Source: a virus
Length of the DNA stretch: 64,000 bases
IMG/VR virus record: IMGVR_UViG_3300041405_000133
Coordinates: 62,001-126,000 of that record
Strand: one strand, 5' to 3'
Every line of letters starts with the position of its first letter. Positions within the stretch are counted from its first letter, which is position 1. The notes beneath the pieces were generated by a model that was not told the DNA's origin, made no database searches, and saw nothing but the letters and a program-made list of their open reading frames with translations. Below are positions 1-64,000 of this stretch, piece by piece. The position numbers and the translations under genes are program-made.

Positions 1-393
1 CGCATCTACGTTAAGTCCACATCTGTTGGCGAAGTTCGCTGGGAGTTGGATGAGAACTGGGAGAAGCAGACTGGCGATGAGTTCATGGCCGTTGAGTATC
101 CGAAGTTCGGCTTGACCACGTATCACGATTCTGAATCACCGCACCCAAGCCGTCTTAGCGGCCTCGGCGCTGACTTTGACGGTGACACCGGTTCGTCCAC
201 CAAAGTCATGATGAAAGAATCGCTCGAAGAAACTGAGCGGTATCTCGGAACACGCGCTGCATGGGTGAAGCCTTCTGGCGCTCCTCGTGCGTCTGTTGTT
301 TACGATACCTCCGAATTGGTCATTCGTAACCTGACCAGTCGATTCAATCATGTCGTTCAGAACGCTGACACTATTCGTAGGTCGGTTGACTGA
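1..393 (+). CDS. RNA polymerase beta-prime-like subunit, C-terminal end (partial; probable virion RNAP)
   Basis: Reading frame 1 is open from the first base and stops at TGA 391-393, so this is the 3' end of a longer gene. The visible 130 residues contain GADFDGD (about residues 55-61 of the visible part). This matches the universal RNAP beta-prime active-site motif NADFDGD, whose three aspartates hold the catalytic magnesium. About 70 residues follow it, so the polypeptide stops soon after the active site, as expected for a split beta-prime N-terminal part. The next gene encodes a beta-like chain, and the gene order resembles phiKZ gp180-gp178, which encode virion RNAP subunits packaged with the DNA. 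Virion assignment rests on that synteny and on the nearby head genes. Confidence 0.75.
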   Translation, partial: RIYVKSTSVGEVRWELDENWEKQTGDEFMAVEYPKFGLTTYHDSESPHPSRLSGLGADFDGDTGSSTKVMMKESLEETERYLGTRAAWVKPSGAPRASVVYDTSELVIRNLTSRFNHVVQNADTIRRSVD

Positions 394-413
394 TCCACGG
401 GGATATCTCAATC

Positions 414-3400
414 ATGTCTGAAATGTTAAATCTCGACGCATACGTCAGACAGTTCAGTTTGTGGCGGCAATCGGAGATCAATGCTCCTAAGTTGTATCCG
501 ATTGCCAAACTCTGTCTGCCAAAGTTGTCGATCCTGCATTACGCCAACGTTGACGGTGTGTCCGTAGGTCCTCAAGCGTCTGACCAGATCTTCTTGACTC
601 GTCAGGCGCTCCTGTACATCGATCACATGCGTCGCTATGTCGATCCAATTGGGAACCCTGTGAAGACCCTCAGCAACGTCGAGGGTATGATCACTGAGTA
701 CCGCCGCCGGAACCGAGCGTTTCGTCCCATGCGTAAGCTGGAGCGCTTAGAGACTGATAAACAGTCGCTGATCGTCTTCAACTATTCCATGCTGGCGCAC
801 ATCGTCAAGTATTCGGCATCGTTCCGCGCATCGTACTTCATGTGGTACAACATCTACCACGAAGTTATTCTGAACATGAACCATTTGGCGAAGGTTAGTA
901 ATCGCCAACAGTTCATCGAGGTTGACCTCCCTGATGTCATCCCTCCTCTCGCTGCATTGCGTGAGTATTCGAATAACCTTACCGCTCAGACGTTGGCTAA
1001 GTTCCGCACACCTGAAGCTAAGCTCTTGGCTGATCTCTTCATGTGGGCTGGTCCTGAACGCTCCAAGAGTCTGTTCGGTAAACTGGAGTACGACAACCTC
1101 AGCAAGATCAACCTGATCGTTCGTCGTTTGAACGGCTGGGTGGTGATCAACCTCGGATGGTTGGATTCATTCCGTTCTGAGAAGAACCTTCCTGCGGACA
1201 CAGATCCAAAGGAAAAGAAGCAGCGTGAGAAAGGTGAAGAACCAAAGACCTTTGCTCTGCGCTTCCTGAAGCTCATGACCACGATCCACCAAGGCACTAC
1301 TCCTATCGCCACCGAAACTGGCGACGCTGTATTGGAAGAGCCTCTGGTTGAAGTTAACCCAGATGACGCGAAGATCGACTCGCAAGACTTCGACCTCGAA
1401 GACGACCTGACCGCCCTGGGTGATTCCAATCAGCTGATGGACGACGACGTTGAACTCTCCAAGCTTGAGAAAGAACTGGAAGAGCTCGACAAGCTGAAGG
1501 ACATGTACGCCACTTCCGAACAAGTCGACGAAGAAGGTGACCTGATTGAACAGAAGGTTATCAACGTTGACCTCATGGCCCAGAAAGCAGGCGTCGCCAA
1601 AGAAGGCGAGGCAATGCTCAACAAGGCCGATGAGCTGTACGGCAAGGGGTTGCTTACCCAAGGTGAGTATCGTCGCTTAGAGCGCCTCTCAACCGTCTAC
1701 GAGACACTCCCTAACCCCTACGGTGGTGAAGGTAGCTTCGTTGACGCGATGAAGATCACTCGTGAAGACGTTTTGGTCGATCCTAAGGAGTTGACCAACG
1801 ATTCCGTGGTGACTGATAAGTCGCTGGCATTTAGCCGTGTGGATGCTGTTGATCAGAAGTACATCAAGTCTGTACTGAAGAAAGACATCATGCGTGCTGT
1901 GTCTTCGATGCAGAAAGGCGCCGTAGCGATTACGAGTTACGTGGTTGATCGTAAGATCGATGCCGTGAACGATCGTGAGATGCACATCGTCAAGTTTGCG
2001 CCGGCTGTGGGTATTCCTTCCACAGTTAAGTTCGAGCTTCCGACTATTCGTGAAGATGGCACGTTCCTGTATAACGGTACTGAGTACCGCATGCGGAAAC
2101 AACGTTCCGACTTGCCGATCCGTAAGGTAGGTCCTAACCGAGTGGCGCTCTCCAGCTACTACTCGAAGATCTTCGTTGAACGGTCGAACCGTAAGAAGTT
2201 CGATTATGGCAAATGGCTGTTGGGTCAACTGACTGTTAAATGTCTTGATCCAGATGATCCGCACATCAGCAACGCTGTACTGTCTGATGCAACCAACTTC
2301 AAAGCTGACGTACCGATGGTCTACTCGACTATCGCCGGTAGCATTGCTGGGTTCACGGTTGATAAGCTGGATCTGTACTTCGATTACAAACACCGGATCA
2401 AGAAGTTCAACTACACCAAGGAAGAACTGTCGCTCGAGAAAGGCGGCTACGTTCTCTGCGGTCGTTCCAAGATGGGTCCGCTGGTCATGGCTCCTAACGG
2501 CATGATCTACGTTCATTGGAAGAATGAGCTGCAAGACCTGGGTACGGTTGAGTCTCTGTGCGGTATCGAGATTGGTCCTGATTCGACGCCGATGTACATG
2601 GCTGAGATGAAGATCTACTCGAAGACCATTCCGGTAGGCTTTGCACTGGCGTACCTACTGGGTATCGACGAACTGCTGAAAGTGCTTAACGTCGTTCCAC
2701 GACGCGCATTGGTTGGCGAACGTCTGAACCTTCAGGCTGATGAGTACGCAATCCGCTTTAAGAACGAATCGCTGATCTTCAAGCGCAGCGACGTAATGGC
2801 GGGTATGCTGCTCAGTGGCTTTAACCTTTACCATTCCGTCATCCGGAACTACGACATTGAACTGTTTAACGACAGGGATGTGTACGCTGCTGTACTTGAG
2901 CGCAGTGGTGTAGGTTCGCGCTATGTTCGTGAGTTGGATGCGTTGAACACTTTGTTCATCGACCCGATTACTCAGGACCTGCTCGAATGGATGAAAGAAC
3001 CTACGACCTTCACTGGTCTTCTGGTTCGTGCTACCGAGATGCTCCAAACCAACATGGTGCGTGTGCGCCGTGAAGATAAGGATCGTCTGGTAGAAGGTCT
3101 GGAAAGGGTTCGTGGTTACGAACGTGTGGCGGGTGTGGTTTACGAGACACTCTCGAAGGCTATCCGTTCTTACACCACTCGTTCGGCTACTGGCCGGGCA
3201 TCTGTGGTGGTTAACCCGAACGACACCATCAACGCCCTGGTGCAAGATCCAACCACATCTCCAGTAAACAACATCAACCCGATCCACAGTCTGCGGGAAC
3301 GGGAAGTTATCACCTTTGGTGGTCGTGGTGGTCGTAGCCGTCGTGCGATGGTTGCAAACACCCGTCTGTTTACTGATGAAGACATGGGCTTTATCTCGGA

Positions 3401-4688
3401 AGGTACGGTTGACTCCGGTGACGTGGCAATCATCACCTATCTGTCTCCGAACTCCAACCTGACCTCTGTACGTGGTACGGTTCGGATGTACGACGCAGAA
3501 CGGGATGGTGCATCCGCATTGTTCTCTACCGCAGGCTTGCTCAGCTTCGGTGCGGACGGCGATGACCCTAAACGTCTGAACTTCATTCAAGTACAACACG
3601 GTCACGGTATCATGACTGTGGGGTCAGAAGTTCAAGGCGCTCGTACCGGCATGGAGCGAGTGATCGCTTCTCGGATGAGTCCTGAGTTTGCTGTTACCGC
3701 GAAGCAAGATGGCGAGGTTACTGAGATCGCCGCTGATGCAATCACCATTACCATGAAAGACGGTACTGTTGCTAAGTATCCGCTTGGATTGGTTCACACG
3801 ACTGCCGAAGGTTCTGTCTATCCGAACACCATCGCCACTACCCTTAAGGTTGGTGAGAAGGTCAAGGAGTTCGACGTCATTACCTACAACCAAGGCTTCT
3901 TCAAACCAAGCCTGTTGGACAAGCGTCGCGTTGACTACATGAACGGTTGCATTGGTCGCATCGCACTTCGTGAAGCCACGTATACCGTAGAAGACAGTAG
4001 CTCCATCTCTGTTGATTTCGCCAAACGTATGGGTACTTACGTTAGTAAGCTCAAGACGATTGTAGTCGACTTCCATGACGGCATTAGTGGGTTGGTTAAG
4101 GTGGGTGATAAGACTGACCTTGACACAATTCTATGCACGATTGAAGGCGCGGTTTCGTCTGCTGCCGGGCTTTATGACGACGCTACGCGGGAGACACTCC
4201 GTAACTGGGCAGCGATGACGCCTAAGGCTAAGGCCGTGGGTGAGGTTGCCAAGGTCGAGGTCTTTTACAACGGTGAGATCGACTCGATGTCCGACAGCCT
4301 GATGGAAATCGTGGCTGATTCGGAGAAAGAGCGCAAACGCTCTGCCAAACGTCTGGGTAAGGAATACGTTCCTGCTCGCGTAGGACGCAACGTTCGTATC
4401 GACGGACACACGCTTGAAGACCGTCAGGCAATCATCATGATTTACATCACCACCCCGGTGGGAATGGGTATCGGCGATAAGCTGGTAATTGCCAACCAGA
4501 TGAAGTCTACAGTCGGTGAAATCCTCATCGGTAGCAACCGGACACTTGAGGGTGAGTTCATCGACGCGATCTTCGGTGCCAAGTCGGTTATTGACCGGAT
4601 CGTAACAAGTCCGTTCGATATCGGAACGACCAATACCGTCCTGCGGTTTATCGGTGAAGAAGCATACGCCGATTACTTTGGCGAGTAA
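414..4688 (+). CDS. RNA polymerase beta-like subunit, single chain (probable virion RNAP)
   Basis: A 1424-residue protein with scattered beta-subunit signatures. Around residues 551-568 the segment GTFLYNGTEYRMRKQRSDL resembles the bacterial beta segment GTFVINGTERVVVSQ. Around 1059-1083 lie VQHGHGIMTVGSEVQG and TGMER. Near 1354-1372 GDKLVIANQMKSTVGEIL resembles the GDKMAGRHGNKG region. N- and C-terminal beta halves are therefore fused here, unlike the non-virion enzyme later in the window, whose C-terminal half is a separate gene. Residues about 265-395 form a very acidic, partly coiled-coil insert (for example SKLEKELEELDKLKDMY). Its role in early transcription from the virion is inferred from synteny with phiKZ gp178. 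Starts 21 bases after the preceding stop. Confidence 0.8.
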   Translation: MSEMLNLDAYVRQFSLWRQSEINAPKLYPIAKLCLPKLSILHYANVDGVSVGPQASDQIFLTRQALLYIDHMRRYVDPIGNPVKTLSNVEGMITEYRRRNRAFRPMRKLERLETDKQSLIVFNYSMLAHIVKYSASFRASYFMWYNIYHEVILNMNHLAKVSNRQQFIEVDLPDVIPPLAALREYSNNLTAQTLAKFRTPEAKLLADLFMWAGPERSKSLFGKLEYDNLSKINLIVRRLNGWVVINLGWLDSFRSEKNLPADTDPKEKKQREKGEEPKTFALRFLKLMTTIHQGTTPIATETGDAVLEEPLVEVNPDDAKIDSQDFDLEDDLTALGDSNQLMDDDVELSKLEKELEELDKLKDMYATSEQVDEEGDLIEQKVINVDLMAQKAGVAKEGEAMLNKADELYGKGLLTQGEYRRLERLSTVYETLPNPYGGEGSFVDAMKITREDVLVDPKELTNDSVVTDKSLAFSRVDAVDQKYIKSVLKKDIMRAVSSMQKGAVAITSYVVDRKIDAVNDREMHIVKFAPAVGIPSTVKFELPTIREDGTFLYNGTEYRMRKQRSDLPIRKVGPNRVALSSYYSKIFVERSNRKKFDYGKWLLGQLTVKCLDPDDPHISNAVLSDATNFKADVPMVYSTIAGSIAGFTVDKLDLYFDYKHRIKKFNYTKEELSLEKGGYVLCGRSKMGPLVMAPNGMIYVHWKNELQDLGTVESLCGIEIGPDSTPMYMAEMKIYSKTIPVGFALAYLLGIDELLKVLNVVPRRALVGERLNLQADEYAIRFKNESLIFKRSDVMAGMLLSGFNLYHSVIRNYDIELFNDRDVYAAVLERSGVGSRYVRELDALNTLFIDPITQDLLEWMKEPTTFTGLLVRATEMLQTNMVRVRREDKDRLVEGLERVRGYERVAGVVYETLSKAIRSYTTRSATGRASVVVNPNDTINALVQDPTTSPVNNINPIHSLREREVITFGGRGGRSRRAMVANTRLFTDEDMGFISEGTVDSGDVAIITYLSPNSNLTSVRGTVRMYDAERDGASALFSTAGLLSFGADGDDPKRLNFIQVQHGHGIMTVGSEVQGARTGMERVIASRMSPEFAVTAKQDGEVTEIAADAITITMKDGTVAKYPLGLVHTTAEGSVYPNTIATTLKVGEKVKEFDVITYNQGFFKPSLLDKRRVDYMNGCIGRIALREATYTVEDSSSISVDFAKRMGTYVSKLKTIVVDFHDGISGLVKVGDKTDLDTILCTIEGAVSSAAGLYDDATRETLRNWAAMTPKAKAVGEVAKVEVFYNGEIDSMSDSLMEIVADSEKERKRSAKRLGKEYVPARVGRNVRIDGHTLEDRQAIIMIYITTPVGMGIGDKLVIANQMKSTVGEILIGSNRTLEGEFIDAIFGAKSVIDRIVTSPFDIGTTNTVLRFIGEEAYADYFGE

Positions 4689-4699
4689 ATAAAAACACA

Positions 4700-4730
4700 C
4701 CACTCCCGGAAGACCGGGAGTGGCTGTATG
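4700..4730 (+). terminator. Stem-loop after the beta-like gene
   Basis: A perfect 10-bp stem (CCACTCCCGG, 4700-4709; CCGGGAGTGG, 4714-4723) closes an AAGA loop. It is followed by CTGTATG rather than a clean T-run. It separates the RNAP gene from the next operon. The trailing TATG at 4727-4730 fits the stem-loop/TATG pattern seen elsewhere in the window. Confidence 0.75.
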
Positions 4731-4752
4731 TATATAGTCGAGGTATTTCCTG

Positions 4753-4944
4753 ATGTCTCCCAACGAAATTAAGAATTTGCCGATTCTGGCAACCGCCATC
4801 CAATTGATCGGCGATGTCGCGCTGAACGTTATCGGCAACGACGTTGCTGCTGAAGTTGACGGCGTGAAGATCACCCAGTCCTCGGTCAAAGTTCTGGCCG
4901 TTGCCTCCCTGAACAAAGTACTGAGCGAGAAATGCCATGCTTGA
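4753..4944 (+). CDS. Small hypothetical protein (63 aa)
   Basis: A 63-residue, mostly hydrophobic and Val/Ala/Ile-rich protein (for example DVALNVIGNDVAAEVDGVKI) with no recognised domain. It is the first gene after a terminator-like stem-loop, with an AGGTATTTCCTG stretch upstream of the ATG. Its last codons overlap the start of the next gene by 8 bases, which suggests translational coupling. C-ending codons point to good expression. It could be a small partner of the downstream structural protein; nothing in the sequence proves this. Confidence 0.7.
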   Translation: MSPNEIKNLPILATAIQLIGDVALNVIGNDVAAEVDGVKITQSSVKVLAVASLNKVLSEKCHA

Positions 4945-6328
4945 GCCTAGCGCTATTGCCGCAGCAATTCCCCTTTCCCAGATGTTGGCTGAGAAAGGCA
5001 TCTCGCTGGATGCCCACGCTGACACTCCTCTCGCCTGCATCGTCCGTGACGCTCCGCTGATTGGTTTCAATCCGGGTGAATCGAGCTACGATGCAATCAG
5101 TGCTGCATTGCTGAATGCAAGCCGTGGCGAAACCCACGCCGCTCTGCTGTCCGAGTGCATCGAGTTGGTGACCACTTCGGTTCGCCGTACTCTGGACTTC
5201 TCCCGTAACACCGTGATCCCTCACGTTCGCCGTGTACTGGAATCGTTCACTGCCCGTCTGGAAGGTCTGGACATCGTTCCTTTGCCGTTCACGCTGAAGT
5301 TCAACTACCTGCCTGAGATCTACAAGCTGGCTCCTGGCTTGCAGTTCGTTGAGCGTTGGGAAAACAACCCAATGGCCAGCATGCCGGGTGCGTTGACTCT
5401 GGGTACTTACTCCCCAGCTGAAATCGAAACCCTGGCGCAGCTGACCGACGAAGGTGGTTTCAACGAATCCCTCAAGGAACTGTTGAATGCCGAGGAAGGT
5501 CGTGGCCTGTCCGCAATCGCTGACGTCCTGAGCGGCCGCGTAGGTATCGCCAATATGCCGGTAGAGTTCTCTCTGCCGCTGGCTATTGTTCTGCGTAACA
5601 TCGAAACGCCGAAAGAAGGCGTGCAGTCTTCGCTGACTGCGTACAACGATGCTCGTTCGGTTCTGTCCAACGTCGCTGCCAAGCGTGCGCTGAGCCTGAT
5701 CGACCAGCTGAACATCCAGATCAAGAACAAGTCCCTGTATAAGGGTAACTTTGTAAAAGAGCTGGGCGTGATCGAACTAACCGGTGAGGTTTACAAGATC
5801 CTTCTGAACGAAGGTCTGACTTCTGAAGCCGTGATCGGTAACGAACTGATCGGCCGGAAGTACATCGGTGGGCAGATGCTCAACCCTGAGATCATTGCTG
5901 AACTGACTGACGTCTATGCTCGCGATTACGCTACACGCAAGCAGGCTGTCAGCATCAGCAAGCACGAACACACCCGTAAGGCTCTGCAAGCTGTTCTGCG
6001 TGAAGACGTGAACATGATCGCAGAGAAGGGCGAGTTCGTGATCGAAGGTGACAACGCCGAGAAGGCGTGGGGTCGTCTGCGTCAGTTCATCGACGCTCTG
6101 TACGAACACAACGGTCTGCAATTCGAACCGTCGGGTATCATCACTGCGGCTATCTGCGTGGTTTGGTACGCCCACACCGACGCGGCCCGTGTGATCGACA
6201 TCATGTTCAAGGTCGAGAAAGAGCAGCCTGGCCTGCCGGCGAAAGAAGTAGCTACCCTCGCCACCATTCAGTATCTGAGTGAGTGGGTTGGCAGCATGAT
6301 GCTTCCTACGAAGGCTGAAGCTGCTTAA
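4937..6328 (+). CDS. Probable virion structural protein (phiKZ gp177-like by position)
   Basis: A 463-residue, largely helical protein of no family I recognise. It contains segments such as IVPLPFTLKFNYLPEIYKLA (about residues 113-132) and NELIGRKYIGGQMLNPEII (about residues 303-321). It overlaps the 63-residue gene by 8 bases and lies between the RNAP beta gene and the prohead protease, the place of phiKZ gp177. The many GCC, CTG and GGC codons resemble those of the structural genes here. A head or inner-head structural role is likely from context only. Confidence 0.65.
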   Translation: MLEPSAIAAAIPLSQMLAEKGISLDAHADTPLACIVRDAPLIGFNPGESSYDAISAALLNASRGETHAALLSECIELVTTSVRRTLDFSRNTVIPHVRRVLESFTARLEGLDIVPLPFTLKFNYLPEIYKLAPGLQFVERWENNPMASMPGALTLGTYSPAEIETLAQLTDEGGFNESLKELLNAEEGRGLSAIADVLSGRVGIANMPVEFSLPLAIVLRNIETPKEGVQSSLTAYNDARSVLSNVAAKRALSLIDQLNIQIKNKSLYKGNFVKELGVIELTGEVYKILLNEGLTSEAVIGNELIGRKYIGGQMLNPEIIAELTDVYARDYATRKQAVSISKHEHTRKALQAVLREDVNMIAEKGEFVIEGDNAEKAWGRLRQFIDALYEHNGLQFEPSGIITAAICVVWYAHTDAARVIDIMFKVEKEQPGLPAKEVATLATIQYLSEWVGSMMLPTKAEAA

Positions 6329-6347
6329 TCATCAAGGGGCGTGACGT

Positions 6348-7070
6348 ATGCTTTCATCGGTATATAAACGCTCGAAGGCCCGTGTGGATGCTTGTCTCAA
6401 GAAGGCAGGCACCACATTCATCGCGATGGAACCTTTGCGGATTCATATCCCTGAACGGTTTGCTGAACGTGGTCTGGCTGTGATCGAGGATGTCTCGTAC
6501 ATCCTCGGTTGTTTGGCCATTATCACCGAAGACAACTATTACGCTCCATCCACTGTTACGGCTATGTTGAAGACAGAGCCTGACCGTGTGGGTCGTATCG
6601 TGATCGATGACGTCGGGTATATCGAGCTCAGCTACAACAAAGGTTCAAAGGTCATCGCGTCTACGGAACCGGTCGTGGTGGATAACCTACCTCACCGCAT
6701 CTATACCGAGCTTCTAGGTAAAGGTCGTATTCCGTGGTATTACGATTACACCGACATTCCGTTCATCTTCCGCGAATCCCTTAAATACAATGGTGTGCGT
6801 TTAGGCGCGGATCTTGCTATTTGGGAATACATCGCAGCGCAACTGTGCCGTGACCCGGATAACCCGACCAGATACTGGCGGCAGGTTCCGAACGCCAAAG
6901 CTCTGCTGGCAACTAAGTCACCGTACTTTGTGGCTCTTCGTAACGTGAGTATTGGCTCAACCAACATGACGGCCCGTCTGGGCGGCTCTTATTTCGACCC
7001 AGGTATGACCAGTACGTTGGCGAATCCATCCGATCGTAATGAACGGTTCGAGACGGTATTGCGTCGATAA
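6348..7070 (+). CDS. Conserved hypothetical virion-block protein (phiKZ gp176-like by position)
   Basis: A 240-residue protein with no recognised motif. It looks mixed alpha/beta, with aromatic-rich stretches (GKGRIPWYYDYTDIPFIFRE, about residues 124-143). It starts 19 bases after the previous stop behind AAGGGGCGTG, and ends 11 bases before the prohead protease. Its position immediately upstream of the protease matches phiKZ gp176. Codon use is less biased than in the flanking genes, suggesting a lower-copy component. Confidence 0.6.
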   Translation: MLSSVYKRSKARVDACLKKAGTTFIAMEPLRIHIPERFAERGLAVIEDVSYILGCLAIITEDNYYAPSTVTAMLKTEPDRVGRIVIDDVGYIELSYNKGSKVIASTEPVVVDNLPHRIYTELLGKGRIPWYYDYTDIPFIFRESLKYNGVRLGADLAIWEYIAAQLCRDPDNPTRYWRQVPNAKALLATKSPYFVALRNVSIGSTNMTARLGGSYFDPGMTSTLANPSDRNERFETVLRR

Positions 7071-7081
7071 GGAATAGAATC

Positions 7082-7888
7082 ATGGGCATGCCTTCCATTC
7101 AATTGCCGAACTCCAGTCAGGTCAGCTCCTACAGTAGCATCGCTTTGGCGAATAGCGGCAAGAAGGGCGTTCTGAAGGATGTAGGTAACGGCTATAAAGA
7201 AATCCTGCTGGGGGCATTCGGTGCCTTCGGTAACGGCGGCTGGCTTTATGACACCGCCTCTGCAATGCGTTATCTGGAGAACGACCAAGAGTTCCTGCGT
7301 ATGATGCAGGCTGGTCGTATCCGTGGCGAGTGGGGTCACCCAGTTCGTCCGCCAGGCATGAGCGACCAAGATTGGTTCGTTCGTATCTGTACGATCGTTG
7401 AAGCCAACATGTGCTGCCACATTCGCCGCGTTCGTCCTTCGTTGGATACCGTGGTTGACGAACGTGGCCGTAAGGTCATCGCCCTGATCGGCGAAGTCAA
7501 GCCTTCTGGTAAGGAAGCCAAGGCATTTGGCGACATGCTGGACAATCCGGATGAAGACGTAAACTTCTCCATCCGTTGCTTTGCGAAGAAGAACTTCGGC
7601 AACATGACCAAACACATGACCAAGATCATCACTTGGGACTTCGTGTTTGATCCGGGCATTGCCCTGACCACAAAGTACAACACTCCGAGCATGGAGTCGA
7701 AGAGCGTGACTCGTCAGCTTGACGAGGCTGAGTTCAACCTCGAGCGTCTGCGCAATGGTTTCGACCACACGCGTCAGAACAACTCCGAAGAGAGCTTCGA
7801 AAGCGTTGCTCCAGCGGTAGAGATCCTCGGTTCTCTCTATGAGAAGACCAAGTCTCAAATCTTCGTCCCTACCTCTCTCGGCTGGTAA
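7082..7888 (+). CDS. Prohead maturation protease (phiKZ gp175-like, S78/T4 gp21 type)
   Basis: A 268-residue serine protease candidate. Residues 81-87 (RGEWGHP, His86) fit the catalytic-His pattern GE-x-x-HP of phage prohead proteases. Residues 161-166 (NFSIRC, Ser163) fit the nucleophile strand, and ITWDFVFD (about 183-190) offers the aspartate. In phiKZ the homologous gp175 cleaves head proteins after glutamate in S-x-E type sites (family knowledge). The next two genes encode proteins with STE-S sites at the end of an acidic N-terminal region, as expected for substrates. AAGGA lies 8 bases before the ATG. Confidence 0.8.
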   Translation: MGMPSIQLPNSSQVSSYSSIALANSGKKGVLKDVGNGYKEILLGAFGAFGNGGWLYDTASAMRYLENDQEFLRMMQAGRIRGEWGHPVRPPGMSDQDWFVRICTIVEANMCCHIRRVRPSLDTVVDERGRKVIALIGEVKPSGKEAKAFGDMLDNPDEDVNFSIRCFAKKNFGNMTKHMTKIITWDFVFDPGIALTTKYNTPSMESKSVTRQLDEAEFNLERLRNGFDHTRQNNSEESFESVAPAVEILGSLYEKTKSQIFVPTSLGW

Positions 7889-7915
7889 TTAGCCAACACA
7901 ACTAGGATTGCATCC

Positions 7916-9280
7916 ATGAGCAAAGATCTCCTGCTTCAATACGGCATCGAGTCTGGTGAAGTAGCGCCAGAACCTGAGCTGGCCACCCAGACCGCTGAAG
8001 AAGTTCTGACCGAAGTGTTGGTCGAAGAAGTAGCCGCTGGCGACGATACCCTGTCCAGTCACATGGAGCAGGTTGAAGAAACCAAGGACATCGCCGAACA
8101 GCTGGAAGAACTGGCTGAACGTACCGAAGCTCTGGCTGATGCTCAGGAAGAAAATCCTCCTGCCGCTGAAGTCGTAGCAGTGTCCACCGAATCCGCCAAT
8201 CGCGAATTCCGCACCATCATGCGTGCCAATCGTCTGCCTTTCGTAGCGTCCAGCTTCGAGGCCAACGAATCCGGCAACCGCCTGCGCGATCTGGCCTCCG
8301 ACGCCCGTCGCGTACAGCGTATCGCTGAAGGTCACCGCGCCAACCTGTTGGATCTGTCCAACGAAGGTGCCATCTCGCGTTTCCTGAACCGTGATGAAAG
8401 CAAGATCGCCAAAGGCATCAACGCACTGGGCGCTGCCGAAGCTTCCTTGTCGGGCAGCCTGCAATCCCTGAAAGACCACCCGGTCATCATCACTCATGAC
8501 GGGATTGCTGGGTTCCTGACCCAAGGCGATTCTCCTGTCATGAACTTGAAGCAGGGTGTCGAGAAAGATGCTGCGCATCTGTCCCATTGCCACGACGCTG
8601 TCACCAAGTCCCTGGCTACCATCGGTTCTCTGGCTAACGGCCTGAAGGCTAATGGCGCTACCAAGGGTTCGGCTGTATCGAAGATCCTGGGCGGTAACTT
8701 CCTGGGTGATCTCAGTGGCTGCGCTACCAAAGGTCCTGCTCTGATGGGCAACCACGCGTTCCTGGTTGACGGTGCTGCCGAACACGGCGTTCCTAAACTG
8801 AAACGCGTTCGCGACACCGCGAAGAAAGATGCCAAAGGTACTGGTCGTCACATCGCTATCGGTGTTGCTGTCGGCGTTATCGTCGGTCTCGCAGTCGGTG
8901 CAGTAGTAGGCGGCGTTGTCGGCCACCTGGCCGGTAAACAAGTCAACCGTGAGGGTAGTCAAGCCAAGTCCGCAGCTTCTGCTGCCGATCTGGTTAGCGC
9001 TATCAACACCGTGAAGGGCTTCAATAAGATCACCGACTACAAAGTCGATACCGACGCAATCGATAAGTCTCTCAAAGAAGCCAAAGCTTCGATGGGCGAA
9101 TTGTCGGCCGAAGACAAGGCTGCTACCAAGAAAGCGATCAGCGCTCTGGAAGACGCAATCTCCCGTCTGGTGATCATCGCCGACTGCGCTTACGAGCAGG
9201 CGTTCTACGACATCACCACCATGGCATCTGTTGTTACCGCAGTGGCCAAACAAGCTGGCAAACAAGCCGGCGACGAATAA
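7916..9280 (+). CDS. Inner-head (inner body) protein with cleaved propeptide, paralog 1
   Basis: A 454-residue protein whose first 92 residues are strongly acidic (EELAERTEALADAQEENPP) and end in S90-T91-E92 followed by Ser, a good prohead-protease site. The mature part is helical. At about residues 311-342 it has a Gly/Val-rich hydrophobic stretch (IAIGVAVGVIVGLAVG, then AVVGGVVGHLAG) long enough to span a membrane. It is paralogous to the next gene across its length: both share STES-x-NREF, DARRV and FL-x-RDESK motifs. Position beside the protease and strongly C-ending codons fit an abundant processed inner-head protein like the phiKZ gp93/gp95/gp97 family. Confidence 0.75.
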   Translation: MSKDLLLQYGIESGEVAPEPELATQTAEEVLTEVLVEEVAAGDDTLSSHMEQVEETKDIAEQLEELAERTEALADAQEENPPAAEVVAVSTESANREFRTIMRANRLPFVASSFEANESGNRLRDLASDARRVQRIAEGHRANLLDLSNEGAISRFLNRDESKIAKGINALGAAEASLSGSLQSLKDHPVIITHDGIAGFLTQGDSPVMNLKQGVEKDAAHLSHCHDAVTKSLATIGSLANGLKANGATKGSAVSKILGGNFLGDLSGCATKGPALMGNHAFLVDGAAEHGVPKLKRVRDTAKKDAKGTGRHIAIGVAVGVIVGLAVGAVVGGVVGHLAGKQVNREGSQAKSAASAADLVSAINTVKGFNKITDYKVDTDAIDKSLKEAKASMGELSAEDKAATKKAISALEDAISRLVIIADCAYEQAFYDITTMASVVTAVAKQAGKQAGDE

Positions 9281-9289
9281 GGGGCAGTC

Positions 9290-10699
9290 ATGCGTGAATT
9301 CAAGGATCTCATTTCAACTGAATCCAGCGTAGTAGTTGCTGAATCCAGCGATGGTCCTGAAGTCAGCGTATCTGGCGTATTGGTGGAAGACACCGCTGCG
9401 GCACCTAGCGTTACTGAGCACTTCGATGCGATCGAAGAAACTCAAGATCTGTCGTCCCAGCTCAATGAGTTGGCAGATCACGCTGATGCCGTGGCGCGTG
9501 CCGAAGAGAATGGCGAAATCAGTTCTGAAGCAGCCTTCCTCTCCACCGAATCGATGAATCGTGAGTTCAACTCTATCATGCGTTCGGCTAAGCTACCTTA
9601 TACTGCTTCGAGTTTCGAAGCGGCTGGTAGTGAGGCTGAGCGTCTGTCGGGTATTGCTCGTGATGCTCGTCGTGTCAGCTCTATCGCTATGGAGCATGTG
9701 GATTATCTCAGGGACTACACCGAAGAAGGTGCGCTCCTGAGTTTCCTGCGTCGGGATGAAAGTAAGCTTAACAAAGCTCACGATCAACTCGATCAAGCTG
9801 CCAAACGACTTCAGAAGAACATCGACAAGTTGTCCGATCGGCCAGTGAAGATTCGTAACCAAGGCTTTGCCCGGTTCATGACTCGGAACAACCGTCAGGT
9901 CACCGACCTGGCTGCGGCTATCGGCTCCGAAGCGAAGTACCTGTCCAATGCTCACGATCAGATCGAATCGGCTATTAAGGCAATGGGCGTAATGTCCAAC
10001 AACCTTCGTGGTTCTGGCGTTCTGGCTGCACTGAACGGTCTGTCCAATGCACGGCCATTCGCCGCTGCATCCAACTTGGGTACGGATGAAGGTTACCTCA
10101 TGGGTAACTGCACTATCGAATCCTCAGAGACCGAAGGTCCTTATCCGCACCTACTTATCCCTAAGTACACTCGTACTAGCGGTATTCGGGTTCAGGGCAA
10201 ATCCATCGGTTGGGCTGCATTGGGCGCTGTTGGTGGTGCCTGGGCTGGACTGGGCTGGACTACGATCATCGCTATCGGTGGATTGGCCGTAGGGCTTCCT
10301 ATAATCACCGGTGCGGCGTATGCAGCTCGTAAGGTTGTGATAGCCAGCATGGCTATCCGCGGGGCTGTAAACACCTATAACGAGACGCAGGACGAGAGTA
10401 ACACTCGTTCACAAGCATCTGCTGGCGATATGAAGAAAGTCGTTGAGATGGTGTTGGGCTACACCCGTTACACCAACTACAGCGTTGATGCTGATTTGAT
10501 CCGTGCAAACCTGAAGGCTGCTCGCAAGAACACCGACGGGATGAGTTCTGATCAGAAGAAGCAGTTGGTGGAAGTAACCTTGGCTCTTGAAACGAGTCTG
10601 GACCGTTTGGTGCGGCTGGCTAGCCAGACGTATGAGCAAGCGTACTACACGACCACACTGTCCGCTGCGATTATCACAGCGGCATGCAACAGGTCGTAA
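9290..10699 (+). CDS. Inner-head (inner body) protein with cleaved propeptide, paralog 2
   Basis: A 469-residue paralog of the preceding gene, nine bases downstream behind AAGGGGCAGTC. An acidic N-terminal region ends at S85-T86-E87, followed by SMNREF, aligned with the site in paralog 1. A second STES lies at residues 9-12. The shared core includes YTASSFEA, ARDARRV and SFLRRDESK. A hydrophobic Gly/Ala-rich segment (about residues 302-345, including AALGAVGGAWAGLGW) replaces the Val/Gly run of paralog 1. Codon use is clearly less C-biased than its twin, suggesting lower expression or later duplication. Its role as a processed, perhaps ejected, head protein is inferred. Confidence 0.72.
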   Translation: MREFKDLISTESSVVVAESSDGPEVSVSGVLVEDTAAAPSVTEHFDAIEETQDLSSQLNELADHADAVARAEENGEISSEAAFLSTESMNREFNSIMRSAKLPYTASSFEAAGSEAERLSGIARDARRVSSIAMEHVDYLRDYTEEGALLSFLRRDESKLNKAHDQLDQAAKRLQKNIDKLSDRPVKIRNQGFARFMTRNNRQVTDLAAAIGSEAKYLSNAHDQIESAIKAMGVMSNNLRGSGVLAALNGLSNARPFAAASNLGTDEGYLMGNCTIESSETEGPYPHLLIPKYTRTSGIRVQGKSIGWAALGAVGGAWAGLGWTTIIAIGGLAVGLPIITGAAYAARKVVIASMAIRGAVNTYNETQDESNTRSQASAGDMKKVVEMVLGYTRYTNYSVDADLIRANLKAARKNTDGMSSDQKKQLVEVTLALETSLDRLVRLASQTYEQAYYTTTLSAAIITAACNRS

Positions 10700-10711
10700 G
10701 CAGCATACATC

Positions 10712-10740
10712 GCCCGGCCTTCTTGGCCGGGCTTTGTGCC
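10712..10740 (+). terminator. Stem-loop after the inner-head paralogs
   Basis: An 8-bp GC stem (GCCCGGCC 10712-10719; GGCCGGGC 10725-10732) with a TTCTT loop is followed by TTTGTGCCG, a variant of the TTTATGCC tail common here. The upstream arm is preceded by GCATA, as in other elements of this kind. It ends the virion block before the early-type genes. Confidence 0.8.
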
Positions 10741-10770
10741 GTATAAATCGTATTCAAAATAATTACAGTC

Positions 10771-10790
10771 ACACATTGTTGGAGTAGATA
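10771..10790 (+). promoter_or_regulatory. Putative early (virion RNAP) promoter motif
   Basis: The block ACACATTGTTGGAGTAGATA shares its ACATT core and TAGA element with at least seven other intergenic sites in the window. The upstream sequence is A/T-rich. It lies about 52 bases before the start of the 148-residue gene. The resemblance to the phiKZ early promoter core (reported as TATATTAC-like) is from memory. Confidence 0.55.
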
Positions 10791-10841
10791 AACACTACGA
10801 TAGCCATTCCGGTTATCTATCTAACGACCGTGGAGGTCACA

Positions 10842-11288
10842 ATGTCCAACGCAATCAAAACCCTGCAAGCTGCTTTCGATCGTATTGAAAACGTTGTTGA
10901 ATACAACGAAGAGTTCAACAACGGTACTGGCTACTTCGACCATCTGGTGAATCACGACACCGGCCTGGAAGTTGGTCAGCGCTTCAAGATGCAAACTCCA
11001 ATGCCGAACAACCGCAAGGTCATCGGCGTGGTTACTCCTGTCGGTAACGCAGTGTTCTTCGAACGCTACACCGGTGGCGAGCGCGGTATCGTTGCACGCA
11101 ACATCCCATCGTCCTTCAGCGGCATCTTCATTGAAGGCCAGGTTTCCGATGAGCTGCTTTCGATGGCAATCGGTTCCGCTGAAGGCTACAATCGCAACAT
11201 CGGCCACATGCTGAAAGCCGTAGTTATTAAAGCTACTGGCAATGGTTTCATGGAAGCTAAGGCTGAGAAGCCAGCAGACCTGAACTAA
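10842..11288 (+). CDS. Small codon-optimised protein of unknown function (148 aa)
   Basis: No family is recognised. The ATG at 10842 is chosen because GGAGG lies 5 bases upstream; an in-frame GTG at 10830 lies within that ribosome site. The protein looks compact and mixed alpha/beta (FERYTGGERGIVARNIPSSF, about residues 67-86). Codons are almost all the C-ending or CTG forms seen in the chimallin gene, so it is probably made in large amounts. It has its own promoter-like motif and sits among late virion genes, forming with the next two genes a group of early-type small genes. Confidence 0.75.
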   Translation: MSNAIKTLQAAFDRIENVVEYNEEFNNGTGYFDHLVNHDTGLEVGQRFKMQTPMPNNRKVIGVVTPVGNAVFFERYTGGERGIVARNIPSSFSGIFIEGQVSDELLSMAIGSAEGYNRNIGHMLKAVVIKATGNGFMEAKAEKPADLN

Positions 11289-11300
11289 AAGATTTATAGC

Positions 11301-11320
11301 TACACATTGTAAACTCGCAA
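11301..11320 (+). promoter_or_regulatory. Putative early promoter motif
   Basis: TACACATTGTAAACTCGCAA carries the ACATTG core 13 bases after the previous stop codon and about 44 bases before the next start. The TAGA half is poorer than at other sites. No terminator separates it from the upstream gene, so it would give an internal transcript start. Confidence 0.45.
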
Positions 11321-11363
11321 CACACCTAACCTTTCGAAACAATTTGTTATTTGGAGATACACC

Positions 11364-11612
11364 ATGTCTGCTGAAATCGCTCAAGTTGCTGCTCAATCCG
11401 TTTCTTACCTGCAACGTCTGAAAGACCTGGCTACCGCTCACCCAGTGGGCGCAGTTGTCGCTGGTACTGTCGTAGCCACTGTTGCAGTGGTCGGCGGTTA
11501 CAAGCTCGCCACCAAGATGTTCGGCGAAAAGAAGAAAGAGCCGCACGCTGACGTAACTGTCAACGTCGATGCTCGCCCTGCTGCGGATGCGACTGCCAAA
11601 CCGGCAGCGTAA
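11364..11612 (+). CDS. Small single-pass membrane protein, codon-optimised (82 aa)
   Basis: An 82-residue protein. After an amphipathic N-terminal region it has one strong hydrophobic segment (about residues 28-46, VGAVVAGTVVATVAVVGGY), a basic flank (KLATKMFGEKKK) and an Ala/Asp-rich tail. The basic flank after the segment predicts a cytoplasmic C-terminus. No signal-peptidase site is evident. TTGGAG lies upstream of the ATG. Strong codon bias and its own promoter-like motif suggest early, abundant expression at the inner membrane. The function is unknown. Confidence 0.75.
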   Translation: MSAEIAQVAAQSVSYLQRLKDLATAHPVGAVVAGTVVATVAVVGGYKLATKMFGEKKKEPHADVTVNVDARPAADATAKPAA

Positions 11613-11620
11613 CCTCAGTC

Positions 11621-11660
11621 ATCAGATCGGTCGGCCAACGGCCGATCTGATGATTTCTTT
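11621..11660 (+). terminator. Strong intrinsic terminator
   Basis: Long inverted repeat: ATCAGATCGG upstream and CCGATCTGAT downstream, around a GGCC-rich loop. It is followed by GATTTCTTTTTTTTG, a genuine T-run. It separates the membrane-protein gene from the next promoter-like motif. Confidence 0.85.
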
Positions 11661-11686
11661 TTTTTGTATTTAAATCAAACACAACC

Positions 11687-11706
11687 ACACATTACCAACT
11701 AGAGAA
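11687..11706 (+). promoter_or_regulatory. Putative early promoter motif
   Basis: ACACATTACCAACTAGAGAA is one of the best copies: full ACATTACC core, A-rich spacer and TAGAGAA. It sits in A/T-rich sequence after a strong terminator and about 105 bases before the next start. A second, weaker GTTACATTCG lies in that leader. Confidence 0.6.
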
Positions 11707-11811
11707 TCAGCTGCAATCACAGCCTCGGTTTCTGTAGATAGTTACATTCGTAGTAAACCCTGTGTTCGAAAGTCGAATACCCCTAACCCGTGTAATACAA
11801 GGAATCGCAAC

Positions 11812-12270
11812 ATGAGCAAAGAATTGAACCCAGCCGTACGCGCCCTGGCCGATGACCTGAAGCCGATCATCGTTCTGGACGAAACCACTGGCGTGGCCGA
11901 AGCTACTGGCGCCGAAGACGTATTCGCCAAGCATCTGCCTGAAGGCATCACCCTCGACACCGTGAAGTCCGTTCAGGACAGCCTGCTGACCTACGCTGCT
12001 GCTCACACCCTGGCCAACGGCGAAGTACAGCGCGATGCAATGGTCAAGAACAAAGACCTGGCGTCCGGCTCGCTGTCGACCAAGATCGGCTACAGCAAGA
12101 TCGAATCCAGCTACCACCGCAAGAAGTCCGGCACCGCCATGGGCAAGCCGTGGGAGAAGTTCGGCGTTTCCAATACCGACGTTACTCTCGGTGTCGGCCG
12201 CAAGGGCTCGGATCTGAAAGCTGTCGTGAACTACCTGAGCGAAGATGCGGCCTCCGTATTCGCCAACTGA
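11812..12270 (+). CDS. Abundant small protein of unknown function (152 aa)
   Basis: A 152-residue protein with no recognised domain. It has an acidic N-terminal half and a basic Ser/Gly-rich middle (SGSLSTKIGYSKIE; YHRKKSGTAMGKPWEKFG). Codon choice is among the most biased in the window (GCC, CTG, GGC, AAG), so high expression is expected. It is monocistronic: a strong terminator and good promoter motif lie upstream and two hairpins downstream, with a leader of about 105 bases. Candidate roles are an early host-takeover or DNA-associated factor; the sequence does not choose between them. Confidence 0.78.
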   Translation: MSKELNPAVRALADDLKPIIVLDETTGVAEATGAEDVFAKHLPEGITLDTVKSVQDSLLTYAAAHTLANGEVQRDAMVKNKDLASGSLSTKIGYSKIESSYHRKKSGTAMGKPWEKFGVSNTDVTLGVGRKGSDLKAVVNYLSEDAASVFAN

Positions 12271-12291
12271 TTGCACTGCCTGGGCGCCGTG

Positions 12292-12362
12292 ACTGGAGAA
12301 GGGGCCAACACTTCTCCAGTGGTAGCCGATCGTAAAGCCGGGGGTTCGCCTCCGGCTTTATG
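12292..12362 (+). terminator. Tandem stem-loops, second with TATG tail
   Basis: Two hairpins in series. The first is a perfect 10-bp stem (ACTGGAGAAG 12292-12301; CTTCTCCAGT 12311-12320). The second is AAAGCCGG (12334-12341) with CCGGCTTT (12352-12359), running into TATGCCCC and a T-rich tract. Two hairpins after one short, highly expressed gene suggest that tight transcript isolation or 3'-end protection matters here. Confidence 0.8.
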
Positions 12363-12382
12363 CCCCTTTATTTTTTCTTAGT

Positions 12383-12402
12383 ATACATTTCACTTTCTCA
12401 CA
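12383..12402 (+). promoter_or_regulatory. Weak copy of the early promoter motif
   Basis: ATACATTTCACTTTCTCACA keeps the ATACATT core but loses the ACC and TAGA parts. It lies 38 bases upstream of the next start, directly after the tandem hairpins. The position argues for function, the sequence less so. Confidence 0.3.
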
Positions 12403-12420
12403 ACCCGTAAGGACTAAAGC

Positions 12421-12744
12421 ATGATCCTCCGCACTTCTGATTTCAAGAACCTTGGCACTCTGGCTGATGCTCTCTTCCGTGAGAGTAAGATCCGCATTGT
12501 GTTTCAGGCTGACGCAGATACACCTCTGCTCAAAGTTCCACACCGCGGGCGTTATGCCTTGCCTATTCTGACTGGCAACATGACTGTCGCTGCGTACGTC
12601 AGCATGATCCGCGGCCCTCTGCGTACTCGTGGTCTCAATGCTGGCGATGATCACATTCTCGCCAATGTAGGGATTACCGTGATCAGTAAGACGGGTAATA
12701 TCCCGGCTGGACAAACCCTCATCAAGAACATTGGTTTCGAATAA
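12421..12744 (+). CDS. Hypothetical protein (107 aa)
   Basis: No recognised domain. A small basic, mixed alpha/beta protein with APILTGNMTV-like hydrophobic strands near the middle. TAAGGA lies upstream of the ATG. It forms a two-gene unit with the next gene (10 bases apart), bounded by stem-loops on both sides. Codon use is average for the phage, so expression is probably lower than for the preceding small genes. Confidence 0.7.
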   Translation: MILRTSDFKNLGTLADALFRESKIRIVFQADADTPLLKVPHRGRYALPILTGNMTVAAYVSMIRGPLRTRGLNAGDDHILANVGITVISKTGNIPAGQTLIKNIGFE

Positions 12745-12754
12745 GGATTCATCG

Positions 12755-13279
12755 ATGGATCGTGAACTTGTAGAACTCGTCAGCGAGCAAATGCCGAAGT
12801 ACGAGATTCCAAAGCAGCACTGCGGTCTCATGATCGTAGATACCCCTGAACGTGTTGATGAGCTGTACGAACAGTTCGGGTTCAATGGCACCAAGTTCAT
12901 TCAGATCGCTCACGGTACACTCTGGGATCGTGCCATGTACCGCAATGAACATTCTGAAGATATCCATGTGGTCGTCATGGACCTCATCGATATTAATGAA
13001 CTTCATCGTTTCGGTCCACCATCGCTGGCTTGGGTAGAGTCGTGTATCCGTAACATCTTCGCTCGGTATTACTGCCGGGATGAGAAGTACTTAGCTGCCG
13101 AAGGCGATGAGCGTATCTCTCTGATGCGTCGTCAGAACGGTGGGAAGAACATCGACACCGAGTTTGATATCGTTGCCATGGGTACTAAGGACTTCATCTA
13201 CAAACACAAGCATCGGGGTGTGGGCGGTCCTGCTCAGGTATTTGTAACGAAACCTTATCCAAACCAAACTACTGATTAA
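12755..13279 (+). CDS. Hypothetical protein (174 aa)
   Basis: An unrecognised 174-residue acidic protein. The ATG at 12755 (product begins MDRELVEL) is preferred because AAGGATT lies just upstream, while an in-frame TTG at 12731 falls inside the previous gene. The middle is rich in His and Asp (RNEHSEDIHVVVMDLIDINE, about residues 64-83). The C-terminus is basic (KHKHRG). It ends the short operon before a bidirectional terminator shared with the minus-strand tail genes. Confidence 0.7.
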   Translation: MDRELVELVSEQMPKYEIPKQHCGLMIVDTPERVDELYEQFGFNGTKFIQIAHGTLWDRAMYRNEHSEDIHVVVMDLIDINELHRFGPPSLAWVESCIRNIFARYYCRDEKYLAAEGDERISLMRRQNGGKNIDTEFDIVAMGTKDFIYKHKHRGVGGPAQVFVTKPYPNQTTD

Positions 13280-13283
13280 CAGC

Positions 13284-13335
13284 ATAAAGGCCGGGGCGTA
13301 ATGCCCCGGTCTATGCCACTTCTTTTTTTTTTGTC
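13284..13335. terminator. Bidirectional terminator with GCATA/TATGC arms
   Basis: CCGGGGC (13291-13297) pairs with GCCCCGG (13303-13309). The outer GCATA and TATGC also pair, so TATG faces outward on both strands. A run of T follows on the plus strand. It lies between convergent genes and would end both. Confidence 0.85.
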
Positions 13336-13651
13336 ACCGTTTGGAGGTTATCCGGTACTTGGTGCTCTTCGGCAGCACAAGCTTACCAACCATCGTCCCA
13401 ATCATGATCTCCCCAGTCATGCTTATGGACTCCAAACGATAGTCACTTCCTTCCAGAAAGCGGCTATCTACACAATTCTGACTGTAGTGGACTACGCCAC
13501 CCAGTTCCCGTAGGGCTTCCCCGACCCTACGAACCTCATCCCTGACGTTTTCTTTGTCCAGGTATACGATGCCACAGGTCCCCACACCTTGCAGCCTCAA
13601 ATCGCTCTCTAGCTCCTTGAGTGACTCAAGTAGTTTGTGTTGTGCTGGCAT
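13334..13651 (-). CDS. Hypothetical protein downstream of the tail tube gene (105 aa)
   Basis: A 105-residue protein with an N-terminal amphipathic helix (LLESLKELESDLRLQG), a likely coiled-coil middle (RDEVRRVGEALRELGG), and a C-terminal Met/Gly-rich region. No family is recognised. It lies on the same strand as tail sheath and tube but is separated from them by its own stem-loop, so it may be a separate small unit or read-through product. A chaperone-like or tail-assembly role is possible from position only. Confidence 0.6.
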   Translation of the reverse strand: MPAQHKLLESLKELESDLRLQGVGTCGIVYLDKENVRDEVRRVGEALRELGGVVHYSQNCVDSRFLEGSDYRLESISMTGEIMIGTMVGKLVLPKSTKYRITSKR

Positions 13652-13679
13652 AGTGCTATCTCTTTTAGTACTTCACGGT

Positions 13680-13715
13680 ATAAAGCCTGGACTCAACCTT
13701 TCGGAAGAGTCCAGG
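13680..13715 (-). terminator. Stem-loop after the tail tube gene
   Basis: A perfect 9-bp stem (CCTGGACTC 13686-13694; GAGTCCAGG 13707-13715) with a 12-base loop. Read on the minus strand it is followed by CTTTATACC, close to the TTTATGCC tail of the plus-strand elements. Confidence 0.75.
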
Positions 13716-13725
13716 AGTAACGGTG

Positions 13726-14586
13726 TTACGGAGTTACCAACGAGCCTTTGATCGCATTGATCTGCTCGGTGAAACCCGTTGCAACGGCCGATACGTTGGA
13801 ATCAACGCCGGTGACGAAGTTGGCCTGGTACTGTGGGTCCATACCGCTTACGCGGACGGCATCCATGAAGCCCTGAGCCAATTTGTCAACTGCGTAACCA
13901 ACCTTCTGCCAGCCAGTCCAGGACAGGTTGTAGGTGGCAAGCTCACCATCCTGCTGAAGCTGACGGTTACCGATGTTCTCACCAATTTCCTGATGGAGCC
14001 AGAAGTTGGTGATCAGCCAAGAGTTCTCGACGTAACGGAAAGTCTTGTCGGGCTCGAAGGCGATGATGGTGCCGCCGTACACGTCCGCCAGCTGGTCAGT
14101 GAATCGATCACTTACACCAGTGAGGAGTGGATGGCCGGTATCCGGGTCCATGAACAGGTAACGCACCATGTCTTCCATGAAGCGCATGATTGGACGACGA
14201 TCCTTGTCCACCACGGTGGAGGTGATCTGCGACCGCGCACGCGATACACGGGATGGGGTCTGGAAGACCTCACCGGCGTTACCCAGCTGAGTTTCCTGGG
14301 TGTTAACAGTCAGGGTACGGTTGAAGCCGTTCCAGGACTGCATCCAGTTTTCGATGAAGTTCTTGTAGGCAGCTACGTACAGCTGCCCATTAGGAAGCAT
14401 CATCAGACCGGCGGGCGCTTGCAGCACTTTGATGATCAACGGTTTACGGATGTAGTCCGTAGCCGATGGGTAGTACTGCATGTCGGTCAGGTAGCCTTGT
14501 TGGCCCTGTACCGCCATGTTCAGCACTGTCATCTGAGCGCGTTCGGCGTACGCCTTATTGGTCAGAGTATCTGCATACCGTCCCAT
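13726..14586 (-). CDS. Tail tube protein (phiKZ gp30-like)
   Basis: A 286-residue protein next to, and three bases after, the tail sheath gene, the arrangement of phiKZ gp29-gp30. The length and mixed beta content fit a contractile tail inner-tube subunit. It contains PLIIKVLQAPAGLMMLPNGQ (about residues 49-68) and a polar C-terminus. GGAGA precedes the ATG, inside the end of the sheath gene. Codon use is strongly C/G-ending, as expected for a multi-copy virion protein. I infer the function mainly from synteny; no tube motif can be read by eye. Confidence 0.75.
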   Translation of the reverse strand: MGRYADTLTNKAYAERAQMTVLNMAVQGQQGYLTDMQYYPSATDYIRKPLIIKVLQAPAGLMMLPNGQLYVAAYKNFIENWMQSWNGFNRTLTVNTQETQLGNAGEVFQTPSRVSRARSQITSTVVDKDRRPIMRFMEDMVRYLFMDPDTGHPLLTGVSDRFTDQLADVYGGTIIAFEPDKTFRYVENSWLITNFWLHQEIGENIGNRQLQQDGELATYNLSWTGWQKVGYAVDKLAQGFMDAVRVSGMDPQYQANFVTGVDSNVSAVATGFTEQINAIKGSLVTP

Positions 14587-14589
14587 TTA

Positions 14590-16656
14590 TTAAGTCTCCG
14601 AAGAACGACGGTTTTGCGCGATGATCGCCAGGTTCTCAACGGTGCGAGCGTTGTCACCAGCCATCTCGATATTCAGGTGCCACGAGAAGTTGCTCTGAGT
14701 ATCGAACGCATCGAAATAAGCGTCCGGAGTCACGTCGACGCGGCCGTCGTACTTACCAGCAGTACGAGCGGTAACCTTGTCGTTTACCATGTCCAGGAAC
14801 TGCTCATCGGTGAGCTGCGAATCACCGGACATTTCACGCCAGGTGATGTGCCCGATCCGCGTCAGGTTGCACGCGATGCACACGTTGATGTACGCATGCA
14901 GAATCGAGGTTTGCTCTTCGTAGATCGACTGGATGCCGGCCCAGAAGAGGCGGCCCATATCGAAGTACTCGGCGTAGTTCATCCCGTTGTCCCAGTCGAC
15001 CTGACGCACTTCAGGCTCTTGGGTCACGACGTTGTGGTCGCGATAACGAGTGATGGTGTTCTGCTCACCACGGCCGAACGATTTCTCGTTCTTCATCTCA
15101 CCGCCTTCAGCGCCCATGTACTCGGTGCCGAGGATCAAGATGTATTCCAGGAATGGAACGATGCCGTCGTACAGATCGTCGATCAGATAACCAGCCTGAC
15201 CGAATACGCAGAAGCGCAGCGCCTTGGTGCCGAACTCGGACGATTCTTGCTGCGCACGGAAGTGCGAACGCAGGGTGATAGCAATCGAGGAGTCTTGCGC
15301 CGGAGTGTTCAGCGGCTTCATCACGTCCTGGGTGCAGGTGTGAACGTAGACGTCTGGACGCGCGGTGTGGAATGCCGAGAACTTCAGCTTGGTGGCAACC
15401 GGGAAACCCGAATCCCAGACGGAGTCGTACGGCATGCGTGCGATGTCTTTGTATGGGACGCCATTGCTGCTGAGGTCGGTCAGGACGGTGTCCATCACGG
15501 CGTTGAAGCTGTCGTTACCCAGTTCACCGTCTGCGCCGCCAGTCATCCACAGGTTGGACAGTTCGCCCAAGAGGATGCCGCCGTCAGCAGGACCTTCAAT
15601 GACGAAGGTATGGTAAGGGTTGCCGTTGATGTCGGTGCCTGTCAGGAAGTTGAACAGGTTGACATCTTTGAACTCTTCAGTGGTGTAATCCGACTCGGCC
15701 GTAGCCAGAGTGGTCAACAGCGCCTGGATGTTCGCATCGTAGAACGCGAACTTCTCGCAAGGACCCCAACCGGTGAAGGCTTGTGGATTGCTTGCTTCGT
15801 AGTTCTTCTTGATAACCTTTCCACCGTAGTACTCGGTGGAGGTCGCCAAGTCGATCGTGCCTTTCTTGAACGAGAAGTCCAGGAATGGCTGGCTACGCAG
15901 CGTGCGCTGCAAAGTAGCGGTCGAAGACTTGTTGGCGCGGTTCACGAACTGAACGCGATAGAGTCGAGCGCCCAGAGTGTCGGCCAGATCTTCGTCAGCA
16001 GGCTGCTGCGACTTGGTAGTCGGAGCGATCAGACGCAGACCGATGTTGTTACCCTTCTCGCCTTCGAAGCGAGCCAGGCCGTCCCAGATTGGGATCTCTT
16101 TCGAGACCGCACCGTCGACGGTGGAAACCAGCAGGCCTTCTGCTTCAGCAGCAGCGCCGAAGGTCGATTCGCCTTGAGCGGTTTTGCTAACAGGCTTCCA
16201 GCGCCATTGAGCGCGGTGACCGGTTGCAGTTTCGCCAGTAGGAATCTTGGCGCCTTGGGCATCGAGCTTCAGGCTACCGTCGGTGTTCCGCTCGTAGAGA
16301 GGAATCAGGTCTTCGACGACATCGAGAGCCAGGCGGAAGGACGCTTGTGCAGCACCCGGCGCAGGCAGACGAACGAAGATCGCTTTACCGGAAGCTTCGA
16401 AATGGCTACGGATGAACTGCGATTGGTGAGTGAAGAACGGAGACAATGGGTCCGTTACACCCGAACCGAACAGCAGGCTCAAGCCCGAGTCGTTTACGTA
16501 GCGACCGTTACCGTACTCACCCCAAGGTGCGAACGATTGGAACAAAGGAAGACGAATCGGAAGGTTCTCGACCGGAAGGGTCAAGTTCGTTACCGTCTCG
16601 TCCTTAACGCCCCGGAACTCAGTCCGTGGCACGGAACTCAAACGACTTACAGACAT
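14590..16656 (-). CDS. Tail sheath protein (phiKZ gp29-like)
   Basis: A 688-residue protein, close to the roughly 695 residues of the phiKZ sheath. It would polymerise around the tail tube and contract during infection. It has a beta-rich N-terminus (NLPIRLPLFQSFAPWGEYGN, about residues 31-50) and a C-terminal region with DVTPDAYFDAFDTQSNFSWH (about 649-668), typical of the sheath domain III that packs on the tube. Highly biased codons and a GGGAGT ribosome site fit abundant late expression. The divergent gap to the plus-strand gene (about 150 bases) should hold late promoters for both directions. Confidence 0.85.
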   Translation of the reverse strand: MSVSRLSSVPRTEFRGVKDETVTNLTLPVENLPIRLPLFQSFAPWGEYGNGRYVNDSGLSLLFGSGVTDPLSPFFTHQSQFIRSHFEASGKAIFVRLPAPGAAQASFRLALDVVEDLIPLYERNTDGSLKLDAQGAKIPTGETATGHRAQWRWKPVSKTAQGESTFGAAAEAEGLLVSTVDGAVSKEIPIWDGLARFEGEKGNNIGLRLIAPTTKSQQPADEDLADTLGARLYRVQFVNRANKSSTATLQRTLRSQPFLDFSFKKGTIDLATSTEYYGGKVIKKNYEASNPQAFTGWGPCEKFAFYDANIQALLTTLATAESDYTTEEFKDVNLFNFLTGTDINGNPYHTFVIEGPADGGILLGELSNLWMTGGADGELGNDSFNAVMDTVLTDLSSNGVPYKDIARMPYDSVWDSGFPVATKLKFSAFHTARPDVYVHTCTQDVMKPLNTPAQDSSIAITLRSHFRAQQESSEFGTKALRFCVFGQAGYLIDDLYDGIVPFLEYILILGTEYMGAEGGEMKNEKSFGRGEQNTITRYRDHNVVTQEPEVRQVDWDNGMNYAEYFDMGRLFWAGIQSIYEEQTSILHAYINVCIACNLTRIGHITWREMSGDSQLTDEQFLDMVNDKVTARTAGKYDGRVDVTPDAYFDAFDTQSNFSWHLNIEMAGDNARTVENLAIIAQNRRSSET

Positions 16657-16809
16657 GTTGTACTCCCAGGAGCTAGTTCTGCGCAGAACTTCGAGGAATG
16701 GTATGGTCAGCGAACTTCAGCCGAAACGCCGAAGTAAGCATACTATTTTTATTCCCGCTTTATGCAAACGAATGTAACTTTTAACTCACATAAGTAGGAG
16801 ACGCGAACA

Positions 16810-17709
16810 ATGTTCGAGACCCCATACCAGACCACTCCATGTTCGCGGTTCTCTTTGGACGAAACCGCTGCTGCGATTCGGAAGCTGGAAATCAATGAAG
16901 AACTGGTTGGAACGGACTTCAGCACCCAAGGTGTGTTGCTTATTCCACCGGGTGTTATTGACATCAAACCATTCCAACAAGTGTTCACTCGCGTCCAGAT
17001 TCCATCCTTGCAAGCACCGGCTGTCATTGATGGCCGCTCGTTGATGCGCGCAGACGGTCGCTTCATTAAAGATGATGCTGCTAAGCACGCTATCTTGGTT
17101 GCTGACTTGGTTGTGATGTGGTACACCCAAGAAACTTCCTTCAAGCGTGACATGTTGAACGTCGGTGATTTCCCAGCCAAGGTTTTCATCTCCTGGCTCA
17201 ACGGGGCAATCAGTCAACGGATTGGTCTCGACCTTGGTCAAAGCACTTTGGTTCGAGCGATGATCGCAATCTACTACGTTCAGCTCTTTGGCCCACTGCC
17301 GGAGAATGCATCTGAGAACGACGTTGATCGTTTGATGGTTCGTGCATCCCGTCTGCTGCCGGCGATGGACCCTACAACTCTCCGCGGCGCACTGGGTGAG
17401 ATTCCTTCACTCAATACGTTTAAAGATCTGATTTCATGGATCGTAAGAGTGTTGGATTCTCCACGAACTCACGACTTGACAGTGGCCTACGTCTACACTG
17501 CATTAGGAGCAAGCTTCGGCCCACTCCATCGTGAAGCCGTCGCCGTCGCCGTCGAATACCCGCCAATGTTCTTGGCGATGCTGTATTCCACCTGCAAAGA
17601 ACGCAGCTATACCCGCACAGGACTTGGCCGGGTTATCGAAGCGGTAATCCGTCAGGGTTCCGATAAAGAATTCGTCAAGAGCATGAACCACCTTATCGGT
17701 CAGAGGTAA
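16810..17709 (+). CDS. Probable virion protein near the tail genes (phiKZ gp28-like by position)
   Basis: A 299-residue helical protein with no recognised motif. It includes ILVADLVVMWYTQETSFKRD (about residues 97-116), and a helical C-terminal third. TAGGAG lies upstream of the ATG. It is the first of four tightly spaced plus-strand genes ending with the large terminase, divergent from sheath and tube. The same gene set and order, mirrored, occurs in phiKZ (gp28 to gp25). A structural or neck/tail completion role is likely but unproven. Confidence 0.65.
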   Translation: MFETPYQTTPCSRFSLDETAAAIRKLEINEELVGTDFSTQGVLLIPPGVIDIKPFQQVFTRVQIPSLQAPAVIDGRSLMRADGRFIKDDAAKHAILVADLVVMWYTQETSFKRDMLNVGDFPAKVFISWLNGAISQRIGLDLGQSTLVRAMIAIYYVQLFGPLPENASENDVDRLMVRASRLLPAMDPTTLRGALGEIPSLNTFKDLISWIVRVLDSPRTHDLTVAYVYTALGASFGPLHREAVAVAVEYPPMFLAMLYSTCKERSYTRTGLGRVIEAVIRQGSDKEFVKSMNHLIGQR

Positions 17710-17713
17710 GCAC

Positions 17714-20332
17714 ATGGTTAGTTCAACCGACTTTCTGGTTGATCACGCCTACCGGAATGCTTGGTGCAGTCCACGGCAAGATCGCCAGCACATCGTAGCA
17801 CCGACGCGGGTAACTAAACGCCAAGGTGCTATCGGTAACGTCAAGCTCGGGATGAAGACTTACAACCTTCCTTCGCTGGGCCAGTGGTATCACGTTTTCA
17901 ACATCGGCGACCTCCCACCTATCTTGGTGGGGATGAACACAATCGTCGATAAATGGGTATCGGTAATGGGGCAGTGTAATGCCACTTCATTACTGGTAGA
18001 TCTGTATACCGAACTCGGTTTACACATCCCGGCCCACAGAGCATATTGGCTGTACACTCATACCGGGCAGTTGGTCATCGCTATTTTGGATACCAAGAAG
18101 ATCGCAAACCTCGGTATTGAGCAGCCGTATATCCGTTGGAGAAGCAACGCTTACTTCGACGAGGGTATCACGTTTCAGAATGACGGCATCGAGATCGCAG
18201 GCCTTACGCCGACCACTCAGGCTCAGTATTCGCTATTCCAAGCGAAATGGCGCGATGCCAAACTGAAGCCTGGTTATGCGTGGGCTTTCGTCAACGGTGT
18301 GCGCGTTAAGGACATCAACCTGACTACCGCGCAGGTCGGGGATATCCTTGAGTACACCTACGACGCTTCGGTTAAGGTTGTTACTGAACTGAAGATCAAG
18401 GACCTCAAGTCGTTCTTGAGTATCCTCGATACCAAGGGTAAGTATCTGGTTCCGCGTGCTGGTGTTTCTGACATCATCGATTATTGCGATGACATCGACA
18501 TCTACATGCTGCGCTACCAATTGGCGCAAGCCTACACTGGTCACTATTACCACCAGAACCAACCGGACTCTGTTCGGATGGTGACTCATCGGGATTACTC
18601 GATTCCGCAGACCTATCTCCAACACTTCATCGATAACATCGCCGGGTGGATCTGGAACGATGATCTGCGTCTGGAAGTGATTGTCCGGAATAGCGGCTGG
18701 ACGAATCGCCCTCTGGTTAACGAGGCGCATCGGATCAAGGAACTGTTCAAGCTTTCTGAGACTAACCGTCTGAAGGCAATGATCGGTGAGCAGTCTCTCG
18801 ATATCTGGCATGCAGCCGAACTCGAGAACAGCTTCTATCCGAAGATCATGCGCGCTGAGTTTGGTGGCATTGATCGTCCGATGGTCGAGAAGGCTTATGG
18901 GTACAACGCGATCGCTAAACTGATCTGCGATGTGCCTTACAAGATTGCTGTGAATTCGCCGTGGGTGGATCTTCCATTCGCAGTGACGCAGTTCTCGACT
19001 GTGTTTGAATACGACGCTTCCGGTCTGTTGCTCGGATGGTACGTTCACGATAACTCGATTCAGTATCCGGTCCACAATGCTGGAACGATGTACATCGAGA
19101 GCTACGTTGGTCGTGGCGGCACCAAGTTGTCGACGGTTTACGATACCGACATGGTTAAGCTGGACTACGGCGTTGACTACCGGTTCTACGTTTGTGACAT
19201 CTGGAACGGCGTTTCCAAGAACAACTGGAAGGACGTAACGGGTGACGATGAGTACTACACCATCTCTAACCGGGTGGTTAGTTGGCACATCGATCAGACG
19301 AAACACCACACGGCAATCCGTGACAGTAGAGACTTCCTGTGTCACACCCTCCAGTTGAACTATCGGGATGACCTGCTGACTCTCACCGTGAATATCGATG
19401 AAGTGTTGAGTGGACGTGTTCCGGTTACCGACGTGATGCGTGTTCCGCCTGGTCAGTTCGACGTGATCCTCAACAAGTACACTCTGGTGCCTGATATCGA
19501 CTACTACGTCGAATGGCCTGAGGTCTGCATCGTCAACAAGATGTATCTGAAACCGGGTATCATGCAGGACGTGACCATTCGTGGTCGTGGCTTCTGTAAC
19601 CCTGACATGACTTTGGAACCGGTCGGTGATTCTGGCTTTGTTGCTTACGAGCAGCTCAGTCATAACGCTCGGTTTAACGTGCGTGACGATAAGGTCTGCC
19701 GTATCTCCATTGCAGGTCAGTTGTATACCCGTGAAGAAGTTGCTTTCAGTGAAGACGGGACAGTGCTTGCCACTGGTGTGAAGAACGGCACGCCGTACCT
19801 GATCACTCACCCGGTGATTCCGATGATGGGCGTAACGGATACCGACACCTACACATTGAAGGCTGTTTCTGATGCCATCGATGAGAAAGTGGAAGGGTAT
19901 CTCACTCAGTACAGACCAGAACCGGTGCAACCTTTGCCGTCTGGAATGCCTGCTTGGTATTCGGTCTTCAGTCCTTTCTGCGCTAAGCTTATCTACGACA
20001 TGCTTAATGGCATTCTGTTGATGGATGAGTTCATGGGTACTTATACCTTGCAGCAGGTGAAGGAGAAGTTGGTTGGTTACGAATGGATTCTCAAGTACGA
20101 CCCAGCTGTACGGGGCGTGAATGATGAATACGTCAAGATCGATCCGCATCCTGAAGCCGATGTCCTTGAGCTCAACATCTACCAGTATCGGTTCTTGGAT
20201 CGGGCGGTCGAAGCTTTCCTCGACGGTAAGGTTCCTCTCAACCACCACTTGGTGATTGTAGAGCCTGGCTACGAGCATGAGCAGGACGATCACCCTCACC
20301 CGCATCGTTCTTGGGACGAAGTGTCGGCATAA
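17714..20332 (+). CDS. Large probable virion/baseplate protein (phiKZ gp27-like by position)
   Basis: An 872-residue protein starting four bases after its neighbour. It is rich in Tyr, Trp, Asp and Val with a regular strand pattern (VDKLDYGVDYRF-type repeats; YVEWPEVCIVNKMYLKPG, about residues 595-612), suggesting beta-sandwich domains. The C-terminus is His/Asp-rich (HEQDDHPHPHRSWDEV). No catalytic motif was seen. Size, composition and place beside the sheath fit a baseplate, neck or fibre component; the exact role is not readable. Confidence 0.65.
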   Translation: MVSSTDFLVDHAYRNAWCSPRQDRQHIVAPTRVTKRQGAIGNVKLGMKTYNLPSLGQWYHVFNIGDLPPILVGMNTIVDKWVSVMGQCNATSLLVDLYTELGLHIPAHRAYWLYTHTGQLVIAILDTKKIANLGIEQPYIRWRSNAYFDEGITFQNDGIEIAGLTPTTQAQYSLFQAKWRDAKLKPGYAWAFVNGVRVKDINLTTAQVGDILEYTYDASVKVVTELKIKDLKSFLSILDTKGKYLVPRAGVSDIIDYCDDIDIYMLRYQLAQAYTGHYYHQNQPDSVRMVTHRDYSIPQTYLQHFIDNIAGWIWNDDLRLEVIVRNSGWTNRPLVNEAHRIKELFKLSETNRLKAMIGEQSLDIWHAAELENSFYPKIMRAEFGGIDRPMVEKAYGYNAIAKLICDVPYKIAVNSPWVDLPFAVTQFSTVFEYDASGLLLGWYVHDNSIQYPVHNAGTMYIESYVGRGGTKLSTVYDTDMVKLDYGVDYRFYVCDIWNGVSKNNWKDVTGDDEYYTISNRVVSWHIDQTKHHTAIRDSRDFLCHTLQLNYRDDLLTLTVNIDEVLSGRVPVTDVMRVPPGQFDVILNKYTLVPDIDYYVEWPEVCIVNKMYLKPGIMQDVTIRGRGFCNPDMTLEPVGDSGFVAYEQLSHNARFNVRDDKVCRISIAGQLYTREEVAFSEDGTVLATGVKNGTPYLITHPVIPMMGVTDTDTYTLKAVSDAIDEKVEGYLTQYRPEPVQPLPSGMPAWYSVFSPFCAKLIYDMLNGILLMDEFMGTYTLQQVKEKLVGYEWILKYDPAVRGVNDEYVKIDPHPEADVLELNIYQYRFLDRAVEAFLDGKVPLNHHLVIVEPGYEHEQDDHPHPHRSWDEVSA

Positions 20333-20338
20333 ACCCAT

Positions 20339-20360
20339 AGGGGGCGGGCAACCGCTCCCT
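20339..20360 (+). terminator. Stem-loop with GCAA tetraloop
   Basis: A 9-bp stem including one G-T pair (20339-20347 with 20352-20360) closes a GCAA loop. No T-run follows: the next gene starts 17 bases later after AAATTATG. It may be a processing site or weak terminator inside the operon rather than its end. Confidence 0.6.
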
Positions 20361-20376
20361 CTACTGAGTCGAAATT

Positions 20377-22095
20377 ATGGCTGAGAATATCATCCCGTTA
20401 CCGAACGGTTATACGGTGATCACTGACCAAGATCGCGAAAAGGCGTCGGTGTTCAAACTCGCTGACCTCTACTCCTACAGACTCGTGGACGATGGCAGCG
20501 ATGTTATTAAAGGCGAAGGCAAGTACGTACCGAACGTCGATGACCTGGTCATCATTTATGACCTCGGCATGTTTCGTGTTAGTCGGGTGGATTACACCAG
20601 TTACGTCGCTGACCTAGAACTCTGGGAACTTCCCAAGTCTGGTGGTGATGTTGGCGTGGTCGATGTTCTGCTCGGTGTTGGCACGGGCTACACCAGCGAA
20701 ACTTGGCGGGCAATGCTGGACACCCGCAAGCTGCCGTACACTCTGGACGTTGATGGTCGACTCCACATGTACAGCGATCTGGCGAAAGAATTCCGTGTCT
20801 TCAAAGGCATTGACATCACCCAGACTGGCGAAGTCATCAGTGCGTATTACAACGCATCGAACGAATACGTCAATGACGCTATCCCGCTGAAGACAGTTGG
20901 TACTGACGTTGTTACTAACCTCAATATCAAAGCTCCTACAGCGGGCTACAGCACCGTTGAGCTCGAAGATGGTGCATTGGTGACTGCTGTGTTCTACAGC
21001 TTCACTGGCGCGATCCTGAGCATCGCTAAGCTGTTGATCCACAACACCAACGTGGTCCGTCATCCGGATGATTCTGTCAAACGAATCAAATCGATCGAGA
21101 TCATCAGTCCGTATCTGTCGACGACTGAGCCGAACGTCCTGAACATCTCCATCTCTGCAACTGTGGCCACTCTGGCACTGCGCGGTAAGGTGACGTACAT
21201 CGACGGCTCGACTTCTATCCAAGACGTTGTGGATGAAGACTCGAACGGCAAGATGAAGTTGCTGGGCCTGAAGTACTGGTCCCCAACCATCACCGGCCGT
21301 TACGCCGACGTTACTCTGAGCTATGCTCCGAGTGAAGGTGAGGAATTCTCTTACAGTCAAGGCACCACATATGCCGGTACTGTGACTGTTCCTTATCAGA
21401 TCCGTGGCCTGCCAGCCGATCCATCCTACAGCCTCAAGCTGTTCGTGTTCCCATCGTGGATCTCGAACCTGCAAGGCTACACGTTGGAATACTGGCTGTA
21501 CGATCTGAACCGTCAAGTCGCTCGTCGTGTGCCGAAAGCTGCGGTGGAATTGCACGAAGAGTCCATGCCGTTCGACGGACTGGAATACACTTCGGTGCAG
21601 ACTCTGAAGTTCGGTGTGAACCTCAGCGTTGTCGATACCAGTTACGGCAGCAACCGTCATGTACAAACCGTGCAGATTGCGTTGCAGCGTGATGGTGGTC
21701 TTCGGGCTACCAACTGGAAAGTCAAGTTTGCGAGCAACCAACCGGGTTACTACGGTACTGGTGTCGAAGCAATCATCCGTGCTGGCAGCAGCGGCCTGAG
21801 TACTGTCAACTTGAAGTGCGGTGCTGTTGATAAGGATGCATGGCTGAAGTTGGTCTTCGAACCATTGCAAGCTCTGTACGATCCGCAAACTGAAGTGTCG
21901 GCTCCAGCTCCTACTCACTTCATCGTGACTACGAAGACTCGCGTCTACGAATTCCCGATCAGTCAGTGGGCGAACGACCTCACATTCATCAACGATCTGC
22001 TGGAAGGCGAGACTCTGTACGTTAAGTTCCTCAAACGTAACGTCTCTGGCGATCTGCAATTGGCTGTGGCTGGTTTCCCTACGCACTCGGTCTAA
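20377..22095 (+). CDS. Probable virion protein, beta-rich (phiKZ gp26-like by position)
   Basis: A 572-residue protein dominated by Val/Thr/Ser/Tyr strands (NLNIKAPTAGYSTVELEDGA, about residues 187-206), suggesting Ig-like or adhesin-like beta domains. No enzyme motif was seen. It lies between the 872-residue protein and the terminase, a phiKZ-like order. It could be a tail-side decoration, fibre or baseplate part. Stem-loops lie on both sides, so its level may be set separately from its neighbours. Confidence 0.65.
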   Translation: MAENIIPLPNGYTVITDQDREKASVFKLADLYSYRLVDDGSDVIKGEGKYVPNVDDLVIIYDLGMFRVSRVDYTSYVADLELWELPKSGGDVGVVDVLLGVGTGYTSETWRAMLDTRKLPYTLDVDGRLHMYSDLAKEFRVFKGIDITQTGEVISAYYNASNEYVNDAIPLKTVGTDVVTNLNIKAPTAGYSTVELEDGALVTAVFYSFTGAILSIAKLLIHNTNVVRHPDDSVKRIKSIEIISPYLSTTEPNVLNISISATVATLALRGKVTYIDGSTSIQDVVDEDSNGKMKLLGLKYWSPTITGRYADVTLSYAPSEGEEFSYSQGTTYAGTVTVPYQIRGLPADPSYSLKLFVFPSWISNLQGYTLEYWLYDLNRQVARRVPKAAVELHEESMPFDGLEYTSVQTLKFGVNLSVVDTSYGSNRHVQTVQIALQRDGGLRATNWKVKFASNQPGYYGTGVEAIIRAGSSGLSTVNLKCGAVDKDAWLKLVFEPLQALYDPQTEVSAPAPTHFIVTTKTRVYEFPISQWANDLTFINDLLEGETLYVKFLKRNVSGDLQLAVAGFPTHSV

Positions 22096-22102
22096 GGGAT
22101 AC

Positions 22103-22136
22103 GATCTAGGGAGGGCGACCTCCCTAGGTCACTATG
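22103..22136 (+). terminator. Stem-loop with GCGA loop and TATG tail
   Basis: A 12-bp stem with one G-T pair (22103-22114 with 22119-22130) closes a GCGA loop and is followed by ACTATGCC (TATG 22133-22136). The terminase start lies 18 bases further on, so the TATG could serve as a transcript start for it. Confidence 0.8.
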
Positions 22137-22154
22137 CCGCATTGAGGACCAATC

Positions 22155-24341
22155 ATGACTCTTTTGTATTTAGACGACTGGGATAACAAATATCCCAACG
22201 CGATTGCCGATACCCTAACGCGCCGTAAGACGTGGGTTCAGTTGGCAGCAAAGTACCAGAAGATGGGGGTGAGTAACTATTACTTCCACTTGGCTTTGCA
22301 TAACCCTCTCTTGCAGGGGGTCGATCCATATTCGGATGACTTGACTCCTGCGCAACAGCAGATGATCTTGCTCGAGTGTTCCGAGAACTTCTGGTACGCT
22401 TTACGTGAGGTGATTCGTTTCCCGGATGCTGGTGGTGATCAGTATTTCCACTTGGATGCGAACCGTGGCAACATCGCCATGTTCTGGTGTATCTTCAACG
22501 CCTTTGTTACTTACGTACAGCAGATTCGTCAGACTGGTAAATCGCTGAACAGTCGGGCAATCATCATCCTGTTGCACATGTTTGCAGCTCAAGGTTCTGA
22601 CTCCATCCTCTTCACCAAGGGTGACTTGCGTAAAGGCGAGATCAAGAACTACAAGGCTTATCGGGACGCTCTTCCGAAATGGATGTGGTACAAGGCGGAC
22701 AAGGACACGGATAACCAGTACGAATTCACCACGATGATGAATAAAAACATCACGTACTCGTACGTTCCACAAGGTTCTCCTGAGGAAGCGAACAACGTGG
22801 GTCGCGGTAAGACCCCTCGCTTCATCTACGGCGATGAGATTCCATTCTTGCCGTACGCTGCAATCTCTCTTCCTGCATTGATCGCATCCACCACGGACTC
22901 CTTCGATAAGGCGAGAGCTCAAGGTCTGTTCCACGGTGTTCTCTACACGACTACGGCCGGTGACTTGTCCACCGATTCTGGTAAGTACGTTTACGAGAAG
23001 ATCAAGAAGAAGGCCATGTTCTTCAGTGAGGCTCTGTACGACGCTCGTAATCGTGCAGAAGCTATCGACATGATCATGGCGAACAGTAAGTGTGAATCCC
23101 GCGATGCACCGTTCGTGGATATCTCGTTTAACCACTTGCAGCTCGGTAAGACGAACGAATGGCTCCGCGGTAAGATCGCGATGGTTTCTGCATCTCGTGA
23201 CCAGATCGAACGAGACTTCCTTGGACGTTGGACTTTCGGTTCTGAGAGTAACCCGATTCCTGAGAAGATCCTCAACAAGATCCGTGACCACGCAACGCAA
23301 GCACCACATGTTCAGGTTGAAGAGAAGTACAAGTATCACATCAAGTTCCAACTTCCTCCTGAGGAAGTAAGGGCTCGTAAAGCTGTGATGGGTCTCGATA
23401 CCTCTAACGCGGTTAACCGAGATGCCATTACTGGCGTGATGATCGATGTGGAGACCGGTGAGACGTTGATGACGTTCATGGTGAGTGAGATCAGTCTGTC
23501 TTACTTCGCTTATTGGTTGGCTCAATTCATGGCCGACTTCCCGAACTTCACCCTGATTCCTGAGAACAAGTCCTCGTGGCTTGGTATGTTCGACATCCTT
23601 AACAGCCGTCTCCCGATGTTGGGTGTGGATGTGGGTCGTCGTATCTACTCGGATATCGTGGACAACGCTTACGGCTCTGATGCTGAGAAGCGCACCTACC
23701 GCGACTACACGTCTGGTGGTAGTTCTGAGCGTAAGTACTTCCCGTTCCGTAACGACTTTGGTTTCATGACTACGGCCGGTAGTCGGGGCGATCTGTACAT
23801 CGACATCTTGAAGTTGGCTACTGTTCAACAGGCTGAACTGATCCGTGAGCCTGCGCTTATCGATGAGCTGTCCAGTCTGGTGGAACGTCGCGGGCGAGTT
23901 GACCACAAAGCCTCCGGGCACGATGACCATGTAATCTCATGGCTCATGGCTAACTGGTTCCTTCGTTTCGCCCGTAACTTGGATCACTACGGAATCGATC
24001 CGCGTAAAGTCTTGTCCCGTGTACGTTCTGTTACTGCCGGTAATGATCCTAAGGTCGTCGCCAAGAATCGTAAACGTGAGAAGCATGCGATTGATGTAGA
24101 GATCCTTGAAGCACGCATCGAAGGCGCGGCTACTCTGATCGAACGTCGTTACTTGGAAGCCAAACTCAAGTCTCTGATGTCTGAGGCTATGGGTGAGGAA
24201 GAGTCTGATGTAGTTTCGGTTGACCGGGTTGCTGTTAGTGAGAAGAACATTCAAACAACTGCTGCTCGTGGGATGAACCGAGATGGTCTGTTCGCAGCCG
24301 CTCGCAACATGCCTTTCCGTCCAGGCTTCAATCGTCGTTAA
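22155..24341 (+). CDS. terL: Terminase large subunit (phiKZ gp25-like)
   Basis: A 728-residue DNA-packaging motor. The ATPase part has a Walker A-like IRQTGKS (about residues 125-131) and a Walker B FIYGDEIPF (about 223-231). The C-terminal RNase H-fold nuclease supplies acidic residues in MGLDTSNA (about 413-420), IPENKSSW (about 467-474) and GHDDHVISW (about 588-596). It would cut and pump genome DNA through the portal into heads. The tail ends GFNRR and is Arg-rich. It is the last gene of the four-gene plus-strand operon and ends at a bidirectional terminator. Confidence 0.92.
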   Translation: MTLLYLDDWDNKYPNAIADTLTRRKTWVQLAAKYQKMGVSNYYFHLALHNPLLQGVDPYSDDLTPAQQQMILLECSENFWYALREVIRFPDAGGDQYFHLDANRGNIAMFWCIFNAFVTYVQQIRQTGKSLNSRAIIILLHMFAAQGSDSILFTKGDLRKGEIKNYKAYRDALPKWMWYKADKDTDNQYEFTTMMNKNITYSYVPQGSPEEANNVGRGKTPRFIYGDEIPFLPYAAISLPALIASTTDSFDKARAQGLFHGVLYTTTAGDLSTDSGKYVYEKIKKKAMFFSEALYDARNRAEAIDMIMANSKCESRDAPFVDISFNHLQLGKTNEWLRGKIAMVSASRDQIERDFLGRWTFGSESNPIPEKILNKIRDHATQAPHVQVEEKYKYHIKFQLPPEEVRARKAVMGLDTSNAVNRDAITGVMIDVETGETLMTFMVSEISLSYFAYWLAQFMADFPNFTLIPENKSSWLGMFDILNSRLPMLGVDVGRRIYSDIVDNAYGSDAEKRTYRDYTSGGSSERKYFPFRNDFGFMTTAGSRGDLYIDILKLATVQQAELIREPALIDELSSLVERRGRVDHKASGHDDHVISWLMANWFLRFARNLDHYGIDPRKVLSRVRSVTAGNDPKVVAKNRKREKHAIDVEILEARIEGAATLIERRYLEAKLKSLMSEAMGEEESDVVSVDRVAVSEKNIQTTAARGMNRDGLFAAARNMPFRPGFNRR

Positions 24342-24343
24342 CA

Positions 24344-24374
24344 GCATAAAGCCCGGCTCACGCCGGGCCTTATG
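24344..24374. terminator. Bidirectional terminator between terL and a minus-strand gene
   Basis: GCCCGGC (24351-24357) pairs with GCCGGGC (24362-24368). GCATAAAG flanks it on the left and CTTATG on the right, so a TATG faces outward on each strand. It lies between convergent genes. Confidence 0.85.
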
Positions 24375-24379
24375 TTCGC

Positions 24380-25636
24380 TTACTTCTCGTTGTGGTGCTT
24401 TGTGAAGGCACGCAGAAGAATGTAAAGAAGTACGGCGTTACGTACTGATGAGATCAAAACCTTGTTCTTGGACTTGATCGCAATAGTCGTAATCTCTTCA
24501 GTCAGCTCCCGCATCTCCAGAATCATCGGGTTGTTCGTACGAGACGCTTGATACAACGAGCGCATCTTACGCAGCAGTCCTGGGATGTCAGAACTGGAGA
24601 CCATGGTCGATGGATTCTTGTTCAAGTAGTCGAACGCATGTTGCAGCGTAATCTCACAGATCCGCTGTACGCGCTTGTCAGCTCGAGGAGAGGCATTGTT
24701 GGACATGTACGACAGTGTGTTCACCAACGCGCTCTTAGGCATCGTAGGGACTGTCTTAACGATAACCTCGACCAACTCCGGGATGATGAAGTTGTTCTTA
24801 TCGCTAATGATCTCCAACAGGTAACGGATGTAGCTCGAATACAACCGAGTCTTGTCACGGATCTTGAGCTCACCATCGAGTTCGATCTGCGCATCCGAGT
24901 TACGGATCTGAAGAGTTGGATCATGCAGCACGGTTTCGAAGACATCCCGGATGTTCTTCAAGATATCCTTGATACGGCCTTGAGTATCGTTGGCGATCTT
25001 GTCGATGTCCTTATCGAACTTGACCAGGTGGTTGTACCACAGCGTCCCCGGACTCACGATATCCGCAGCACGTTGCTTAAGCAACTCACCCCAACTACCC
25101 GCTACCTTAAGACCAAACCGTTTTGATAGCTGAGCGTAGGTCGCTTGGGCGACGATGGGATCGGCGTCCCAGGTAAACCAATTAGCGAGAATAGATGTGA
25201 TATACTTGTACTGGAGAACGAGAGCGCAAGCCATAGCGCCAGAGTGCCGATCGCCTTCATTGAGTTTATCTGCCGTCAGAAATTTATGGATCATCCAGAG
25301 GCATGCCAAATTCATAACGTCGCTGGATACGTGCCGGTGAGTTACCACTTCTGGAAGAGCGTGTAGATCATCCTCGAGGGAATCCTCATCCACGTCCATC
25401 ACTTCATCGAACCACTTGTTCCGGTCTTCATCTTTGAATCGAACCGGATCAACGCCCATCAGGTTCCCACCGAAGAATCTGATGTGTACGTCATTCTTGT
25501 TTACGAACCGCTGTTCGTAATCCATCACCTTCCGGAGAAGCTTCTGATCAAAGACAAGGTGGGAGCAATGTTGCTCAAACACTTCTTTGATATTGCGACC
25601 CGGCGCTGTGGATGGTCTGAGAGAATCTTGAATCAT
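24380..25636 (-). CDS. Conserved helical protein of unknown function (418 aa)
   Basis: Mostly alpha-helical, with no recognised domain. Stretches such as IRDVFETVLHDPTLQIRNSD (about residues 209-228) and a C-terminal region rich in Lys, Val and Leu suggest helical repeats. The ATG at 25636 is preferred because GGTGGGGA lies 7 bases upstream; an in-frame GTG lies four codons earlier inside that site. It is one of three isolated minus-strand genes (with those ending at 32437 and 42216) set among plus-strand genes. They are possibly late genes placed against early transcription. Confidence 0.65.
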   Translation of the reverse strand: MIQDSLRPSTAPGRNIKEVFEQHCSHLVFDQKLLRKVMDYEQRFVNKNDVHIRFFGGNLMGVDPVRFKDEDRNKWFDEVMDVDEDSLEDDLHALPEVVTHRHVSSDVMNLACLWMIHKFLTADKLNEGDRHSGAMACALVLQYKYITSILANWFTWDADPIVAQATYAQLSKRFGLKVAGSWGELLKQRAADIVSPGTLWYNHLVKFDKDIDKIANDTQGRIKDILKNIRDVFETVLHDPTLQIRNSDAQIELDGELKIRDKTRLYSSYIRYLLEIISDKNNFIIPELVEVIVKTVPTMPKSALVNTLSYMSNNASPRADKRVQRICEITLQHAFDYLNKNPSTMVSSSDIPGLLRKMRSLYQASRTNNPMILEMRELTEEITTIAIKSKNKVLISSVRNAVLLYILLRAFTKHHNEK

Positions 25637-25699
25637 CGAAGTCCCCACCCTGTTAGGGTTCTTTAGTCACAGGATACCTAACGCAAATTATTATAGTCC

Positions 25700-25719
25700 T
25701 ACATTGTGAACTAGATATA
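25700..25719 (+). promoter_or_regulatory. Putative early promoter motif
   Basis: TACATTGTGAACTAGATATA has the ACATTG core, A-rich spacer and TAGATATA, with A/T-rich sequence before it. It lies 33 bases upstream of the first gene of a plus-strand run and in a divergent gap, where a promoter is expected. Confidence 0.6.
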
Positions 25720-25751
25720 ACAACACTAACCGACCGTAGGAGGTCAACGCA

Positions 25752-25931
25752 ATGAGTAATCAAGCAACTAATAAGCCGATCTTTCTGCGTTCCGGTGATG
25801 ATCTTGACTGCGATTGCGGTCGACGGGGAAGCGTAAAGATTCCGTATCAAACAGCTCCAGGCAAAACCTCGTACCACGTTTTCTGTGATGATCATTACGA
25901 TGATTGGAAGGAAGACAACAAAGGGTCTTAA
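25752..25931 (+). CDS. Small Cys-containing protein (59 aa)
   Basis: The ATG at 25752 follows GGAGG and a promoter-like motif, and gives a 59-residue protein (begins MSNQATNKP). It has CDCGRRG near residues 20-26 and a later Cys/His cluster (VFCDDHYDDW), possibly one zinc site. The stop overlaps the next start (TAATG), indicating coupling with a second small zinc-ribbon-like protein. The function is unknown. A regulatory or inhibitory role typical of early phage micro-proteins is possible. Confidence 0.65.
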   Translation: MSNQATNKPIFLRSGDDLDCDCGRRGSVKIPYQTAPGKTSYHVFCDDHYDDWKEDNKGS

Positions 25932-26122
25932 TGATGTCTCAGCAAGAACCTACAAAGCTTCAACCGGTTTGCTCTCAATGTGGGAAGCAAGTCGATACGT
26001 TGTTCACCACAACGTTAAACACAGGTGGATACAGTTCGATTGTTGCGAACGTGTGTCCTGCTTGTATTTCTTCTAAGGGTGACGTTAGCAAGCATCTTGC
26101 CGACTACTCACCAGAAGCATAA
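25931..26122 (+). CDS. Small zinc-ribbon-like protein (63 aa)
   Basis: Two CxxC pairs, CSQC near residues 16-19 and CPAC near 45-48, form a typical zinc ribbon. The start overlaps the previous stop; a second ATG follows immediately, so the product has 62 or 63 residues. This is a common early-phage protein type that may bind nucleic acid or a host protein; no partner can be read. A stem-loop follows, ending the two-gene unit. Confidence 0.7.
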   Translation: MMSQQEPTKLQPVCSQCGKQVDTLFTTTLNTGGYSSIVANVCPACISSKGDVSKHLADYSPEA

Positions 26123-26152
26123 GGACTTGCCGGGGCGTTCCCGGCGCTTATG
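26118..26152 (+). terminator. Stem-loop with GCATA and TATGCC arms
   Basis: GCCGGG (26129-26134) pairs with CCCGGC (26140-26145). GCATAAGG precedes and CTTATGCCG follows (TATG 26149-26152). It is the same outward TATG arrangement seen at other operon ends. Confidence 0.78.
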
Positions 26153-26190
26153 CCGCTAAGCACGATTTCTAACTTCTTAAGGATTCCAAG

Positions 26191-26982
26191 ATGATCACCA
26201 CTGACACTACTCCAGTATCCGCTCTGCAAGCTGCTTTCGCTCACGTTCAACAGGAACATCTGGTAACTGCCGCTGACTTCCCAGTCGTTTGGTGTAATGC
26301 GCCAGAGTCCGAAGTTCTGAAAGCATACACCGTAGACAACGGCAAGATGTTCCTCACCGAGGCTGAGTTCCAGGAGATCATGGCCAACTCCGCTAACAAC
26401 AAGAACGTGGTCAATATCTTCAGTACTCCGGTCAGGCAAGACCTCACCGTCGATCTATACCGCAACAAAGGCGTTAACAAGGTCGACCTGTCTAACAGCA
26501 AGTACATGGTCCGAGGTGACCTCGACTCTATTCCAGTTGATGAAGTGGTTGACAAAGACGCCAAGCTGCGTTACGTCCTGTCTGCCGCCGATATCTGGCC
26601 TGAATCCGAAATCCCTGTCGAAGTTGCTCCAACTCCAATCGAAACCGAAATGGGGCTCAGCACCCCACGTACGTACATGCAGTCGATCGCTGAAATCAAA
26701 CCTCTGGATGAACCTATCATCTGGAACCAAACCGACGGCATCATCGAATACCTGCACATCTTCAAGAACATCCCGACCAAAGAGCTCGACAAGGAATGTG
26801 CCTCGCCGTGCTTCCGTAGCATGATGGTTGCATTGAAACGCAATCTCTGGTTCAACGAAGGTATCAACGTAGAACTGGCACGCCGTCTCCGCAAGGAAGG
26901 CTTCATCGTGAACTACGTGACGTACCGTAATGAACTGACCGTCATCGTACACCCTGATGGACCTTTCGTCTGGAAGGTTTAA
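26191..26982 (+). CDS. Hypothetical protein (263 aa)
   Basis: No family is recognised. A soluble acidic protein with a proline-rich linker near residues 140-155 (EIPVEVAPTPIETEMG) that probably separates two domains. The C-terminal domain contains a helix-strand pattern (ELARRLRKEGFIVNYVTYRN, about residues 229-248), as in small alpha/beta folds. AGGATTCCAAG lies upstream of the ATG. It is flanked by stem-loops on both sides, so it is probably a single-gene unit with moderately biased codons. Confidence 0.68.
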   Translation: MITTDTTPVSALQAAFAHVQQEHLVTAADFPVVWCNAPESEVLKAYTVDNGKMFLTEAEFQEIMANSANNKNVVNIFSTPVRQDLTVDLYRNKGVNKVDLSNSKYMVRGDLDSIPVDEVVDKDAKLRYVLSAADIWPESEIPVEVAPTPIETEMGLSTPRTYMQSIAEIKPLDEPIIWNQTDGIIEYLHIFKNIPTKELDKECASPCFRSMMVALKRNLWFNEGINVELARRLRKEGFIVNYVTYRNELTVIVHPDGPFVWKV

Positions 26983-26999
26983 ACTGAGTCCCCTTTAGT

Positions 27000-27045
27000 C
27001 CGGCGTCTTTACTGTTCCCTTGGGATGCCGGGCTCTTTTTTCTTT
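27000..27045 (+). terminator. Intrinsic terminator
   Basis: CCGGC (27000-27004) pairs with GCCGG (27027-27031) around a loop containing a smaller TCCC/GGGA pair. It is followed by GCTCTTTTTTCTTT. Confidence 0.7.
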
Positions 27046-27065
27046 GTCCAACGTTGGAGTTTCTC

Positions 27066-27617
27066 ATGCCCTTAAGATCTGAACGCGATAAACTGCTACT
27101 CCTCTACATCTCTTCTGATGTTCCGATCATCACTCTCGAGAACTACGAGAAGTGGTACAACATCTACGTCGTTTTCCCAGGTGACGTAATAGAGACAGTT
27201 CCAGGTGATCTCGTGATGGAAGCTTCTGGAAATGATGGTTTGTGGATTGATCACGACTACCATCCTGAGCTTCTGCATCGCCTGGCCAAGATCTACTGCG
27301 GTCAAGTCGATCATCTGGCTCTAGAAGTGGCCGCTGGTCGCTGGGTTCTTTCTGGTCATGGTAGTATCGGCGATACAGGCTACATCGTCGATCAGGAAGT
27401 TGAAGACACGATGTTCGAAGCCGCCGATGATACTTCGTTCGAGATGGAACGTAACGTTCGTTGCCATTGCTGCGTCAAAGTAGCACGGGAGCAGTTCAAG
27501 GTTTCCCGTCGGATCGATCCGGTAGGTGAGCACAAGCTGTTTCGCTTCTGCGGTGAACACCTCAAGGAGTTCAACGAACACCGCTTCAACTGGATCTCTA
27601 AACATTACAACGGCTGA
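27066..27617 (+). CDS. Hypothetical protein with Cys/His cluster (183 aa)
   Basis: An acidic protein starting at the ATG 27066 behind TTGGAG. Near residues 133-138 RCHCCVKV and later FRFCGEHL (about 163-170) could form a zinc site. The N-terminal half is Leu/Tyr-rich with VPIITLENYEKWYNIYVV (about residues 19-36). It heads a run of closely spaced small genes (10-base gap to the next) after a terminator. The function is unknown. Confidence 0.65.
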   Translation: MPLRSERDKLLLLYISSDVPIITLENYEKWYNIYVVFPGDVIETVPGDLVMEASGNDGLWIDHDYHPELLHRLAKIYCGQVDHLALEVAAGRWVLSGHGSIGDTGYIVDQEVEDTMFEAADDTSFEMERNVRCHCCVKVAREQFKVSRRIDPVGEHKLFRFCGEHLKEFNEHRFNWISKHYNG

Positions 27618-27627
27618 GGAAGTCACG

Positions 27628-28359
27628 ATGTTCACTATTACAGCGCTGCACGTTATCGAAGAATTGGGCCCTAAGTTCAGTGAGTTCCTGAAGAAGAACC
27701 AACTGATTGAGTTTGTCACCGACCCTACTGGCTATCTGGATGAGAAGACCGTTATCGGTACTATCTTCACTTTGGCTTATGGTAACGGTGTTCACTCGGC
27801 GCAGTTCGAGGAATGTAGTAAGCGCCTTGTTTCATTGTTGGGTGGTCATGTGCCTGAAGAACTGGTCGATGAGATCCTTTCGCAGGCACTGGGTTATCGG
27901 GATAGAGCTCAACTTCGTTCTAAGGCTGTAAAGCTGAAGTTCAAGTCGAGAACGTATTACTACCCGAGCGTTTGGCGTCACGGGATGACTGGCCGGAAAC
28001 AAATCTTCGAGCCGGACTCCATTGCTCCAATCGACGTAAAGGTTAAGGTCATCGATTACTGGTCTCTGTTCCTAGAGCGAGGCTACGACATTCAACCAGC
28101 GACTTACTACACTCCGGTCGACTACATGGTGAAGGTGGCATTCCACTATAACCAATGCCGTAAGACCTTGAAAGAGTGTGCGCGGGATATGCAGATCCTG
28201 TCGTCTGGTCAATTGACCCTCGGTGACTCTTACAGACTCCTAGCTAAGGCGATGGGGTATGAGTCTTGGTATCACGCTAAGGTGTCGTCTGCTCCTGACG
28301 AACACATCGAAAACCTGAGAAACCCACGTCCCTCTATCGGCGATTACGCCCAACTTTAA
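27628..28359 (+). CDS. Hypothetical protein with two AxGYxxxxxx-like motifs (243 aa)
   Basis: The ATG at 27628 follows GAGGAAG. Two copies of a short helix motif occur: SQALGYRDRAQLRSKA (about residues 88-103) and AKAMGYESWYHAKV (about 211-224). They resemble the L-A-x-x-x-GY-x-SW-x-x-L element found in many small phage and plasmid proteins, so an internal duplication is plausible. Between them lies a Tyr-rich, probably beta-containing segment. An upstream in-frame ATG at 27526 would overlap the previous gene by 92 bases and lacks a ribosome site. The function is unknown. Confidence 0.65.
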   Translation: MFTITALHVIEELGPKFSEFLKKNQLIEFVTDPTGYLDEKTVIGTIFTLAYGNGVHSAQFEECSKRLVSLLGGHVPEELVDEILSQALGYRDRAQLRSKAVKLKFKSRTYYYPSVWRHGMTGRKQIFEPDSIAPIDVKVKVIDYWSLFLERGYDIQPATYYTPVDYMVKVAFHYNQCRKTLKECARDMQILSSGQLTLGDSYRLLAKAMGYESWYHAKVSSAPDEHIENLRNPRPSIGDYAQL

Positions 28360-28371
28360 GGAATACCTATC

Positions 28372-28737
28372 ATGGGTGAATTGATTATTTGGTGGATTAC
28401 TGGCGAGCAAGTAAAAGAGATCTTTGCTCGTTACGCTAAACATGAGAAAGGTGAGTTTGACCGAGTAACTTTACCCGATGGTCTTCCGAATTACCTGAAG
28501 GAGGAGCTCGGTTCTCGTAATGGCCGTCCTGGACGTTGCCGTCTGTGGATCAATCATAAGTTTGAATTCCAGGGCTGTAACTGGGATCAGGCTAAAGCTG
28601 ACGAGTTGTTCGAGGGTATTGATCAGGCAGACATTGGCGGTATCGTCATGTGGCGTCACGATATCCAGCGTCTGTTGGATTTCGATTTCCCTAATCTCTT
28701 CACAGACAAAGATCTGAATAAGATCGAAGAAATCTAA
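28372..28737 (+). CDS. Hypothetical protein (121 aa)
   Basis: A small alpha/beta protein with a hydrophobic N-terminus (MGELIIWWITGEQVKEIF) that is too short for a signal peptide and probably a strand plus helix. It has an acidic C-terminal helix (DKDLNKIEEI). It starts 12 bases after the previous stop behind TAAGGAA. No family is recognised. Confidence 0.62.
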   Translation: MGELIIWWITGEQVKEIFARYAKHEKGEFDRVTLPDGLPNYLKEELGSRNGRPGRCRLWINHKFEFQGCNWDQAKADELFEGIDQADIGGIVMWRHDIQRLLDFDFPNLFTDKDLNKIEEI

Positions 28738-28741
28738 ACTA

Positions 28742-28759
28742 TACGGCGTTTATGCCGTA
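28742..28759 (+). terminator. Short stem-loop carrying TATG in its loop
   Basis: A 6-bp stem TACGGC/GCCGTA with loop GTTTAT places TTTATGCC across loop and stem. It is weaker than the other elements and may act as a promoter or processing signal more than as a terminator. Confidence 0.45.
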
Positions 28760-28779
28760 ACCGATAAGAGTTAAGTCCC

Positions 28780-30258
28780 ATGACTATCCGCGAAGAAGTT
28801 ATCGCTTTGAAACCAACAACAACCGAACGTGAAGTTCCTACCCGTATCTTCGGCGAAGCTGAAGTGCGTCAGACGTACATCGACAAGGCTAAGTACGAGA
28901 GTGTTGGTCGAGGTTCTTTCAATCCGTTATTGTCGCTGATTGGACCTAATGCTGACTTCGATGGTAATGCCTTGAATATAAAACCGGGGCAACTAGAGCA
29001 AGTGCTCTTTACACGAGGTTACGCTACAGATATAAATTCCGACATCTCTCTCACTCCAGATGCGTTCGCTGATTATCAGCGGTTTATGGCTGAGTCACAA
29101 ACAGCGATGGTTCTCGAGACAGGTGACGCGACTAAAGCCCTGATCATGGAGAACAAACCGCTGGACGAGAGCGAATACTTCAACCGTAAAATGTTGGCTA
29201 AGGCTGAAGCGGTTGAGCAACGTATCTTGAAGTTGATGGAAGAAGGGATGACTCGTGTTGAGGCTACTCAAGTAGTTGCTTATAACGCAGATCAGCTCAA
29301 CAAAATGCGCCAGAAAGAATGGCGCGCGCACGTCAACGGTTATGAACTCTTTGGTCCTGATGATCCTAATCGCCGGCCTATTAAGGACCCGACATCTTAC
29401 GATGACGATCTGATCGCTCGTCAATACCGTGATCCACTCTTTAAGGTCCGAGCTATTGAGGATCACATCGAGAGCATCATGATGTTCAAAGATCCTGGTT
29501 GGGAAGCTCGGATTATCCGTCTGCGTAAAGAACAAGCGATGTTGATGGCGCCTATTGAAGAACCGGTAGTCGTTGAACCGGAAGAGCCACCACCTCCACC
29601 GCCTATTCTGGACTTCACCACCGGTGATCTGGAAATGCCTGAGCGATTCATCATCAAGGATCTCAAAGGCTTCGAGTTCAATCCAGATACCAAGTTCGAT
29701 GGTCTGCGCCTGCCTTACGATTCCTGCCTGTTTGTATTGGGTGATGAACTGAAGGCTGTTGTTCTGGCTACTCAGGAAGACGAGGACGTAATCACTCTGA
29801 AGCTTCTATCTGAGACCAAGAAGGATATCCCTTGGCACGCCACTGCAACGCTGTACGCGCGTCTTCAAGGCGATAAGGTTAAGGTTCGTTGGGGTAACAC
29901 TAAACGCAGTCTGGATAAGCGTTTGGGTATGGTGTCTTCTGTTCTTGCCTTCATCGCTGGTGAGCAGCTTAGTGAAGTTGAGATCGAAACTGTTATCACC
30001 GCCCCTGAGCAAGACGTTCCTCCACCTAAGCCGGGCAACTGCTACAACGTGGTTAGTCTGGTGCAAGGTCGTCGTGGTAAACGTACTGATTGGAAAGGTG
30101 GTACTCACGCCTCTCCTCGTGAACACAAACGTAAAGGCCACTGGTGGCCTGGCAAACACGGTCCTATCTGGATCAAGGCTACTATCGTGAACAAAGGTGT
30201 TCTCGGTAAAGTCGATAAAGAATATCACGTCACTAAACTTGAAGGAACAAACGCATGA
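28780..30258 (+). CDS. Protein of unknown function with degenerate RNAP active-site motif (492 aa)
   Basis: Residues about 47-60 read LLSLIGPNADFDGN, almost the beta-prime catalytic motif NADFDGD, with the third metal-binding aspartate replaced by Asn. The preceding hydrophobic strand matches the same context in the true beta-prime subunit (LTLVAPNADFDGD at 45.9 kb). The surroundings do not otherwise look like RNAP. A helical middle and a proline linker (EPEEPPPPPP, about residues 267-276) are followed by a basic, Trp-containing C-terminal domain (HKRKGHWWPGKHGP). It could be a captured and repurposed beta-prime fragment, or convergence. Predicted catalytically dead as a polymerase. Confidence 0.68.
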   Translation: MTIREEVIALKPTTTEREVPTRIFGEAEVRQTYIDKAKYESVGRGSFNPLLSLIGPNADFDGNALNIKPGQLEQVLFTRGYATDINSDISLTPDAFADYQRFMAESQTAMVLETGDATKALIMENKPLDESEYFNRKMLAKAEAVEQRILKLMEEGMTRVEATQVVAYNADQLNKMRQKEWRAHVNGYELFGPDDPNRRPIKDPTSYDDDLIARQYRDPLFKVRAIEDHIESIMMFKDPGWEARIIRLRKEQAMLMAPIEEPVVVEPEEPPPPPPILDFTTGDLEMPERFIIKDLKGFEFNPDTKFDGLRLPYDSCLFVLGDELKAVVLATQEDEDVITLKLLSETKKDIPWHATATLYARLQGDKVKVRWGNTKRSLDKRLGMVSSVLAFIAGEQLSEVEIETVITAPEQDVPPPKPGNCYNVVSLVQGRRGKRTDWKGGTHASPREHKRKGHWWPGKHGPIWIKATIVNKGVLGKVDKEYHVTKLEGTNA

Positions 30259-30953
30259 AACTGATTACCCGTCGTGCATTCAAACTGTTGGAAGGTGAAG
30301 TACTGTTCTCGAAGTTTAGCCCGATGATATTCGAAGGGTTTGAAATCAAACTCGAGAACTGTGGCAATAACGACTGGGTTACCGATCCGATCCGCCCTGA
30401 CAACATCATGAACAATGGTTCTGATGAATGGGTCGATATGCTGGATCAGGCAATGCGGCTGAAGGATGATCCTAACGCCCCACACCTGCCAATGGATTTC
30501 GACTATTCTGGCCGCGACGGTCTTTACGAAGATGACGATTCTCTGATCGCTATCTACGACGAGGCCGACATTCTCAAACTGGCTGAACGTCTTGTACGTC
30601 TGCTGCCAAACCACGAATTGGTACTTAAAGCTCCTGAATCGGAAATCACGCGCATGCGTAAGATTCATAGCGACGCAGTCATCGATCCTGATGCTGCACC
30701 AAAGACGATGGAGCAGTACGTCGAGGGTGTCGAGAAGTTCCTGACGAAGGAGGTCGCTCCAGATCCAGCCCGTTGTGCCGATGACGTTTACAAACACGGC
30801 GTTAGCCTTGGTTTCCACGACATGACCAAAGACGAGGCGGAAGCTTGGTGTATCGAACAAACCAAGGTAACCGGTCGTAAGCACGACTGGCACTACGTTG
30901 GTGGTCGTGTTCACATCAAGGCTATGCCGGAAGTTAAGGAAGGGGAACAGTAA
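30255..30953 (+). CDS. Hypothetical protein (232 aa)
   Basis: Start and stop overlap the neighbours (ATGA with the gene upstream, TAATG with the gene downstream), so the three are translated together. An acidic middle (GRDGLYEDDDSLIAIYDEAD, about residues 86-105) precedes a helical C-terminal part and a basic end with the Trp-containing segment GRKHDWHYVGG. No family is recognised. Linkage to the NADFDGN protein suggests a shared process. Confidence 0.65.
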   Translation: MKLITRRAFKLLEGEVLFSKFSPMIFEGFEIKLENCGNNDWVTDPIRPDNIMNNGSDEWVDMLDQAMRLKDDPNAPHLPMDFDYSGRDGLYEDDDSLIAIYDEADILKLAERLVRLLPNHELVLKAPESEITRMRKIHSDAVIDPDAAPKTMEQYVEGVEKFLTKEVAPDPARCADDVYKHGVSLGFHDMTKDEAEAWCIEQTKVTGRKHDWHYVGGRVHIKAMPEVKEGEQ

Positions 30954-31468
30954 TGGGTGCGGATTGGCATGGTGCTTCCGTAAAACTGAAGCCTCGGACG
31001 ATGCTTAGCGATGCTCCGAATATTTTCCTTACGGGGATGTTCGGGCGAGATGTATCTATCACCGACATCGAAATCGCCATGGTTCCTAAAGAGGTGGATC
31101 TAGGCCGAAACTATCGGCTGTTCTCTTGGTTAGCTGGCGTCTGCGGCGAAACACCACCTCTCCATGAGAATCTCGAAGAACGGGGTGAAAAGGTTCTGGA
31201 GTTACTCGACTGGTTGGGGATCGATAACGACTACAACAAGACTGGTGATTTCTGGATCGGCGATTCCAACTGGAACTACGTCAGCGTAAAGGAGTTGGTT
31301 GAGTTCAATTACGATGCCGTGCCTACGCCGGGCGGTGATACTTACCATGAGTTATTCATGGTGCGTGGTGTTCCTGAAGAGCAGCGTGATGAGTTCTTCA
31401 AGTTCATCCAATGGTGTTCTGAAACCGGGCAGGATTGGATTGTGTTCGGCTTCTACGACGCGTTCTAA
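30953..31468 (+). CDS. MGADWH protein, resembles the phage MGCDIH family (171 aa)
   Basis: The product starts MGADWH and contains NYRLFSWLAGVCGETPPLHE (about residues 52-71), NYVSVKELVEFNYD (about 107-120) and a closing DWIVFGFYDAF. The same layout occurs in widely distributed phage proteins starting MGCDIH, with RNY-x-LFA-x-LAGVRG, a WL-x-x-x-ELL segment and a C-terminal VR-x-VFWFDN. That family has no established function as far as I know. A terminator follows, ending the three-gene coupled unit. Confidence 0.65.
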   Translation: MGADWHGASVKLKPRTMLSDAPNIFLTGMFGRDVSITDIEIAMVPKEVDLGRNYRLFSWLAGVCGETPPLHENLEERGEKVLELLDWLGIDNDYNKTGDFWIGDSNWNYVSVKELVEFNYDAVPTPGGDTYHELFMVRGVPEEQRDEFFKFIQWCSETGQDWIVFGFYDAF

Positions 31469-31474
31469 GAGTAG

Positions 31475-31510
31475 CCTCCCTTCGGGGAGGTTGCTTCATT
31501 CTTTTTTTTG
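31475..31510 (+). terminator. Intrinsic terminator with TTCG loop
   Basis: CCTCCC (31475-31480) pairs with GGGAGG (31485-31490) across a TTCG tetraloop. GTTGCTTCATTCTTTTTTTTG follows in the next bases. A classic strong terminator. Confidence 0.85.
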
Positions 31511-31854
31511 TAAGAAATGACTTCGGTGGATATGTCTATGCACTACTCGACTTCATCTTGGGAAAGAGGAGGAAGGGTGGTGTTTACGAAGTAAACACCG
31601 GGTTGGTGGTGAATGGGATAGACTAGACTCCGTAGCGAAATGAGTGAAACGATATTGAGTAGGAGTATCTTTATAGCGAGGAACTCGCTAAGAGGAATTA
31701 AAAATTAACGAAATGTCCTAATGATATTTATAGGGCGTGTAAACAGGATAGGCCTATTGCCTATCCGAGTGAAAATCCTTTTATGCTCTTTACTTAAAAA
31801 AGCCCTAATGAAATGTAAGCAACTGCTCTTAATTGTTTTTCGAGGATTTCACCG
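31511..31854 (+). ncRNA. Gene-free region with several strong stem-loops; candidate structured RNA
   Basis: No supported gene in about 345 bases. Hairpins seen: a perfect 9-bp stem with GAA loop (GGTGTTTAC 31579-31587; GTAAACACC 31591-31599); a 7-bp stem with GAA loop (TAGCGAG 31674-31680; CTCGCTA 31684-31690); and an 8-bp stem (GGATAGGC 31746-31753; GCCTATCC 31759-31766). A longer-range ACTCC/GGAGT pair (31627-31631 with 31662-31666) is also possible. A TTTTATGC lies near 31780. These could fold as one RNA between the terminator and the next gene, or be DNA sites. No tRNA, known riboswitch or intron core could be matched. Confidence 0.45.
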
Positions 31855-32361
31855 ATGACTGAAGCTGAAGAGAAAGAAAAAGCCAAGAAGCTGGTAGAGG
31901 AAACTCAACCGGGCATGCACCTGCGATCTATGCCTGACGCTCGCGAGTCCGGTGAAGTCATGATCGAACTCCCAATTACCATGCCATTTGATGATGGCGT
32001 GAATGGGATTATCGAAAGTCTTGAAGCCAAGGGTTTTAAGGTTAGCTGGCGCCGCGAAGGCGACGCTTCTTTTGAAGACGCGTCTGAAGGTATCGACACA
32101 GGTCGTCCTGTGGCGGGTACTGCGTCTGGGGATAACAACATCATCAATGGCGTAAGCTTACCGAAGGTAGACGACCACTCCGTCTACAAGGTGGTAAAGC
32201 TGGTGCGTCCTGAAGATACCGTCAAGGATGGCGAGAGCGGATTGCTCTACCTGATGAATGGTAATGGTGATGTAAAGGAATACCTTCAGAATGAAGGATT
32301 CCTCGTGGTGGATGAAGAAGAGCAGTTGCACACTGCGATTCTGGAGAATGGTGAAGCTTGA
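31855..32361 (+). CDS. Hypothetical acidic protein (168 aa)
   Basis: A very acidic 168-residue protein with a charged N-terminal helix (EAEEKEKAKKLVEETQPGMH), a middle of predicted strands (GEVMIELPITMPFDDGV, about residues 34-50) and a C-terminal VVDEEEQLHTAIL. CGAGGATTT precedes the ATG. It is the first gene after the structured region, so it may be controlled by it, and it ends at a stem-loop. No family is recognised. Confidence 0.62.
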   Translation: MTEAEEKEKAKKLVEETQPGMHLRSMPDARESGEVMIELPITMPFDDGVNGIIESLEAKGFKVSWRREGDASFEDASEGIDTGRPVAGTASGDNNIINGVSLPKVDDHSVYKVVKLVRPEDTVKDGESGLLYLMNGNGDVKEYLQNEGFLVVDEEEQLHTAILENGEA

Positions 32362-32368
32362 TCATGCG

Positions 32369-32400
32369 GCATAAAGACGGGGTGGGATTACCCACCCTAT
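32369..32400 (+). terminator. Stem-loop at a convergent junction
   Basis: GGGTGGG (32380-32386) pairs with CCCACCC (32391-32397) over ATTA. GGCATAAAG lies before it. It ends the plus-strand gene before the minus-strand gene. Confidence 0.8.
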
Positions 32401-32417
32401 CCTAAACCTCTATGATC

Positions 32418-32437
32418 ATACATTACCGACGTGTAAT
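32418..32437 (+). promoter_or_regulatory. Early promoter motif pointing antisense into a minus-strand gene and towards phuZ
   Basis: ATACATTACCGACGTGTAAT has the full core seen in front of the chimallin and nvRNAP genes. The first plus-strand gene downstream is phuZ, 923 bases away. A transcript from here would be antisense to the whole minus-strand gene between them. Confidence 0.55.
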
Positions 32438-33276
32438 CAGTATCGAGGTCTTGCACCGAGAGACAGCTTAAGGATTTTACGCTTAAGCTCTTGGTCCGCA
32501 AGCATCCCGACTTTCTTCCAATCCACGTTGAGGTAGTCCATGTACATTTGGTCAGCATCAGCGTAGCTGTCGATAATCTCCCGGATACGTCCGAGACTTG
32601 CGCCAGCTCGAATCTGACCTTCATCCAGATCAATGATCAGGTTGTTGTAGATGTACGCCTTGACTGCACGGAAGACGAGTTCCGCAAACTCTGAGTAGTA
32701 CATCGGGTCGAGGTTGTTAAAGTTCGCCTCGTGGGACACACGGCACCGTACCGCACCGTCACCGACCAATTGGTTGATGTCGTTGACTAGGATGGTGTTA
32801 ATTCCTACGAGTTGAACGTATGCTGTACCCATTACGGTACTGCCGCTAACGGCCCGCATGATGTCACGACCAACCATGAGCATATCGCCAGCACGACGAT
32901 CGAAACCTGAGTTAGTACTGCTACTCAGGCCTTGAGTCAAACCGTAGATAAGTTCATGGACAGTTGTGATGTTCCGACCACCCAATGCTTCACGGGGGAA
33001 TCGGTACACTACGTTGTAAGCATCGATGAAATCAACTTCCGCAAAACACAACGGAAGGAACATTTCAGTACCAGAGTTCAGGTTGACATCGATTGCGACA
33101 CGAGCCTCAATAACGAGTTCGCGGATACGCTGATCAATAGACAGCCCATTGACGTTATCGAAATAACGCTCTTGGCGTGTTGGGTCGTAACGCTTTGGCA
33201 TGAATGCTTGCTTCAAGATATCCGGTGGAATACCGTTCTTGACACGCATGATCGCCACTGTAACCGGATCTGACAT
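32437..33276 (-). CDS. Conserved hypothetical protein opposite a promoter motif (279 aa)
   Basis: The ATG at 33276 (product begins MSDPVTVAIM) lies behind GGAGGG; an in-frame TTG five codons earlier is inside that site. The protein is mixed alpha/beta with AVSGSTVMGTAYVQLVGINT (about residues 144-163) and a basic C-terminus (LGARPRY). No family is recognised. It is divergent from phuZ with an 83-base gap. It is one of three lone minus-strand genes among plus-strand genes. If the plus-strand promoter motif at its 3' end works, its mRNA meets an antisense transcript. Confidence 0.65.
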   Translation of the reverse strand: MSDPVTVAIMRVKNGIPPDILKQAFMPKRYDPTRQERYFDNVNGLSIDQRIRELVIEARVAIDVNLNSGTEMFLPLCFAEVDFIDAYNVVYRFPREALGGRNITTVHELIYGLTQGLSSSTNSGFDRRAGDMLMVGRDIMRAVSGSTVMGTAYVQLVGINTILVNDINQLVGDGAVRCRVSHEANFNNLDPMYYSEFAELVFRAVKAYIYNNLIIDLDEGQIRAGASLGRIREIIDSYADADQMYMDYLNVDWKKVGMLADQELKRKILKLSLGARPRY

Positions 33277-33359
33277 AACGAATCCCTCCAATAGGACTCA
33301 AGTGATTTCGCTTGAAGCCTCTTACCATTGTTGCACCAACCATCCATTAGGAGCTGTAC

Positions 33360-34367
33360 ATGTCTGAAGTAATCAACACTGGCCTGATCAACGTTCGTCC
33401 TCGCACTATCCGTTTCTACGCCTGTGGTGGTACTGCAATCAACCAACTGCGAGCATACCGCGATAACCATCCTGGTGAACCGCGTCTGCATGGCGACGAG
33501 AAATACAGCTACATCGATACCAGCTTCGCCAACCTCGATGGCGCGCTGATGTCCGAAACCTTCACCCTGAAAGAAGCCGATGGTTCGGGTTCCGACCGGA
33601 AGAAGAACGCTGCGCGTATCGTGGGGGTACTTCCTGAAATCATGTTGGCTCACCAGCCTGCTGACTTCAACGTCGTTATCTTCTCCCTGTCTGGCGGCAC
33701 TGGCTCCGTGGCCGGCCCGATCATCCTGAAAGAACTGCTGGCCAAAGGTCACAAAGCTGTCGGCGTTACTTCCGCAGCATTCACCTCCGGCAAGAAATCC
33801 TCCAACGCCATCGATACCCTGACTGGCCTGGAGTTGGCTGTTGCGTCCGTCGGCCGTCCGGTTGTTCTGAGCTACACCCCGAACGATCCGAACAAAACCG
33901 ATTCCGACAACAACATCAAACCACTGTTCGTTCTGCAAACCCTGGCCAAACTGGCGAGCGGCAAGAACGGCCATCTGGATTCGTCCGACGTGGCGAACCT
34001 GTTCGACTTCCACACCGTAACCAACTACAAGCCATCGCTGGCTCTGCTGGATGTGTACGCTGGTGAAGAACAGTTGAAGTCTGACGTTACCAGCGCCATC
34101 GGCATTGCCGGTCTGCTGAAAGATCGCACCAGCGTCATGCCGGCTATCAATGCCGCTTATGACACTGTCGGCTACCTGCCTGAAGACAATCGTGAATTCG
34201 CCAACTCCTTCTACTTCGTCGTGTCCATCGAGAAGCTGAACGGCGTTGTCAAAGACATGAACGATCGTAAAGCTCAGGCTGAACTGAAAGAACGCGTCAC
34301 CAACACCGTTTCGACCCTTGCTACCGCTGGCGTTGTGGTAGATGAAGCAACCGGCCTGGTCTTGTAA
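33360..34367 (+). CDS. phuZ: Phage tubulin PhuZ
   Basis: A 335-residue tubulin/FtsZ-fold GTPase. The signature GGTGS loop is SLSGGTGSVAGP (about residues 109-120), and YACGGTAINQL (about 20-30) supplies the N-terminal nucleotide-binding turn. PhuZ filaments form a spindle that centres the phage nucleus and carries capsids to it (family knowledge). The length matches known PhuZ (roughly 315-340). The C-terminus (VVVDEATGLVL) is less acidic than the knob tail described for 201phi2-1. Strongly C-ending codons and GGAG before the ATG predict high expression. A stem-loop with a 12-bp stem follows. Confidence 0.92.
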   Translation: MSEVINTGLINVRPRTIRFYACGGTAINQLRAYRDNHPGEPRLHGDEKYSYIDTSFANLDGALMSETFTLKEADGSGSDRKKNAARIVGVLPEIMLAHQPADFNVVIFSLSGGTGSVAGPIILKELLAKGHKAVGVTSAAFTSGKKSSNAIDTLTGLELAVASVGRPVVLSYTPNDPNKTDSDNNIKPLFVLQTLAKLASGKNGHLDSSDVANLFDFHTVTNYKPSLALLDVYAGEEQLKSDVTSAIGIAGLLKDRTSVMPAINAAYDTVGYLPEDNREFANSFYFVVSIEKLNGVVKDMNDRKAQAELKERVTNTVSTLATAGVVVDEATGLVL

Positions 34368-34383
34368 GACCTGAGCCGTTAAT

Positions 34384-34415
34384 AAACTGCGGGGCACTTG
34401 GCCCCGCAGTTTATG
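34384..34415 (+). terminator. 12-bp stem-loop with TATG tail after phuZ
   Basis: AAACTGCGGGGC (34384-34395) pairs perfectly with GCCCCGCAGTTT (34401-34412) over ACTTG, running into TATGCCC (TATG 34412-34415). It is the most regular copy of the stem-loop/TATG element. Confidence 0.85.
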
Positions 34416-34441
34416 CCCTATTCGTAAAGAGGTTCACCATC

Positions 34442-34663
34442 ATGGCTGTAAATCTGAACATGCGTTTTGTCTGTGACCATTGCGGTAACGTAGACGACCT
34501 GCATTACACTCATCAATCTGGCGGTAATGGTTTCGAATGCCATCGTTGCAAGTTTGGTACATGGCACGGCTATTTCAGCGAAGATAAATACGATGAAGTC
34601 CACCACGTCTGCACCAACCGCGTCAATCCATATTTCAATGAAGACGGCTCCCCTAAATTCTGA
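34442..34663 (+). CDS. Zinc-ribbon protein (73 aa)
   Basis: CDHC near residues 11-14 and CHRC near 33-36 form a likely zinc ribbon of about 70 residues, followed by an acidic/aromatic tail with one more Cys and His pair (VHHVCTNR). AGAGGTTCACC precedes the ATG. A lone gene between two stem-loops just after phuZ. It may bind nucleic acid or protein; no partner is evident. Confidence 0.7.
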   Translation: MAVNLNMRFVCDHCGNVDDLHYTHQSGGNGFECHRCKFGTWHGYFSEDKYDEVHHVCTNRVNPYFNEDGSPKF

Positions 34664-34678
34664 TAGGGGTCACGAACG

Positions 34679-34725
34679 CTAGGAGATCCGTAAAACGATC
34701 TCCTAGTGGCGTTCTTTCTTTTTTG
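34679..34725 (+). terminator. Intrinsic terminator
   Basis: A perfect 10-bp stem CTAGGAGATC (34679-34688) / GATCTCCTAG (34697-34706) with an 8-base loop, followed by GGCGTTCTTTCTTTTTTG. The next 110 bases to the following gene are A/T-rich and hold a possible weak promoter. Confidence 0.85.
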
Positions 34726-34834
34726 TTATCACGGTATTCATTTGTATTCGAAACGGCTTCTATGCAGCTCGTAGAGCCTTGTAGATGTATTTATCTACAA
34801 AACGACCTAATCATGTAGGCTATAGGGGACACGT

Positions 34835-35227
34835 ATGTTTGAGAATCTACGACTGCCGGACAAAATCTTAGATGAGCGAAACTTCACTGTCGTTGATATC
34901 AGTGAACAAGTGGAGTTGCTCAAGCGTCATGGTAATTTCCATCCAGATGTGATGGAAGCATGGATGGCCCGTGGATACGCCAAGAATCATGGTGTCGCCA
35001 CTGTAAGCGCCAGCCTGTTCGAAAGACCTGGACAACAAACCGCGTTCGAAAGAATGCAATTGAGCGTAACGGCGACAGAGATCGGCCTGCGTCCAGTTGA
35101 CTTCCTTCCAGAGCCGGAAGACGATTGGCTAGATGAGTGCGGTGTTTGGTTTTACGTTCGTGGATCGTACTTAGCAATGGGGAATAGCCGTGCTATTGAA
35201 AAATGTTGGCGACGACTGCGTAATTGA
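34835..35227 (+). CDS. Small array protein A (130 aa)
   Basis: First of eleven small, tightly packed genes running to 39.2 kb. The N-terminal strand reads NFTVVDISEQVELL (about residues 16-29), echoed in several later members (VVDIS, VIVDV, LIVDID). Helices follow, then a Trp/Tyr-rich C-terminal part (GVWFYVRGSYLAMG). No family is recognised. It overlaps the next gene by 38 bases. The region looks like a fast-evolving accessory cluster placed between phuZ and the DNA polymerase. Confidence 0.62.
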   Translation: MFENLRLPDKILDERNFTVVDISEQVELLKRHGNFHPDVMEAWMARGYAKNHGVATVSASLFERPGQQTAFERMQLSVTATEIGLRPVDFLPEPEDDWLDECGVWFYVRGSYLAMGNSRAIEKCWRRLRN

Positions 35228-35642
35228 TTTCTCAGAGATCAGCGACAATTTCTTCGGCGAGGCTACAAGGTTCACAAAGGAGCCGACGTCTCGAGATAGA
35301 CGGAATGTCGAACGTGTAGTGGGTGAGATGTTCGATGACTACATGACGAAGAGCATGACTTGGACCAAGGCGTTCCACGACTTCAATGAAAGTTACTTCA
35401 TCAACCGGCTGCCTAAGTGCTGCCGCGATCATCCAAATATCCGCACGGTCATCATCGATGTTTACGATGAGATCTCTGAAGTGTTGGCTGAGGTGATGGC
35501 GTTACCTACATGGTACGACGTATCAATGCGCGTATCAGGAACTGCTATCCATCTGTCAGTGGGAGAAGACCAACGTATAGTCCAGTGGACAAAAGAGCAC
35601 GCCCATGAGTATTCGACTAACTACAACGGCAAGGGATGGTGA
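35190..35642 (+). CDS. Small array protein B, GTG start, C-terminal GKGW (150 aa)
   Basis: The GTG at 35190 is preceded by GGGGA and overlaps the previous gene. The layout shared with C, G, H and I is an N-terminal strand (DDCVIDFSEI), a helical middle and a C-terminal beta-hairpin (YDVSMRVSGTAIHLSVGED). The last four residues are GKGW, the same ending as the large protein at 55.2 kb. No function is known. Confidence 0.6.
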   Translation: MLLKNVGDDCVIDFSEISDNFFGEATRFTKEPTSRDRRNVERVVGEMFDDYMTKSMTWTKAFHDFNESYFINRLPKCCRDHPNIRTVIIDVYDEISEVLAEVMALPTWYDVSMRVSGTAIHLSVGEDQRIVQWTKEHAHEYSTNYNGKGW

Positions 35643-36096
35643 TGTAATCGTCCATGCTGTGGACGAATGGTACTCACGGTTCAAAGATACCCTTGACCTT
35701 GATAATACAGAGCTGCGGGGGATGGATACAAAAGTTAGGACGTTGATCGTGAATGTCGTCGACACAATCATCAACCCTACCGAGTCCTCCATTTATCAGC
35801 TAGCGGTCAGAGCAACCAATTCTCGAAAGGCGTACACCACGCTTCTAGAACAGTTGGTTGAGTTTGACCACGAAATGCGTGAGTTGGTTAAGATGTGTCA
35901 CGATCGTAAATGCGACGTGACGGGTGTAACCATCCCACATGACAAACTTATACTTGTCTTCCATATGGAAGATACTCGGAGGCCAGATGAAACTGGATTT
36001 GAAACTTATATCGAATCTTGTCGAAGAAGCGGTGAATACGTCCACCCAGAACTCGACAAGCAACTCAGGCTCTGGAGAAGTATCCGCGGCGCCTAA
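35605..36096 (+). CDS. Small array protein C (163 aa)
   Basis: Overlaps B by 38 bases. The strand (DGDVIVHAVDEW), helical middle and C-terminal hairpin (CDVTGVTIPHDKLILVFHMED spans about residues 103-123) follow the array layout. A charged tail comes after it. It overlaps the next gene by 110 bases, an unusually long overlap, and both frames have supporting starts. No family is recognised. Confidence 0.58.
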   Translation: MSIRLTTTARDGDVIVHAVDEWYSRFKDTLDLDNTELRGMDTKVRTLIVNVVDTIINPTESSIYQLAVRATNSRKAYTTLLEQLVEFDHEMRELVKMCHDRKCDVTGVTIPHDKLILVFHMEDTRRPDETGFETYIESCRRSGEYVHPELDKQLRLWRSIRGA

Positions 36097-36526
36097 CTAT
36101 TCGTATAAGTACGTGATCGTTGACGTCGGTGACTTCAACATGACTGACATATCCGAAAGTACGCTGATCGATCCGGGTGCTCTGCTGAAAGCTGTATTGA
36201 AGTACGAGTTCTGGGACGATGACTTCGACTTCAAGCATCTGTCTCAGGACATCCCAGATCCGTCTGAAGGCAACGTATCGCTGGCACTCGACACTTGGTA
36301 CGCCGAGAACGTAGAACGCCTGCATGACACGTTTGAGTTCCTGCGTGATGTTCGCCCGGCTGTCGTTAGCGACTGCTTGATTGTACACGGCCAATGCCTG
36401 ATCGAAATCTGTAAGGCATTGTCTCCTGAGGCCCAACTCGAATTGGACGACCCAGATCTCCACCTCGAGCCAGCCACTGATCTGGACGAAGAAGATCTTG
36501 ACGTTCCGGAAGATGGTGATGAATGA
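35987..36526 (+). CDS. Small array protein D, acidic tail (179 aa)
   Basis: The ATG at 35987 is chosen for the GGAGG five bases upstream; an earlier in-frame ATG lacks one. A Ser/Asn-rich linker (TSTQNSTSNSGSG) precedes the array-type strand (YKYVIVDVGDFNMTDI). The end is strongly acidic (DLDEEDLDVPEDGDE). It is coupled to the next gene by an ATGA overlap. No family is recognised; the acidic tail could mimic nucleic acid or bind basic partners. Confidence 0.58.
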   Translation: MKLDLKLISNLVEEAVNTSTQNSTSNSGSGEVSAAPNYSYKYVIVDVGDFNMTDISESTLIDPGALLKAVLKYEFWDDDFDFKHLSQDIPDPSEGNVSLALDTWYAENVERLHDTFEFLRDVRPAVVSDCLIVHGQCLIEICKALSPEAQLELDDPDLHLEPATDLDEEDLDVPEDGDE

Positions 36527-36930
36527 AGCTAGGCAAGGGGACAAGACGTACCCTTATCGTGGATATCGACAATGAGTTCCACGAAGCGCTGATACGTCTT
36601 GGTGACCATGTCCCCAACTATGAGCGCAACCAGTTCATCCAGTACACCGCAAGCATTCTGTTAATGTCGTTGTTGATGTGCGATAGAGATGGTGCCGTTG
36701 ATGCATTTGAACGCATCACCTCTCTCGCCCACATCTCTGACATGAAGAAGCATGCGACTATCTGGGGTGAGTTCTTAGCCCTGGCCAACTACTTCCACAA
36801 CCACTACTATCACCATGACGAATTGATCAGAGATCTTGAAGACATGATGCCGAAGCATCCCAAGGAATTCCCTGAGTTGATCTTCGAAGTAGAGGTTGCG
36901 GACAAAGGTGGCTATCTGAAGGTGAGTTAA
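36523..36930 (+). CDS. Small array protein E (135 aa)
   Basis: Starts on the ATGA shared with gene D. The strand TLIVDIDNEFHEALIRLGDH (about residues 10-29) is followed by YTASILLMSLLM. The next gene has a recognisably similar pattern (IIAEIDSHGSHYLFKIADDL, then YLASLVLSSII), so E and F look like diverged duplicates. The C-terminal half is His/Asp-rich. Unknown function. Confidence 0.6.
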   Translation: MKLGKGTRRTLIVDIDNEFHEALIRLGDHVPNYERNQFIQYTASILLMSLLMCDRDGAVDAFERITSLAHISDMKKHATIWGEFLALANYFHNHYYHHDELIRDLEDMMPKHPKEFPELIFEVEVADKGGYLKVS

Positions 36931-37368
36931 ATGACTACCGAAAATGATTCAATCAGGATTATTGCTGAGATTGATTCACACGGCAGCCATTACTTATTCA
37001 AGATCGCTGATGACTTGCAGAAGATGCCAGACTTTGAGGGCGAATGCTCTGATTATCTGGCATCGCTGGTTCTCAGCTCGATCATTGATTATTGGTGCTT
37101 AGCGGATATGGACGAACTGTCCTACATCCTAGGCGCTTGCGATGAGTACGACGATCAGGAAATAGGTCGCCGAACTAAGCGCAATATAATGGATCTGTCG
37201 AAAGCCGATCTGGATGACTTCCCAGATTTCTACAACACCAAGTTAACTCTCATCGACATTGCACAGGAACAAGAAAGGAAGGGTTGGAAGAAGTATCGGT
37301 TCACTGAACCAGAAGTTAACCCCAACCGGAAGTTCTTTGTAGTCTGGATGGAAAAGATCTTAGATTAG
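36931..37368 (+). CDS. Small array protein F, diverged duplicate of E (145 aa)
   Basis: Starts directly after the stop of E. N-terminal IIAEIDSHGSHYLFKIADDL and YLASLVLSSII align by eye with E. The rest is acidic, with a basic, aromatic C-terminal stretch (RKFFVVWMEKILD). No family is recognised. Confidence 0.6.
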   Translation: MTTENDSIRIIAEIDSHGSHYLFKIADDLQKMPDFEGECSDYLASLVLSSIIDYWCLADMDELSYILGACDEYDDQEIGRRTKRNIMDLSKADLDDFPDFYNTKLTLIDIAQEQERKGWKKYRFTEPEVNPNRKFFVVWMEKILD

Positions 37369-37377
37369 GGAGGTCAG

Positions 37378-37695
37378 ATGTTGGAAGCGGAACAGTTTGT
37401 TATTGAGATTACACATACCCACGGCGTATCTGACTCCGCCGTGGGTTTTATGCTGTCTAATTGGGTATTGGACTCAGCTTCTCGTAAAGAATGGTTGAGT
37501 GCTGACACGCTCATTACCCTTACCCATGACTACAATCTCAGTATTAAAACCATTGAGAAGATGTCAGGTGACGTACTCGACGCACTGGAGGAGTGCGGGT
37601 TATATGCGCAACTGATGACCGACGATCGCAGACTCAGCTCAGTATCATGCAGGGTTAAGCGCGATGTGGCGTTAATTGATCTGGAGTGGACATGA
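37378..37695 (+). CDS. Small array protein G with an intragenic hairpin near its start (105 aa)
   Basis: A near-ideal ribosome site (GGGAGGT) precedes the ATG. An N-terminal strand (EQFVIEITHTHG) leads to helices and a C-terminal strand pair, as in other array members. The first 75 bases contain a terminator-like hairpin (37418-37445) followed by TTTTATGC, read through by the coding frame. Coupled to H by ATGA. If the hairpin stops transcription, G and the genes after it would depend on read-through or a new start there. Confidence 0.55.
   Translation: MLEAEQFVIEITHTHGVSDSAVGFMLSNWVLDSASRKEWLSADTLITLTHDYNLSIKTIEKMSGDVLDALEECGLYAQLMTDDRRLSSVSCRVKRDVALIDLEWT
37418..37453 (+). promoter_or_regulatory. 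Intragenic stem-loop/TATG element (possible attenuator)
   Basis: A perfect 9-bp stem CCCACGGCG (37418-37426) / CGCCGTGGG (37437-37445) with a 10-base loop is followed by TTTTATGC. This is the same format as the operon-end elements, but it lies 40 bases inside an open reading frame with a strong ribosome site. Confidence 0.65.
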
Positions 37696-38063
37696 AAGCA
37701 AATACGTTACCAGCAATCGCTACAAAGAGCTTGATTGCCGTTCATAACGACTCCCTCAACAGTTTCATTAACACCGAGGATCTGTCGGAACACATCAAGG
37801 TTCTGTCTGGAATCGCGTTTGATTTCGTGCAGGCTATGCCAATCTGTCAATATGTTTATAACTGGCCGCCTGCTGAGATCATTCTTGATCGCTGCACCGG
37901 GAAGTCAAAGCTTTCCACGCTGTACAACGCTTTGTTCGATGAACTGTCTGAGAACGGATACCCTGTATCTGTCCTTATGACCATGCAGGTTGTCCAACAT
38001 GTCCCAAAACGATATACCGTGCTTTCCGTCCCACTTGCGGCGAGACTCGGGAGGCTCCACTGA
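37692..38063 (+). CDS. Small array protein H (123 aa)
   Basis: The ATG at 37692 overlaps the stop of G (ATGA), with CTGGAG upstream. The array layout is visible: strand (TKSLIAVHNDSL), helices, then a final strand pair (YPVSVLMTMQVVQHVPKRYT). The helix before it (STLYNALFDELSENG) resembles GTLYRGITEHIRDLG in protein I. It overlaps the next gene by 65 bases. Unknown function. Confidence 0.57.
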   Translation: MKANTLPAIATKSLIAVHNDSLNSFINTEDLSEHIKVLSGIAFDFVQAMPICQYVYNWPPAEIILDRCTGKSKLSTLYNALFDELSENGYPVSVLMTMQVVQHVPKRYTVLSVPLAARLGRLH

Positions 38064-38430
38064 TAAGGAGTTCATCGTTGTAGATATATCCGATACGGTA
38101 CGGGCATTCTGCAATGAAGTTGACCGAGAAGTGGAAAGTCTTTCGTACGACATCGATGCCATCATCAGGCAGTATTCAGCTTATCGCCATGTAGGACGGT
38201 ATGATGAGATCGTCACGGGTCTGTCAAACAAGTTCCTAGAACACGGTTGTGTAAAAGTTGACGACGACGGACCAATAATAGCAAGAGCTGCCCTTGGTAC
38301 GCTTTACCGTGGAATCACCGAACATATCCGTGACTTAGGGTACATGATCGGAGCAGTCCACGATGTGAAGCTGAAGTTAAATAGTATCAACCGGCAGATA
38401 AGATGTAATGCAATCATGATGGTTATCTAA
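37999..38430 (+). CDS. Small array protein I (143 aa)
   Basis: Starts inside H. The strand KEFIVVDISDTVRAFCNEV is the clearest copy of the VVDIS element found in protein A. The C-terminal part (GTLYRGITEHIRDLGYMIGA, then two strands ending NAIMMVI) matches the layout of H. The ribosome site is weak (CAGGTTG), so translation may be coupled to H. Confidence 0.57.
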   Translation: MSQNDIPCFPSHLRRDSGGSTDKEFIVVDISDTVRAFCNEVDREVESLSYDIDAIIRQYSAYRHVGRYDEIVTGLSNKFLEHGCVKVDDDGPIIARAALGTLYRGITEHIRDLGYMIGAVHDVKLKLNSINRQIRCNAIMMVI

Positions 38431-38448
38431 CCAGTACGGAGCTGCTTC

Positions 38449-38814
38449 ATGAAAAACCACTGTATCGTAGGCTACAGTCCGGGATTCTACGATTACCTGC
38501 AATCAGTGGGGTATCGTGAAGTCCCGGAACAGGTGTCCGCTGATGAACCAGACTCCCCACTGGCTTCAATTGACACGCAGTTCGTAAACTGGGAACGCAT
38601 TGAGTTTCTGGATTACCTGACCAATTGCATGATCGGTATCGAATCTATTGATCCGGATTATCTGGCTACTGTCGAAAGTCTCTATGAGGCTATTGATGAC
38701 GATGATTTGAGACAACTGGTCGAAGAAGGTTCGATCGAAGATTTGATATTTAATGACCGAGGCTATTACTTGGCTCGGCTGGAGAGTGTAAATGCCCCTC
38801 AACGAATCTTTTAA
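38449..38814 (+). CDS. Small array protein J (121 aa)
   Basis: GGAG precedes the ATG. An acidic protein with a short strand (NHCIVGYSPGFYDYLQSVGY, about residues 3-22) and helices rich in Asp/Glu/Leu (DDDDLRQLVEEGSIEDLIF). The array resemblance is weaker than for A-I. It overlaps K by 23 bases. No family is recognised. Confidence 0.6.
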   Translation: MKNHCIVGYSPGFYDYLQSVGYREVPEQVSADEPDSPLASIDTQFVNWERIEFLDYLTNCMIGIESIDPDYLATVESLYEAIDDDDLRQLVEEGSIEDLIFNDRGYYLARLESVNAPQRIF

Positions 38815-39187
38815 AGGGAAGACGCTCAGTTTCGAGCTGAGCTCTGGTATCCGGTACACGAACTACAAGCTGCTGGCCCTGCTCGATGTGGGGACCGTTG
38901 TAGCAGTGGGGTTCCAAGCGGCTGGTGAACACCATCAGAACTACCCGTACATGCCATCCGATTCTCCAGACGACTTCACGGCGTATGCGTATGCCAAGTT
39001 CGTCGATCCGGAGAATAAGATCCTGTATGTTGGCGTACCGTGGATCAAGGAAGGTTCCATCACCGTCCTCGACAACGTCAACTACAACTGCCTTCTCCTG
39101 AACCCAACCTCCGCCGAGCTGGAAACATTCCGCTCGATCCTGGTGGCCTCTGGGTTCGAAGGACGATTCAAGCTCACCGTAGCCTGA
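38792..39187 (+). CDS. Small array protein K, beta-rich (131 aa)
   Basis: Last gene of the cluster. It differs from the others in being mostly beta (YKLLALLDVGTVVAVGFQ, about residues 25-42; ILYVGVPWIKEGSITVLDNV, about 77-96) with more C-ending codons, so it may be better expressed and more conserved. GGAG precedes the ATG. A 14-bp terminator follows. Confidence 0.65.
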   Translation: MPLNESFKGKTLSFELSSGIRYTNYKLLALLDVGTVVAVGFQAAGEHHQNYPYMPSDSPDDFTAYAYAKFVDPENKILYVGVPWIKEGSITVLDNVNYNCLLLNPTSAELETFRSILVASGFEGRFKLTVA

Positions 39188-39192
39188 TCACG

Positions 39193-39245
39193 CACTCCTG
39201 CCAGCCGTAAAAGGTTGGCAGGAGTGTAGCGTCTTTTTTTTTGTT
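39193..39245 (+). terminator. Strong intrinsic terminator before the DNA polymerase
   Basis: A 14-bp stem with one G-T pair (39193-39206 with 39213-39226) around GTAAAA, followed by TAGCGTCTTTTTTTTTG. It isolates the small-gene array from the replication genes. Confidence 0.88.
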
Positions 39246-39302
39246 TTGTTGAAAGATACAAACCGTACTAACAATACGTAGAGTACCTCAGAGGTTTGAT
39301 TG

Positions 39303-41432
39303 ATGGCTAACGATAACCCGTTCCTCTTACCAATAGAGGAATACAAACGTGACATCGATGTCAAGAAAGGCTATATCCAACAAGTAGCCAAGTATCTTTC
39401 ACTTCAGCTCAAACTCCCTTACGAGAACACGCTGAAGTACGTCCTTAAGAAAGTAGCTAAGGGCGGCATGTTTGCATTCAAAGATCCTGCAATGCAGCAG
39501 TTGATCAAGAAAGCACGCGGTCACCGGGTTGAGGATGAAACTACCTTCCTCGGTTACATCGAAGAGATTCGTGAATCTGGTCGTATCGTTTCCCCATCGC
39601 TGGTGGTTTACGAGCGTCCAGAAGTAGAACGTTCCGTTACAGCTGAATGGCTGGACGACAACATCGCGGCTCGTAAGAAGTCGAAGAAAGCGATGTTTGA
39701 ATTGAAACAGATCGGTGAACTGATGAAGTCTGCGCTCGCGGACTATGACCAGAACGCCCGTAAGATCCGTATCAACTCCGTATCCGGTATGCGTGGCTTT
39801 GAAGGTAACCCAATCTTCTTGGCAACCGGTCACTCCAGTCTGACATCCATGTGCCGGGCAGCAGCGGGGTACGGTAACGCCACTGTTGAAAGATTCATGG
39901 CGGGGTCGAAGCATTACCATACGCCAGAGATAGCCAAAGCCAACTTGACGGCCATCACGACTATCGAACAGATGAGTCGGGTTCAGTTGGTGATTGACGA
40001 ATACAACCTCGTGTATCCAACTGTGGATGACGTGGTAGCCATGGTTGAGCGTTCTACCAGCCTGTACTGGGATATCCCTCACGAGATGGCTTTGATCCGT
40101 CAGATGGCAGAAGGGATGACTCCACTTGAGCGTGCCACCGTTTGCTACTCGGGTGACATGTACCACTTGGCTAAGTTCAACCCTGAAGTTGTTAAGAACC
40201 TGATGGGCGAAATGATTGCCATCAATATCGAAGACATGGAAGACGTTGATACTGACGCCATCCTGATGACTGTCGATACCACGGCCATCGCTTACATCAA
40301 CGCCCTGTGTGCAAACATCCTGAAAGGTAGTACGCACAAGCTGGTTAAAGAGAACAACCCGGCAGGTTGGCAGGTTATCGGTCGTACAGCACAACGCTTT
40401 AAAGAAGCCTCTGCGAAGTACGCAACCCTGATCACTAACCTATTTGCGCCTAAGCATCTTCCGCCGACTGTAGCCGCTCTCAAGGGCATTCAGCGCCGTG
40501 TATGTCTGGCAGCAGATACCGACTCCTCCATCTTCAGTACCGAATACTGGGTTGAGTGGTATACCGGCAGCATGAAGCGTGGGGAAGTAGAGGACCGTAT
40601 CTGGTATCTCGCCACCTACATGTCTTGCCAGTGCATTGCGCACAGTCTGGCAATGTTGTCGGCAAACGTCGGTGTGGAACGTTCGCAACTCTTCCGTCTG
40701 GCAATGAAGAATGAGTACGCCTTCCCGGTGTTTGCTCTGACCAACCTTGCTAAGCACTACTTCTCCTTCATGTCCATGCGGGAAGGTAACGTTTACGAAG
40801 AGAACGAGCTGGAGATCAAGGGTGTAGAGCTGCGCGGTTCTACTGCACCTAAGCACATCTTGAAAGCGGCTGAGGAGATGATGGAGAACATCGCTACTCA
40901 CGTCAATGAAGGTCGGAAGATGAATGCGGGTAAACTCCTGCGGTTCGTTGCCGATCACGAGATTGAAACGATCCAGTCCATTAAGCGTGGGGAATACAAA
41001 TACCTGCGTTCCGCTCAGATCAAGCCGGACAGTAACAAGATGCTTCACCACGAACTGTGGCAAGAAGTGTTTGCTCCTAAGTACGGTGAATCGGTTAATC
41101 CTCCGTATCCATGCGTTAAGATCACTTCTGAGCTGTCTAACAAGACGAAGACTCAGGAATGGTTGGCGGGTATGGAAGATCAGGAGCTGGCCAAGCGAAT
41201 GGCTGCGTGGATGGTCAAGTGGAACCGTAAAGAGATCACTACCTTCTATCTACCAACCATGGTGATCAAGAACGGTGGTCTTCCTATCGAACTACAGGAA
41301 GCTGCAAACGTCCGGAAGTTGGCCTATCAGATCAACTCAGGCTTCTACCGGATCTTGGAGTCTACTGGTCTTCATCTGGTGGATCGGAATAACTACCGTC
41401 TAATCTACGACTTCTTGGGACTTACTGCATGA
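39303..41432 (+). CDS. DNA polymerase, family B-like, polymerase part only
   Basis: A 709-residue protein (ATG 39303 behind GAGG). Motif C is AADTDSSIFS (about residues 402-411), with the paired aspartates that bind catalytic metal. Motif B-like KIRINSVSGMRG lies near 153-164. The thumb-like part follows motif C. I could not place motif A or the N-terminal exonuclease motifs, and the protein starts only about 150 residues before motif B, so that part may be another gene outside the window, as in phages with split replicases. Replicates the genome, presumably inside the phage nucleus. Confidence 0.82.
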   Translation: MANDNPFLLPIEEYKRDIDVKKGYIQQVAKYLSLQLKLPYENTLKYVLKKVAKGGMFAFKDPAMQQLIKKARGHRVEDETTFLGYIEEIRESGRIVSPSLVVYERPEVERSVTAEWLDDNIAARKKSKKAMFELKQIGELMKSALADYDQNARKIRINSVSGMRGFEGNPIFLATGHSSLTSMCRAAAGYGNATVERFMAGSKHYHTPEIAKANLTAITTIEQMSRVQLVIDEYNLVYPTVDDVVAMVERSTSLYWDIPHEMALIRQMAEGMTPLERATVCYSGDMYHLAKFNPEVVKNLMGEMIAINIEDMEDVDTDAILMTVDTTAIAYINALCANILKGSTHKLVKENNPAGWQVIGRTAQRFKEASAKYATLITNLFAPKHLPPTVAALKGIQRRVCLAADTDSSIFSTEYWVEWYTGSMKRGEVEDRIWYLATYMSCQCIAHSLAMLSANVGVERSQLFRLAMKNEYAFPVFALTNLAKHYFSFMSMREGNVYEENELEIKGVELRGSTAPKHILKAAEEMMENIATHVNEGRKMNAGKLLRFVADHEIETIQSIKRGEYKYLRSAQIKPDSNKMLHHELWQEVFAPKYGESVNPPYPCVKITSELSNKTKTQEWLAGMEDQELAKRMAAWMVKWNRKEITTFYLPTMVIKNGGLPIELQEAANVRKLAYQINSGFYRILESTGLHLVDRNNYRLIYDFLGLTA

Positions 41433-41632
41433 GACAGAAAGCTGCTGCATTTATCACAGGTATCACAATCAAACGCGGTAAGTTTGGTCATGGTGAATGC
41501 GGCAGCATTTCGTTCCATGTCTTTGACGAACCGATGACTATGGCAATGGCGTCTTGTCTCGTGTTCATTCGCGAGAAGATGATCCAAAGCGTTTACGGCA
41601 GTCTGGTGTCGGGTGAATACAATGGCAATTAA
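41429..41632 (+). CDS. Small protein coupled to the DNA polymerase (67 aa)
   Basis: Starts on the ATGA at the polymerase stop. A basic N-terminus (RQKAAAFITGITIKRGKFGH) is followed by a small alpha/beta part. It overlaps the next gene by 11 bases. Tight coupling to the polymerase suggests a replication accessory role, which the sequence alone cannot confirm. Confidence 0.6.
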   Translation: MRQKAAAFITGITIKRGKFGHGECGSISFHVFDEPMTMAMASCLVFIREKMIQSVYGSLVSGEYNGN

Positions 41633-42059
41633 AACAATGGTTGGCTTTGATTTCCCAGTCGGTGGGTTCAAACCAAATGAAGGTGGGTTACAGTTCAATT
41701 CTACCCCTCCAGCAAATATACACTGGGGGCAGCAAACTGTATACGGTCCGATGTTCTCAGGTAAGAAACTGTTCGAGCTGAAAGCAACGCACGGCTTACC
41801 TCTGGATGTGGCTATCAGCAAGATCTTTGATGACAGCCTGCAAACTCGCATCGATTGGGCTGAATTCATCGAGACTGCCCGATCTAACGGCTGGTGGGAT
41901 TATCAGACAATCGAGGTTATGGAAATAGCCTTGACCGATGCCGATGTCCGTCGTGAATATCGCGACGAGGTATTGCAAAGGGTCAAGATGTATATGCTGG
42001 CCAATCCAATCGACATAGCCACCGCTTTGGTGGCCAAGGGTGATAGCAATGATCGGTAA
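41622..42059 (+). CDS. Hypothetical protein (145 aa)
   Basis: The ATG at 41622 lies inside the end of the previous gene. An extended, Gly/Pro-rich N-terminus (GFDFPVGGFKPNEGGLQFNS) precedes a helical domain with WAEFIETARSNGWWDYQTIE (about residues 80-99). No family is recognised. It overlaps a 43-residue gene by 11 bases at its end, continuing the chain of coupled genes after the polymerase. Confidence 0.62.
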   Translation: MAIKTMVGFDFPVGGFKPNEGGLQFNSTPPANIHWGQQTVYGPMFSGKKLFELKATHGLPLDVAISKIFDDSLQTRIDWAEFIETARSNGWWDYQTIEVMEIALTDADVRREYRDEVLQRVKMYMLANPIDIATALVAKGDSNDR

Positions 42060-42180
42060 TATCCTTATCGGTACTAATAGTCTTCCATTGGGCGCTCCTG
42101 TGCCCGGCGTTACTGAAGCTATCCCAGAACCGGAAGTAGCTGAAGAACCTACCGAAGAAGTTGAACCGGTAGACGAGTAA
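42049..42180 (+). CDS. Micro-protein, Pro/Glu-rich (43 aa)
   Basis: A 43-residue open frame overlapping the previous gene. A short hydrophobic start (MIGNILIGTNSLPLGAPVPG) is followed by a repeated PE-x-x-EEPTEE acidic tail. It ends three bases before the GGCATA arm of the bidirectional terminator. It is short enough to be chance, but its position, overlap start and low-complexity acidic tail favour a real gene. Confidence 0.5.
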   Translation: MIGNILIGTNSLPLGAPVPGVTEAIPEPEVAEEPTEEVEPVDE

Positions 42181-42182
42181 AC

Positions 42183-42221
42183 GGCATACAGAGCGGGGCA
42201 GTGCCCCGCTCTGTTTTATGC
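42183..42221. terminator. Bidirectional terminator with 12-bp stem
   Basis: ACAGAGCGGGGC (42188-42199) pairs with GCCCCGCTCTGT (42203-42214) over AGT. GGCAT on the left and TTTTATGC on the right give outward TATG-type arms on both strands. It lies between convergent genes. Confidence 0.88.
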
Positions 42222-43301
42222 TGCTGGCAGTCTTTCCACAACCATCCTTACAAGGCGCTCAGACAAGTAACCCGAGGCAGCCCCAGTAAGGCCATTGTCA
42301 AATGTCTTCTCTTCTTTGATCTGGATGAGAGTGCGTCTGAGAATGGTTGTTTCCTTGAGGATGCGGTCGTAACCACTCTTCTCAGCAAATGCCAGCATTA
42401 CAGCTACAGCATCCATCTTCTGCGCCATCAGTGCCCACTCTACCTGATAGGTAGGAGTCATGGATGGAAGACAAACGGTGTCGAGGTAGTTGCTACCGAA
42501 GATAGCTGGAATAGAAGCCATCATCTGCCCACCAGTCATGGCCTTAGCCGAGACCTTACTGTAGACATCAACCACAATAGCTTGAGCTGGGTCATTCACA
42601 GAGGTTTGACCGAATGGCAGGTTGGTCTTGACATCGCAGCTTTCACGAATACCCAAGTGAACCATCAACTTATTGAACAGAGCCACGTTAAGGTGACTCT
42701 TAATCAGGTTGAGCAGAACAACCTGGGTCAGGAAGGCTTCGATCAACTTACCCGGATTAGCCGCCTGCCACATCTTCCATTGAGCAGCCAACAGAGGGAT
42801 GTCGATGTTGATGACCGCTAAGTCTGGCTTCTCGATGTCGATGGAGTTCATCACACCGAGTTCGACCATCGTCATGTCGCTGATTGGGTGATTGACTACA
42901 GTGACCGGCTCAAGGTCCTGCCATCCACGCCAAAGGTCCATGATCGTGTACGACTCATCGCGAGAGTACATAATGATCTCAGGGCAGCCCGGATAGAAGA
43001 CGCCTTCTGTGAATAGGGTCCCTTTGCTGAAGCTGGCCGCAATGCCCAGTCCAGAACACATCCGTCTGGCCGCTATCTCGCAGTCAGCCATGTACTTGAC
43101 CAGATCCCCTGTGAACTCGACATTGAGGTTCAGAAGGATCTTAGCTAATAGATGAGAGCTGTCGACACGACCTGGATAACTACCGCGTTCGGTTACGTAC
43201 TTCTTGTAGTTCTCGCTAACCCTCCCACGCAGATAGTCCATCCGGGGGAATTGGAAAGGCGAATTCTCAAACCGGGTTGTCCGATTAAGTAACTGATACA
43301 T
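42216..43301 (-). CDS. Conserved hypothetical protein opposite the chimallin leader (361 aa)
   Basis: A mixed, mainly helical protein with segments INIDIPLLAAQWKMWQAANP (about residues 164-183) and a Lys/Ile-rich helix near the C-terminus. No domain is recognised. Its stop codon lies within the bidirectional terminator. Its start region is divergent from the chimallin leader. One of three isolated minus-strand genes in this part of the genome, all of 280-420 residues and possibly co-regulated late genes. Confidence 0.65.
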   Translation of the reverse strand: MYQLLNRTTRFENSPFQFPRMDYLRGRVSENYKKYVTERGSYPGRVDSSHLLAKILLNLNVEFTGDLVKYMADCEIAARRMCSGLGIAASFSKGTLFTEGVFYPGCPEIIMYSRDESYTIMDLWRGWQDLEPVTVVNHPISDMTMVELGVMNSIDIEKPDLAVINIDIPLLAAQWKMWQAANPGKLIEAFLTQVVLLNLIKSHLNVALFNKLMVHLGIRESCDVKTNLPFGQTSVNDPAQAIVVDVYSKVSAKAMTGGQMMASIPAIFGSNYLDTVCLPSMTPTYQVEWALMAQKMDAVAVMLAFAEKSGYDRILKETTILRRTLIQIKEEKTFDNGLTGAASGYLSERLVRMVVERLPAA

Positions 43302-43465
43302 TTTAATGTCCCGGATAGATGGTTGCGTAAAAAGTTACACATGTTCACTATTATATAGTAGATCCCTCGAAGACATTCGTAACCCGAATGTCTCGACAGC
43401 GTCTGCTACCCCAGTACGCTGTTTAGAGTCATTTCATTTGGACCGCGACCAACAAATTTCTGGTG

Positions 43466-43490
43466 ATACATTATCATCGTGCATATAGAA
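43466..43490 (+). promoter_or_regulatory. Putative early promoter motif, upstream copy
   Basis: ATACATTATC followed by ATCGTGCATATAGAA. It matches the core but has ATC in place of ACC. It lies 62 bases upstream of a better copy, giving a tandem arrangement. Confidence 0.45.
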
Positions 43491-43527
43491 ACACGCTGAT
43501 GGAAATGAATCTAAAAACATTACAGGT

Positions 43528-43550
43528 ATACATTACCGTAGTGAATATAA
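43528..43550 (+). promoter_or_regulatory. Putative early promoter motif, downstream copy
   Basis: ATACATTACCGTAGTGAATA has the complete core, with A/T-rich sequence before it. It is the probable main promoter of the chimallin gene. Confidence 0.6.
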
Positions 43551-43777
43551 CCAGTAGATAAGGAAAGTCGAAGTGATCTAAGTAAAAAGTCACACAGCAA
43601 CAGAATCTTAAGACCCGTAGCGTAAAGCCGGTTTAGTGCAACCGGTTCAAGCCCGTGCTATTCACGACGGTGGGTATTGCCGGGAATCCCTGATAGCGAT
43701 AAGGGTAATAGTACCGTAATTGCCAGTTAGGCACCATCGCAATAAATGTGTACACAAAATCTTTAGGAGTAGCACCA

Positions 43778-45796
43778 GTGAGCAAAGAAAACGGTAACGA
43801 CGGCTTCGAAATGAAAGATGACGCCCCAGCCCCACGCGCCGAAGCTCCAGCATCTGAGCGCCGTGAAGAACGTCGCGAAGAGCCACGTCGTGAAGAACGC
43901 AATACCCGCCGCGATCGCGATGAGCGTGAAGAAGGCGAAGAACGTGCGTTCACGATTGCGGACATCGGCCGTACCCTGAACGTCCGTCCATCCAGCGGTG
44001 GCCTGAGCGATGCTGCTCTGTCCGCACTCATGGCTGCGTTCGAGAAGAACAAGGCGTTCGACAAACCGAACCTGCCTGATGCAATCAAGCGCGACCGCTT
44101 CAAAGTGATTCCGCTGGACGGCTCCCTGGCCAAGTCCTCGCTGAACTCGCTGCTGGTAACTTTGCCAATCGTCATCGGCGCTGGCAAGGCAACTCTGGTT
44201 TACGTTCTGACCATCGAACCGGCCGGTGGCCACGGTACTCGCAGTCAGGTCGATCGCGGCACCACTTACGATGCGATCGTTCTGCCTGAAGACCAACTGG
44301 CTACCAAGCCGTACAAACGCGCCATCGAAGATCAGGTCTCCGGCCTGAACAAAGATGCCAAGGTTGTGGTGATCGGTTCGCAGGTTCTGCTGTCGTCGGT
44401 TGTAGCGAAGCTGAACAAAGAAGAAAACAGCGCCGTCGTCGATCGTATCTTCGACAACGCCCTGGACGCACTGTGCGGCTACCGCGAAAACCTGGTCGAC
44501 AAGGCCGGTGGTTCCCGCAACAGCGCCTTCCGTATCAGCCCGAAAATGATCGGCCGCACTGGCCGTCTGGAAACCACCTGGAACTACAGCGGTCAACCGG
44601 GCGAAGATAGCTCGGGTCAGCCGATCCGTTCCGACTGCACCGGTAACCTGTTCTACAGCGAAGCCAGCAACGAAGACGACAACCAGTACGATCGTACCCC
44701 AATGGGCGAAATCCGTGCCGGTATCGACCTCTTCCTGGCCGACAACCGTGAACAATCCAGCGGTCCATCCTTCTCGCGCCGTCGCAAGTCGCAAGAAGAA
44801 GGCGAACCGTTCATCCAGGCCGTTCTGAACATCACCTCGATCGCTCCGGCGCCGAACTTCCCGTTCTCTCTGGAACTGGCACTGCTGCTGTTGGCTCAGG
44901 CCAACCTGCAATCGAACGACTACCGCTGGGCTTCCCAGCTGCGTCCTCGCACTGCAATCAGCAATCCAGATGGCACCGGCGTGATGAAGCCTACCAGCAA
45001 CATCAACTGCCTGCACCTGCTGAACCCGAACCGCGACTTCGCCAAGATCTTCGACGACGTGTCTCCGAACATGGACGACAACGATCTGAGTGATTACCTC
45101 GCGTTCACGGTCTTCCCGAAACTGGCCATCGGCATGATGATCCCAAGCTCGGGCGAGAAGTCCTCGGTTCTGTCGATCTTCGAAAGCATCGCGACCACTC
45201 GCGATACCGACGTTGCTCGTCGCCACACCAAGACGCTGTTCGAAGCTGCCGACGTTCTGTCGGGCAACCGCTTCAGCCGCGCCTACAAGGACCTGGCTGG
45301 TTCCACCGACGTAGCTCCAGTGCGTTCGATGGGTACTCGTCAGCTGATCGGCACCTGGGTTGATAACCAAGGCAACGTGCGCGACCTGCGCGAATGGAAC
45401 GTTCAGTCTCTCCTCACCGAAGTTGGCGAGAAGAACATCGATCTGGTTACTGACTTCCAGTACACCTACGAGAACGATCGCAACACCGTGGACTTCTGCC
45501 TGGCAGAACGTCTGGGCTACCTCCAGAAGGTTGTTCCGGGCATCCGCGTTACCACCACCGCTCCGCTGCTGGGCTTCGAGCCTGACTTCCTCGAGGCGCT
45601 GTCGCGCTCCCTGGACGCAGCTGACATGTCGAGCTACATGACTGCCGAAGGTGGTCTGAACACTCGTCGTCACGTTGGTGGCAGCAACTGGTCGCAGCTG
45701 GCAACTTCCGACATCGGCATCAGCCGTCGTCGTGGTTCCGACCGCACCACCGCTGATCGTGGCCGTGGTGGTCTGTTCGACACCATCGACTACTAA
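43778..45796 (+). CDS. chmA: Chimallin-like phage nucleus shell protein (phiKZ gp54-like)
   Basis: A 672-residue protein starting at GTG 43778, behind AGGAG with 8-base spacing; an in-frame GTG at 43748 lacks one. The first 60 residues are highly charged (ERREERREEPRREERNTRRD, about residues 28-47), then a large globular alpha/beta region, then a Gly/Arg-rich tail ending FDTIDY. Assigned because it lies directly upstream of the nvRNAP beta-prime N-terminal gene, as phiKZ gp54 lies before gp55, and has extreme codon bias, a promoter array, a long leader and a strong terminator. Chimallin lattices enclose phage DNA in the cell. It is somewhat longer than the roughly 600-630 residues of known members. 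Folding prediction would settle it. Confidence 0.75.
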   Translation: MSKENGNDGFEMKDDAPAPRAEAPASERREERREEPRREERNTRRDRDEREEGEERAFTIADIGRTLNVRPSSGGLSDAALSALMAAFEKNKAFDKPNLPDAIKRDRFKVIPLDGSLAKSSLNSLLVTLPIVIGAGKATLVYVLTIEPAGGHGTRSQVDRGTTYDAIVLPEDQLATKPYKRAIEDQVSGLNKDAKVVVIGSQVLLSSVVAKLNKEENSAVVDRIFDNALDALCGYRENLVDKAGGSRNSAFRISPKMIGRTGRLETTWNYSGQPGEDSSGQPIRSDCTGNLFYSEASNEDDNQYDRTPMGEIRAGIDLFLADNREQSSGPSFSRRRKSQEEGEPFIQAVLNITSIAPAPNFPFSLELALLLLAQANLQSNDYRWASQLRPRTAISNPDGTGVMKPTSNINCLHLLNPNRDFAKIFDDVSPNMDDNDLSDYLAFTVFPKLAIGMMIPSSGEKSSVLSIFESIATTRDTDVARRHTKTLFEAADVLSGNRFSRAYKDLAGSTDVAPVRSMGTRQLIGTWVDNQGNVRDLREWNVQSLLTEVGEKNIDLVTDFQYTYENDRNTVDFCLAERLGYLQKVVPGIRVTTTAPLLGFEPDFLEALSRSLDAADMSSYMTAEGGLNTRRHVGGSNWSQLATSDIGISRRRGSDRTTADRGRGGLFDTIDY

Positions 45797-45820
45797 GTCG
45801 GCAGATGCGGTAAACTGACA

Positions 45821-45860
45821 CGGGAGGAGGGGCAACCCTCCTCCTGTTTCTTTTTTCTTT
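45821..45860 (+). terminator. Strong terminator after the chimallin gene
   Basis: An 11-bp stem with one G-T pair (45821-45831 with 45836-45846) around GCAA, followed by TTTCTTTTTTCTTT. Confidence 0.9.
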
Positions 45861-45876
45861 ATCTGCGAGAAGCGCC

Positions 45877-47367
45877 ATGGATTTGATTAATTACGATATC
45901 TACGAGCCACGTCAGCGTTATCCGGGGCGTAAGGGTATCTATCCAGTCATTGAAGACTTCGACCTGATGTTCAAGAACTTGAGCATTAAGCCGATGTTGG
46001 CAAACGACCTGGATCTCGAAACAGATGAAGGTAAACAGCGGTTCAACGATCTGGTCTACACCAAGTACGATGGTGACGTGTTCTCCAACGTGCCGGCGTG
46101 TCCATGCCGTAAGACTTCTGGTGGTAGCCGTATTCATGACAACTGTATTCACTGCGGTTATGAAGTACTGCCAATTACAGAGCAAACTATCGAACCTATC
46201 GTCTGGGTAAGGGCACCTGACGAAGTTCCTGGGTTCATCAACTTGACAATCTACCGGTTGCTCAAGGCCCGATTCACCAAGTCCTCATTCAGCGTCTTCG
46301 ACTACATCCTTGATCCAAAGTACCGACCTCCTAAGCTTAACAGCAAAGAAGAGCGTCTTATTGAAGCGATCGTACCTACTCGTGGGTTGGTCTACTTCCA
46401 TAAGCACTTCGATGAGATCATGTCCAAGTTGTGCGCAATCAGGCACTTCGTAACAGCGGCCAAAGCTGCTAGCACGATGCGTTTCATTGATATCCACAAA
46501 CACCTGATCTTCTGCCGCTACATGCCGTTCCCATCCAAGATTGGTTTCATCGTCGAAGATGTGGGCGACCGTACGTACGTCGATCCAAAGATGGCGCCCG
46601 CACTGGATGCGCTCATCTGTCTTGGCAAAGTAGCATCGGCCAAGCGCATTTCTCTGTACGATCTTGAATCCCGGATCGCACGGTCAAGCAATAAGCTCTG
46701 CACCTATTACTCTGGTAACGAGCACCTCAAAATCTTTGACAAGAAAGGAGTATTGCGAAAACTGGTTTACGGTGTATCGCCGCACTTTACGTTCCGTACG
46801 GTAATCACCTCGAACCACAAACCTCACGATCACGAGTCTCTCGAGATTCCATGGGGTTCAGCAGTTCTGACGTTTAAGCTCCACATCGCGAACAAGCTAC
46901 GGAAGGAGAAGTATACTCCTAACGAAATCTTGACGCTGGTCTACGATAACGTTCTTCGGACGCACCACCGCATTGAGAAGATCTTCGACGAGCTGATCGC
47001 CGAATCTCCAGGCGGTCGAGGGATGATGGCAGGCTTTACGCGGTTCCCATCGCTTAAGCGTGGTTCTACGCAAGGCTTCTACATCGATACGATCAAACGC
47101 GATCCTACCCAATTGAGTACATCCATCTCTGTATTGACGCTGGTAGCGCCCAACGCCGACTTCGATGGTGACTACATGTCTGGACAATTGGCACTGGATA
47201 ACGTGACAGCAAGGGCTTTCGAGCGCCTGAAACCAAGTACTGGGTTCATGGATCTCAAGAAGGTCTTCGGAGTGAGTAACCACGCAAACATACCTGCGCC
47301 GGTTATCTCTACAATCAACGCACGTATTGAGGAAGGAAACGACCTATCAGTACCCATGGGAGATTGA
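45877..47367 (+). CDS. Non-virion RNA polymerase beta-prime N-terminal subunit (phiKZ gp55-like)
   Basis: A 496-residue protein. An N-terminal zinc-ribbon-like CPCRKTSGG with NCIHCGYEV (about residues 72-95) corresponds to the beta-prime zinc-binding domain. The catalytic motif VAPNADFDGD (about residues 423-432) is intact. The protein ends about 65 residues later, so the rest of beta-prime comes from the gene at 60.8 kb. It belongs to the five-subunit nvRNAP that transcribes middle and late genes. It follows the chimallin gene as in phiKZ. Less biased codons than chimallin, and no promoter of the early type in front, suggest lower, perhaps read-through, expression. Confidence 0.88.
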   Translation: MDLINYDIYEPRQRYPGRKGIYPVIEDFDLMFKNLSIKPMLANDLDLETDEGKQRFNDLVYTKYDGDVFSNVPACPCRKTSGGSRIHDNCIHCGYEVLPITEQTIEPIVWVRAPDEVPGFINLTIYRLLKARFTKSSFSVFDYILDPKYRPPKLNSKEERLIEAIVPTRGLVYFHKHFDEIMSKLCAIRHFVTAAKAASTMRFIDIHKHLIFCRYMPFPSKIGFIVEDVGDRTYVDPKMAPALDALICLGKVASAKRISLYDLESRIARSSNKLCTYYSGNEHLKIFDKKGVLRKLVYGVSPHFTFRTVITSNHKPHDHESLEIPWGSAVLTFKLHIANKLRKEKYTPNEILTLVYDNVLRTHHRIEKIFDELIAESPGGRGMMAGFTRFPSLKRGSTQGFYIDTIKRDPTQLSTSISVLTLVAPNADFDGDYMSGQLALDNVTARAFERLKPSTGFMDLKKVFGVSNHANIPAPVISTINARIEEGNDLSVPMGD

Positions 47368-47368
47368 C

Positions 47369-47995
47369 ATGGCTTACATCGTAAGTGCTGATGATGACGT
47401 AATCCATGCTGCCACTCACGGTATCATGGACAGGGATGACTTGAGCTTCCTGCGAGATCGCATGGACAGCGCAATGACATCTGCTGGCGGATATGCATCC
47501 AGCTTCTTAAAGGCGGCTAGCGACAGGCTGGCTAACTTCGATCTCGGCCGTCTGCGGGATCGCGTGAGTGGCCTACGCGACAGGTTTGGTAAACGGTGGG
47601 ACGAGGATCGTATCGTTCTTCTGACAACTCGTGAAGGGTTGCGTAATGCCAAGCCGAAGATGCGTCGAGCAGCAATGGCCGAACCAAGAACCCGACTTCT
47701 CTGGCAACAGGGACGCTTGGAAGGCTATGGCGAGCTTTACGAAGACGAAGAACCAGGCATGATTGGTCGAGACCATACGCCGTACCGTGAAATCATGAAC
47801 GGTGCGTACGTTAGTCAAGACATTCCAGATGAAGATCACTACGTGACCTACCTTCTGGTACAGGACGAACATGGTGATGAACCATTTACGTTCAATGAGA
47901 AAGACATGACCCGTCATGGGACATGGGCAGCTCAGCGTGGCTTCATCGACGAAGGCAAGCAAGATCCACTCAGCCCGATTGGTAACACACTGTAA
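47369..47995 (+). CDS. Hypothetical protein coupled to the nvRNAP gene (208 aa)
   Basis: Starts two bases after the nvRNAP stop, with GGGAGAT upstream, so it is almost certainly co-translated. Arg-rich helices (RLRDRVSGLRDRFGKRWDED, about residues 52-71) suggest nucleic-acid or RNAP contact. The C-terminal half is acidic and aromatic. No family is recognised. By position it would be phiKZ gp56-like. Confidence 0.62.
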   Translation: MAYIVSADDDVIHAATHGIMDRDDLSFLRDRMDSAMTSAGGYASSFLKAASDRLANFDLGRLRDRVSGLRDRFGKRWDEDRIVLLTTREGLRNAKPKMRRAAMAEPRTRLLWQQGRLEGYGELYEDEEPGMIGRDHTPYREIMNGAYVSQDIPDEDHYVTYLLVQDEHGDEPFTFNEKDMTRHGTWAAQRGFIDEGKQDPLSPIGNTL

Positions 47996-48002
47996 AACGT
48001 AG

Positions 48003-48027
48003 AGCCCGGTGAAAGCCGGGCTTTATG
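48003..48027 (+). terminator. Stem-loop with TATG tail
   Basis: AGCCCGG (48003-48009) pairs with CCGGGCT (48016-48022), then TTATGCCC and TTTATTTTT. It ends the nvRNAP operon. Confidence 0.82.
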
Positions 48028-48056
48028 CCCTTTATTTTTGCCAGGAGTAACGATAC

Positions 48057-48593
48057 ATGTTTCTAGTTAAAGGGATACTCCCTACGGCGCGTGATAAGAA
48101 CAGCGCATTCACGGAGATACTTCTCGAAGGTTCAAACTTCGATACGCGTGAGGATATCCTTCCAGAGCTCGGCATTGCCCTCAGTACAACTGATGCACCG
48201 ATTACTTGGGAAGATGCCCACGGGTACGTAAGTGTCTTACGTGGATACGGTAAAGAACTCATCGTGTACTACGTCACCTTTAAGTTCGATACCCATGAAT
48301 TCGGTGCAGAAGAGTTTGCGTTACTCGATGGACATCGGGTAGCCGAAAGGATTGGAATGATAGTTGCAGGGCAGGTAGAGGACGACGACCGGCCAGCAGC
48401 TATTTACTTCATGGAGGGGGTGATTCAAGAACTAAACTTTAAACCGCATATTGAAGGGGTATGGCGTGACCGATGCTTCGGTGCAGCTTTCTTCATACCC
48501 GGTGCAAGACGTGGAAGACCTTTGAAACAACCACCTAATGATCCAGGAGCTGAACATGTCGAAACACGTAGGGGAATACACGACCCGCTGTGA
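48057..48593 (+). CDS. Hypothetical protein (178 aa)
   Basis: A mixed alpha/beta protein with VTFKFDTHEFGAEEFALLDG (about residues 74-93) and a basic, Pro/Arg-rich C-terminal tail (PGARRGRPLKQPP). CAGGAG precedes the ATG. The tail is probably disordered. It overlaps the next gene by 38 bases. No family is recognised. Confidence 0.62.
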   Translation: MFLVKGILPTARDKNSAFTEILLEGSNFDTREDILPELGIALSTTDAPITWEDAHGYVSVLRGYGKELIVYYVTFKFDTHEFGAEEFALLDGHRVAERIGMIVAGQVEDDDRPAAIYFMEGVIQELNFKPHIEGVWRDRCFGAAFFIPGARRGRPLKQPPNDPGAEHVETRRGIHDPL

Positions 48594-48774
48594 AATCGCT
48601 TTAGCTATCCTTAGCATGGAAGAGGATAACGCTCTAACCCATGAGCAAGGGGATGTCCTCGTTGTAGCCACAATGGAAGCCCCAGATGACGCCGTGCTGA
48701 ATATCTCGTTAGCCGATACAGGTTACCTAGTCACATTCAAGTCCGGTAAGACAACAATAACCGTAGAGCCGTAA
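48556..48774 (+). CDS. Small hypothetical protein (72 aa)
   Basis: The ATG at 48556 is preferred for the CAGGAG just upstream; the in-frame ATG at 48538 lacks one. A compact helix-plus-strand protein ending in TGYLVTFKSGKTTITVEP. It overlaps the preceding gene. Unknown function. Confidence 0.6.
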   Translation: MSKHVGEYTTRCEIALAILSMEEDNALTHEQGDVLVVATMEAPDDAVLNISLADTGYLVTFKSGKTTITVEP

Positions 48775-48788
48775 GCAGCATAAACACG

Positions 48789-48828
48789 GGGAGCTTCGGC
48801 TCCCTGCTGTCCTACTTCTTTTTTTTTG
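48789..48828 (+). terminator. Intrinsic terminator, TTCG loop
   Basis: GGGAGC (48789-48794) and GCTCCC (48799-48804) over TTCG, followed later by CTTCTTTTTTTTTG. The same 16-base hairpin recurs at 49855-49870. Confidence 0.88.
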
Positions 48829-48866
48829 TCCAAATAGGATGTCCGATTCTATTAGGCAGATCCGCT

Positions 48867-49292
48867 ATGGCCATTAAAGTAGCAACTCTAGGTAAGGCTG
48901 GTTGTGTCGAAGATATTGATCTCAAGATCGATTACATGATGTGCTGTTACTTCTTTTCGAAATACAGCCAGACAACCTACTTCAAAGACAACGTACACTC
49001 GCTTACAAAGGTCATACAGCAATACGGCAACGATCCCTTCGCCATTGCCGAGAAGTTGAAGTCAGACCTCTACAGCTTCCTCTCAGAAGGTTTCAGCAGC
49101 GTTACTCTGGAAGTTACTTTGGACACCACAACGGTGGGTCCAGGTATTTCTTTACTAATCGAGGGAATAGTAAGCGACGGAGACAGCATCGATGTAGAAT
49201 CACGAAGCATCGGATACGCTCTCACCGCCAAAGATTCCATGTTGAAAACAATCCTCAACACCAACAGTGGTACAACACTGTACTCCTCCTAA
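48867..49292 (+). CDS. Hypothetical protein (141 aa)
   Basis: Cys- and Tyr-containing N-terminal half (DYMMCCYFFSKYSQTTYF, about residues 22-39). The C-terminal half is of predicted beta-strands (SSVTLEVTLDTTTVGPGISL, about residues 77-96). No family is recognised. It lies nine bases upstream of a strongly codon-biased gene and between two identical terminator hairpins, so the two form a self-contained cassette. Confidence 0.6.
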   Translation: MAIKVATLGKAGCVEDIDLKIDYMMCCYFFSKYSQTTYFKDNVHSLTKVIQQYGNDPFAIAEKLKSDLYSFLSEGFSSVTLEVTLDTTTVGPGISLLIEGIVSDGDSIDVESRSIGYALTAKDSMLKTILNTNSGTTLYSS

Positions 49293-49301
49293 GGAAGACC
49301 C

Positions 49302-49841
49302 ATGTCGTCTGAAATCTCGAAACAAAACGAAGCCACCGAAGCCGCAGCTCCTGAAGCAGCAGCTCCACAACCAGTCTTCATGCCAGAAACCCCTGAGCAA
49401 CTGAAAGCGTTCGTCGCGGCCAGCGTTACCGACCTGCTGAACATCCCGGAAAACGCTACCCACTTCGCTCGCGTTGTTCTGTCCGGCGCTCTGAGCGCTC
49501 TGAACAACCAGGCTCAACTGGCATCCCAACTGGCACTGCGTCCGGTCCTGACCCGCACTCCATACGCTGGTTGCCTGCGTGCCGTCATCAGCGCCAACAC
49601 CGAAGCTGGCGACGAGCCTCTGACCGTCGACATCACCACCCGCGCTGCTGGCAGCGAAGAGTGGATCGACTCCGGCATGCCGAACGAAGCTCTGCAAAAG
49701 ATCGCCAAGCTGGTTCTGTCGCAATCCACCGCGCCGGGCGATGTCTGGTACATCACCAGCAACCGCGCTGTTGACGCGCAACTGGACGCCGCTGCTGAAG
49801 CCCTGCTGAACCAGGCTCAGAACGACGCCGCTCCGGTTTAA
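49302..49841 (+). CDS. Abundant Ala-rich acidic protein of unknown function (179 aa)
   Basis: A disordered, Ala/Pro/Glu-rich start (EAAAPEAAAPQPVFMPETPE, about residues 15-34) is followed by a helical domain. Codon bias is as extreme as in the chimallin gene, which predicts a very abundant product. AAGGAAGACCC precedes the ATG and a hairpin identical to the one at 48789 follows. No domain is recognised. An abundant shell-associated or DNA-compacting role is a guess from expression level only. Confidence 0.72.
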   Translation: MSSEISKQNEATEAAAPEAAAPQPVFMPETPEQLKAFVAASVTDLLNIPENATHFARVVLSGALSALNNQAQLASQLALRPVLTRTPYAGCLRAVISANTEAGDEPLTVDITTRAAGSEEWIDSGMPNEALQKIAKLVLSQSTAPGDVWYITSNRAVDAQLDAAAEALLNQAQNDAAPV

Positions 49842-49854
49842 TTGCCGGCCTGAC

Positions 49855-49890
49855 AGGGAGCTTCGGCTCCCTTGTCTCTAGGAGTTTTTT
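49855..49890 (+). terminator. Terminator with TTCG loop
   Basis: GGGAGC/GCTCCC over TTCG, extended by ACA/TGT-type pairing. It contains the same 16-base hairpin as at 48789-48804. AGGAGTTTTTT follows, which also holds the next ribosome site. Confidence 0.8.
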
Positions 49891-50589
49891 ATGTCCCGTA
49901 CTGGTCCTCGTGAAAGAAAGCCTGTAATCCGCAACAAGCCCCGTGAGGATCTTGAGGATAAAGGCTCTGAAGCTTACCGGGCTTATGTTCAGGAAGGTCT
50001 TGAGCGAATGGCTAAAGCAGCCACAGAGATCAATGACTCCACGGCTGAGCGTAAGCGTAAGGTCCCTGAGCAATACTTCGTCAACATCCTTCTGCCGGTT
50101 CTGCGTAAGTGGATTCGTCGGGAAGAAGTTGAAATCGGCCACTACCTGAACGTAGCCGATGGTCTCAACAATGAGATCGAGGTTGTCGATCAGGAAGGCG
50201 TGAAACTGTACGATGTACCACCATTGTTTGTAGACGTACCCACTCGAGTGGCGCGCCATGAACCTGGTGTCAATATCCCAACTATCCACAAGTTGGTTCA
50301 GATTCAGGGGATGCACGTTGATAACAACGACATGCGTCAAGTCTTCACGATCGAGAACGATCTGGTTGACATCTTGGCTCCGCGTGCAGAAGACGCATCC
50401 AAGACCCGGTGTCTGGTGATGTTGTGCTACATCTACGATCGCTACGAGCTGCCTCTTGAGGAACTCGTGGGTGAGAAACTCGCTCCCGTTATTGCAGCGG
50501 CCTTGAGGGCTGCTAAAAAGCCCGGTACTAACGCCATTGCAGAGAGCGGTAATAATGCAAGATCCGACGACGACTTTATCATCGACTAA
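49891..50589 (+). CDS. Hypothetical basic protein (232 aa)
   Basis: A basic N-terminus (RTGPRERKPVIRNKPRED, about residues 3-20) precedes helices (VNILLPVLRKWIRREEVEIG, about residues 64-83) and an alpha/beta middle. The C-terminus is disordered and acidic (SGNNARSDDDFIID). No family is recognised. It overlaps the Mre11-like gene by 35 bases, suggesting a linked role in DNA processing. Confidence 0.62.
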   Translation: MSRTGPRERKPVIRNKPREDLEDKGSEAYRAYVQEGLERMAKAATEINDSTAERKRKVPEQYFVNILLPVLRKWIRREEVEIGHYLNVADGLNNEIEVVDQEGVKLYDVPPLFVDVPTRVARHEPGVNIPTIHKLVQIQGMHVDNNDMRQVFTIENDLVDILAPRAEDASKTRCLVMLCYIYDRYELPLEELVGEKLAPVIAAALRAAKKPGTNAIAESGNNARSDDDFIID

Positions 50590-51742
50590 AGGCACCGTCA
50601 TCAAGGTGGGGCTTAGCCGCCTCACCTACGCTGTCAGACAAGCGGGTGACCTGCTGATCGCTGTTATCAGCGACGTACACCTCGGACATAACCGGGTTAA
50701 GTCTGGAAAGATTGTAGATGTACTGGAGAAGACCTTCCATGAAGAGCGGATGAAAGTTCTGGATGTGATCATTATCTCCGGTGATCTGTTTGACAAACGT
50801 CTCGCTTATGACAGCGATGACGCGTTCGTGATTACACGGTGGATGGAACGTTTCCTGAAACTGGCTGCAAAGCACAACGTAGCTATCCGAATCCTTGAAG
50901 GTACGCCTAGCCACGATAACAGACAGTCCCGCTGGATGATTCAGTACAACGAAATGATTGAGGCCAATGCCGACATCAAGTACTACGAGAACATCGTCAT
51001 CGATGAACTCATCCCCGGTGGTCCGACTGTCCTGTATATTCAGGATGAAGTGAACCACGACGCTAACAAGACCTGGAAGATGGTTCAGGACTTGATGCGG
51101 GAGCAAGGCATAGACAAGGTAGACTTTGCCGTTATGCACGGCATGTTCACCTATCAGGAGCCTGTACGCAGTATCTCGAGTCATCTTGAGGAACGGTACG
51201 AATCAATCGTAGTTCATTTGATCATCATTGGTCACAATCACCACCACACGACCAGTGGTAAGATTCGTGTGCCGTCCTCTACTGAAAGACTTAGGTTTAA
51301 TGAAGAGGATGACAAAGGACATCTACAATTCTGCTTCTCCCCAACGGAAGGCGTCTACGATGAGTTCTTTGTGGTCAATGAAGAAGCGACCATCTTCACG
51401 ACTATCGAGGTAGTGGGCAAGACACTGAACCAAGTGATTGCTACCCTCAAGAAATACAACGGCAGTCCAGACGGTAGTTACTTCCGTTTGAAGCTAAGCC
51501 GAAACGATGAGGCTTACACAGCCTTAACCCGAATAACCGTAGAATTCCCGCAGTTTAACATCTCTACCAAAGTAGTGGATGGCGCTGGTGACCTTGACAC
51601 CGAAGATACTGGACTGATAGTTGAGACCGTGACCCTGACATCAATCAGGCCAGACACGCTCATGCAGCTACTCCTTCCACGTCTAGAGGGTACGCCTGAT
51701 GACATCATGAAGGAGATCGTGAAGGTGCTGGAGAAAGGCTAA
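50555..51742 (+). CDS. Mre11/SbcD-like metallophosphoesterase
   Basis: A 395-residue calcineurin-type nuclease. The motifs are in order: SDVHLGH (Asp40, His42), SGDLFD (Asp77), GTPSHDN (His120, Asp121; replacing the usual GNHD), MHGMF (His195) and GHNHHH (His227, His229). These bind two metal ions. Family members pair with an SbcC/Rad50 ATPase to trim DNA ends; that partner is not in this window. The ATG at 50555 is favoured over an upstream TTG. Replication or recombination role. Confidence 0.85.
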   Translation: MQDPTTTLSSTKGTVIKVGLSRLTYAVRQAGDLLIAVISDVHLGHNRVKSGKIVDVLEKTFHEERMKVLDVIIISGDLFDKRLAYDSDDAFVITRWMERFLKLAAKHNVAIRILEGTPSHDNRQSRWMIQYNEMIEANADIKYYENIVIDELIPGGPTVLYIQDEVNHDANKTWKMVQDLMREQGIDKVDFAVMHGMFTYQEPVRSISSHLEERYESIVVHLIIIGHNHHHTTSGKIRVPSSTERLRFNEEDDKGHLQFCFSPTEGVYDEFFVVNEEATIFTTIEVVGKTLNQVIATLKKYNGSPDGSYFRLKLSRNDEAYTALTRITVEFPQFNISTKVVDGAGDLDTEDTGLIVETVTLTSIRPDTLMQLLLPRLEGTPDDIMKEIVKVLEKG

Positions 51743-51755
51743 CAGGAATAGATAC

Positions 51756-52613
51756 ATGACCGTTGAGAATATTTCACGAGAGAAGCTGTCCGAAAGAGCC
51801 ATGGGTCAGTTTCCAATCTCCATTGCTACAAGTCTGGCAATCGAGTCTCTGGTCGGTATCCTTCCTGAGGCTCCTACGGACTCGCCTGAGATCTTCAAGC
51901 GGGACCTGCTACTGATCAACATCCGCACGTTGATTCGTAACCTGTTGGGCTCTGTAGATAAGGAGGCGCGCGCTTTACTCGAAGAGTACACGATGGCTGA
52001 AGCCGTCAGTAACGAGATGCGCGTTATTGAGGAGATCATCTCAGAGACGTCAGATGGTCGATGTGAAGTAAAGTTCTATCACTGCACGTATGGCGATGTT
52101 CCGCGCAAGTACAAGCAAGCTCTGTTGAAAGCTCCGACCACAACAGCACAACACATGTACTGGGCTCAGAAGAATCTGGTGATCAAGAATCTCCTGACTC
52201 AATTTGAGAGCGGTTCTCCTATCGAGCAGTACACAACCGACTTCCCTGACTTCAATTACAAGACAGTGCTTCTGACGCATTATCCGATCGACCTGCTACA
52301 AAGGTATCGGTTTACCTCGTTAGCGCTCTTAGAATCGCACACAGGGGCTATAAAGACACCTCTTATGTGGAACACGAAGTTACTTGGCGGGAAGGAGAAT
52401 CCGAACCTGCCTTTTGACAAGATGACCTTGCAGATGTTTGGTGATGGGATTCTATTCAGCCCGATGCCTATCAAGATCCGCAAACGTGTTCTGGAGCTAG
52501 CTGAGACCTACAAATGGACTCCGGCTACCACTAAGGCTTTGATCATTGACTCTGCGGCGGCTCGTAAAGATCCAGCCTTGGAGATGCTGATCAAGGATCT
52601 CTATAGTGCGTAA
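51756..52613 (+). CDS. Hypothetical protein following the nuclease (285 aa)
   Basis: A helical protein with no motif recognised. The C-terminal third (SPMPIKIRKRVLELAETYKW, about residues 231-250) could be a small DNA-binding-type helical bundle. It starts 13 bases after the Mre11-like gene, so it is probably part of the same process, with an SSB-like gene next. Confidence 0.6.
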   Translation: MTVENISREKLSERAMGQFPISIATSLAIESLVGILPEAPTDSPEIFKRDLLLINIRTLIRNLLGSVDKEARALLEEYTMAEAVSNEMRVIEEIISETSDGRCEVKFYHCTYGDVPRKYKQALLKAPTTTAQHMYWAQKNLVIKNLLTQFESGSPIEQYTTDFPDFNYKTVLLTHYPIDLLQRYRFTSLALLESHTGAIKTPLMWNTKLLGGKENPNLPFDKMTLQMFGDGILFSPMPIKIRKRVLELAETYKWTPATTKALIIDSAAARKDPALEMLIKDLYSA

Positions 52614-52677
52614 ATAGTTATGAATAGGGACAATGGAATGTCCAGAAACCACATTCATCCTCACTCAGGTGATTTAC

Positions 52678-53475
52678 ATGTCGCAACAACCCGAAAAGAA
52701 ACGCCGCGAACCGGAAGCCATCGACGACGGTAAACTCCGTCTGTACGGCGCTCCTCAGAAGGAAGGCGCCCGTCAGACAATGATCCGGGTGAAGCTGGAT
52801 TCGAACAACAACAACCCGATCATCGAGGTCGACTTCGGTTACAAGACCGAACCGAAAGCCGGCAAGTCTGAAGGCTTCCCGGTCAAGATCGATACGCCGA
52901 TGGCGCCGATCCCTTTCCGTACCCTGATGAACCTGATCATCCGTGTTGCGAACTACAACGGCGAAGTGTCGTTCGAAGTCGACAATTGGGGCTTCCCATT
53001 CATGTGGGATGCGGATCAGCGTAAGAGTGTTCGTGCCAAAGAGAAGATGATCATCTCTCGCTTCCAAGTGGCCAAACGTGAAGACGGTGTTGTAACCTTC
53101 GGCATCACTGCCAAAGGCAAGCCAGACATGGTTCACGAGTTCAAATCTGACGAATACCACATGATCATGCAAAATGGTCAGCCGGTTGACGTGAAGATCT
53201 CTAGCCGTGAAGCAGCGATTGCAACTGCTGAAGCCTGGCTGGAAGTGTACTACGAGCGCTTCACCAACAAGTGGGAAGAACCTGAGTACCAGAAGAAGCG
53301 TCGTCTGGAAAACATGCAGAAAGCCCAAAATGGCGGCGGCGGTTACCAGCAACGTAACAACAATGGTGGCGGCGGTGGTAACAACTACCAGCAACGTCCT
53401 CCTCAGCAACAGCAACAGCAGCCATCAGCGCCTCTTGGCGACGGTAACGGCTTCGACGACGATATCCCTTTCTAG
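52678..53475 (+). CDS. Single-stranded DNA-binding protein with bacterial-type acidic tip
   Basis: A 265-residue protein (ATG 52678). The N-terminal 190 residues are a beta-containing domain unlike the classic SSB sequence, with basic/aromatic strands. A Gly/Asn/Gln-rich flexible linker (GGGGGNNYQQ, then a Q-run) follows, ending DGNGFDDDIPF. The final DDDIPF equals the acidic tip of bacterial SSB that recruits repair and replication proteins. Together these show a diverged SSB. It is probably an early, abundant replication protein. It ends at a stem-loop with TATG tail. Confidence 0.78.
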   Translation: MSQQPEKKRREPEAIDDGKLRLYGAPQKEGARQTMIRVKLDSNNNNPIIEVDFGYKTEPKAGKSEGFPVKIDTPMAPIPFRTLMNLIIRVANYNGEVSFEVDNWGFPFMWDADQRKSVRAKEKMIISRFQVAKREDGVVTFGITAKGKPDMVHEFKSDEYHMIMQNGQPVDVKISSREAAIATAEAWLEVYYERFTNKWEEPEYQKKRRLENMQKAQNGGGGYQQRNNNGGGGGNNYQQRPPQQQQQQPSAPLGDGNGFDDDIPF

Positions 53476-53497
53476 GGTCTGAGAGCATTTAGCGTTT

Positions 53498-53536
53498 GTG
53501 ATACAGGGTCTAAAGCCTTGTATCACGGGCTTTATG
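53498..53536 (+). terminator. Stem-loop with TATG tail after the SSB gene
   Basis: GTGATACA (53498-53505) pairs with TGTATCAC (53519-53526); the inner CC/GG extends it. TTTATGCC follows (TATG 53533-53536). Confidence 0.8.
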
Positions 53537-53562
53537 CCGCCTTAACGTAAAAATACACAGCC

Positions 53563-53583
53563 ATACATTACAGTATAGAGTAA
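53563..53583 (+). promoter_or_regulatory. Putative early promoter motif
   Basis: ATACATTACAGTATAGAGTA: full ATACATTAC core and TATAGAG, A/T-rich before it. It lies 32 bases upstream of the nvRNAP fifth-subunit gene, right after a stem-loop. Confidence 0.6.
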
Positions 53584-53614
53584 GCACCATATAGTGACCA
53601 AGCGGAGTGTATTG

Positions 53615-55204
53615 ATGGAATTCAGCATCACTGGATTTACCAAACGAAGTTTCTCAGCTGTCGCTGTGTCCCACCCTGGTGAAAACGATATCATCATTAA
53701 TGCTGCGGGTTACGCTAACGCTAAACCGGGTGCAGTAAAGAACGATGACGAGTTCGGGATGCGCGTCGAGCTGTTCAGCGAGATCAATGATCTCATCAGC
53801 CGTTACAGTAAGGGGGATCAACAAAAGCTGTACGATTGCTACGCCCGCCTTGACACGGTGCTGGACTCGTACGGTACAGATGTAAAAGCCAGTGAATTCA
53901 TGGAGTTGCTGCAAGATATCGTTAAAGGTATCTTCGACATCGTGAAGTTCGAAGATCTGCGTGATTACCTGACCAGTAATAAGAACATCAAGTTCCCCGC
54001 AGAACTGGCCGACACTTACGTTACAGCGGATAAGATCACTCCGATCTACATGGAGCGTACTTATCTGAAACGGGAATACATCGATCTGGCAGCAGTGGCA
54101 TTGGGCCTGCGGTGCATGATTCCTGTTTGGGGAGCCTTCCTTCCAATCGCTATAAAGGAAGAAGGTCCGAAGAAGAAGGAGTACGTTGCGTACAAACTTC
54201 TGGAAACCTGCCTGCTCAAAGAGTGTCCTGCATTCGATCGTCTGGAAACTTACGTTCGGGCAAACACTACAGAGATGGAACACGAGATGGCTATCATCTT
54301 CGAGTTCCTGTCATCCGAGGAGATCCCTGTCTTCCTGATGGCACTGGCATTGATCCGTAAGGTTTCGATCGCCCCGTTGTCCGCAGAGACGGATAAGGAT
54401 CACTTGATGAAGGTGGTCTTCAACTACGTCTGCGGTAACAACAACAGACTTCCGGCGGCATTCGGCGGTAACATCCGGTCGAAGATCGATGTGGAAGCAG
54501 CAACAGACGACAACAGTTCGGTCTGGTGCTATTACAAAATGAAGGAGCAGATCAGTACTGGCGACCTCTGCATCTTCCAGCTGTACATCACCGATTACCT
54601 CGAGGCAGCTCGGGCAATCGATCAAGAGATCACTGACGAACAAACCGAGATGTGCGTAGCCCGCGCGCAGAAGTTGGCACGGTTTGATCCGAACGATGCA
54701 CAAGTAGCTCTCTGCATCTGGGTTATGTCTACAGTGGTAGCAGGTTGTGCGATCGAGATGTTCGACCGTAACACTCTGTTCACGGCAATGGGTATTTCCC
54801 AGACCGTCCTGTGGAAGTGGGGTTTCCATCAATTGGCAATCCTACAAACAGCAGCTCCCGTCCAGATGGCAGACGACGAGATGATGACCCCGGTTCCTAG
54901 AACCAAGATCAGCGACGAGAACATGAAACAGCTGGAATACATCTATCCTTACACAATGCCGGAGAGCAAGAAGGATAGTGGTCAATCACCAAACGTTGGG
55001 GTACGTGGGGTGGAAGACGCGGCAAATGTATTCTTTAAGAACGAGTGGGAACCTCAGTGCCCGCGCCAATTGGCAGCGAAGTACGAGCGGACAGACGTTA
55101 CCCGGCGTCTGCAAGTTTCCAGTGACTTCCGTGATGAGCTGGCTGAGTTGTTTATCAAGCTGGACGGTTACGTACGTCACATCCCTATCCCGGTAATGGA
55201 CTGA
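53615..55204 (+). CDS. Non-virion RNAP fifth (non-beta) subunit, phiKZ gp68-like
   Basis: A 529-residue protein with ATG 53615 (GGAG 8 bases upstream). No RNAP motif is visible, but size and place (first gene of the block that continues with counterparts of gp69, gp70, gp71-73 and gp74) match phiKZ gp68, the subunit unique to the phage enzyme and needed for promoter recognition (family knowledge). Mostly helical, with CDRNT-like short linkers and an acidic middle. Assignment rests on synteny. It has its own early-type promoter motif. Confidence 0.7.
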   Translation: MEFSITGFTKRSFSAVAVSHPGENDIIINAAGYANAKPGAVKNDDEFGMRVELFSEINDLISRYSKGDQQKLYDCYARLDTVLDSYGTDVKASEFMELLQDIVKGIFDIVKFEDLRDYLTSNKNIKFPAELADTYVTADKITPIYMERTYLKREYIDLAAVALGLRCMIPVWGAFLPIAIKEEGPKKKEYVAYKLLETCLLKECPAFDRLETYVRANTTEMEHEMAIIFEFLSSEEIPVFLMALALIRKVSIAPLSAETDKDHLMKVVFNYVCGNNNRLPAAFGGNIRSKIDVEAATDDNSSVWCYYKMKEQISTGDLCIFQLYITDYLEAARAIDQEITDEQTEMCVARAQKLARFDPNDAQVALCIWVMSTVVAGCAIEMFDRNTLFTAMGISQTVLWKWGFHQLAILQTAAPVQMADDEMMTPVPRTKISDENMKQLEYIYPYTMPESKKDSGQSPNVGVRGVEDAANVFFKNEWEPQCPRQLAAKYERTDVTRRLQVSSDFRDELAELFIKLDGYVRHIPIPVMD

Positions 55205-55244
55205 AAAGTTCAATCCCCTAGAGTATTAAGCACAGGAGTAATTC

Positions 55245-56837
55245 ATGGAACTTGTTAAACTTATCTTCGTGGAAACTGAAGGCAGCGACACTCCAGTCAT
55301 TCGTCCTTACGAAACCACGCTGAAGAAAGACGACCTCGATCTCTTCGCCAAGGCTACCGATGACGGCTCGAACCTGAGCACCATTCGTCTGGCCAAGGTA
55401 GTTGCGCCACTCCTCGGTCCATCGAACCGTCGTCAACACAAGTCCCACATCAGCAATGGTTGGGATACCACTCGGATCATGTTCGGGATGGTTGTTAAGG
55501 TGATGAACCGTGACAACGCCAGCACCTACGAATATATCGTGGGTTATACCGATCACAGCGAACACGCCCGTCGTGGCGATAACGCGAAGTTCGATGCTGG
55601 CATGAAGATGTACTTCAACAACATCACGCGGGTCCACATGCAGGAATCCCGTCACCGCGATAGCAATATCTGGGTGCCGAAGATCCAAGCGCATGACCAG
55701 ATCCTGCTTCGCTCCAGCCTGACTGGTTCTGATCGTGGCACTACCCGTGGCGGCGATCGTCCAGTTACTCTGCGCCCTACCGACTTGTTCAAACGTGGTG
55801 GTGCAGATGCGGCATTCGGTTCGTTCATGCGTGATAACGACAGCAATGTCAACAACACCGTTGGTTCGTTCAGCTCGGCAATCCGTGCATCGAACGTTGT
55901 CAACAATAGCCAGACCGCTTACGCGGCCCGTAACCTGAATGCGTGGATGCAGGCGAGCAACTCGCCTAACGATGCGTACGTCGGTGACGGTAATGATGAA
56001 GACACCATCCAGGCAACTTCTGATCGGTTGGCAGAGAACTCTCTGGAACTCGATCCGTATCTGGAGCGTATCAAGCGCGACACCAACATTCTCCGTGAAG
56101 GTTGCATTACTTTCGGCGAACTGATGGACATGAACGAAGACTTCGATGAAGATCGTCAGTTGATGTTCGTTCCGTTGGACAAACGTAAGCGCGGTGGTTT
56201 CATCAACAACTCCGCTTGGGGTGAAGATACCAACGAGGCGATTGCAGCGACCATCATCGCAAACTCCCTGCCTGGCATTCTGATCAACTCGATGTATTCG
56301 TCGGTGTCTGGTCTGGTGCTGAACAGTCGTGCCCGCTTCGGCGAGTACAAAGTGGTTTGCTCTGAGCCAACTCCGTTTGCTCCAGGCATGTCGGTTAAGG
56401 CGAACTGGCCGTACTTCGAAAGTCAGATCGAACACGTTCTGATGGAAGAAGTTGGTTGCGGTGGTGCGTTTGAGTTCGAAGCGTACATCGACGCGAACAT
56501 CGACCAGTTCATCAAGATCCGTATCCGGATGGACGGCGGTGAAGAAGCATCGTTCAACTTCCCAGCGTATGCGTCCAGCCTTCTGGCGCCTACTCAGGAT
56601 AAAGACTTCAAGTCGCTCGATCGGATGTCGAAAGGCGTTATCGATCTGGCCTCTGGTCTGTCGAACATGCGGATGTCGCGCTCTGGCGTTGGGGCTCGTG
56701 AAGACGGCCTGAACACTGGCAGTGAAAGTCGCATCAATCTGGCTCCAAGCAGTAAAGAGTCGCGTCCTCGGGATAACGATTACAGAGCCGCTCCAGCAGC
56801 AGCATCTGGCGAACGTAAAGGTGGTAAGGGCTGGTAA
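55245..56837 (+). CDS. Nucleus/RNAP-block protein, C-terminal GKGW (phiKZ gp69-like by position)
   Basis: A 530-residue protein. An N-terminal alpha/beta part of about 180 residues is followed by a Thr/Arg/Gly-rich linker (RGTTRGGDRPVTLRPTD, about residues 164-180), a large acidic-aromatic domain, and a disordered basic tail ending GERKGGKGW. CAGGAG precedes the ATG. Similar GW-ended, Arg/Gly tail on the next gene. One of these two is a candidate for the RNA-binding ChmC protein described in chimalliviruses, but I cannot tell which. It is unlikely to be an RNAP subunit itself. Confidence 0.62.
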   Translation: MELVKLIFVETEGSDTPVIRPYETTLKKDDLDLFAKATDDGSNLSTIRLAKVVAPLLGPSNRRQHKSHISNGWDTTRIMFGMVVKVMNRDNASTYEYIVGYTDHSEHARRGDNAKFDAGMKMYFNNITRVHMQESRHRDSNIWVPKIQAHDQILLRSSLTGSDRGTTRGGDRPVTLRPTDLFKRGGADAAFGSFMRDNDSNVNNTVGSFSSAIRASNVVNNSQTAYAARNLNAWMQASNSPNDAYVGDGNDEDTIQATSDRLAENSLELDPYLERIKRDTNILREGCITFGELMDMNEDFDEDRQLMFVPLDKRKRGGFINNSAWGEDTNEAIAATIIANSLPGILINSMYSSVSGLVLNSRARFGEYKVVCSEPTPFAPGMSVKANWPYFESQIEHVLMEEVGCGGAFEFEAYIDANIDQFIKIRIRMDGGEEASFNFPAYASSLLAPTQDKDFKSLDRMSKGVIDLASGLSNMRMSRSGVGAREDGLNTGSESRINLAPSSKESRPRDNDYRAAPAAASGERKGGKGW

Positions 56838-56880
56838 AGCCCTTTTCACAAACCCCTATTAATGACCACGGGAATTAGTG

Positions 56881-58143
56881 ATGAGTGGAAGTAAGCTCGA
56901 TCGAATGAATGACTTCAACCGAAAGGTCCTACTTGACGTAGGGGTTTTCGAAGAAGAAGTAGATGACGGCCATCTGTCCTACCTTAAGGACGGTAAGCCA
57001 TCTCCAGTGACCCTGAACAAGACCCGTCTGTGCATCACTGTACAGAAGATCTTGAAAGAAGGCCTGGGCGAAGAACGTACTGGGTTCCATCCCCTTGCTG
57101 AACAGATCACCGAAGGTCCAAGTCCTGTACTGAATGCCTTCAAGAACTACGTCGGTGAGCGCATCAAGGCAACGGTTCGCCATATCGGCCTGTCGTTGAT
57201 GGAACTGGCATCCGACTCCAAGCGCCACAAAGGCATGTCTGCCAAGGCTTCCAAGTATCTGACCGCTCTGGCAGGTATTGGTGAAGTCGATGAAAAGACT
57301 GTCGATACCATGCGCAAGGTGTTCGATGCTGTCAGTCAGGTTCCTGAGAAGCACCTGATTACCATTATCCTGAAAGCCAAGACCGACGACGGCAGTCTGC
57401 GTCAATCGGTTGTAACCTTCCCGATCATGGATGAAGCCGATAGCGAAGAAACCGAAACCTTCTTTGGCGTGAAGATGCCACGGAAGACCAAGGACAAAGC
57501 GCTGATTGTATCGGTTCTCGAATACATCCTTGGCGACGAGCCAGCTCGCAAGATGTACACCTCCGGCAGTAAGAACGGCAACTCGCCGTACTTCCACAGC
57601 CTGTTGCTGTCCTTCCACAAGCTGGCGACTCGATTGAACGACATCCTCACCGTACATGCGCCTAAGTGCCCATCGTTCGAAGAGCTGAAGTTCAATCTGG
57701 ACTGGAGCGATGAACTCGATAACTTCGACGACTTCGCCAAGGTTTGCAGCCGAGCAGTTCCTGCTCTGCCGGGTAACACCGGTAAGGAAATCGAAGAAGA
57801 ACGTTCTGCGTTCGAAGCAAGTGCGAGTGATGTTGGTGCCGATGATGATCTGCCGTGGAATGAACCTAAAGCCAAACTCACCATCGGTAGCGATGACGAG
57901 AAGCGTCCGGCTGCTGGTTCGAGTTTCCGCGACACTGTCAGCAGCTCTCGTTCGAGCCGTGATCGTGATGATGATCGCTCGGATAGCCGTTCGAATCATG
58001 GAAGCTTCCGTGACTTGATGGGCGGTAAGGGTCGTGACCGCGATCGTGACGATCGTGATAGCCGTCGTGAAAGCCCAAGCTGGCGTTCAGGGCGTGATCG
58101 TGATGATCGTGACCGTGGTGGTCGCGGTGGCCGCGGCTGGTAA
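56881..58143 (+). CDS. RD/RS-tailed protein, C-terminal GRGW (phiKZ gp70-like by position)
   Basis: A 420-residue protein (ATG 56881; a GTG lies one codon before). A helical globular part of about 300 residues is followed by an extended disordered tail dominated by Arg, Asp and Ser (SRSSRDRDDDRSDSRS, then RDRDRDDRDSRRES), ending RGGRGGRGW. The tail resembles RS/RG RNA-binding regions and could form condensates. Position between the GKGW protein and the nvRNAP beta gene makes an RNA or phage-nucleus role likely. Confidence 0.65.
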   Translation: MSGSKLDRMNDFNRKVLLDVGVFEEEVDDGHLSYLKDGKPSPVTLNKTRLCITVQKILKEGLGEERTGFHPLAEQITEGPSPVLNAFKNYVGERIKATVRHIGLSLMELASDSKRHKGMSAKASKYLTALAGIGEVDEKTVDTMRKVFDAVSQVPEKHLITIILKAKTDDGSLRQSVVTFPIMDEADSEETETFFGVKMPRKTKDKALIVSVLEYILGDEPARKMYTSGSKNGNSPYFHSLLLSFHKLATRLNDILTVHAPKCPSFEELKFNLDWSDELDNFDDFAKVCSRAVPALPGNTGKEIEEERSAFEASASDVGADDDLPWNEPKAKLTIGSDDEKRPAAGSSFRDTVSSSRSSRDRDDDRSDSRSNHGSFRDLMGGKGRDRDRDDRDSRRESPSWRSGRDRDDRDRGGRGGRGW

Positions 58144-58157
58144 TTAGCGGCATAGAG

Positions 58158-58195
58158 AGGCGGGGACTTCCCCGCCTATTCTACTTTTCTTTTTG
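58158..58195 (+). terminator. Terminator between convergent genes
   Basis: AGGCGGGG (58158-58165) and CCCCGCCT (58170-58177) over ACTT, followed by ATTCTACTTTTCTTTTTG. CGGCATAGA lies before it. Confidence 0.85.
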
Positions 58196-58199
58196 TTCC

Positions 58200-58541
58200 C
58201 TAGCTGACATTTAAGCTAGTTCTGTAGATTTGTTTAAACCGCGCAACCAAGGCCATGTCAGGCACAAGCACATGGTTGATCGTTTCATCAATCTGGTGAA
58301 TAGAGGAAAACCCGTTAACTCGCATCACCAGATAATGATCCTCAAGTGGTACGCCGTTCGCTAAAAGGAACTGTGTTAGGTCAAACCTGTAGAGATATCC
58401 AGTCTCAGGAGATACCATCACTTGACGAGTGGTCTCAGATTCCCTGAAGTAGATGATCAGGGAGTCCACGTACGTCTTATATTCTTGAGTGAGTGTGAAG
58501 CTTGAGGGAGACGCTACGATCCACTTGGAAATGCCAGTCAT
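58200..58541 (-). CDS. Small hypothetical protein (113 aa)
   Basis: A lone minus-strand gene inside the nvRNAP block. It has hydrophobic strands (VDSLIIYFRES, about residues 25-35) and a VMRVNG segment. No family is recognised. The stop lies next to the T-run of the plus-strand terminator. Its start is 27 bases from the plus-strand promoter motif. It may be a late gene or a regulatory insertion. Confidence 0.55.
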   Translation of the reverse strand: MTGISKWIVASPSSFTLTQEYKTYVDSLIIYFRESETTRQVMVSPETGYLYRFDLTQFLLANGVPLEDHYLVMRVNGFSSIHQIDETINHVLVPDMALVARFKQIYRTSLNVS

Positions 58542-58567
58542 GTGTTTACCTATAAAAGTCTTGAGTT

Positions 58568-58587
58568 ATACATTACCGAAATAGAAT
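58568..58587 (+). promoter_or_regulatory. Putative early promoter motif before the nvRNAP beta gene
   Basis: ATACATTACCGAAATAGAAT is the closest copy to the consensus of the set. It lies 32 bases before the nvRNAP beta C-terminal gene, and the minus-strand gene ends its coding part next to it. Confidence 0.65.
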
Positions 58588-58618
58588 CTCAGCCCAAAGT
58601 AATAAGGAGACCGATTGA

Positions 58619-60799
58619 ATGAATCCATTTGATCCAACCGATCATTTACCTCAAGAGCGCTACACCATTCCACCGGAGATGGTTCCGATCAGTGGTTTAA
58701 ACTCTCAGTTCAAATGTGTCTCTGGTGCCCGTCAAGCAATGTTCACCGGTAACCTGTCCCAAGTATTGATCGTGGATGGACGTACCCGTAAACGCCAGCA
58801 GACTGGGTTGGAACGCGAGATTGCCAAAGCTACATTTAACCATCAGTTTCCTCGTGAAGCTGTGGTGTTGGCGATCATCCCACGATTTACATCCCGTAAC
58901 TTCGGCGATAAGTTCCAGATCAACCCGTTCGATCTGGTGATCTACGAGGATTGGGAAACGAAAGAGCTGGACGTGGTCGAGTTGAGCAAGTTTCACGTAA
59001 TGCACCAGCATTACGGATTCGAGTTCGAATACGATCAGGACGTCTACGACGCCATCGTTAAAGGTAAACGTTTCAAGGCAGGTACGGTTATTGCTCGTTC
59101 TCCGGCTGTTACGGATGATGGCGACTACATGTACGGCCTGGAAACCAACGTCTGCATGATCTCTGATCCGGCAGGTACTGAAGACGGTGTAAAGATCAGT
59201 CAGAGTTATGCCAAGCGTATTCGCTCGACAGGCTTTGAAAGTCGGATTGCTCGCTTCGGCGGTAGTCATTACCCAATTAACTGGAACGGTAACCTGGAAG
59301 AGTACAAACCTATTCCAGACATCGGTGATTTCATCCAGTCAAACGGTCTGATCTGCGCATCACGGCCTTTCGATCCAAAGTATGATCCAGTCTACATGAC
59401 TCGGACCAAGCTGCTTAAACCGCAGTATGGGTTGGACACACCGCTGTACGGCGTACCGAACGCTCAAGTCGTAGACATCCGAGTCCTTCATAACGATAGG
59501 CTGTCTTCCCCGAAACTACCAAAGGAAATGACCAAACAGTTCCTGAAGTACTACGAGGCCGACCAAGAGTTCTACACCAAGATCGTTAAGACGTGCCTCT
59601 GCCGGAAAGGTAACTTCCTGGCTGACGACGTTGCAATGTCTCCACGTCTGCGCATTCTCCTGTACGAAGCAATCGCACGTAGCGGTGAGCGTCTGCTGGA
59701 AGAAGGCATCTGGCCGAAGAGCAAAGCCGACCAACTGCGTGTTCGCACGAAGTATCGCGGCGAGATCTTGGATGAGTTCCGTGTGGAAATCATCTACCAG
59801 TACAAGACGTCGGTTGGTGAAGGTCCTAAGGTTACTGACCAATCTGGCGGTAAAGGTGTTACTTCGGCGGTTGCTCCAGACGAAGACATGCCTACAGACG
59901 AGAACGGTATTCGAGCCGACGTGGTGATCTTCTCGAACTCCACGGTAAACCGTCTGAACAACGGTCGTCAACATACCCAGGTAATCGGTGCTGCTGGCCG
60001 GGATATCATCAAACGTGTTCGTAAGTCTTACGGCTTGCCAGCCTTCGGTCCGATTGATCGGGAAGAAGTCAAACGTGCGGTGACGTCTCAGAACAACATG
60101 GCTGTAACCATGAAGAACTTTGCGTACATCATCGGCTTCTATAAGCTGGTGGCGCCTGCAATGTACGAACGTCTGACGCGTAACGATGTCATTCCGCAAG
60201 GGATTCACTTGCAGCATGTAATCGAATGCATCATGGACGGCGAAGATCCTCACGGTCTGTTCCTGCAACTCGCATCCTCTGACGAAGTCTACATGGACAA
60301 AGTCATCAAGGAGATCGAATCAGGTCCGTACATGCCAGATCTGACGCCAGTGACCTACCGGAACCTGGCTGGCGATATGGTAACCACCAAGACCAGCATC
60401 TTGATCGGTCCTGACTACTACCTGCCTTTGGAGAAGACGGCTACCGACGGTTCCGGTGTATCGTCCTCCAAGACCAACCACTTCGGCGTTACTGCCCGTC
60501 TGACGAATGCTGACAAATATGCCAGCCCTGGCCGTGAAACCGTAACCAAATCTACCGGTGAGTCCGAAGCGCGTAACCACGCTCACGCTTATGGTGCTGA
60601 GCCCCTTGCTCACATCATGGACTTGAACTACAACCCGGTGGTCCACAAAGAAGCCTGCATGACGATCCTCACCCACGAGACACCGACCAACATCGAATGT
60701 CTTGTTGACCGTGAGAAGTTTAAGCTTGGTGGACATCGTCCGCTGGCTTACGTTCGCCACATGATGGCCGTATCTGGTAAGAATATCTCCAGGGAGTAA
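58619..60799 (+). CDS. Non-virion RNA polymerase beta C-terminal subunit (phiKZ gp71-73-like)
   Basis: A 726-residue protein. SGARQAMFTGNLSQVLI (about residues 34-50) resembles the beta segment ANRALMGANMQRQAV. QSGGKGVTSAV, then APDEDMPTDENG and NRLNNGRQHTQ (about residues 408-457) match the beta region GRHGNKGVIS, EDMPYDENG and SRMNIGQ around the active-site lysine. The N-terminal half of beta is not here. In phiKZ this gene is interrupted by an intron (memory); here it is uninterrupted. It starts the beta/beta-prime gene pair, 34 bases before the next gene. Confidence 0.88.
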   Translation: MNPFDPTDHLPQERYTIPPEMVPISGLNSQFKCVSGARQAMFTGNLSQVLIVDGRTRKRQQTGLEREIAKATFNHQFPREAVVLAIIPRFTSRNFGDKFQINPFDLVIYEDWETKELDVVELSKFHVMHQHYGFEFEYDQDVYDAIVKGKRFKAGTVIARSPAVTDDGDYMYGLETNVCMISDPAGTEDGVKISQSYAKRIRSTGFESRIARFGGSHYPINWNGNLEEYKPIPDIGDFIQSNGLICASRPFDPKYDPVYMTRTKLLKPQYGLDTPLYGVPNAQVVDIRVLHNDRLSSPKLPKEMTKQFLKYYEADQEFYTKIVKTCLCRKGNFLADDVAMSPRLRILLYEAIARSGERLLEEGIWPKSKADQLRVRTKYRGEILDEFRVEIIYQYKTSVGEGPKVTDQSGGKGVTSAVAPDEDMPTDENGIRADVVIFSNSTVNRLNNGRQHTQVIGAAGRDIIKRVRKSYGLPAFGPIDREEVKRAVTSQNNMAVTMKNFAYIIGFYKLVAPAMYERLTRNDVIPQGIHLQHVIECIMDGEDPHGLFLQLASSDEVYMDKVIKEIESGPYMPDLTPVTYRNLAGDMVTTKTSILIGPDYYLPLEKTATDGSGVSSSKTNHFGVTARLTNADKYASPGRETVTKSTGESEARNHAHAYGAEPLAHIMDLNYNPVVHKEACMTILTHETPTNIECLVDREKFKLGGHRPLAYVRHMMAVSGKNISRE

Positions 60800-60833
60800 T
60801 CCCTGGCGGTACAACGTAGGAGCGTGTTAATTA

Positions 60834-62813
60834 ATGGCAAGACATCGTCGGTTCAGAGCCCGTGACCTGTTCGATACGATGGTACATCTTTGGCCTTGCG
60901 CTGAGTACGAGGAATTCATCCTCGAGTTCGACGACGGCGACACGATGACCACAACAACAATCAATACCCAGATCTCCCGCAAGCTCTGGTTGCCACACGA
61001 GGTATACGACAAACTCGGTATCTTCAAGCGCCACCACATCGGTAATGGTTCGCTGTCCAATGAACGCATCCATGAAGTACAGGGTGCGATCACTGAAGAC
61101 ATGTACAACACGTACGGTGAGTTGGGCTTTAACCGTGAAGAGTTGTGGCGACACAACTATTACGGCACCAACCGTCTGTACAACGAATCCATCGTCGAAT
61201 ATGCGGCGTATGTTCGCGGCAGTAACTCGTTTGACTTCAGTCATCTGTACGAGTATCCGCCAATCGCTAAGATCCGTACCGAATGCCAGCCTAACAAGCT
61301 GTCTATCGAGAAGGCTTACGATGCGGCGAAGTTGGTTCTGGAACGTGATCCTGCGATTGCTCGTAACGTGATCATCTCCGACCTTCGGGCTGGTCTGTTG
61401 AAGATGGAGCAGTTGCTTCAGATCCTCATCGTGCGGGGCTACAACACCGACATCGATGGGCACGTATATAGCAAACCTATCATGGGCAACTACTTCGCAG
61501 GTATTCACGATCCTGCGGAAGCCATGATGGAATCCACACTGGCCGCTAAGGCTATCATCTTTACCGGAGCGCCGCTCGAACAAACCGAGTATGCGAACCG
61601 GAAGATGCAGTTCACTACCCAGCAGGTTGACTTGCTGGTAATGGCTGACTGTGGATCGACTGAGTACGGGGAGATTGAGATCACCAAGTTCAGGTTCAAA
61701 GCCATGGACGGTCTCAACTATCTCGATCCTGATACCAACCGGTTGAAACCATTGCGGATGACTGACACTCACCTGATTGGTGAGACACGCAAGTTCCGTC
61801 TGGCATTCAACTGTAAGTACCGGCATCACAACAACGTCTGCAAGATGTGCTACGGCTTGCTGGCGTATAACGTGCCGTTCGGTGCGAACATCGGTCACAT
61901 CGCATCTACAATGACCCAATCGGAAGTATCTCAGGCAGTGTTGAAGGTTAAGCACTCTGAGGCGTCTGCTTCTTCTGATCCGATCATCATTCAAGATGAA
62001 GAGCGGCCGTACATCCTCCCAGCATCTGAAGGTCACCAGATTCGTCTGAACCCAAGACTGGGCGTTAAGGGTATCCCGCTGATGCTTCGCGGTGGTTACT
62101 CTCAGGGTGTTCACAACGCATCGAAGCTTCCTGTACTGAAACGTACCGATCTGCGCGCTGGCGTTAACATCGCCAAGTTCAGTCAGTTCCGTGAAGTCAG
62201 CTTTGAGCTGCCTAGCGAGAACAAGCAGTCGAACCGGGTACACGTCACGGTATCCCGTGGCGCGCGCATGTCGAACCTGACTCGTGAGTTCCTGGACTAC
62301 TTCCTGAAGAAAGGCTTCCGAATCGATGATGATGGTTATTATCGGATTGATCTGAAGGATTGGAACTTCGACCTGCCAGCCTTTGAAATGCCAAACCGCC
62401 ACGGTAGCATGAAGGACCACGCAGCAGTAGTGGAAGTAATGATCCGCTCTACTCGTGACTCCAACCAGCGCCACTTGGGTCGGTTGAAGCAATTGAAGGA
62501 CTATGCAAACCCAACTGAAGCAATGTTGGATACGCATGAGCTGATCGCACTGAAGGTTCCTGTTCACTTCACCCACGTCGCTATTGTGTTGCTGTCTATG
62601 ATGGTATCCAGTACGAAGTCAGGCGATTACAGGATTCCACCTCTGGGCGAACCTACTCGGTTTGCTAAATACGATCACGTAATCAGTGGTCGCTCGATGG
62701 GCGCGTTCTTCGCCTATCAGGGTGGTCGTAACCTGCTCGATACACTTGAGCAGTACATGATCACTGAACGGGAACAACATCTGCTCGATCCGTTGCTGAT
62801 GCCCGGCTGGTAA
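60834..62813 (+). CDS. Non-virion RNA polymerase beta-prime C-terminal subunit (phiKZ gp74-like)
   Basis: A 659-residue protein. Around residues 323-375 it reads NCKYRHHNNVCKMCYGLL, then FGANIGHIASTMTQSE and KHSEASAS. These match the beta-prime zinc element and the region GEAVGVIAAQSIGEP with its trigger-loop neighbourhood (LTMRTFHTGG). It completes the beta-prime chain begun by the protein at 45.9 kb. The last residues are LLMPGW. Strong coupling with the beta gene gives equal amounts of both. Confidence 0.88.
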   Translation: MARHRRFRARDLFDTMVHLWPCAEYEEFILEFDDGDTMTTTTINTQISRKLWLPHEVYDKLGIFKRHHIGNGSLSNERIHEVQGAITEDMYNTYGELGFNREELWRHNYYGTNRLYNESIVEYAAYVRGSNSFDFSHLYEYPPIAKIRTECQPNKLSIEKAYDAAKLVLERDPAIARNVIISDLRAGLLKMEQLLQILIVRGYNTDIDGHVYSKPIMGNYFAGIHDPAEAMMESTLAAKAIIFTGAPLEQTEYANRKMQFTTQQVDLLVMADCGSTEYGEIEITKFRFKAMDGLNYLDPDTNRLKPLRMTDTHLIGETRKFRLAFNCKYRHHNNVCKMCYGLLAYNVPFGANIGHIASTMTQSEVSQAVLKVKHSEASASSDPIIIQDEERPYILPASEGHQIRLNPRLGVKGIPLMLRGGYSQGVHNASKLPVLKRTDLRAGVNIAKFSQFREVSFELPSENKQSNRVHVTVSRGARMSNLTREFLDYFLKKGFRIDDDGYYRIDLKDWNFDLPAFEMPNRHGSMKDHAAVVEVMIRSTRDSNQRHLGRLKQLKDYANPTEAMLDTHELIALKVPVHFTHVAIVLLSMMVSSTKSGDYRIPPLGEPTRFAKYDHVISGRSMGAFFAYQGGRNLLDTLEQYMITEREQHLLDPLLMPGW

Positions 62814-62827
62814 CTGACAAACATACT

Positions 62828-62851
62828 GGCGGAGGAAACTCCGCCTTTATG
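62828..62851 (+). terminator. Stem-loop with GAAA loop and TATG tail
   Basis: GGCGGAG (62828-62834) and CTCCGCC (62839-62845) over GAAA, then TTTATGCCCC. The same 18-base hairpin is repeated at 63305. Confidence 0.88.
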
Positions 62852-62877
62852 CCCCACTTTATAACAAGGAGGCCATA

Positions 62878-63297
62878 ATGGCTAAGCCACAATTTGTATC
62901 TATACGGTTTGAAGGGGATAGTGCCTCGACTCTCTTCACCCACGTCGTCTATAAGAAACTACCTGTGAAAGACGATGCGTTACGTTTCTTACATATCGAA
63001 CGTAAAGGTAACACTAACTTCCTCTTCGATGCCACGCGCTTCGTAGACGAGCTTCCAGACTCTCTGGCTATCACTTGGGATCGTGCAGGCGATAGCGCGA
63101 CATTCACCATTGCTGAGCGTAAGTACGCTATCAGTATCTACACGGTAATTGACGTTGAACGTGACAGTCCGTTCTACTTCCTCGATGAACTTCCTGACGG
63201 TACATGGCGACTCTGCCACAGCCTTCACTTTATCCCATGGCACCACGAACACTTGGATACAATCACTATCGAGAAGGTGTCCGTAGAAGTCCAGTAA
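62878..63297 (+). CDS. Small hypothetical protein between identical terminators (139 aa)
   Basis: A mixed alpha/beta protein with RFVDELPDSLAITWDRAG (about residues 55-72) and FYFLDELPDGTWRLCHSL (about 99-116), which look like a short duplication (DELPD). AAGGAGG precedes the ATG at a good distance. It lies between two copies of the same terminator hairpin, as an independent cassette between the nvRNAP genes and the helicase. No family is recognised. Confidence 0.62.
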   Translation: MAKPQFVSIRFEGDSASTLFTHVVYKKLPVKDDALRFLHIERKGNTNFLFDATRFVDELPDSLAITWDRAGDSATFTIAERKYAISIYTVIDVERDSPFYFLDELPDGTWRLCHSLHFIPWHHEHLDTITIEKVSVEVQ

Positions 63298-63304
63298 CAT
63301 CCGA

Positions 63305-63340
63305 GGCGGAGGAAACTCCGCCCTAACTCTTACCTTTCTT
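63305..63340 (+). terminator. Second copy of the GGCGGAG/CTCCGCC hairpin
   Basis: GGCGGAG (63305-63311) and CTCCGCC (63316-63322) over GAAA, followed by CTTACCTTTCTTTTG. The remaining bases to 63426 are A/T-rich with a possible AGTGTG/CGCACT hairpin (63384-63402); no early promoter motif is seen. Confidence 0.85.
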
Positions 63341-63426
63341 TTGTAGTAAGAACTAACTATAGACGTATATCTATTATAGGCGAAGTGTGCCGTAAACGCA
63401 CTAGGTAGATATTTGGGGAGAACGTC

Positions 63427-64000
63427 TTGAAGATCGACGTCTATAGCCATTCGTTCATGGTCAGTGATTTGAACGAGCGACAGAAGAAAGCCGTCGAACA
63501 GTTCTGCAAAACACTCATCCAGCATGAGATGGTTATTGAAGACGGCCGTAAGGAGATGGTGGCTGCAAGGGTGTTCGCATCCTCTACCGCTGCCAGACAG
63601 TACTACCGTTTCCACATCAACATGAAGGTGGAATTCTTCCAGACCCTGAACTACAACTTCATTAAGTCTGATGAATACACAGTCGTTAAACACGATAACA
63701 CTCCAACGGATCGCTTCAAGGTTGAACATGAAGTAATCCACTTGTGGCCACCTCGCCATCCACAGCCGGCTATCATTAACCACGTTGTGAATGAGGAAGG
63801 TAGCAACAAGGTCGTAACCCTCCAGACGGGTAAGGGTAAGACGGAGCTGACGAAGCATTGCATGCACCAGCTGGGGCTGCGTACGGCTATCTTCATGAAG
63901 GGTGGTTATCTAGACCGTTGGGTGCCTGACCTTGAGTCATCATTCAAACTGAAGCGTGGTCAACTCCTTGTTGTCCGAGGAAGTCCGGCGCTGAAGGGTC
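63427..64000 (+). CDS. SF2-type helicase, N-terminal part (partial; phiKZ gp75-like)
   Basis: The frame starts at TTG 63427 behind GGGGAG with 6-base spacing and stays open to the window end (191 codons; the product begins MKIDVYSHSF). An alternative ATG at 63457 has no ribosome site. A first domain of about 120 residues precedes a Walker A motif TLQTGKGKTEL (about residues 131-141), with the Gln and Lys-Thr of SF2 helicases. A UvsW-like or recombination helicase is likely. It follows nvRNAP beta-prime at the place of phiKZ gp75. The downstream motifs are outside the window. Confidence 0.75.
   Translation, partial: MKIDVYSHSFMVSDLNERQKKAVEQFCKTLIQHEMVIEDGRKEMVAARVFASSTAARQYYRFHINMKVEFFQTLNYNFIKSDEYTVVKHDNTPTDRFKVEHEVIHLWPPRHPQPAIINHVVNEEGSNKVVTLQTGKGKTELTKHCMHQLGLRTAIFMKGGYLDRWVPDLESSFKLKRGQLLVVRGSPALKG

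Follow-up and report, generated by a model that had tools for sequence, protein, structure and literature searches.

Candidate early promoters of a phiKZ-like jumbo phage precede chimallin and RNA polymerase genes, and one of them points antisense towards PhuZ

The window, the whole stretch of DNA that was analysed (64,000 nt, 51% G+C), is part of a 129,947-base viral record and contains genes for chimallin, PhuZ and several RNAP beta-like proteins. The genes of the second RNA polymerase (nvRNAP) were recognized by gp68, gp123 and gene order, and those at 414-4688 presumably encode the virion RNA polymerase (vRNAP). Nine sites with a common octamer lie between these and other genes. The features discussed below are as follows.

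10772-10786, plus strand: putative early promoter CACATTGT-N6-A, A at +1 and G at +2 (23.3 bits); leads 10842-11288, leader 56 nt
11303-11317, plus strand: putative early promoter CACATTGT-N6-G (22.7 bits); leads 11364-11612
11688-11702, plus strand: putative early promoter CACATTAC-N6-G (22.5 bits); leads 11812-12270; found at 9/10 distant orthologue loci
25700-25714, plus strand: putative early promoter TACATTGT-N6-G (26.4 bits); leads a 59-aa ORF, 25752-25931
32380-32397, minus strand: terminator-like element of the minus-strand gene: hairpin, then CGTCTTTATG
32419-32433, plus strand: putative early promoter TACATTAC-N6-G (26.6 bits); antisense through 32437-33276 towards PhuZ
32437-33276, minus strand: phrog_3179 gene, 279 aa, possible virion protein
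33360-34367, plus strand: PhuZ tubulin gene (phrog_4733, E=1.1e-70), 927 nt past the predicted start at 32433
43467-43481, plus strand: putative upstream chimallin early promoter TACATTAT-N6-G (27.5 bits)
43529-43543, plus strand: putative main chimallin early promoter TACATTAC-N6-G (29.8 bits); found at 8/8 distant orthologue loci
43543-43777, plus strand: chimallin leader, putative folded core 43624-43742 (alignment A2, helix counts, model R1)
43778-45796, plus strand: chimallin (nuclear shell protein) gene, GTG start (phrog_4795, E=1.3e-34)
45877-47367, plus strand: nvRNAP subunit in the gp55 position (phrog_2987, E=1.6e-129); order as PHIKZ054-055
53564-53578, plus strand: putative early promoter TACATTAC-N6-G of gp68 (26.8 bits); found at 10/10 distant orthologue loci
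53615-55204, plus strand: nvRNAP fifth subunit, PHIKZ068 homologue (PDB 7ogp_B, E=1.2e-39)
58569-58583, plus strand: putative early promoter TACATTAC-N6-A, A at +1 and G at +2 (16.6 bits); leads RNAP genes
58619-60799, plus strand: nvRNAP subunit, gp71/73-like (phrog_3295, E=2.2e-170)
60834-62813, plus strand: nvRNAP subunit, gp74-like (phrog_3015, E=1e-150)

All ten places that the first-pass annotation had named as copies of a promoter-like motif were read directly. A 32-column matrix was trained on 44 sites (36 distinct, many rows closely related to one another) located upstream of orthologues in distant relatives; only one of the 45 gene-locus pairs lacked a site. Because the training sites were gathered with a degenerate expression derived from the window sites, the signal in the octamer columns and the purine at +1 is in part built in; the flanks are free of this assumption. 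Above 14 bits the matrix had exactly nine matches in the window, all on the plus strand (16.6-29.8 bits; next best, 10.0), which in descending order of score are 43529, 43467, 53564, 32419, 25700, 10772, 11303, 11688 and 58569. These are the nine intergenic sites listed before, so the shared motif is real. By comparison, 30 third-order Markov copies of the window had a mean of 0.13 matches above 14 bits (maximum 2), one of which scored 26.2 bits. The "weak copy" at 12383 scored below 7 bits and is not a member.

The motif has a strand preference. There are three exact copies of ATACATTACC in the 129,947-base record, and YACATTRY-N6-R occurs 11 times on its plus strand and never on the minus strand, while the backwards pattern occurs three times on each. 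The preference was found in each of nine records (190 versus 44 in total; 79 versus 59 for the backward control; strand tests uncorrected for multiple comparisons), with the major strand chosen after the counts were known and three of the records (G000, G001 and G002) near-identical; in G003 the control (20) nearly equaled the motif (24) on the major strand. According to our gene calls, made with a home-made codon-usage script, 9/9 sites are intergenic, compared to 11.4% of window positions, and six of the nine have a plus-strand gene start within 120 nt, compared to 3.7% of positions with one at 20-120 nt. The predicted leaders at these six sites are 36, 37, 38, 47, 56 and 110 nt, roughly the 32-105 bases stated earlier, but that range does not apply to the two chimallin sites (235 and 297 nt) or to 32419, which is 927 nt from PhuZ. 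Likewise, a same-strand hairpin lies immediately 5' of 10772 (by eye) and 53564, but a stem-loop does not precede every site. In the related record G001, an ORF with a ribosome site begins within 60 nt of the predicted start at 20 of 25 same-strand sites, none of four opposite-strand sites and 12% of 4,524 random positions in the same loci. Extending the limit to 360 nt included 24/25 sites but also 59% of random positions; the 60-nt rule is informative and the 360-nt form is weak. Sites inside genes were also seen (DT01 site 1600 and G001 site L058).

The sites of the window and its relatives share an order of elements: an A-rich stretch, TTTACAG, YACATTAY, five loose bases, and T(-1) G(+1) A(+2). 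In 43 distinct, partly related stretches collected with no condition at +1, this position is G in 41, -1 is T in 36 and +2 is A in 35; upstream, A is found at -29 in 35, T at -22 in 32, A at -19 in 33 and G at -18 in 29. Relative to the G, the octamer occupies -14 to -7 and constitutes an AT-rich element near -10, its internal conservation being partly assumed since the search expression restricts the letters. The early promoters of phiKZ-type vRNAPs have a highly conserved AT-rich element of about 10 nt centered near -10 (accessible text of PMC7598289), and PMC5312081 (accessible text) prints a six-base spacing for AR9 and gives the same one for phiKZ and phiR1-37. The G six bases past the element, the start-base feature of these promoters, is present here as a sequence feature and marks a predicted start. 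The A-rich TAGA-type element noticed after the octamer is the region of predicted initiation, T(-1)G(+1)A(+2), with the G six bases past the octamer.

Chimallin is motif-led, as are the presumed operons of five nvRNAP genes, namely all those looked for (gp55, gp68, gp71/73, gp74 and gp123). The gp123 homologue is outside the window, behind a motif-led 371-aa gene, in an arrangement comparable to phiKZ gp122-gp123; with it, the regulon extends beyond the genes listed by the first-pass annotation. None of the nine sites precedes a tail-sheath, terminase or virion-protein match in a PHROGs scan of 34 of the 62 called window genes, in agreement with the absence from tail and terminase genes reported earlier. 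Ten proteins behind G001 sites were scanned, and none of the three that matched was structural. An Arc-like protein is encoded behind G001 site L070.

A site was found before the RNAP gene, gp68, chimallin and the genes at 11364 and 11812 in 44/45 distant gene-locus pairs. The 11303 site has counterparts at 7/7 distant orthologue loci (in four, TTR is replaced by TAG or TCA, giving the octamer end ACATAG/ACATCA), and that at 58569, the lowest scoring of the nine, at 10/10, two with ACATCAT. The double site before chimallin is also present in L024, L025, L027, L028, L094 and L096. By eye, a comparable site lies within 150 nt of the orthologues of the 10842 gene at only one of seven distant loci. 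The orthologues found for the ORF behind 25700 are close ones only (among L033-L049), and in L033 and L034 the octamer is constant and the spacer varies.

Similar sites exist in known phages. In phiKZ, TATATTAC-N6-G precedes chimallin, gp68, gp121 (of the gp121-gp123 run) and gp036, which is upstream of PhuZ (gp039), and TATATTAT precedes gp038, also upstream of PhuZ; 201phi2-1 and Eowyn have TATATTAC-N6-G before chimallin, gp68 and the RNAP gene. The orthologous operons, octamer frame and N6-G spacing are those of the phiKZ early promoters, and the upstream A-rich/TTT(G)AG box is similar. However, T at octamer position 3 is replaced by C, and positions 1, 7 and 8 also accept C, G and T, respectively, so the consensus is, as had been proposed, close to that of phiKZ without being identical. 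The available text of PMC13282480 gives 28 early promoters for phiKZ, compared to the 25 same-strand sites in G001. In 37.5 kb of phage pPa_SNUABM_DT01 (DT01) there are four copies of [CT]ACATTA[CT]-N6-G, of which three precede the genes for chimallin, gp68 and RNAP; in another stretch the motif is immediately 5' of PhuZ. The TACATTA[CT]-N6-G form before chimallin, gp68, RNAP and PhuZ genes is thus shared, but the DT01 PhuZ promoter is directly in front of its gene and the chimallin leader is only about 73 nt; the word "promoter" is absent from the accessible main text of the DT01 paper (PMC8541153). The closest printed consensus found is that of phage EL, whose predicted promoter appears as WTTTYAAACCTACATTATY in Table 2 of PMC7058600 (accessible part), with the TACATTAT octamer preceded by a TTTYAAA box as here, a likeness of consensus alone. 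The AR9 early promoter, printed as AAATATATATTAT-(6N)-G (PMC5312081, accessible text), has an octamer-like TATATTAT, six bases and then G, but includes a longer A/T run, and this phage has uracil DNA and no pseudo-nucleus (PMC7598289, accessible text). In FLC9 the presumed chimallin gene had no match and the RNAP gene only CATATTAC-N6-A. Judged by these sequence features, the nine sites belong to the known phiKZ-type kind of early promoter.

The leader of the chimallin mRNA appears to be a conserved folded RNA with double-sided pair changes, apparently undescribed. Since minimum-energy folding was no better than that of shuffles (z -0.46 and -1.22), the case for a folded leader rests on comparison. 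The proposed fold has helices P1 and P2 and two pseudoknots. The helix arms were hand-picked, and the order check used first or last letter occurrences, for some rows other copies of the same letters. Model R1 scores the window leader 110.9 bits, a value that holds by construction because the window is one of its training rows; among 80 listed matches of a loose DNA pattern for the core, the model accepts seven. Rfam searches of the window and six relative loci yielded no match at the gathering score and one at chance level (E=8), tRNA searches found nothing, and the core was not found in the DT01 stretches searched. No published chimallin leader was found in a literature search with no chimallin paper among the 10 listed, nor is there any mention of one in the accessible text of PMC8545117, on phiKZ RNA.

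The site at 32419, listed earlier as 32418, does not precede a same-strand gene. Instead, it points antisense through the minus-strand phrog_3179 gene towards PhuZ. Homologues of this gene are annotated as putative virion structural proteins in OBP, pEt-SU and ZPAH34 (three among the best 40 rows). The placement is conserved in 8/8 distant relatives and in L030, L031 and G001, and a promoter at the 3' end of the minus-strand gene with PhuZ behind it was found in 12/12 records (window, L030, L031, G001 and L081-L088). An excludon is a bacterial antisense layout in which a long leader is antisense to a divergent neighbor and expression of the two is mutually exclusive. The 32419 unit, with a leader deduced from the promoter position, would be excludon-like and looks new: it has two divergent genes, the long leader of one antisense to the other, but they are a phage pair under a phage-polymerase-type promoter, and the likeness is one of arrangement alone. 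In phiKZ the nearest match to this antisense site, at the end of PHIKZ042, differs at two octamer positions and is followed by a hairpin, so it was rejected as an equivalent. G001 carries a 198-aa homing-endonuclease-like gene (phrog_314) at this position. It was read as a later guest that uses the promoter because the promoter is present without the endonuclease in L030, L031 and eight distant relatives, which also led us to reject the site as a dead relic of a lost gene.

Most likely, the 32419 promoter supplies an early PhuZ mRNA. PhuZ could instead have its own promoter, and the 32419 transcript would then be an independent antisense or small RNA or would encode a small protein that was overlooked, an explanation that we regard as unlikely for this site, although it deserves attention: PhuZ is 927 nt away, and a late or middle promoter in the 83 bp between the minus-strand gene and PhuZ would escape detection. 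The common factor is PhuZ in the early regulon, because the motif directly precedes PhuZ in DT01 and precedes gp036 and, as TATATTAT, gp038 in phiKZ, and this argues against such a promoter. Plus-strand ORFs behind the start in some records (138 aa in L088, 99 aa in L030) would suit a small protein, but among 11 records (translations unaligned) these ORFs are not constant in position, start codon or length, and a hidden coding gene was rejected. Also against this explanation, the scan used found no plus-strand terminator-like site in 32350-33420.

Two further explanations concern all nine sites. If they were host sigma-70-type promoters read by the host RNAP, TACATT would be the -10 box, and it does agree with TATAAT in 4/6 letters and lies near -10 of the predicted start. 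However, the -35 TTGACA expected 16-18 nt before that box is absent: the 43 sites show no TTGACA-like conservation near -35, and their conserved columns are -29/-28 and -23 to -18. The G spacing and gene content fit early promoters of a phage RNAP, and phiKZ grows in rifampicin, as does AR9 with reduced yield (accessible text of PMC7598289), making host promoters the least probable explanation considered. It is also highly improbable that nvRNAP uses the motif as a middle or late promoter or that a phage regulator binds it. Regulators may belong to the regulon, as the Arc-like protein suggests, but all five of the nvRNAP genes looked for belong to presumed operons behind the motif, which argues against an nvRNAP promoter because these genes must be transcribed before nvRNAP exists. 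The known nvRNAP promoters, TATG in phiKZ and AACA-N6-TA/G in AR9 (accessible texts of PMC5312081 and PMC7598289), are unlike the motif, and the start-like T-G-A, constantly six bases further on, would be less expected of an operator than of a promoter core.

We favor, with a probability of about 0.93, the reading that a phiKZ-like nucleus-forming jumbo phage uses the nine sites as early promoters for its virion-carried RNA polymerase; position, gene content and conservation support the virion-RNAP regulon proposed by the first-pass annotation. The virion enzyme would recognize the upstream A-rich/TTTACAG box together with YACATTAY at positions near -14 to -7, open the DNA, and initiate at a G (sometimes an A) after six further bases, usually in a TGA context. 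The first transcripts would encode the second polymerase (homologues of gp55, gp68, gp71/73, gp74 and gp123), chimallin, PhuZ through its long leader, and small proteins of unassigned function, while the annotated structural genes, which have no motif, would await the second polymerase. The 0.93-kb PhuZ leader, antisense to the possible virion-protein gene, could repress that gene until late; one promoter would then switch PhuZ on and keep the virion-type gene off until nvRNAP takes over. The chimallin leader RNA might sense chimallin itself or nuclear-shell crossing and so set the amount of shell protein. That the phage has both undescribed devices, an excludon tying PhuZ to a virion-type gene and a pseudoknotted chimallin leader that senses a ligand or protein, is a tentative proposal to which we give slightly less than even odds. 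Both the antisense arrangement at PhuZ and the leader RNA of chimallin lend themselves to tests as controls of the proteins that center and build the phage nucleus. The predicted start sites were obtained from sequence alone, and they provide a candidate early gene list for this uncultivated clade, whose nucleus-forming phages are represented in this analysis by metagenome contigs. The sites also point to one promoter architecture across phiKZ, 201phi2-1, Eowyn, DT01 and the window clade, with one main letter shifted, which opens promoter recognition by the vRNAP to comparative tests. The shifted letter is common to the printed EL consensus in the accessible part of PMC7058600, so that the octamer has a precedent in print.

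The motif sites were compared with those of related phages, which were fetched by gene (RNA polymerase, RNAP, 12 loci; chimallin, the nuclear shell protein, 6; the phage tubulin PhuZ, 3; tail sheath, 17), and the chimallin loci of eight distant records were added by PHROG profile. A matrix was trained on distant relatives only, using sites in front of five orthologous genes; 44 of 45 gene-locus pairs yielded one, and the sole miss was g11812, the small gene behind site 11688, in locus L045. Several training loci were close kin of one another, leaving 36 distinct 32-mers, and the search expression, degenerate and derived from the window, required a purine at +1, so that the octamer columns and +1 are partly assumed. 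Over both window strands the matrix returned nine matches of at least 16.6 bits, all on the plus strand (10772, 11303, 11688, 25700, 32419, 43467, 43529, 53564 and 58569), the next best scoring 10.0. Thirty third-order Markov copies of the window gave a mean of 0.13 matches above 14 bits (maximum 2), with one simulated match at 26.2 bits. The nine matches are the nine sites listed in the first-pass annotation, and the weak copy it had placed at 12383 failed the matrix test. All nine were intergenic by gene calls, versus 11.4% of window positions, and six had a plus-strand gene start no more than 120 nt away; a start at 20-120 nt is found for 3.7% of window positions. Judged by eye within 150 nt, the 10772 site is present at only one (L044) of the seven distant loci of its gene, and the gene behind 25700 was present, among L033-L049, only in close relatives. 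We take the nine sites to be early promoters, with a probability of about 0.93.

All ten places named in the first-pass annotation were inspected. When the sites were aligned on the octamer, the arrangement octamer, six bases and G was seen in seven of the nine, and at 10772 and 58569 an A occupied the start place and a G the next base. The mapped early promoters of AR9 are described as AAATATATATTAT-(6N)-G, and the start in phiKZ and phiR1-37 as six nucleotides downstream (PMC5312081, in excerpt). The window spacing equals that of these three phages, and therefore the A-rich TAGA element is, rather than a second box, the predicted initiation region. Repeating the count without a condition at +1, across 43 distinct 100-base stretches of relatives, gave G in 41, preceded by T in 36 and followed by A in 35. 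Further upstream the same stretches favored A(-29) (35), A(-28) (30), T(-22) (32), C(-20) (29), A(-19) (33) and G(-18) (29), and no -35 box was visible among them.

The window spans 62001-126000 of a virus record of 129,947 bases. PHROG and phage comparisons, with 34 of the 62 called genes scanned, placed it among the phiKZ-like nucleus-forming phages by its chimallin, PhuZ, several RNAP beta-like genes, tail sheath and terminase. The nearest annotated phage was pPa_SNUABM_DT01 (DT01; three proteins at 42%, 40% and 30% identity), and the 253,921-base record G001 belongs to the same species as the window (RNAP protein 100% identical). Besides the expected RNAP genes, a 492-aa protein (28780-30258) partially matches an RNAP beta family (phrog_3015; residues 67-146, E=3.7e-10).

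Among named phages, TATATTAC-N6-G stands upstream of chimallin and gp68 (an nvRNAP subunit, phiKZ numbering) in phiKZ, upstream of chimallin, gp68 and the RNAP gene in 201phi2-1 and Eowyn, and upstream of gp68 in FLC9, where the RNAP gene has CATATTAC-N6-A and no motif match was found upstream of the gene that takes the place of chimallin. RAY, compared at gp68 and the RNAP gene, has TACATTAT-N6-G in front of the former and TATATTAT-N6-G in front of the latter. In 37.5 kb of DT01, [CT]ACATTA[CT]-N6-G occurs at four plus-strand places and none on the opposite strand; three of the four lead chimallin, gp68 and the RNAP gene, and the other, at 1600, lies within a gene. Predicted promoters are in print for N1M2, OBP, 201phi2-1, EL (WTTTYAAACCTACATTATY) and phiKZ (TATATTAC) (PMC7058600, Table 2, in part), and each RNAP-encoding jumbo phage is described as having such a motif, differing between phages, before its presumed early operons (PMC7598289, in excerpt). 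The window motif is therefore of a known promoter kind with an EL-like octamer, in line with the earlier statement that its consensus is not identical to that of phiKZ.

The genes behind the sites encode chimallin, gp55-like, gp68, gp71/73-like and gp74-like nvRNAP subunits, and small proteins without assigned function. The gp68 protein matched PHIKZ068 in PDB 7ogp (E=1.2e-39). A gp123 homologue, sought as a prediction with the phiKZ protein, was found outside the window in two records (G000:6585-8126; G001:22165-23706; E=5.8e-61), behind a 371-aa gene with the motif in front (G000:5293, G001:20873). In phiKZ, gp122 (360 aa) precedes gp123 and the phiKZ motif precedes gp121; by position and length, the 371-aa gene may be comparable to gp122.

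G001 carries 25 same-strand sites and four opposite; 28 early promoters are stated for phiKZ (PMC13282480, in excerpt). An ORF with a ribosome site lay at most 60 nt from the predicted start at 20 of the 25 and at none of the four, versus 12% of 4,524 positions drawn at random from these loci. With a 360-nt limit the rule covered 24 of 25 sites, yet also 59% of random positions, and two ORF scripts differed at several G001 sites. At L071, the sole miss at 360 nt, a called gene is present at +49; L058 falls inside a called gene and is probably a chance match. Ten proteins downstream of G001 sites were scanned, with three matches: a homing endonuclease, an Arc-like regulator and a NinI-like phosphatase. 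Directly behind the G001 sites L068 and L072 lie ORFs of only 31 and 35 aa that contain hydrophobic stretches, possibly early membrane peptides. Sites favored one strand in each of nine records, 190 versus 44 in total (backward-pattern control, 79 versus 59), a count in which the major strand was named only after the numbers were known and G000, G001 and G002 are near-identical; the control reached 20 versus 9 in G003, so single records are not to be over-read.

By raw count, eight of the 11 window copies of TTATGCC directly follow a hairpin, and these lie in gaps between genes or at gene ends.

Hairpins followed by TTATGCC in the window
12358, 26148, 34411, 48023, 53532 and 62847, plus strand, hairpin then TTATGCC
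32374 and 20332, minus strand, hairpin then TTATGCC

The element looks like a putative terminator without a long T run, and similar strings were seen by eye in relatives.

The strong site at 32419 lies between the 3' ends of two convergent genes and aims into the 3' end of the minus-strand phrog_3179 gene. In all eight distant records (phrog_3179 protein 52-65% identical) a YACATTAY-N6-G site is present whose octamer starts 17 to 39 bases ahead of the aligned gene 3' end, with PhuZ on the far side of the gene; L030 and L031 are arranged likewise, and the promoter at the phrog_3179 end is kept in 12 of 12 records. In G001, which shares the arrangement, TACATTACC is followed at once by a gene for a 198-aa GIY-YIG-like homing endonuclease (L059 1501-2142), with ATTACC at both junctions. 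This guest ORF starts 25 nt past the promoter, whose spacer and G are new, and PhuZ begins ~1.56 kb away versus 0.93 kb in the window; the endonuclease seemingly took over the promoter. In the 11 records without the guest gene, a comparison of place and length found no common plus-strand ORF behind the start. No terminator-like site was found on the plus strand of 32350-33420, and a minus-strand hairpin with CTTTATG lies at 32380-32397. We consider it rather likely that PhuZ is reached from this promoter. DT01 differs in having the motif 36 nt in front of PhuZ and none at the phrog_3179 end; phiKZ has early-type sites before gp036 (TATATTAC) and gp038 (TATATTAT), both upstream of PhuZ (gp039). 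The common factor of the window clade, DT01 and phiKZ is, judged from sequence, the predicted membership of PhuZ in the early regulon. In the window clade the route to PhuZ would run antisense through the phrog_3179 gene, whose homologue is annotated as a putative virion structural protein in OBP, pEt-SU and ZPAH34 (three of 40 among the matches listed), the others being hypothetical or unannotated. In bacteria, such an antisense-leader layout is an excludon, and the order 32419, phrog_3179, PhuZ would be excludon-like. Among the matches listed, no phage excludon was found by title in a literature search outside which most subscription papers lay; in the excerpt of PMC4980113 the term appears only as a reference. 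The excerpts of PMC13282480 and PMC7598289 do not mention an early promoter for PhuZ, the phiKZ transcriptome paper being outside the search.

The main promoter and the chimallin start are separated by 235 nt in the window and, in eight distant relatives, by 168-230 nt when the most upstream in-frame start is used. The leader core (43624-43742, plus strand) was studied in an alignment of 12 sequences, several of them near relatives of one another. Applied to the full leaders, RNAalifold gave 14 pairs; at seven of these, one or more sequences carry changes on both sides, and some rows are broken. With helix arms picked by hand, 60 of 61 pairs were intact in P1 (six arm types), 46 of 46 in the outer part of P2 (five), 68 of 68 in its inner part (seven) and 53 of 62 in P3 (seven). 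In 12/12 sequences (four arm types) pairing is possible between the P1 loop and a GUAC-type stretch further on; the GCGA of a loop and a later UCGC do not vary and are uninformative by covariation. Two pseudoknots in the core are possible. Folding energy was no better than that of shuffles, and Rfam gave no match for the leader. Across 43 sources, among them stretches of phiKZ, DT01, 201phi2-1, RAY (without its chimallin leader), Eowyn and FLC9, a covariance model run to E=1 found the 12 training loci and nothing more. From a pattern scan it accepted seven of the 80 loci among the matches listed, six from known records and L168 from the L014 contig. Within the sequences searched and, for the pattern scan, among the matches listed, the folded leader was seen only in the window clade. 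The covarying helices make a real folded leader highly probable, and that it regulates chimallin synthesis would be a guess. Two early-promoter sites about 60 bases apart were also observed at chimallin, in the window (43467 and 43529) and at L024, L025, L027, L028, L094 and L096; this double site occurs in close relatives and in two of the eight distant ones.
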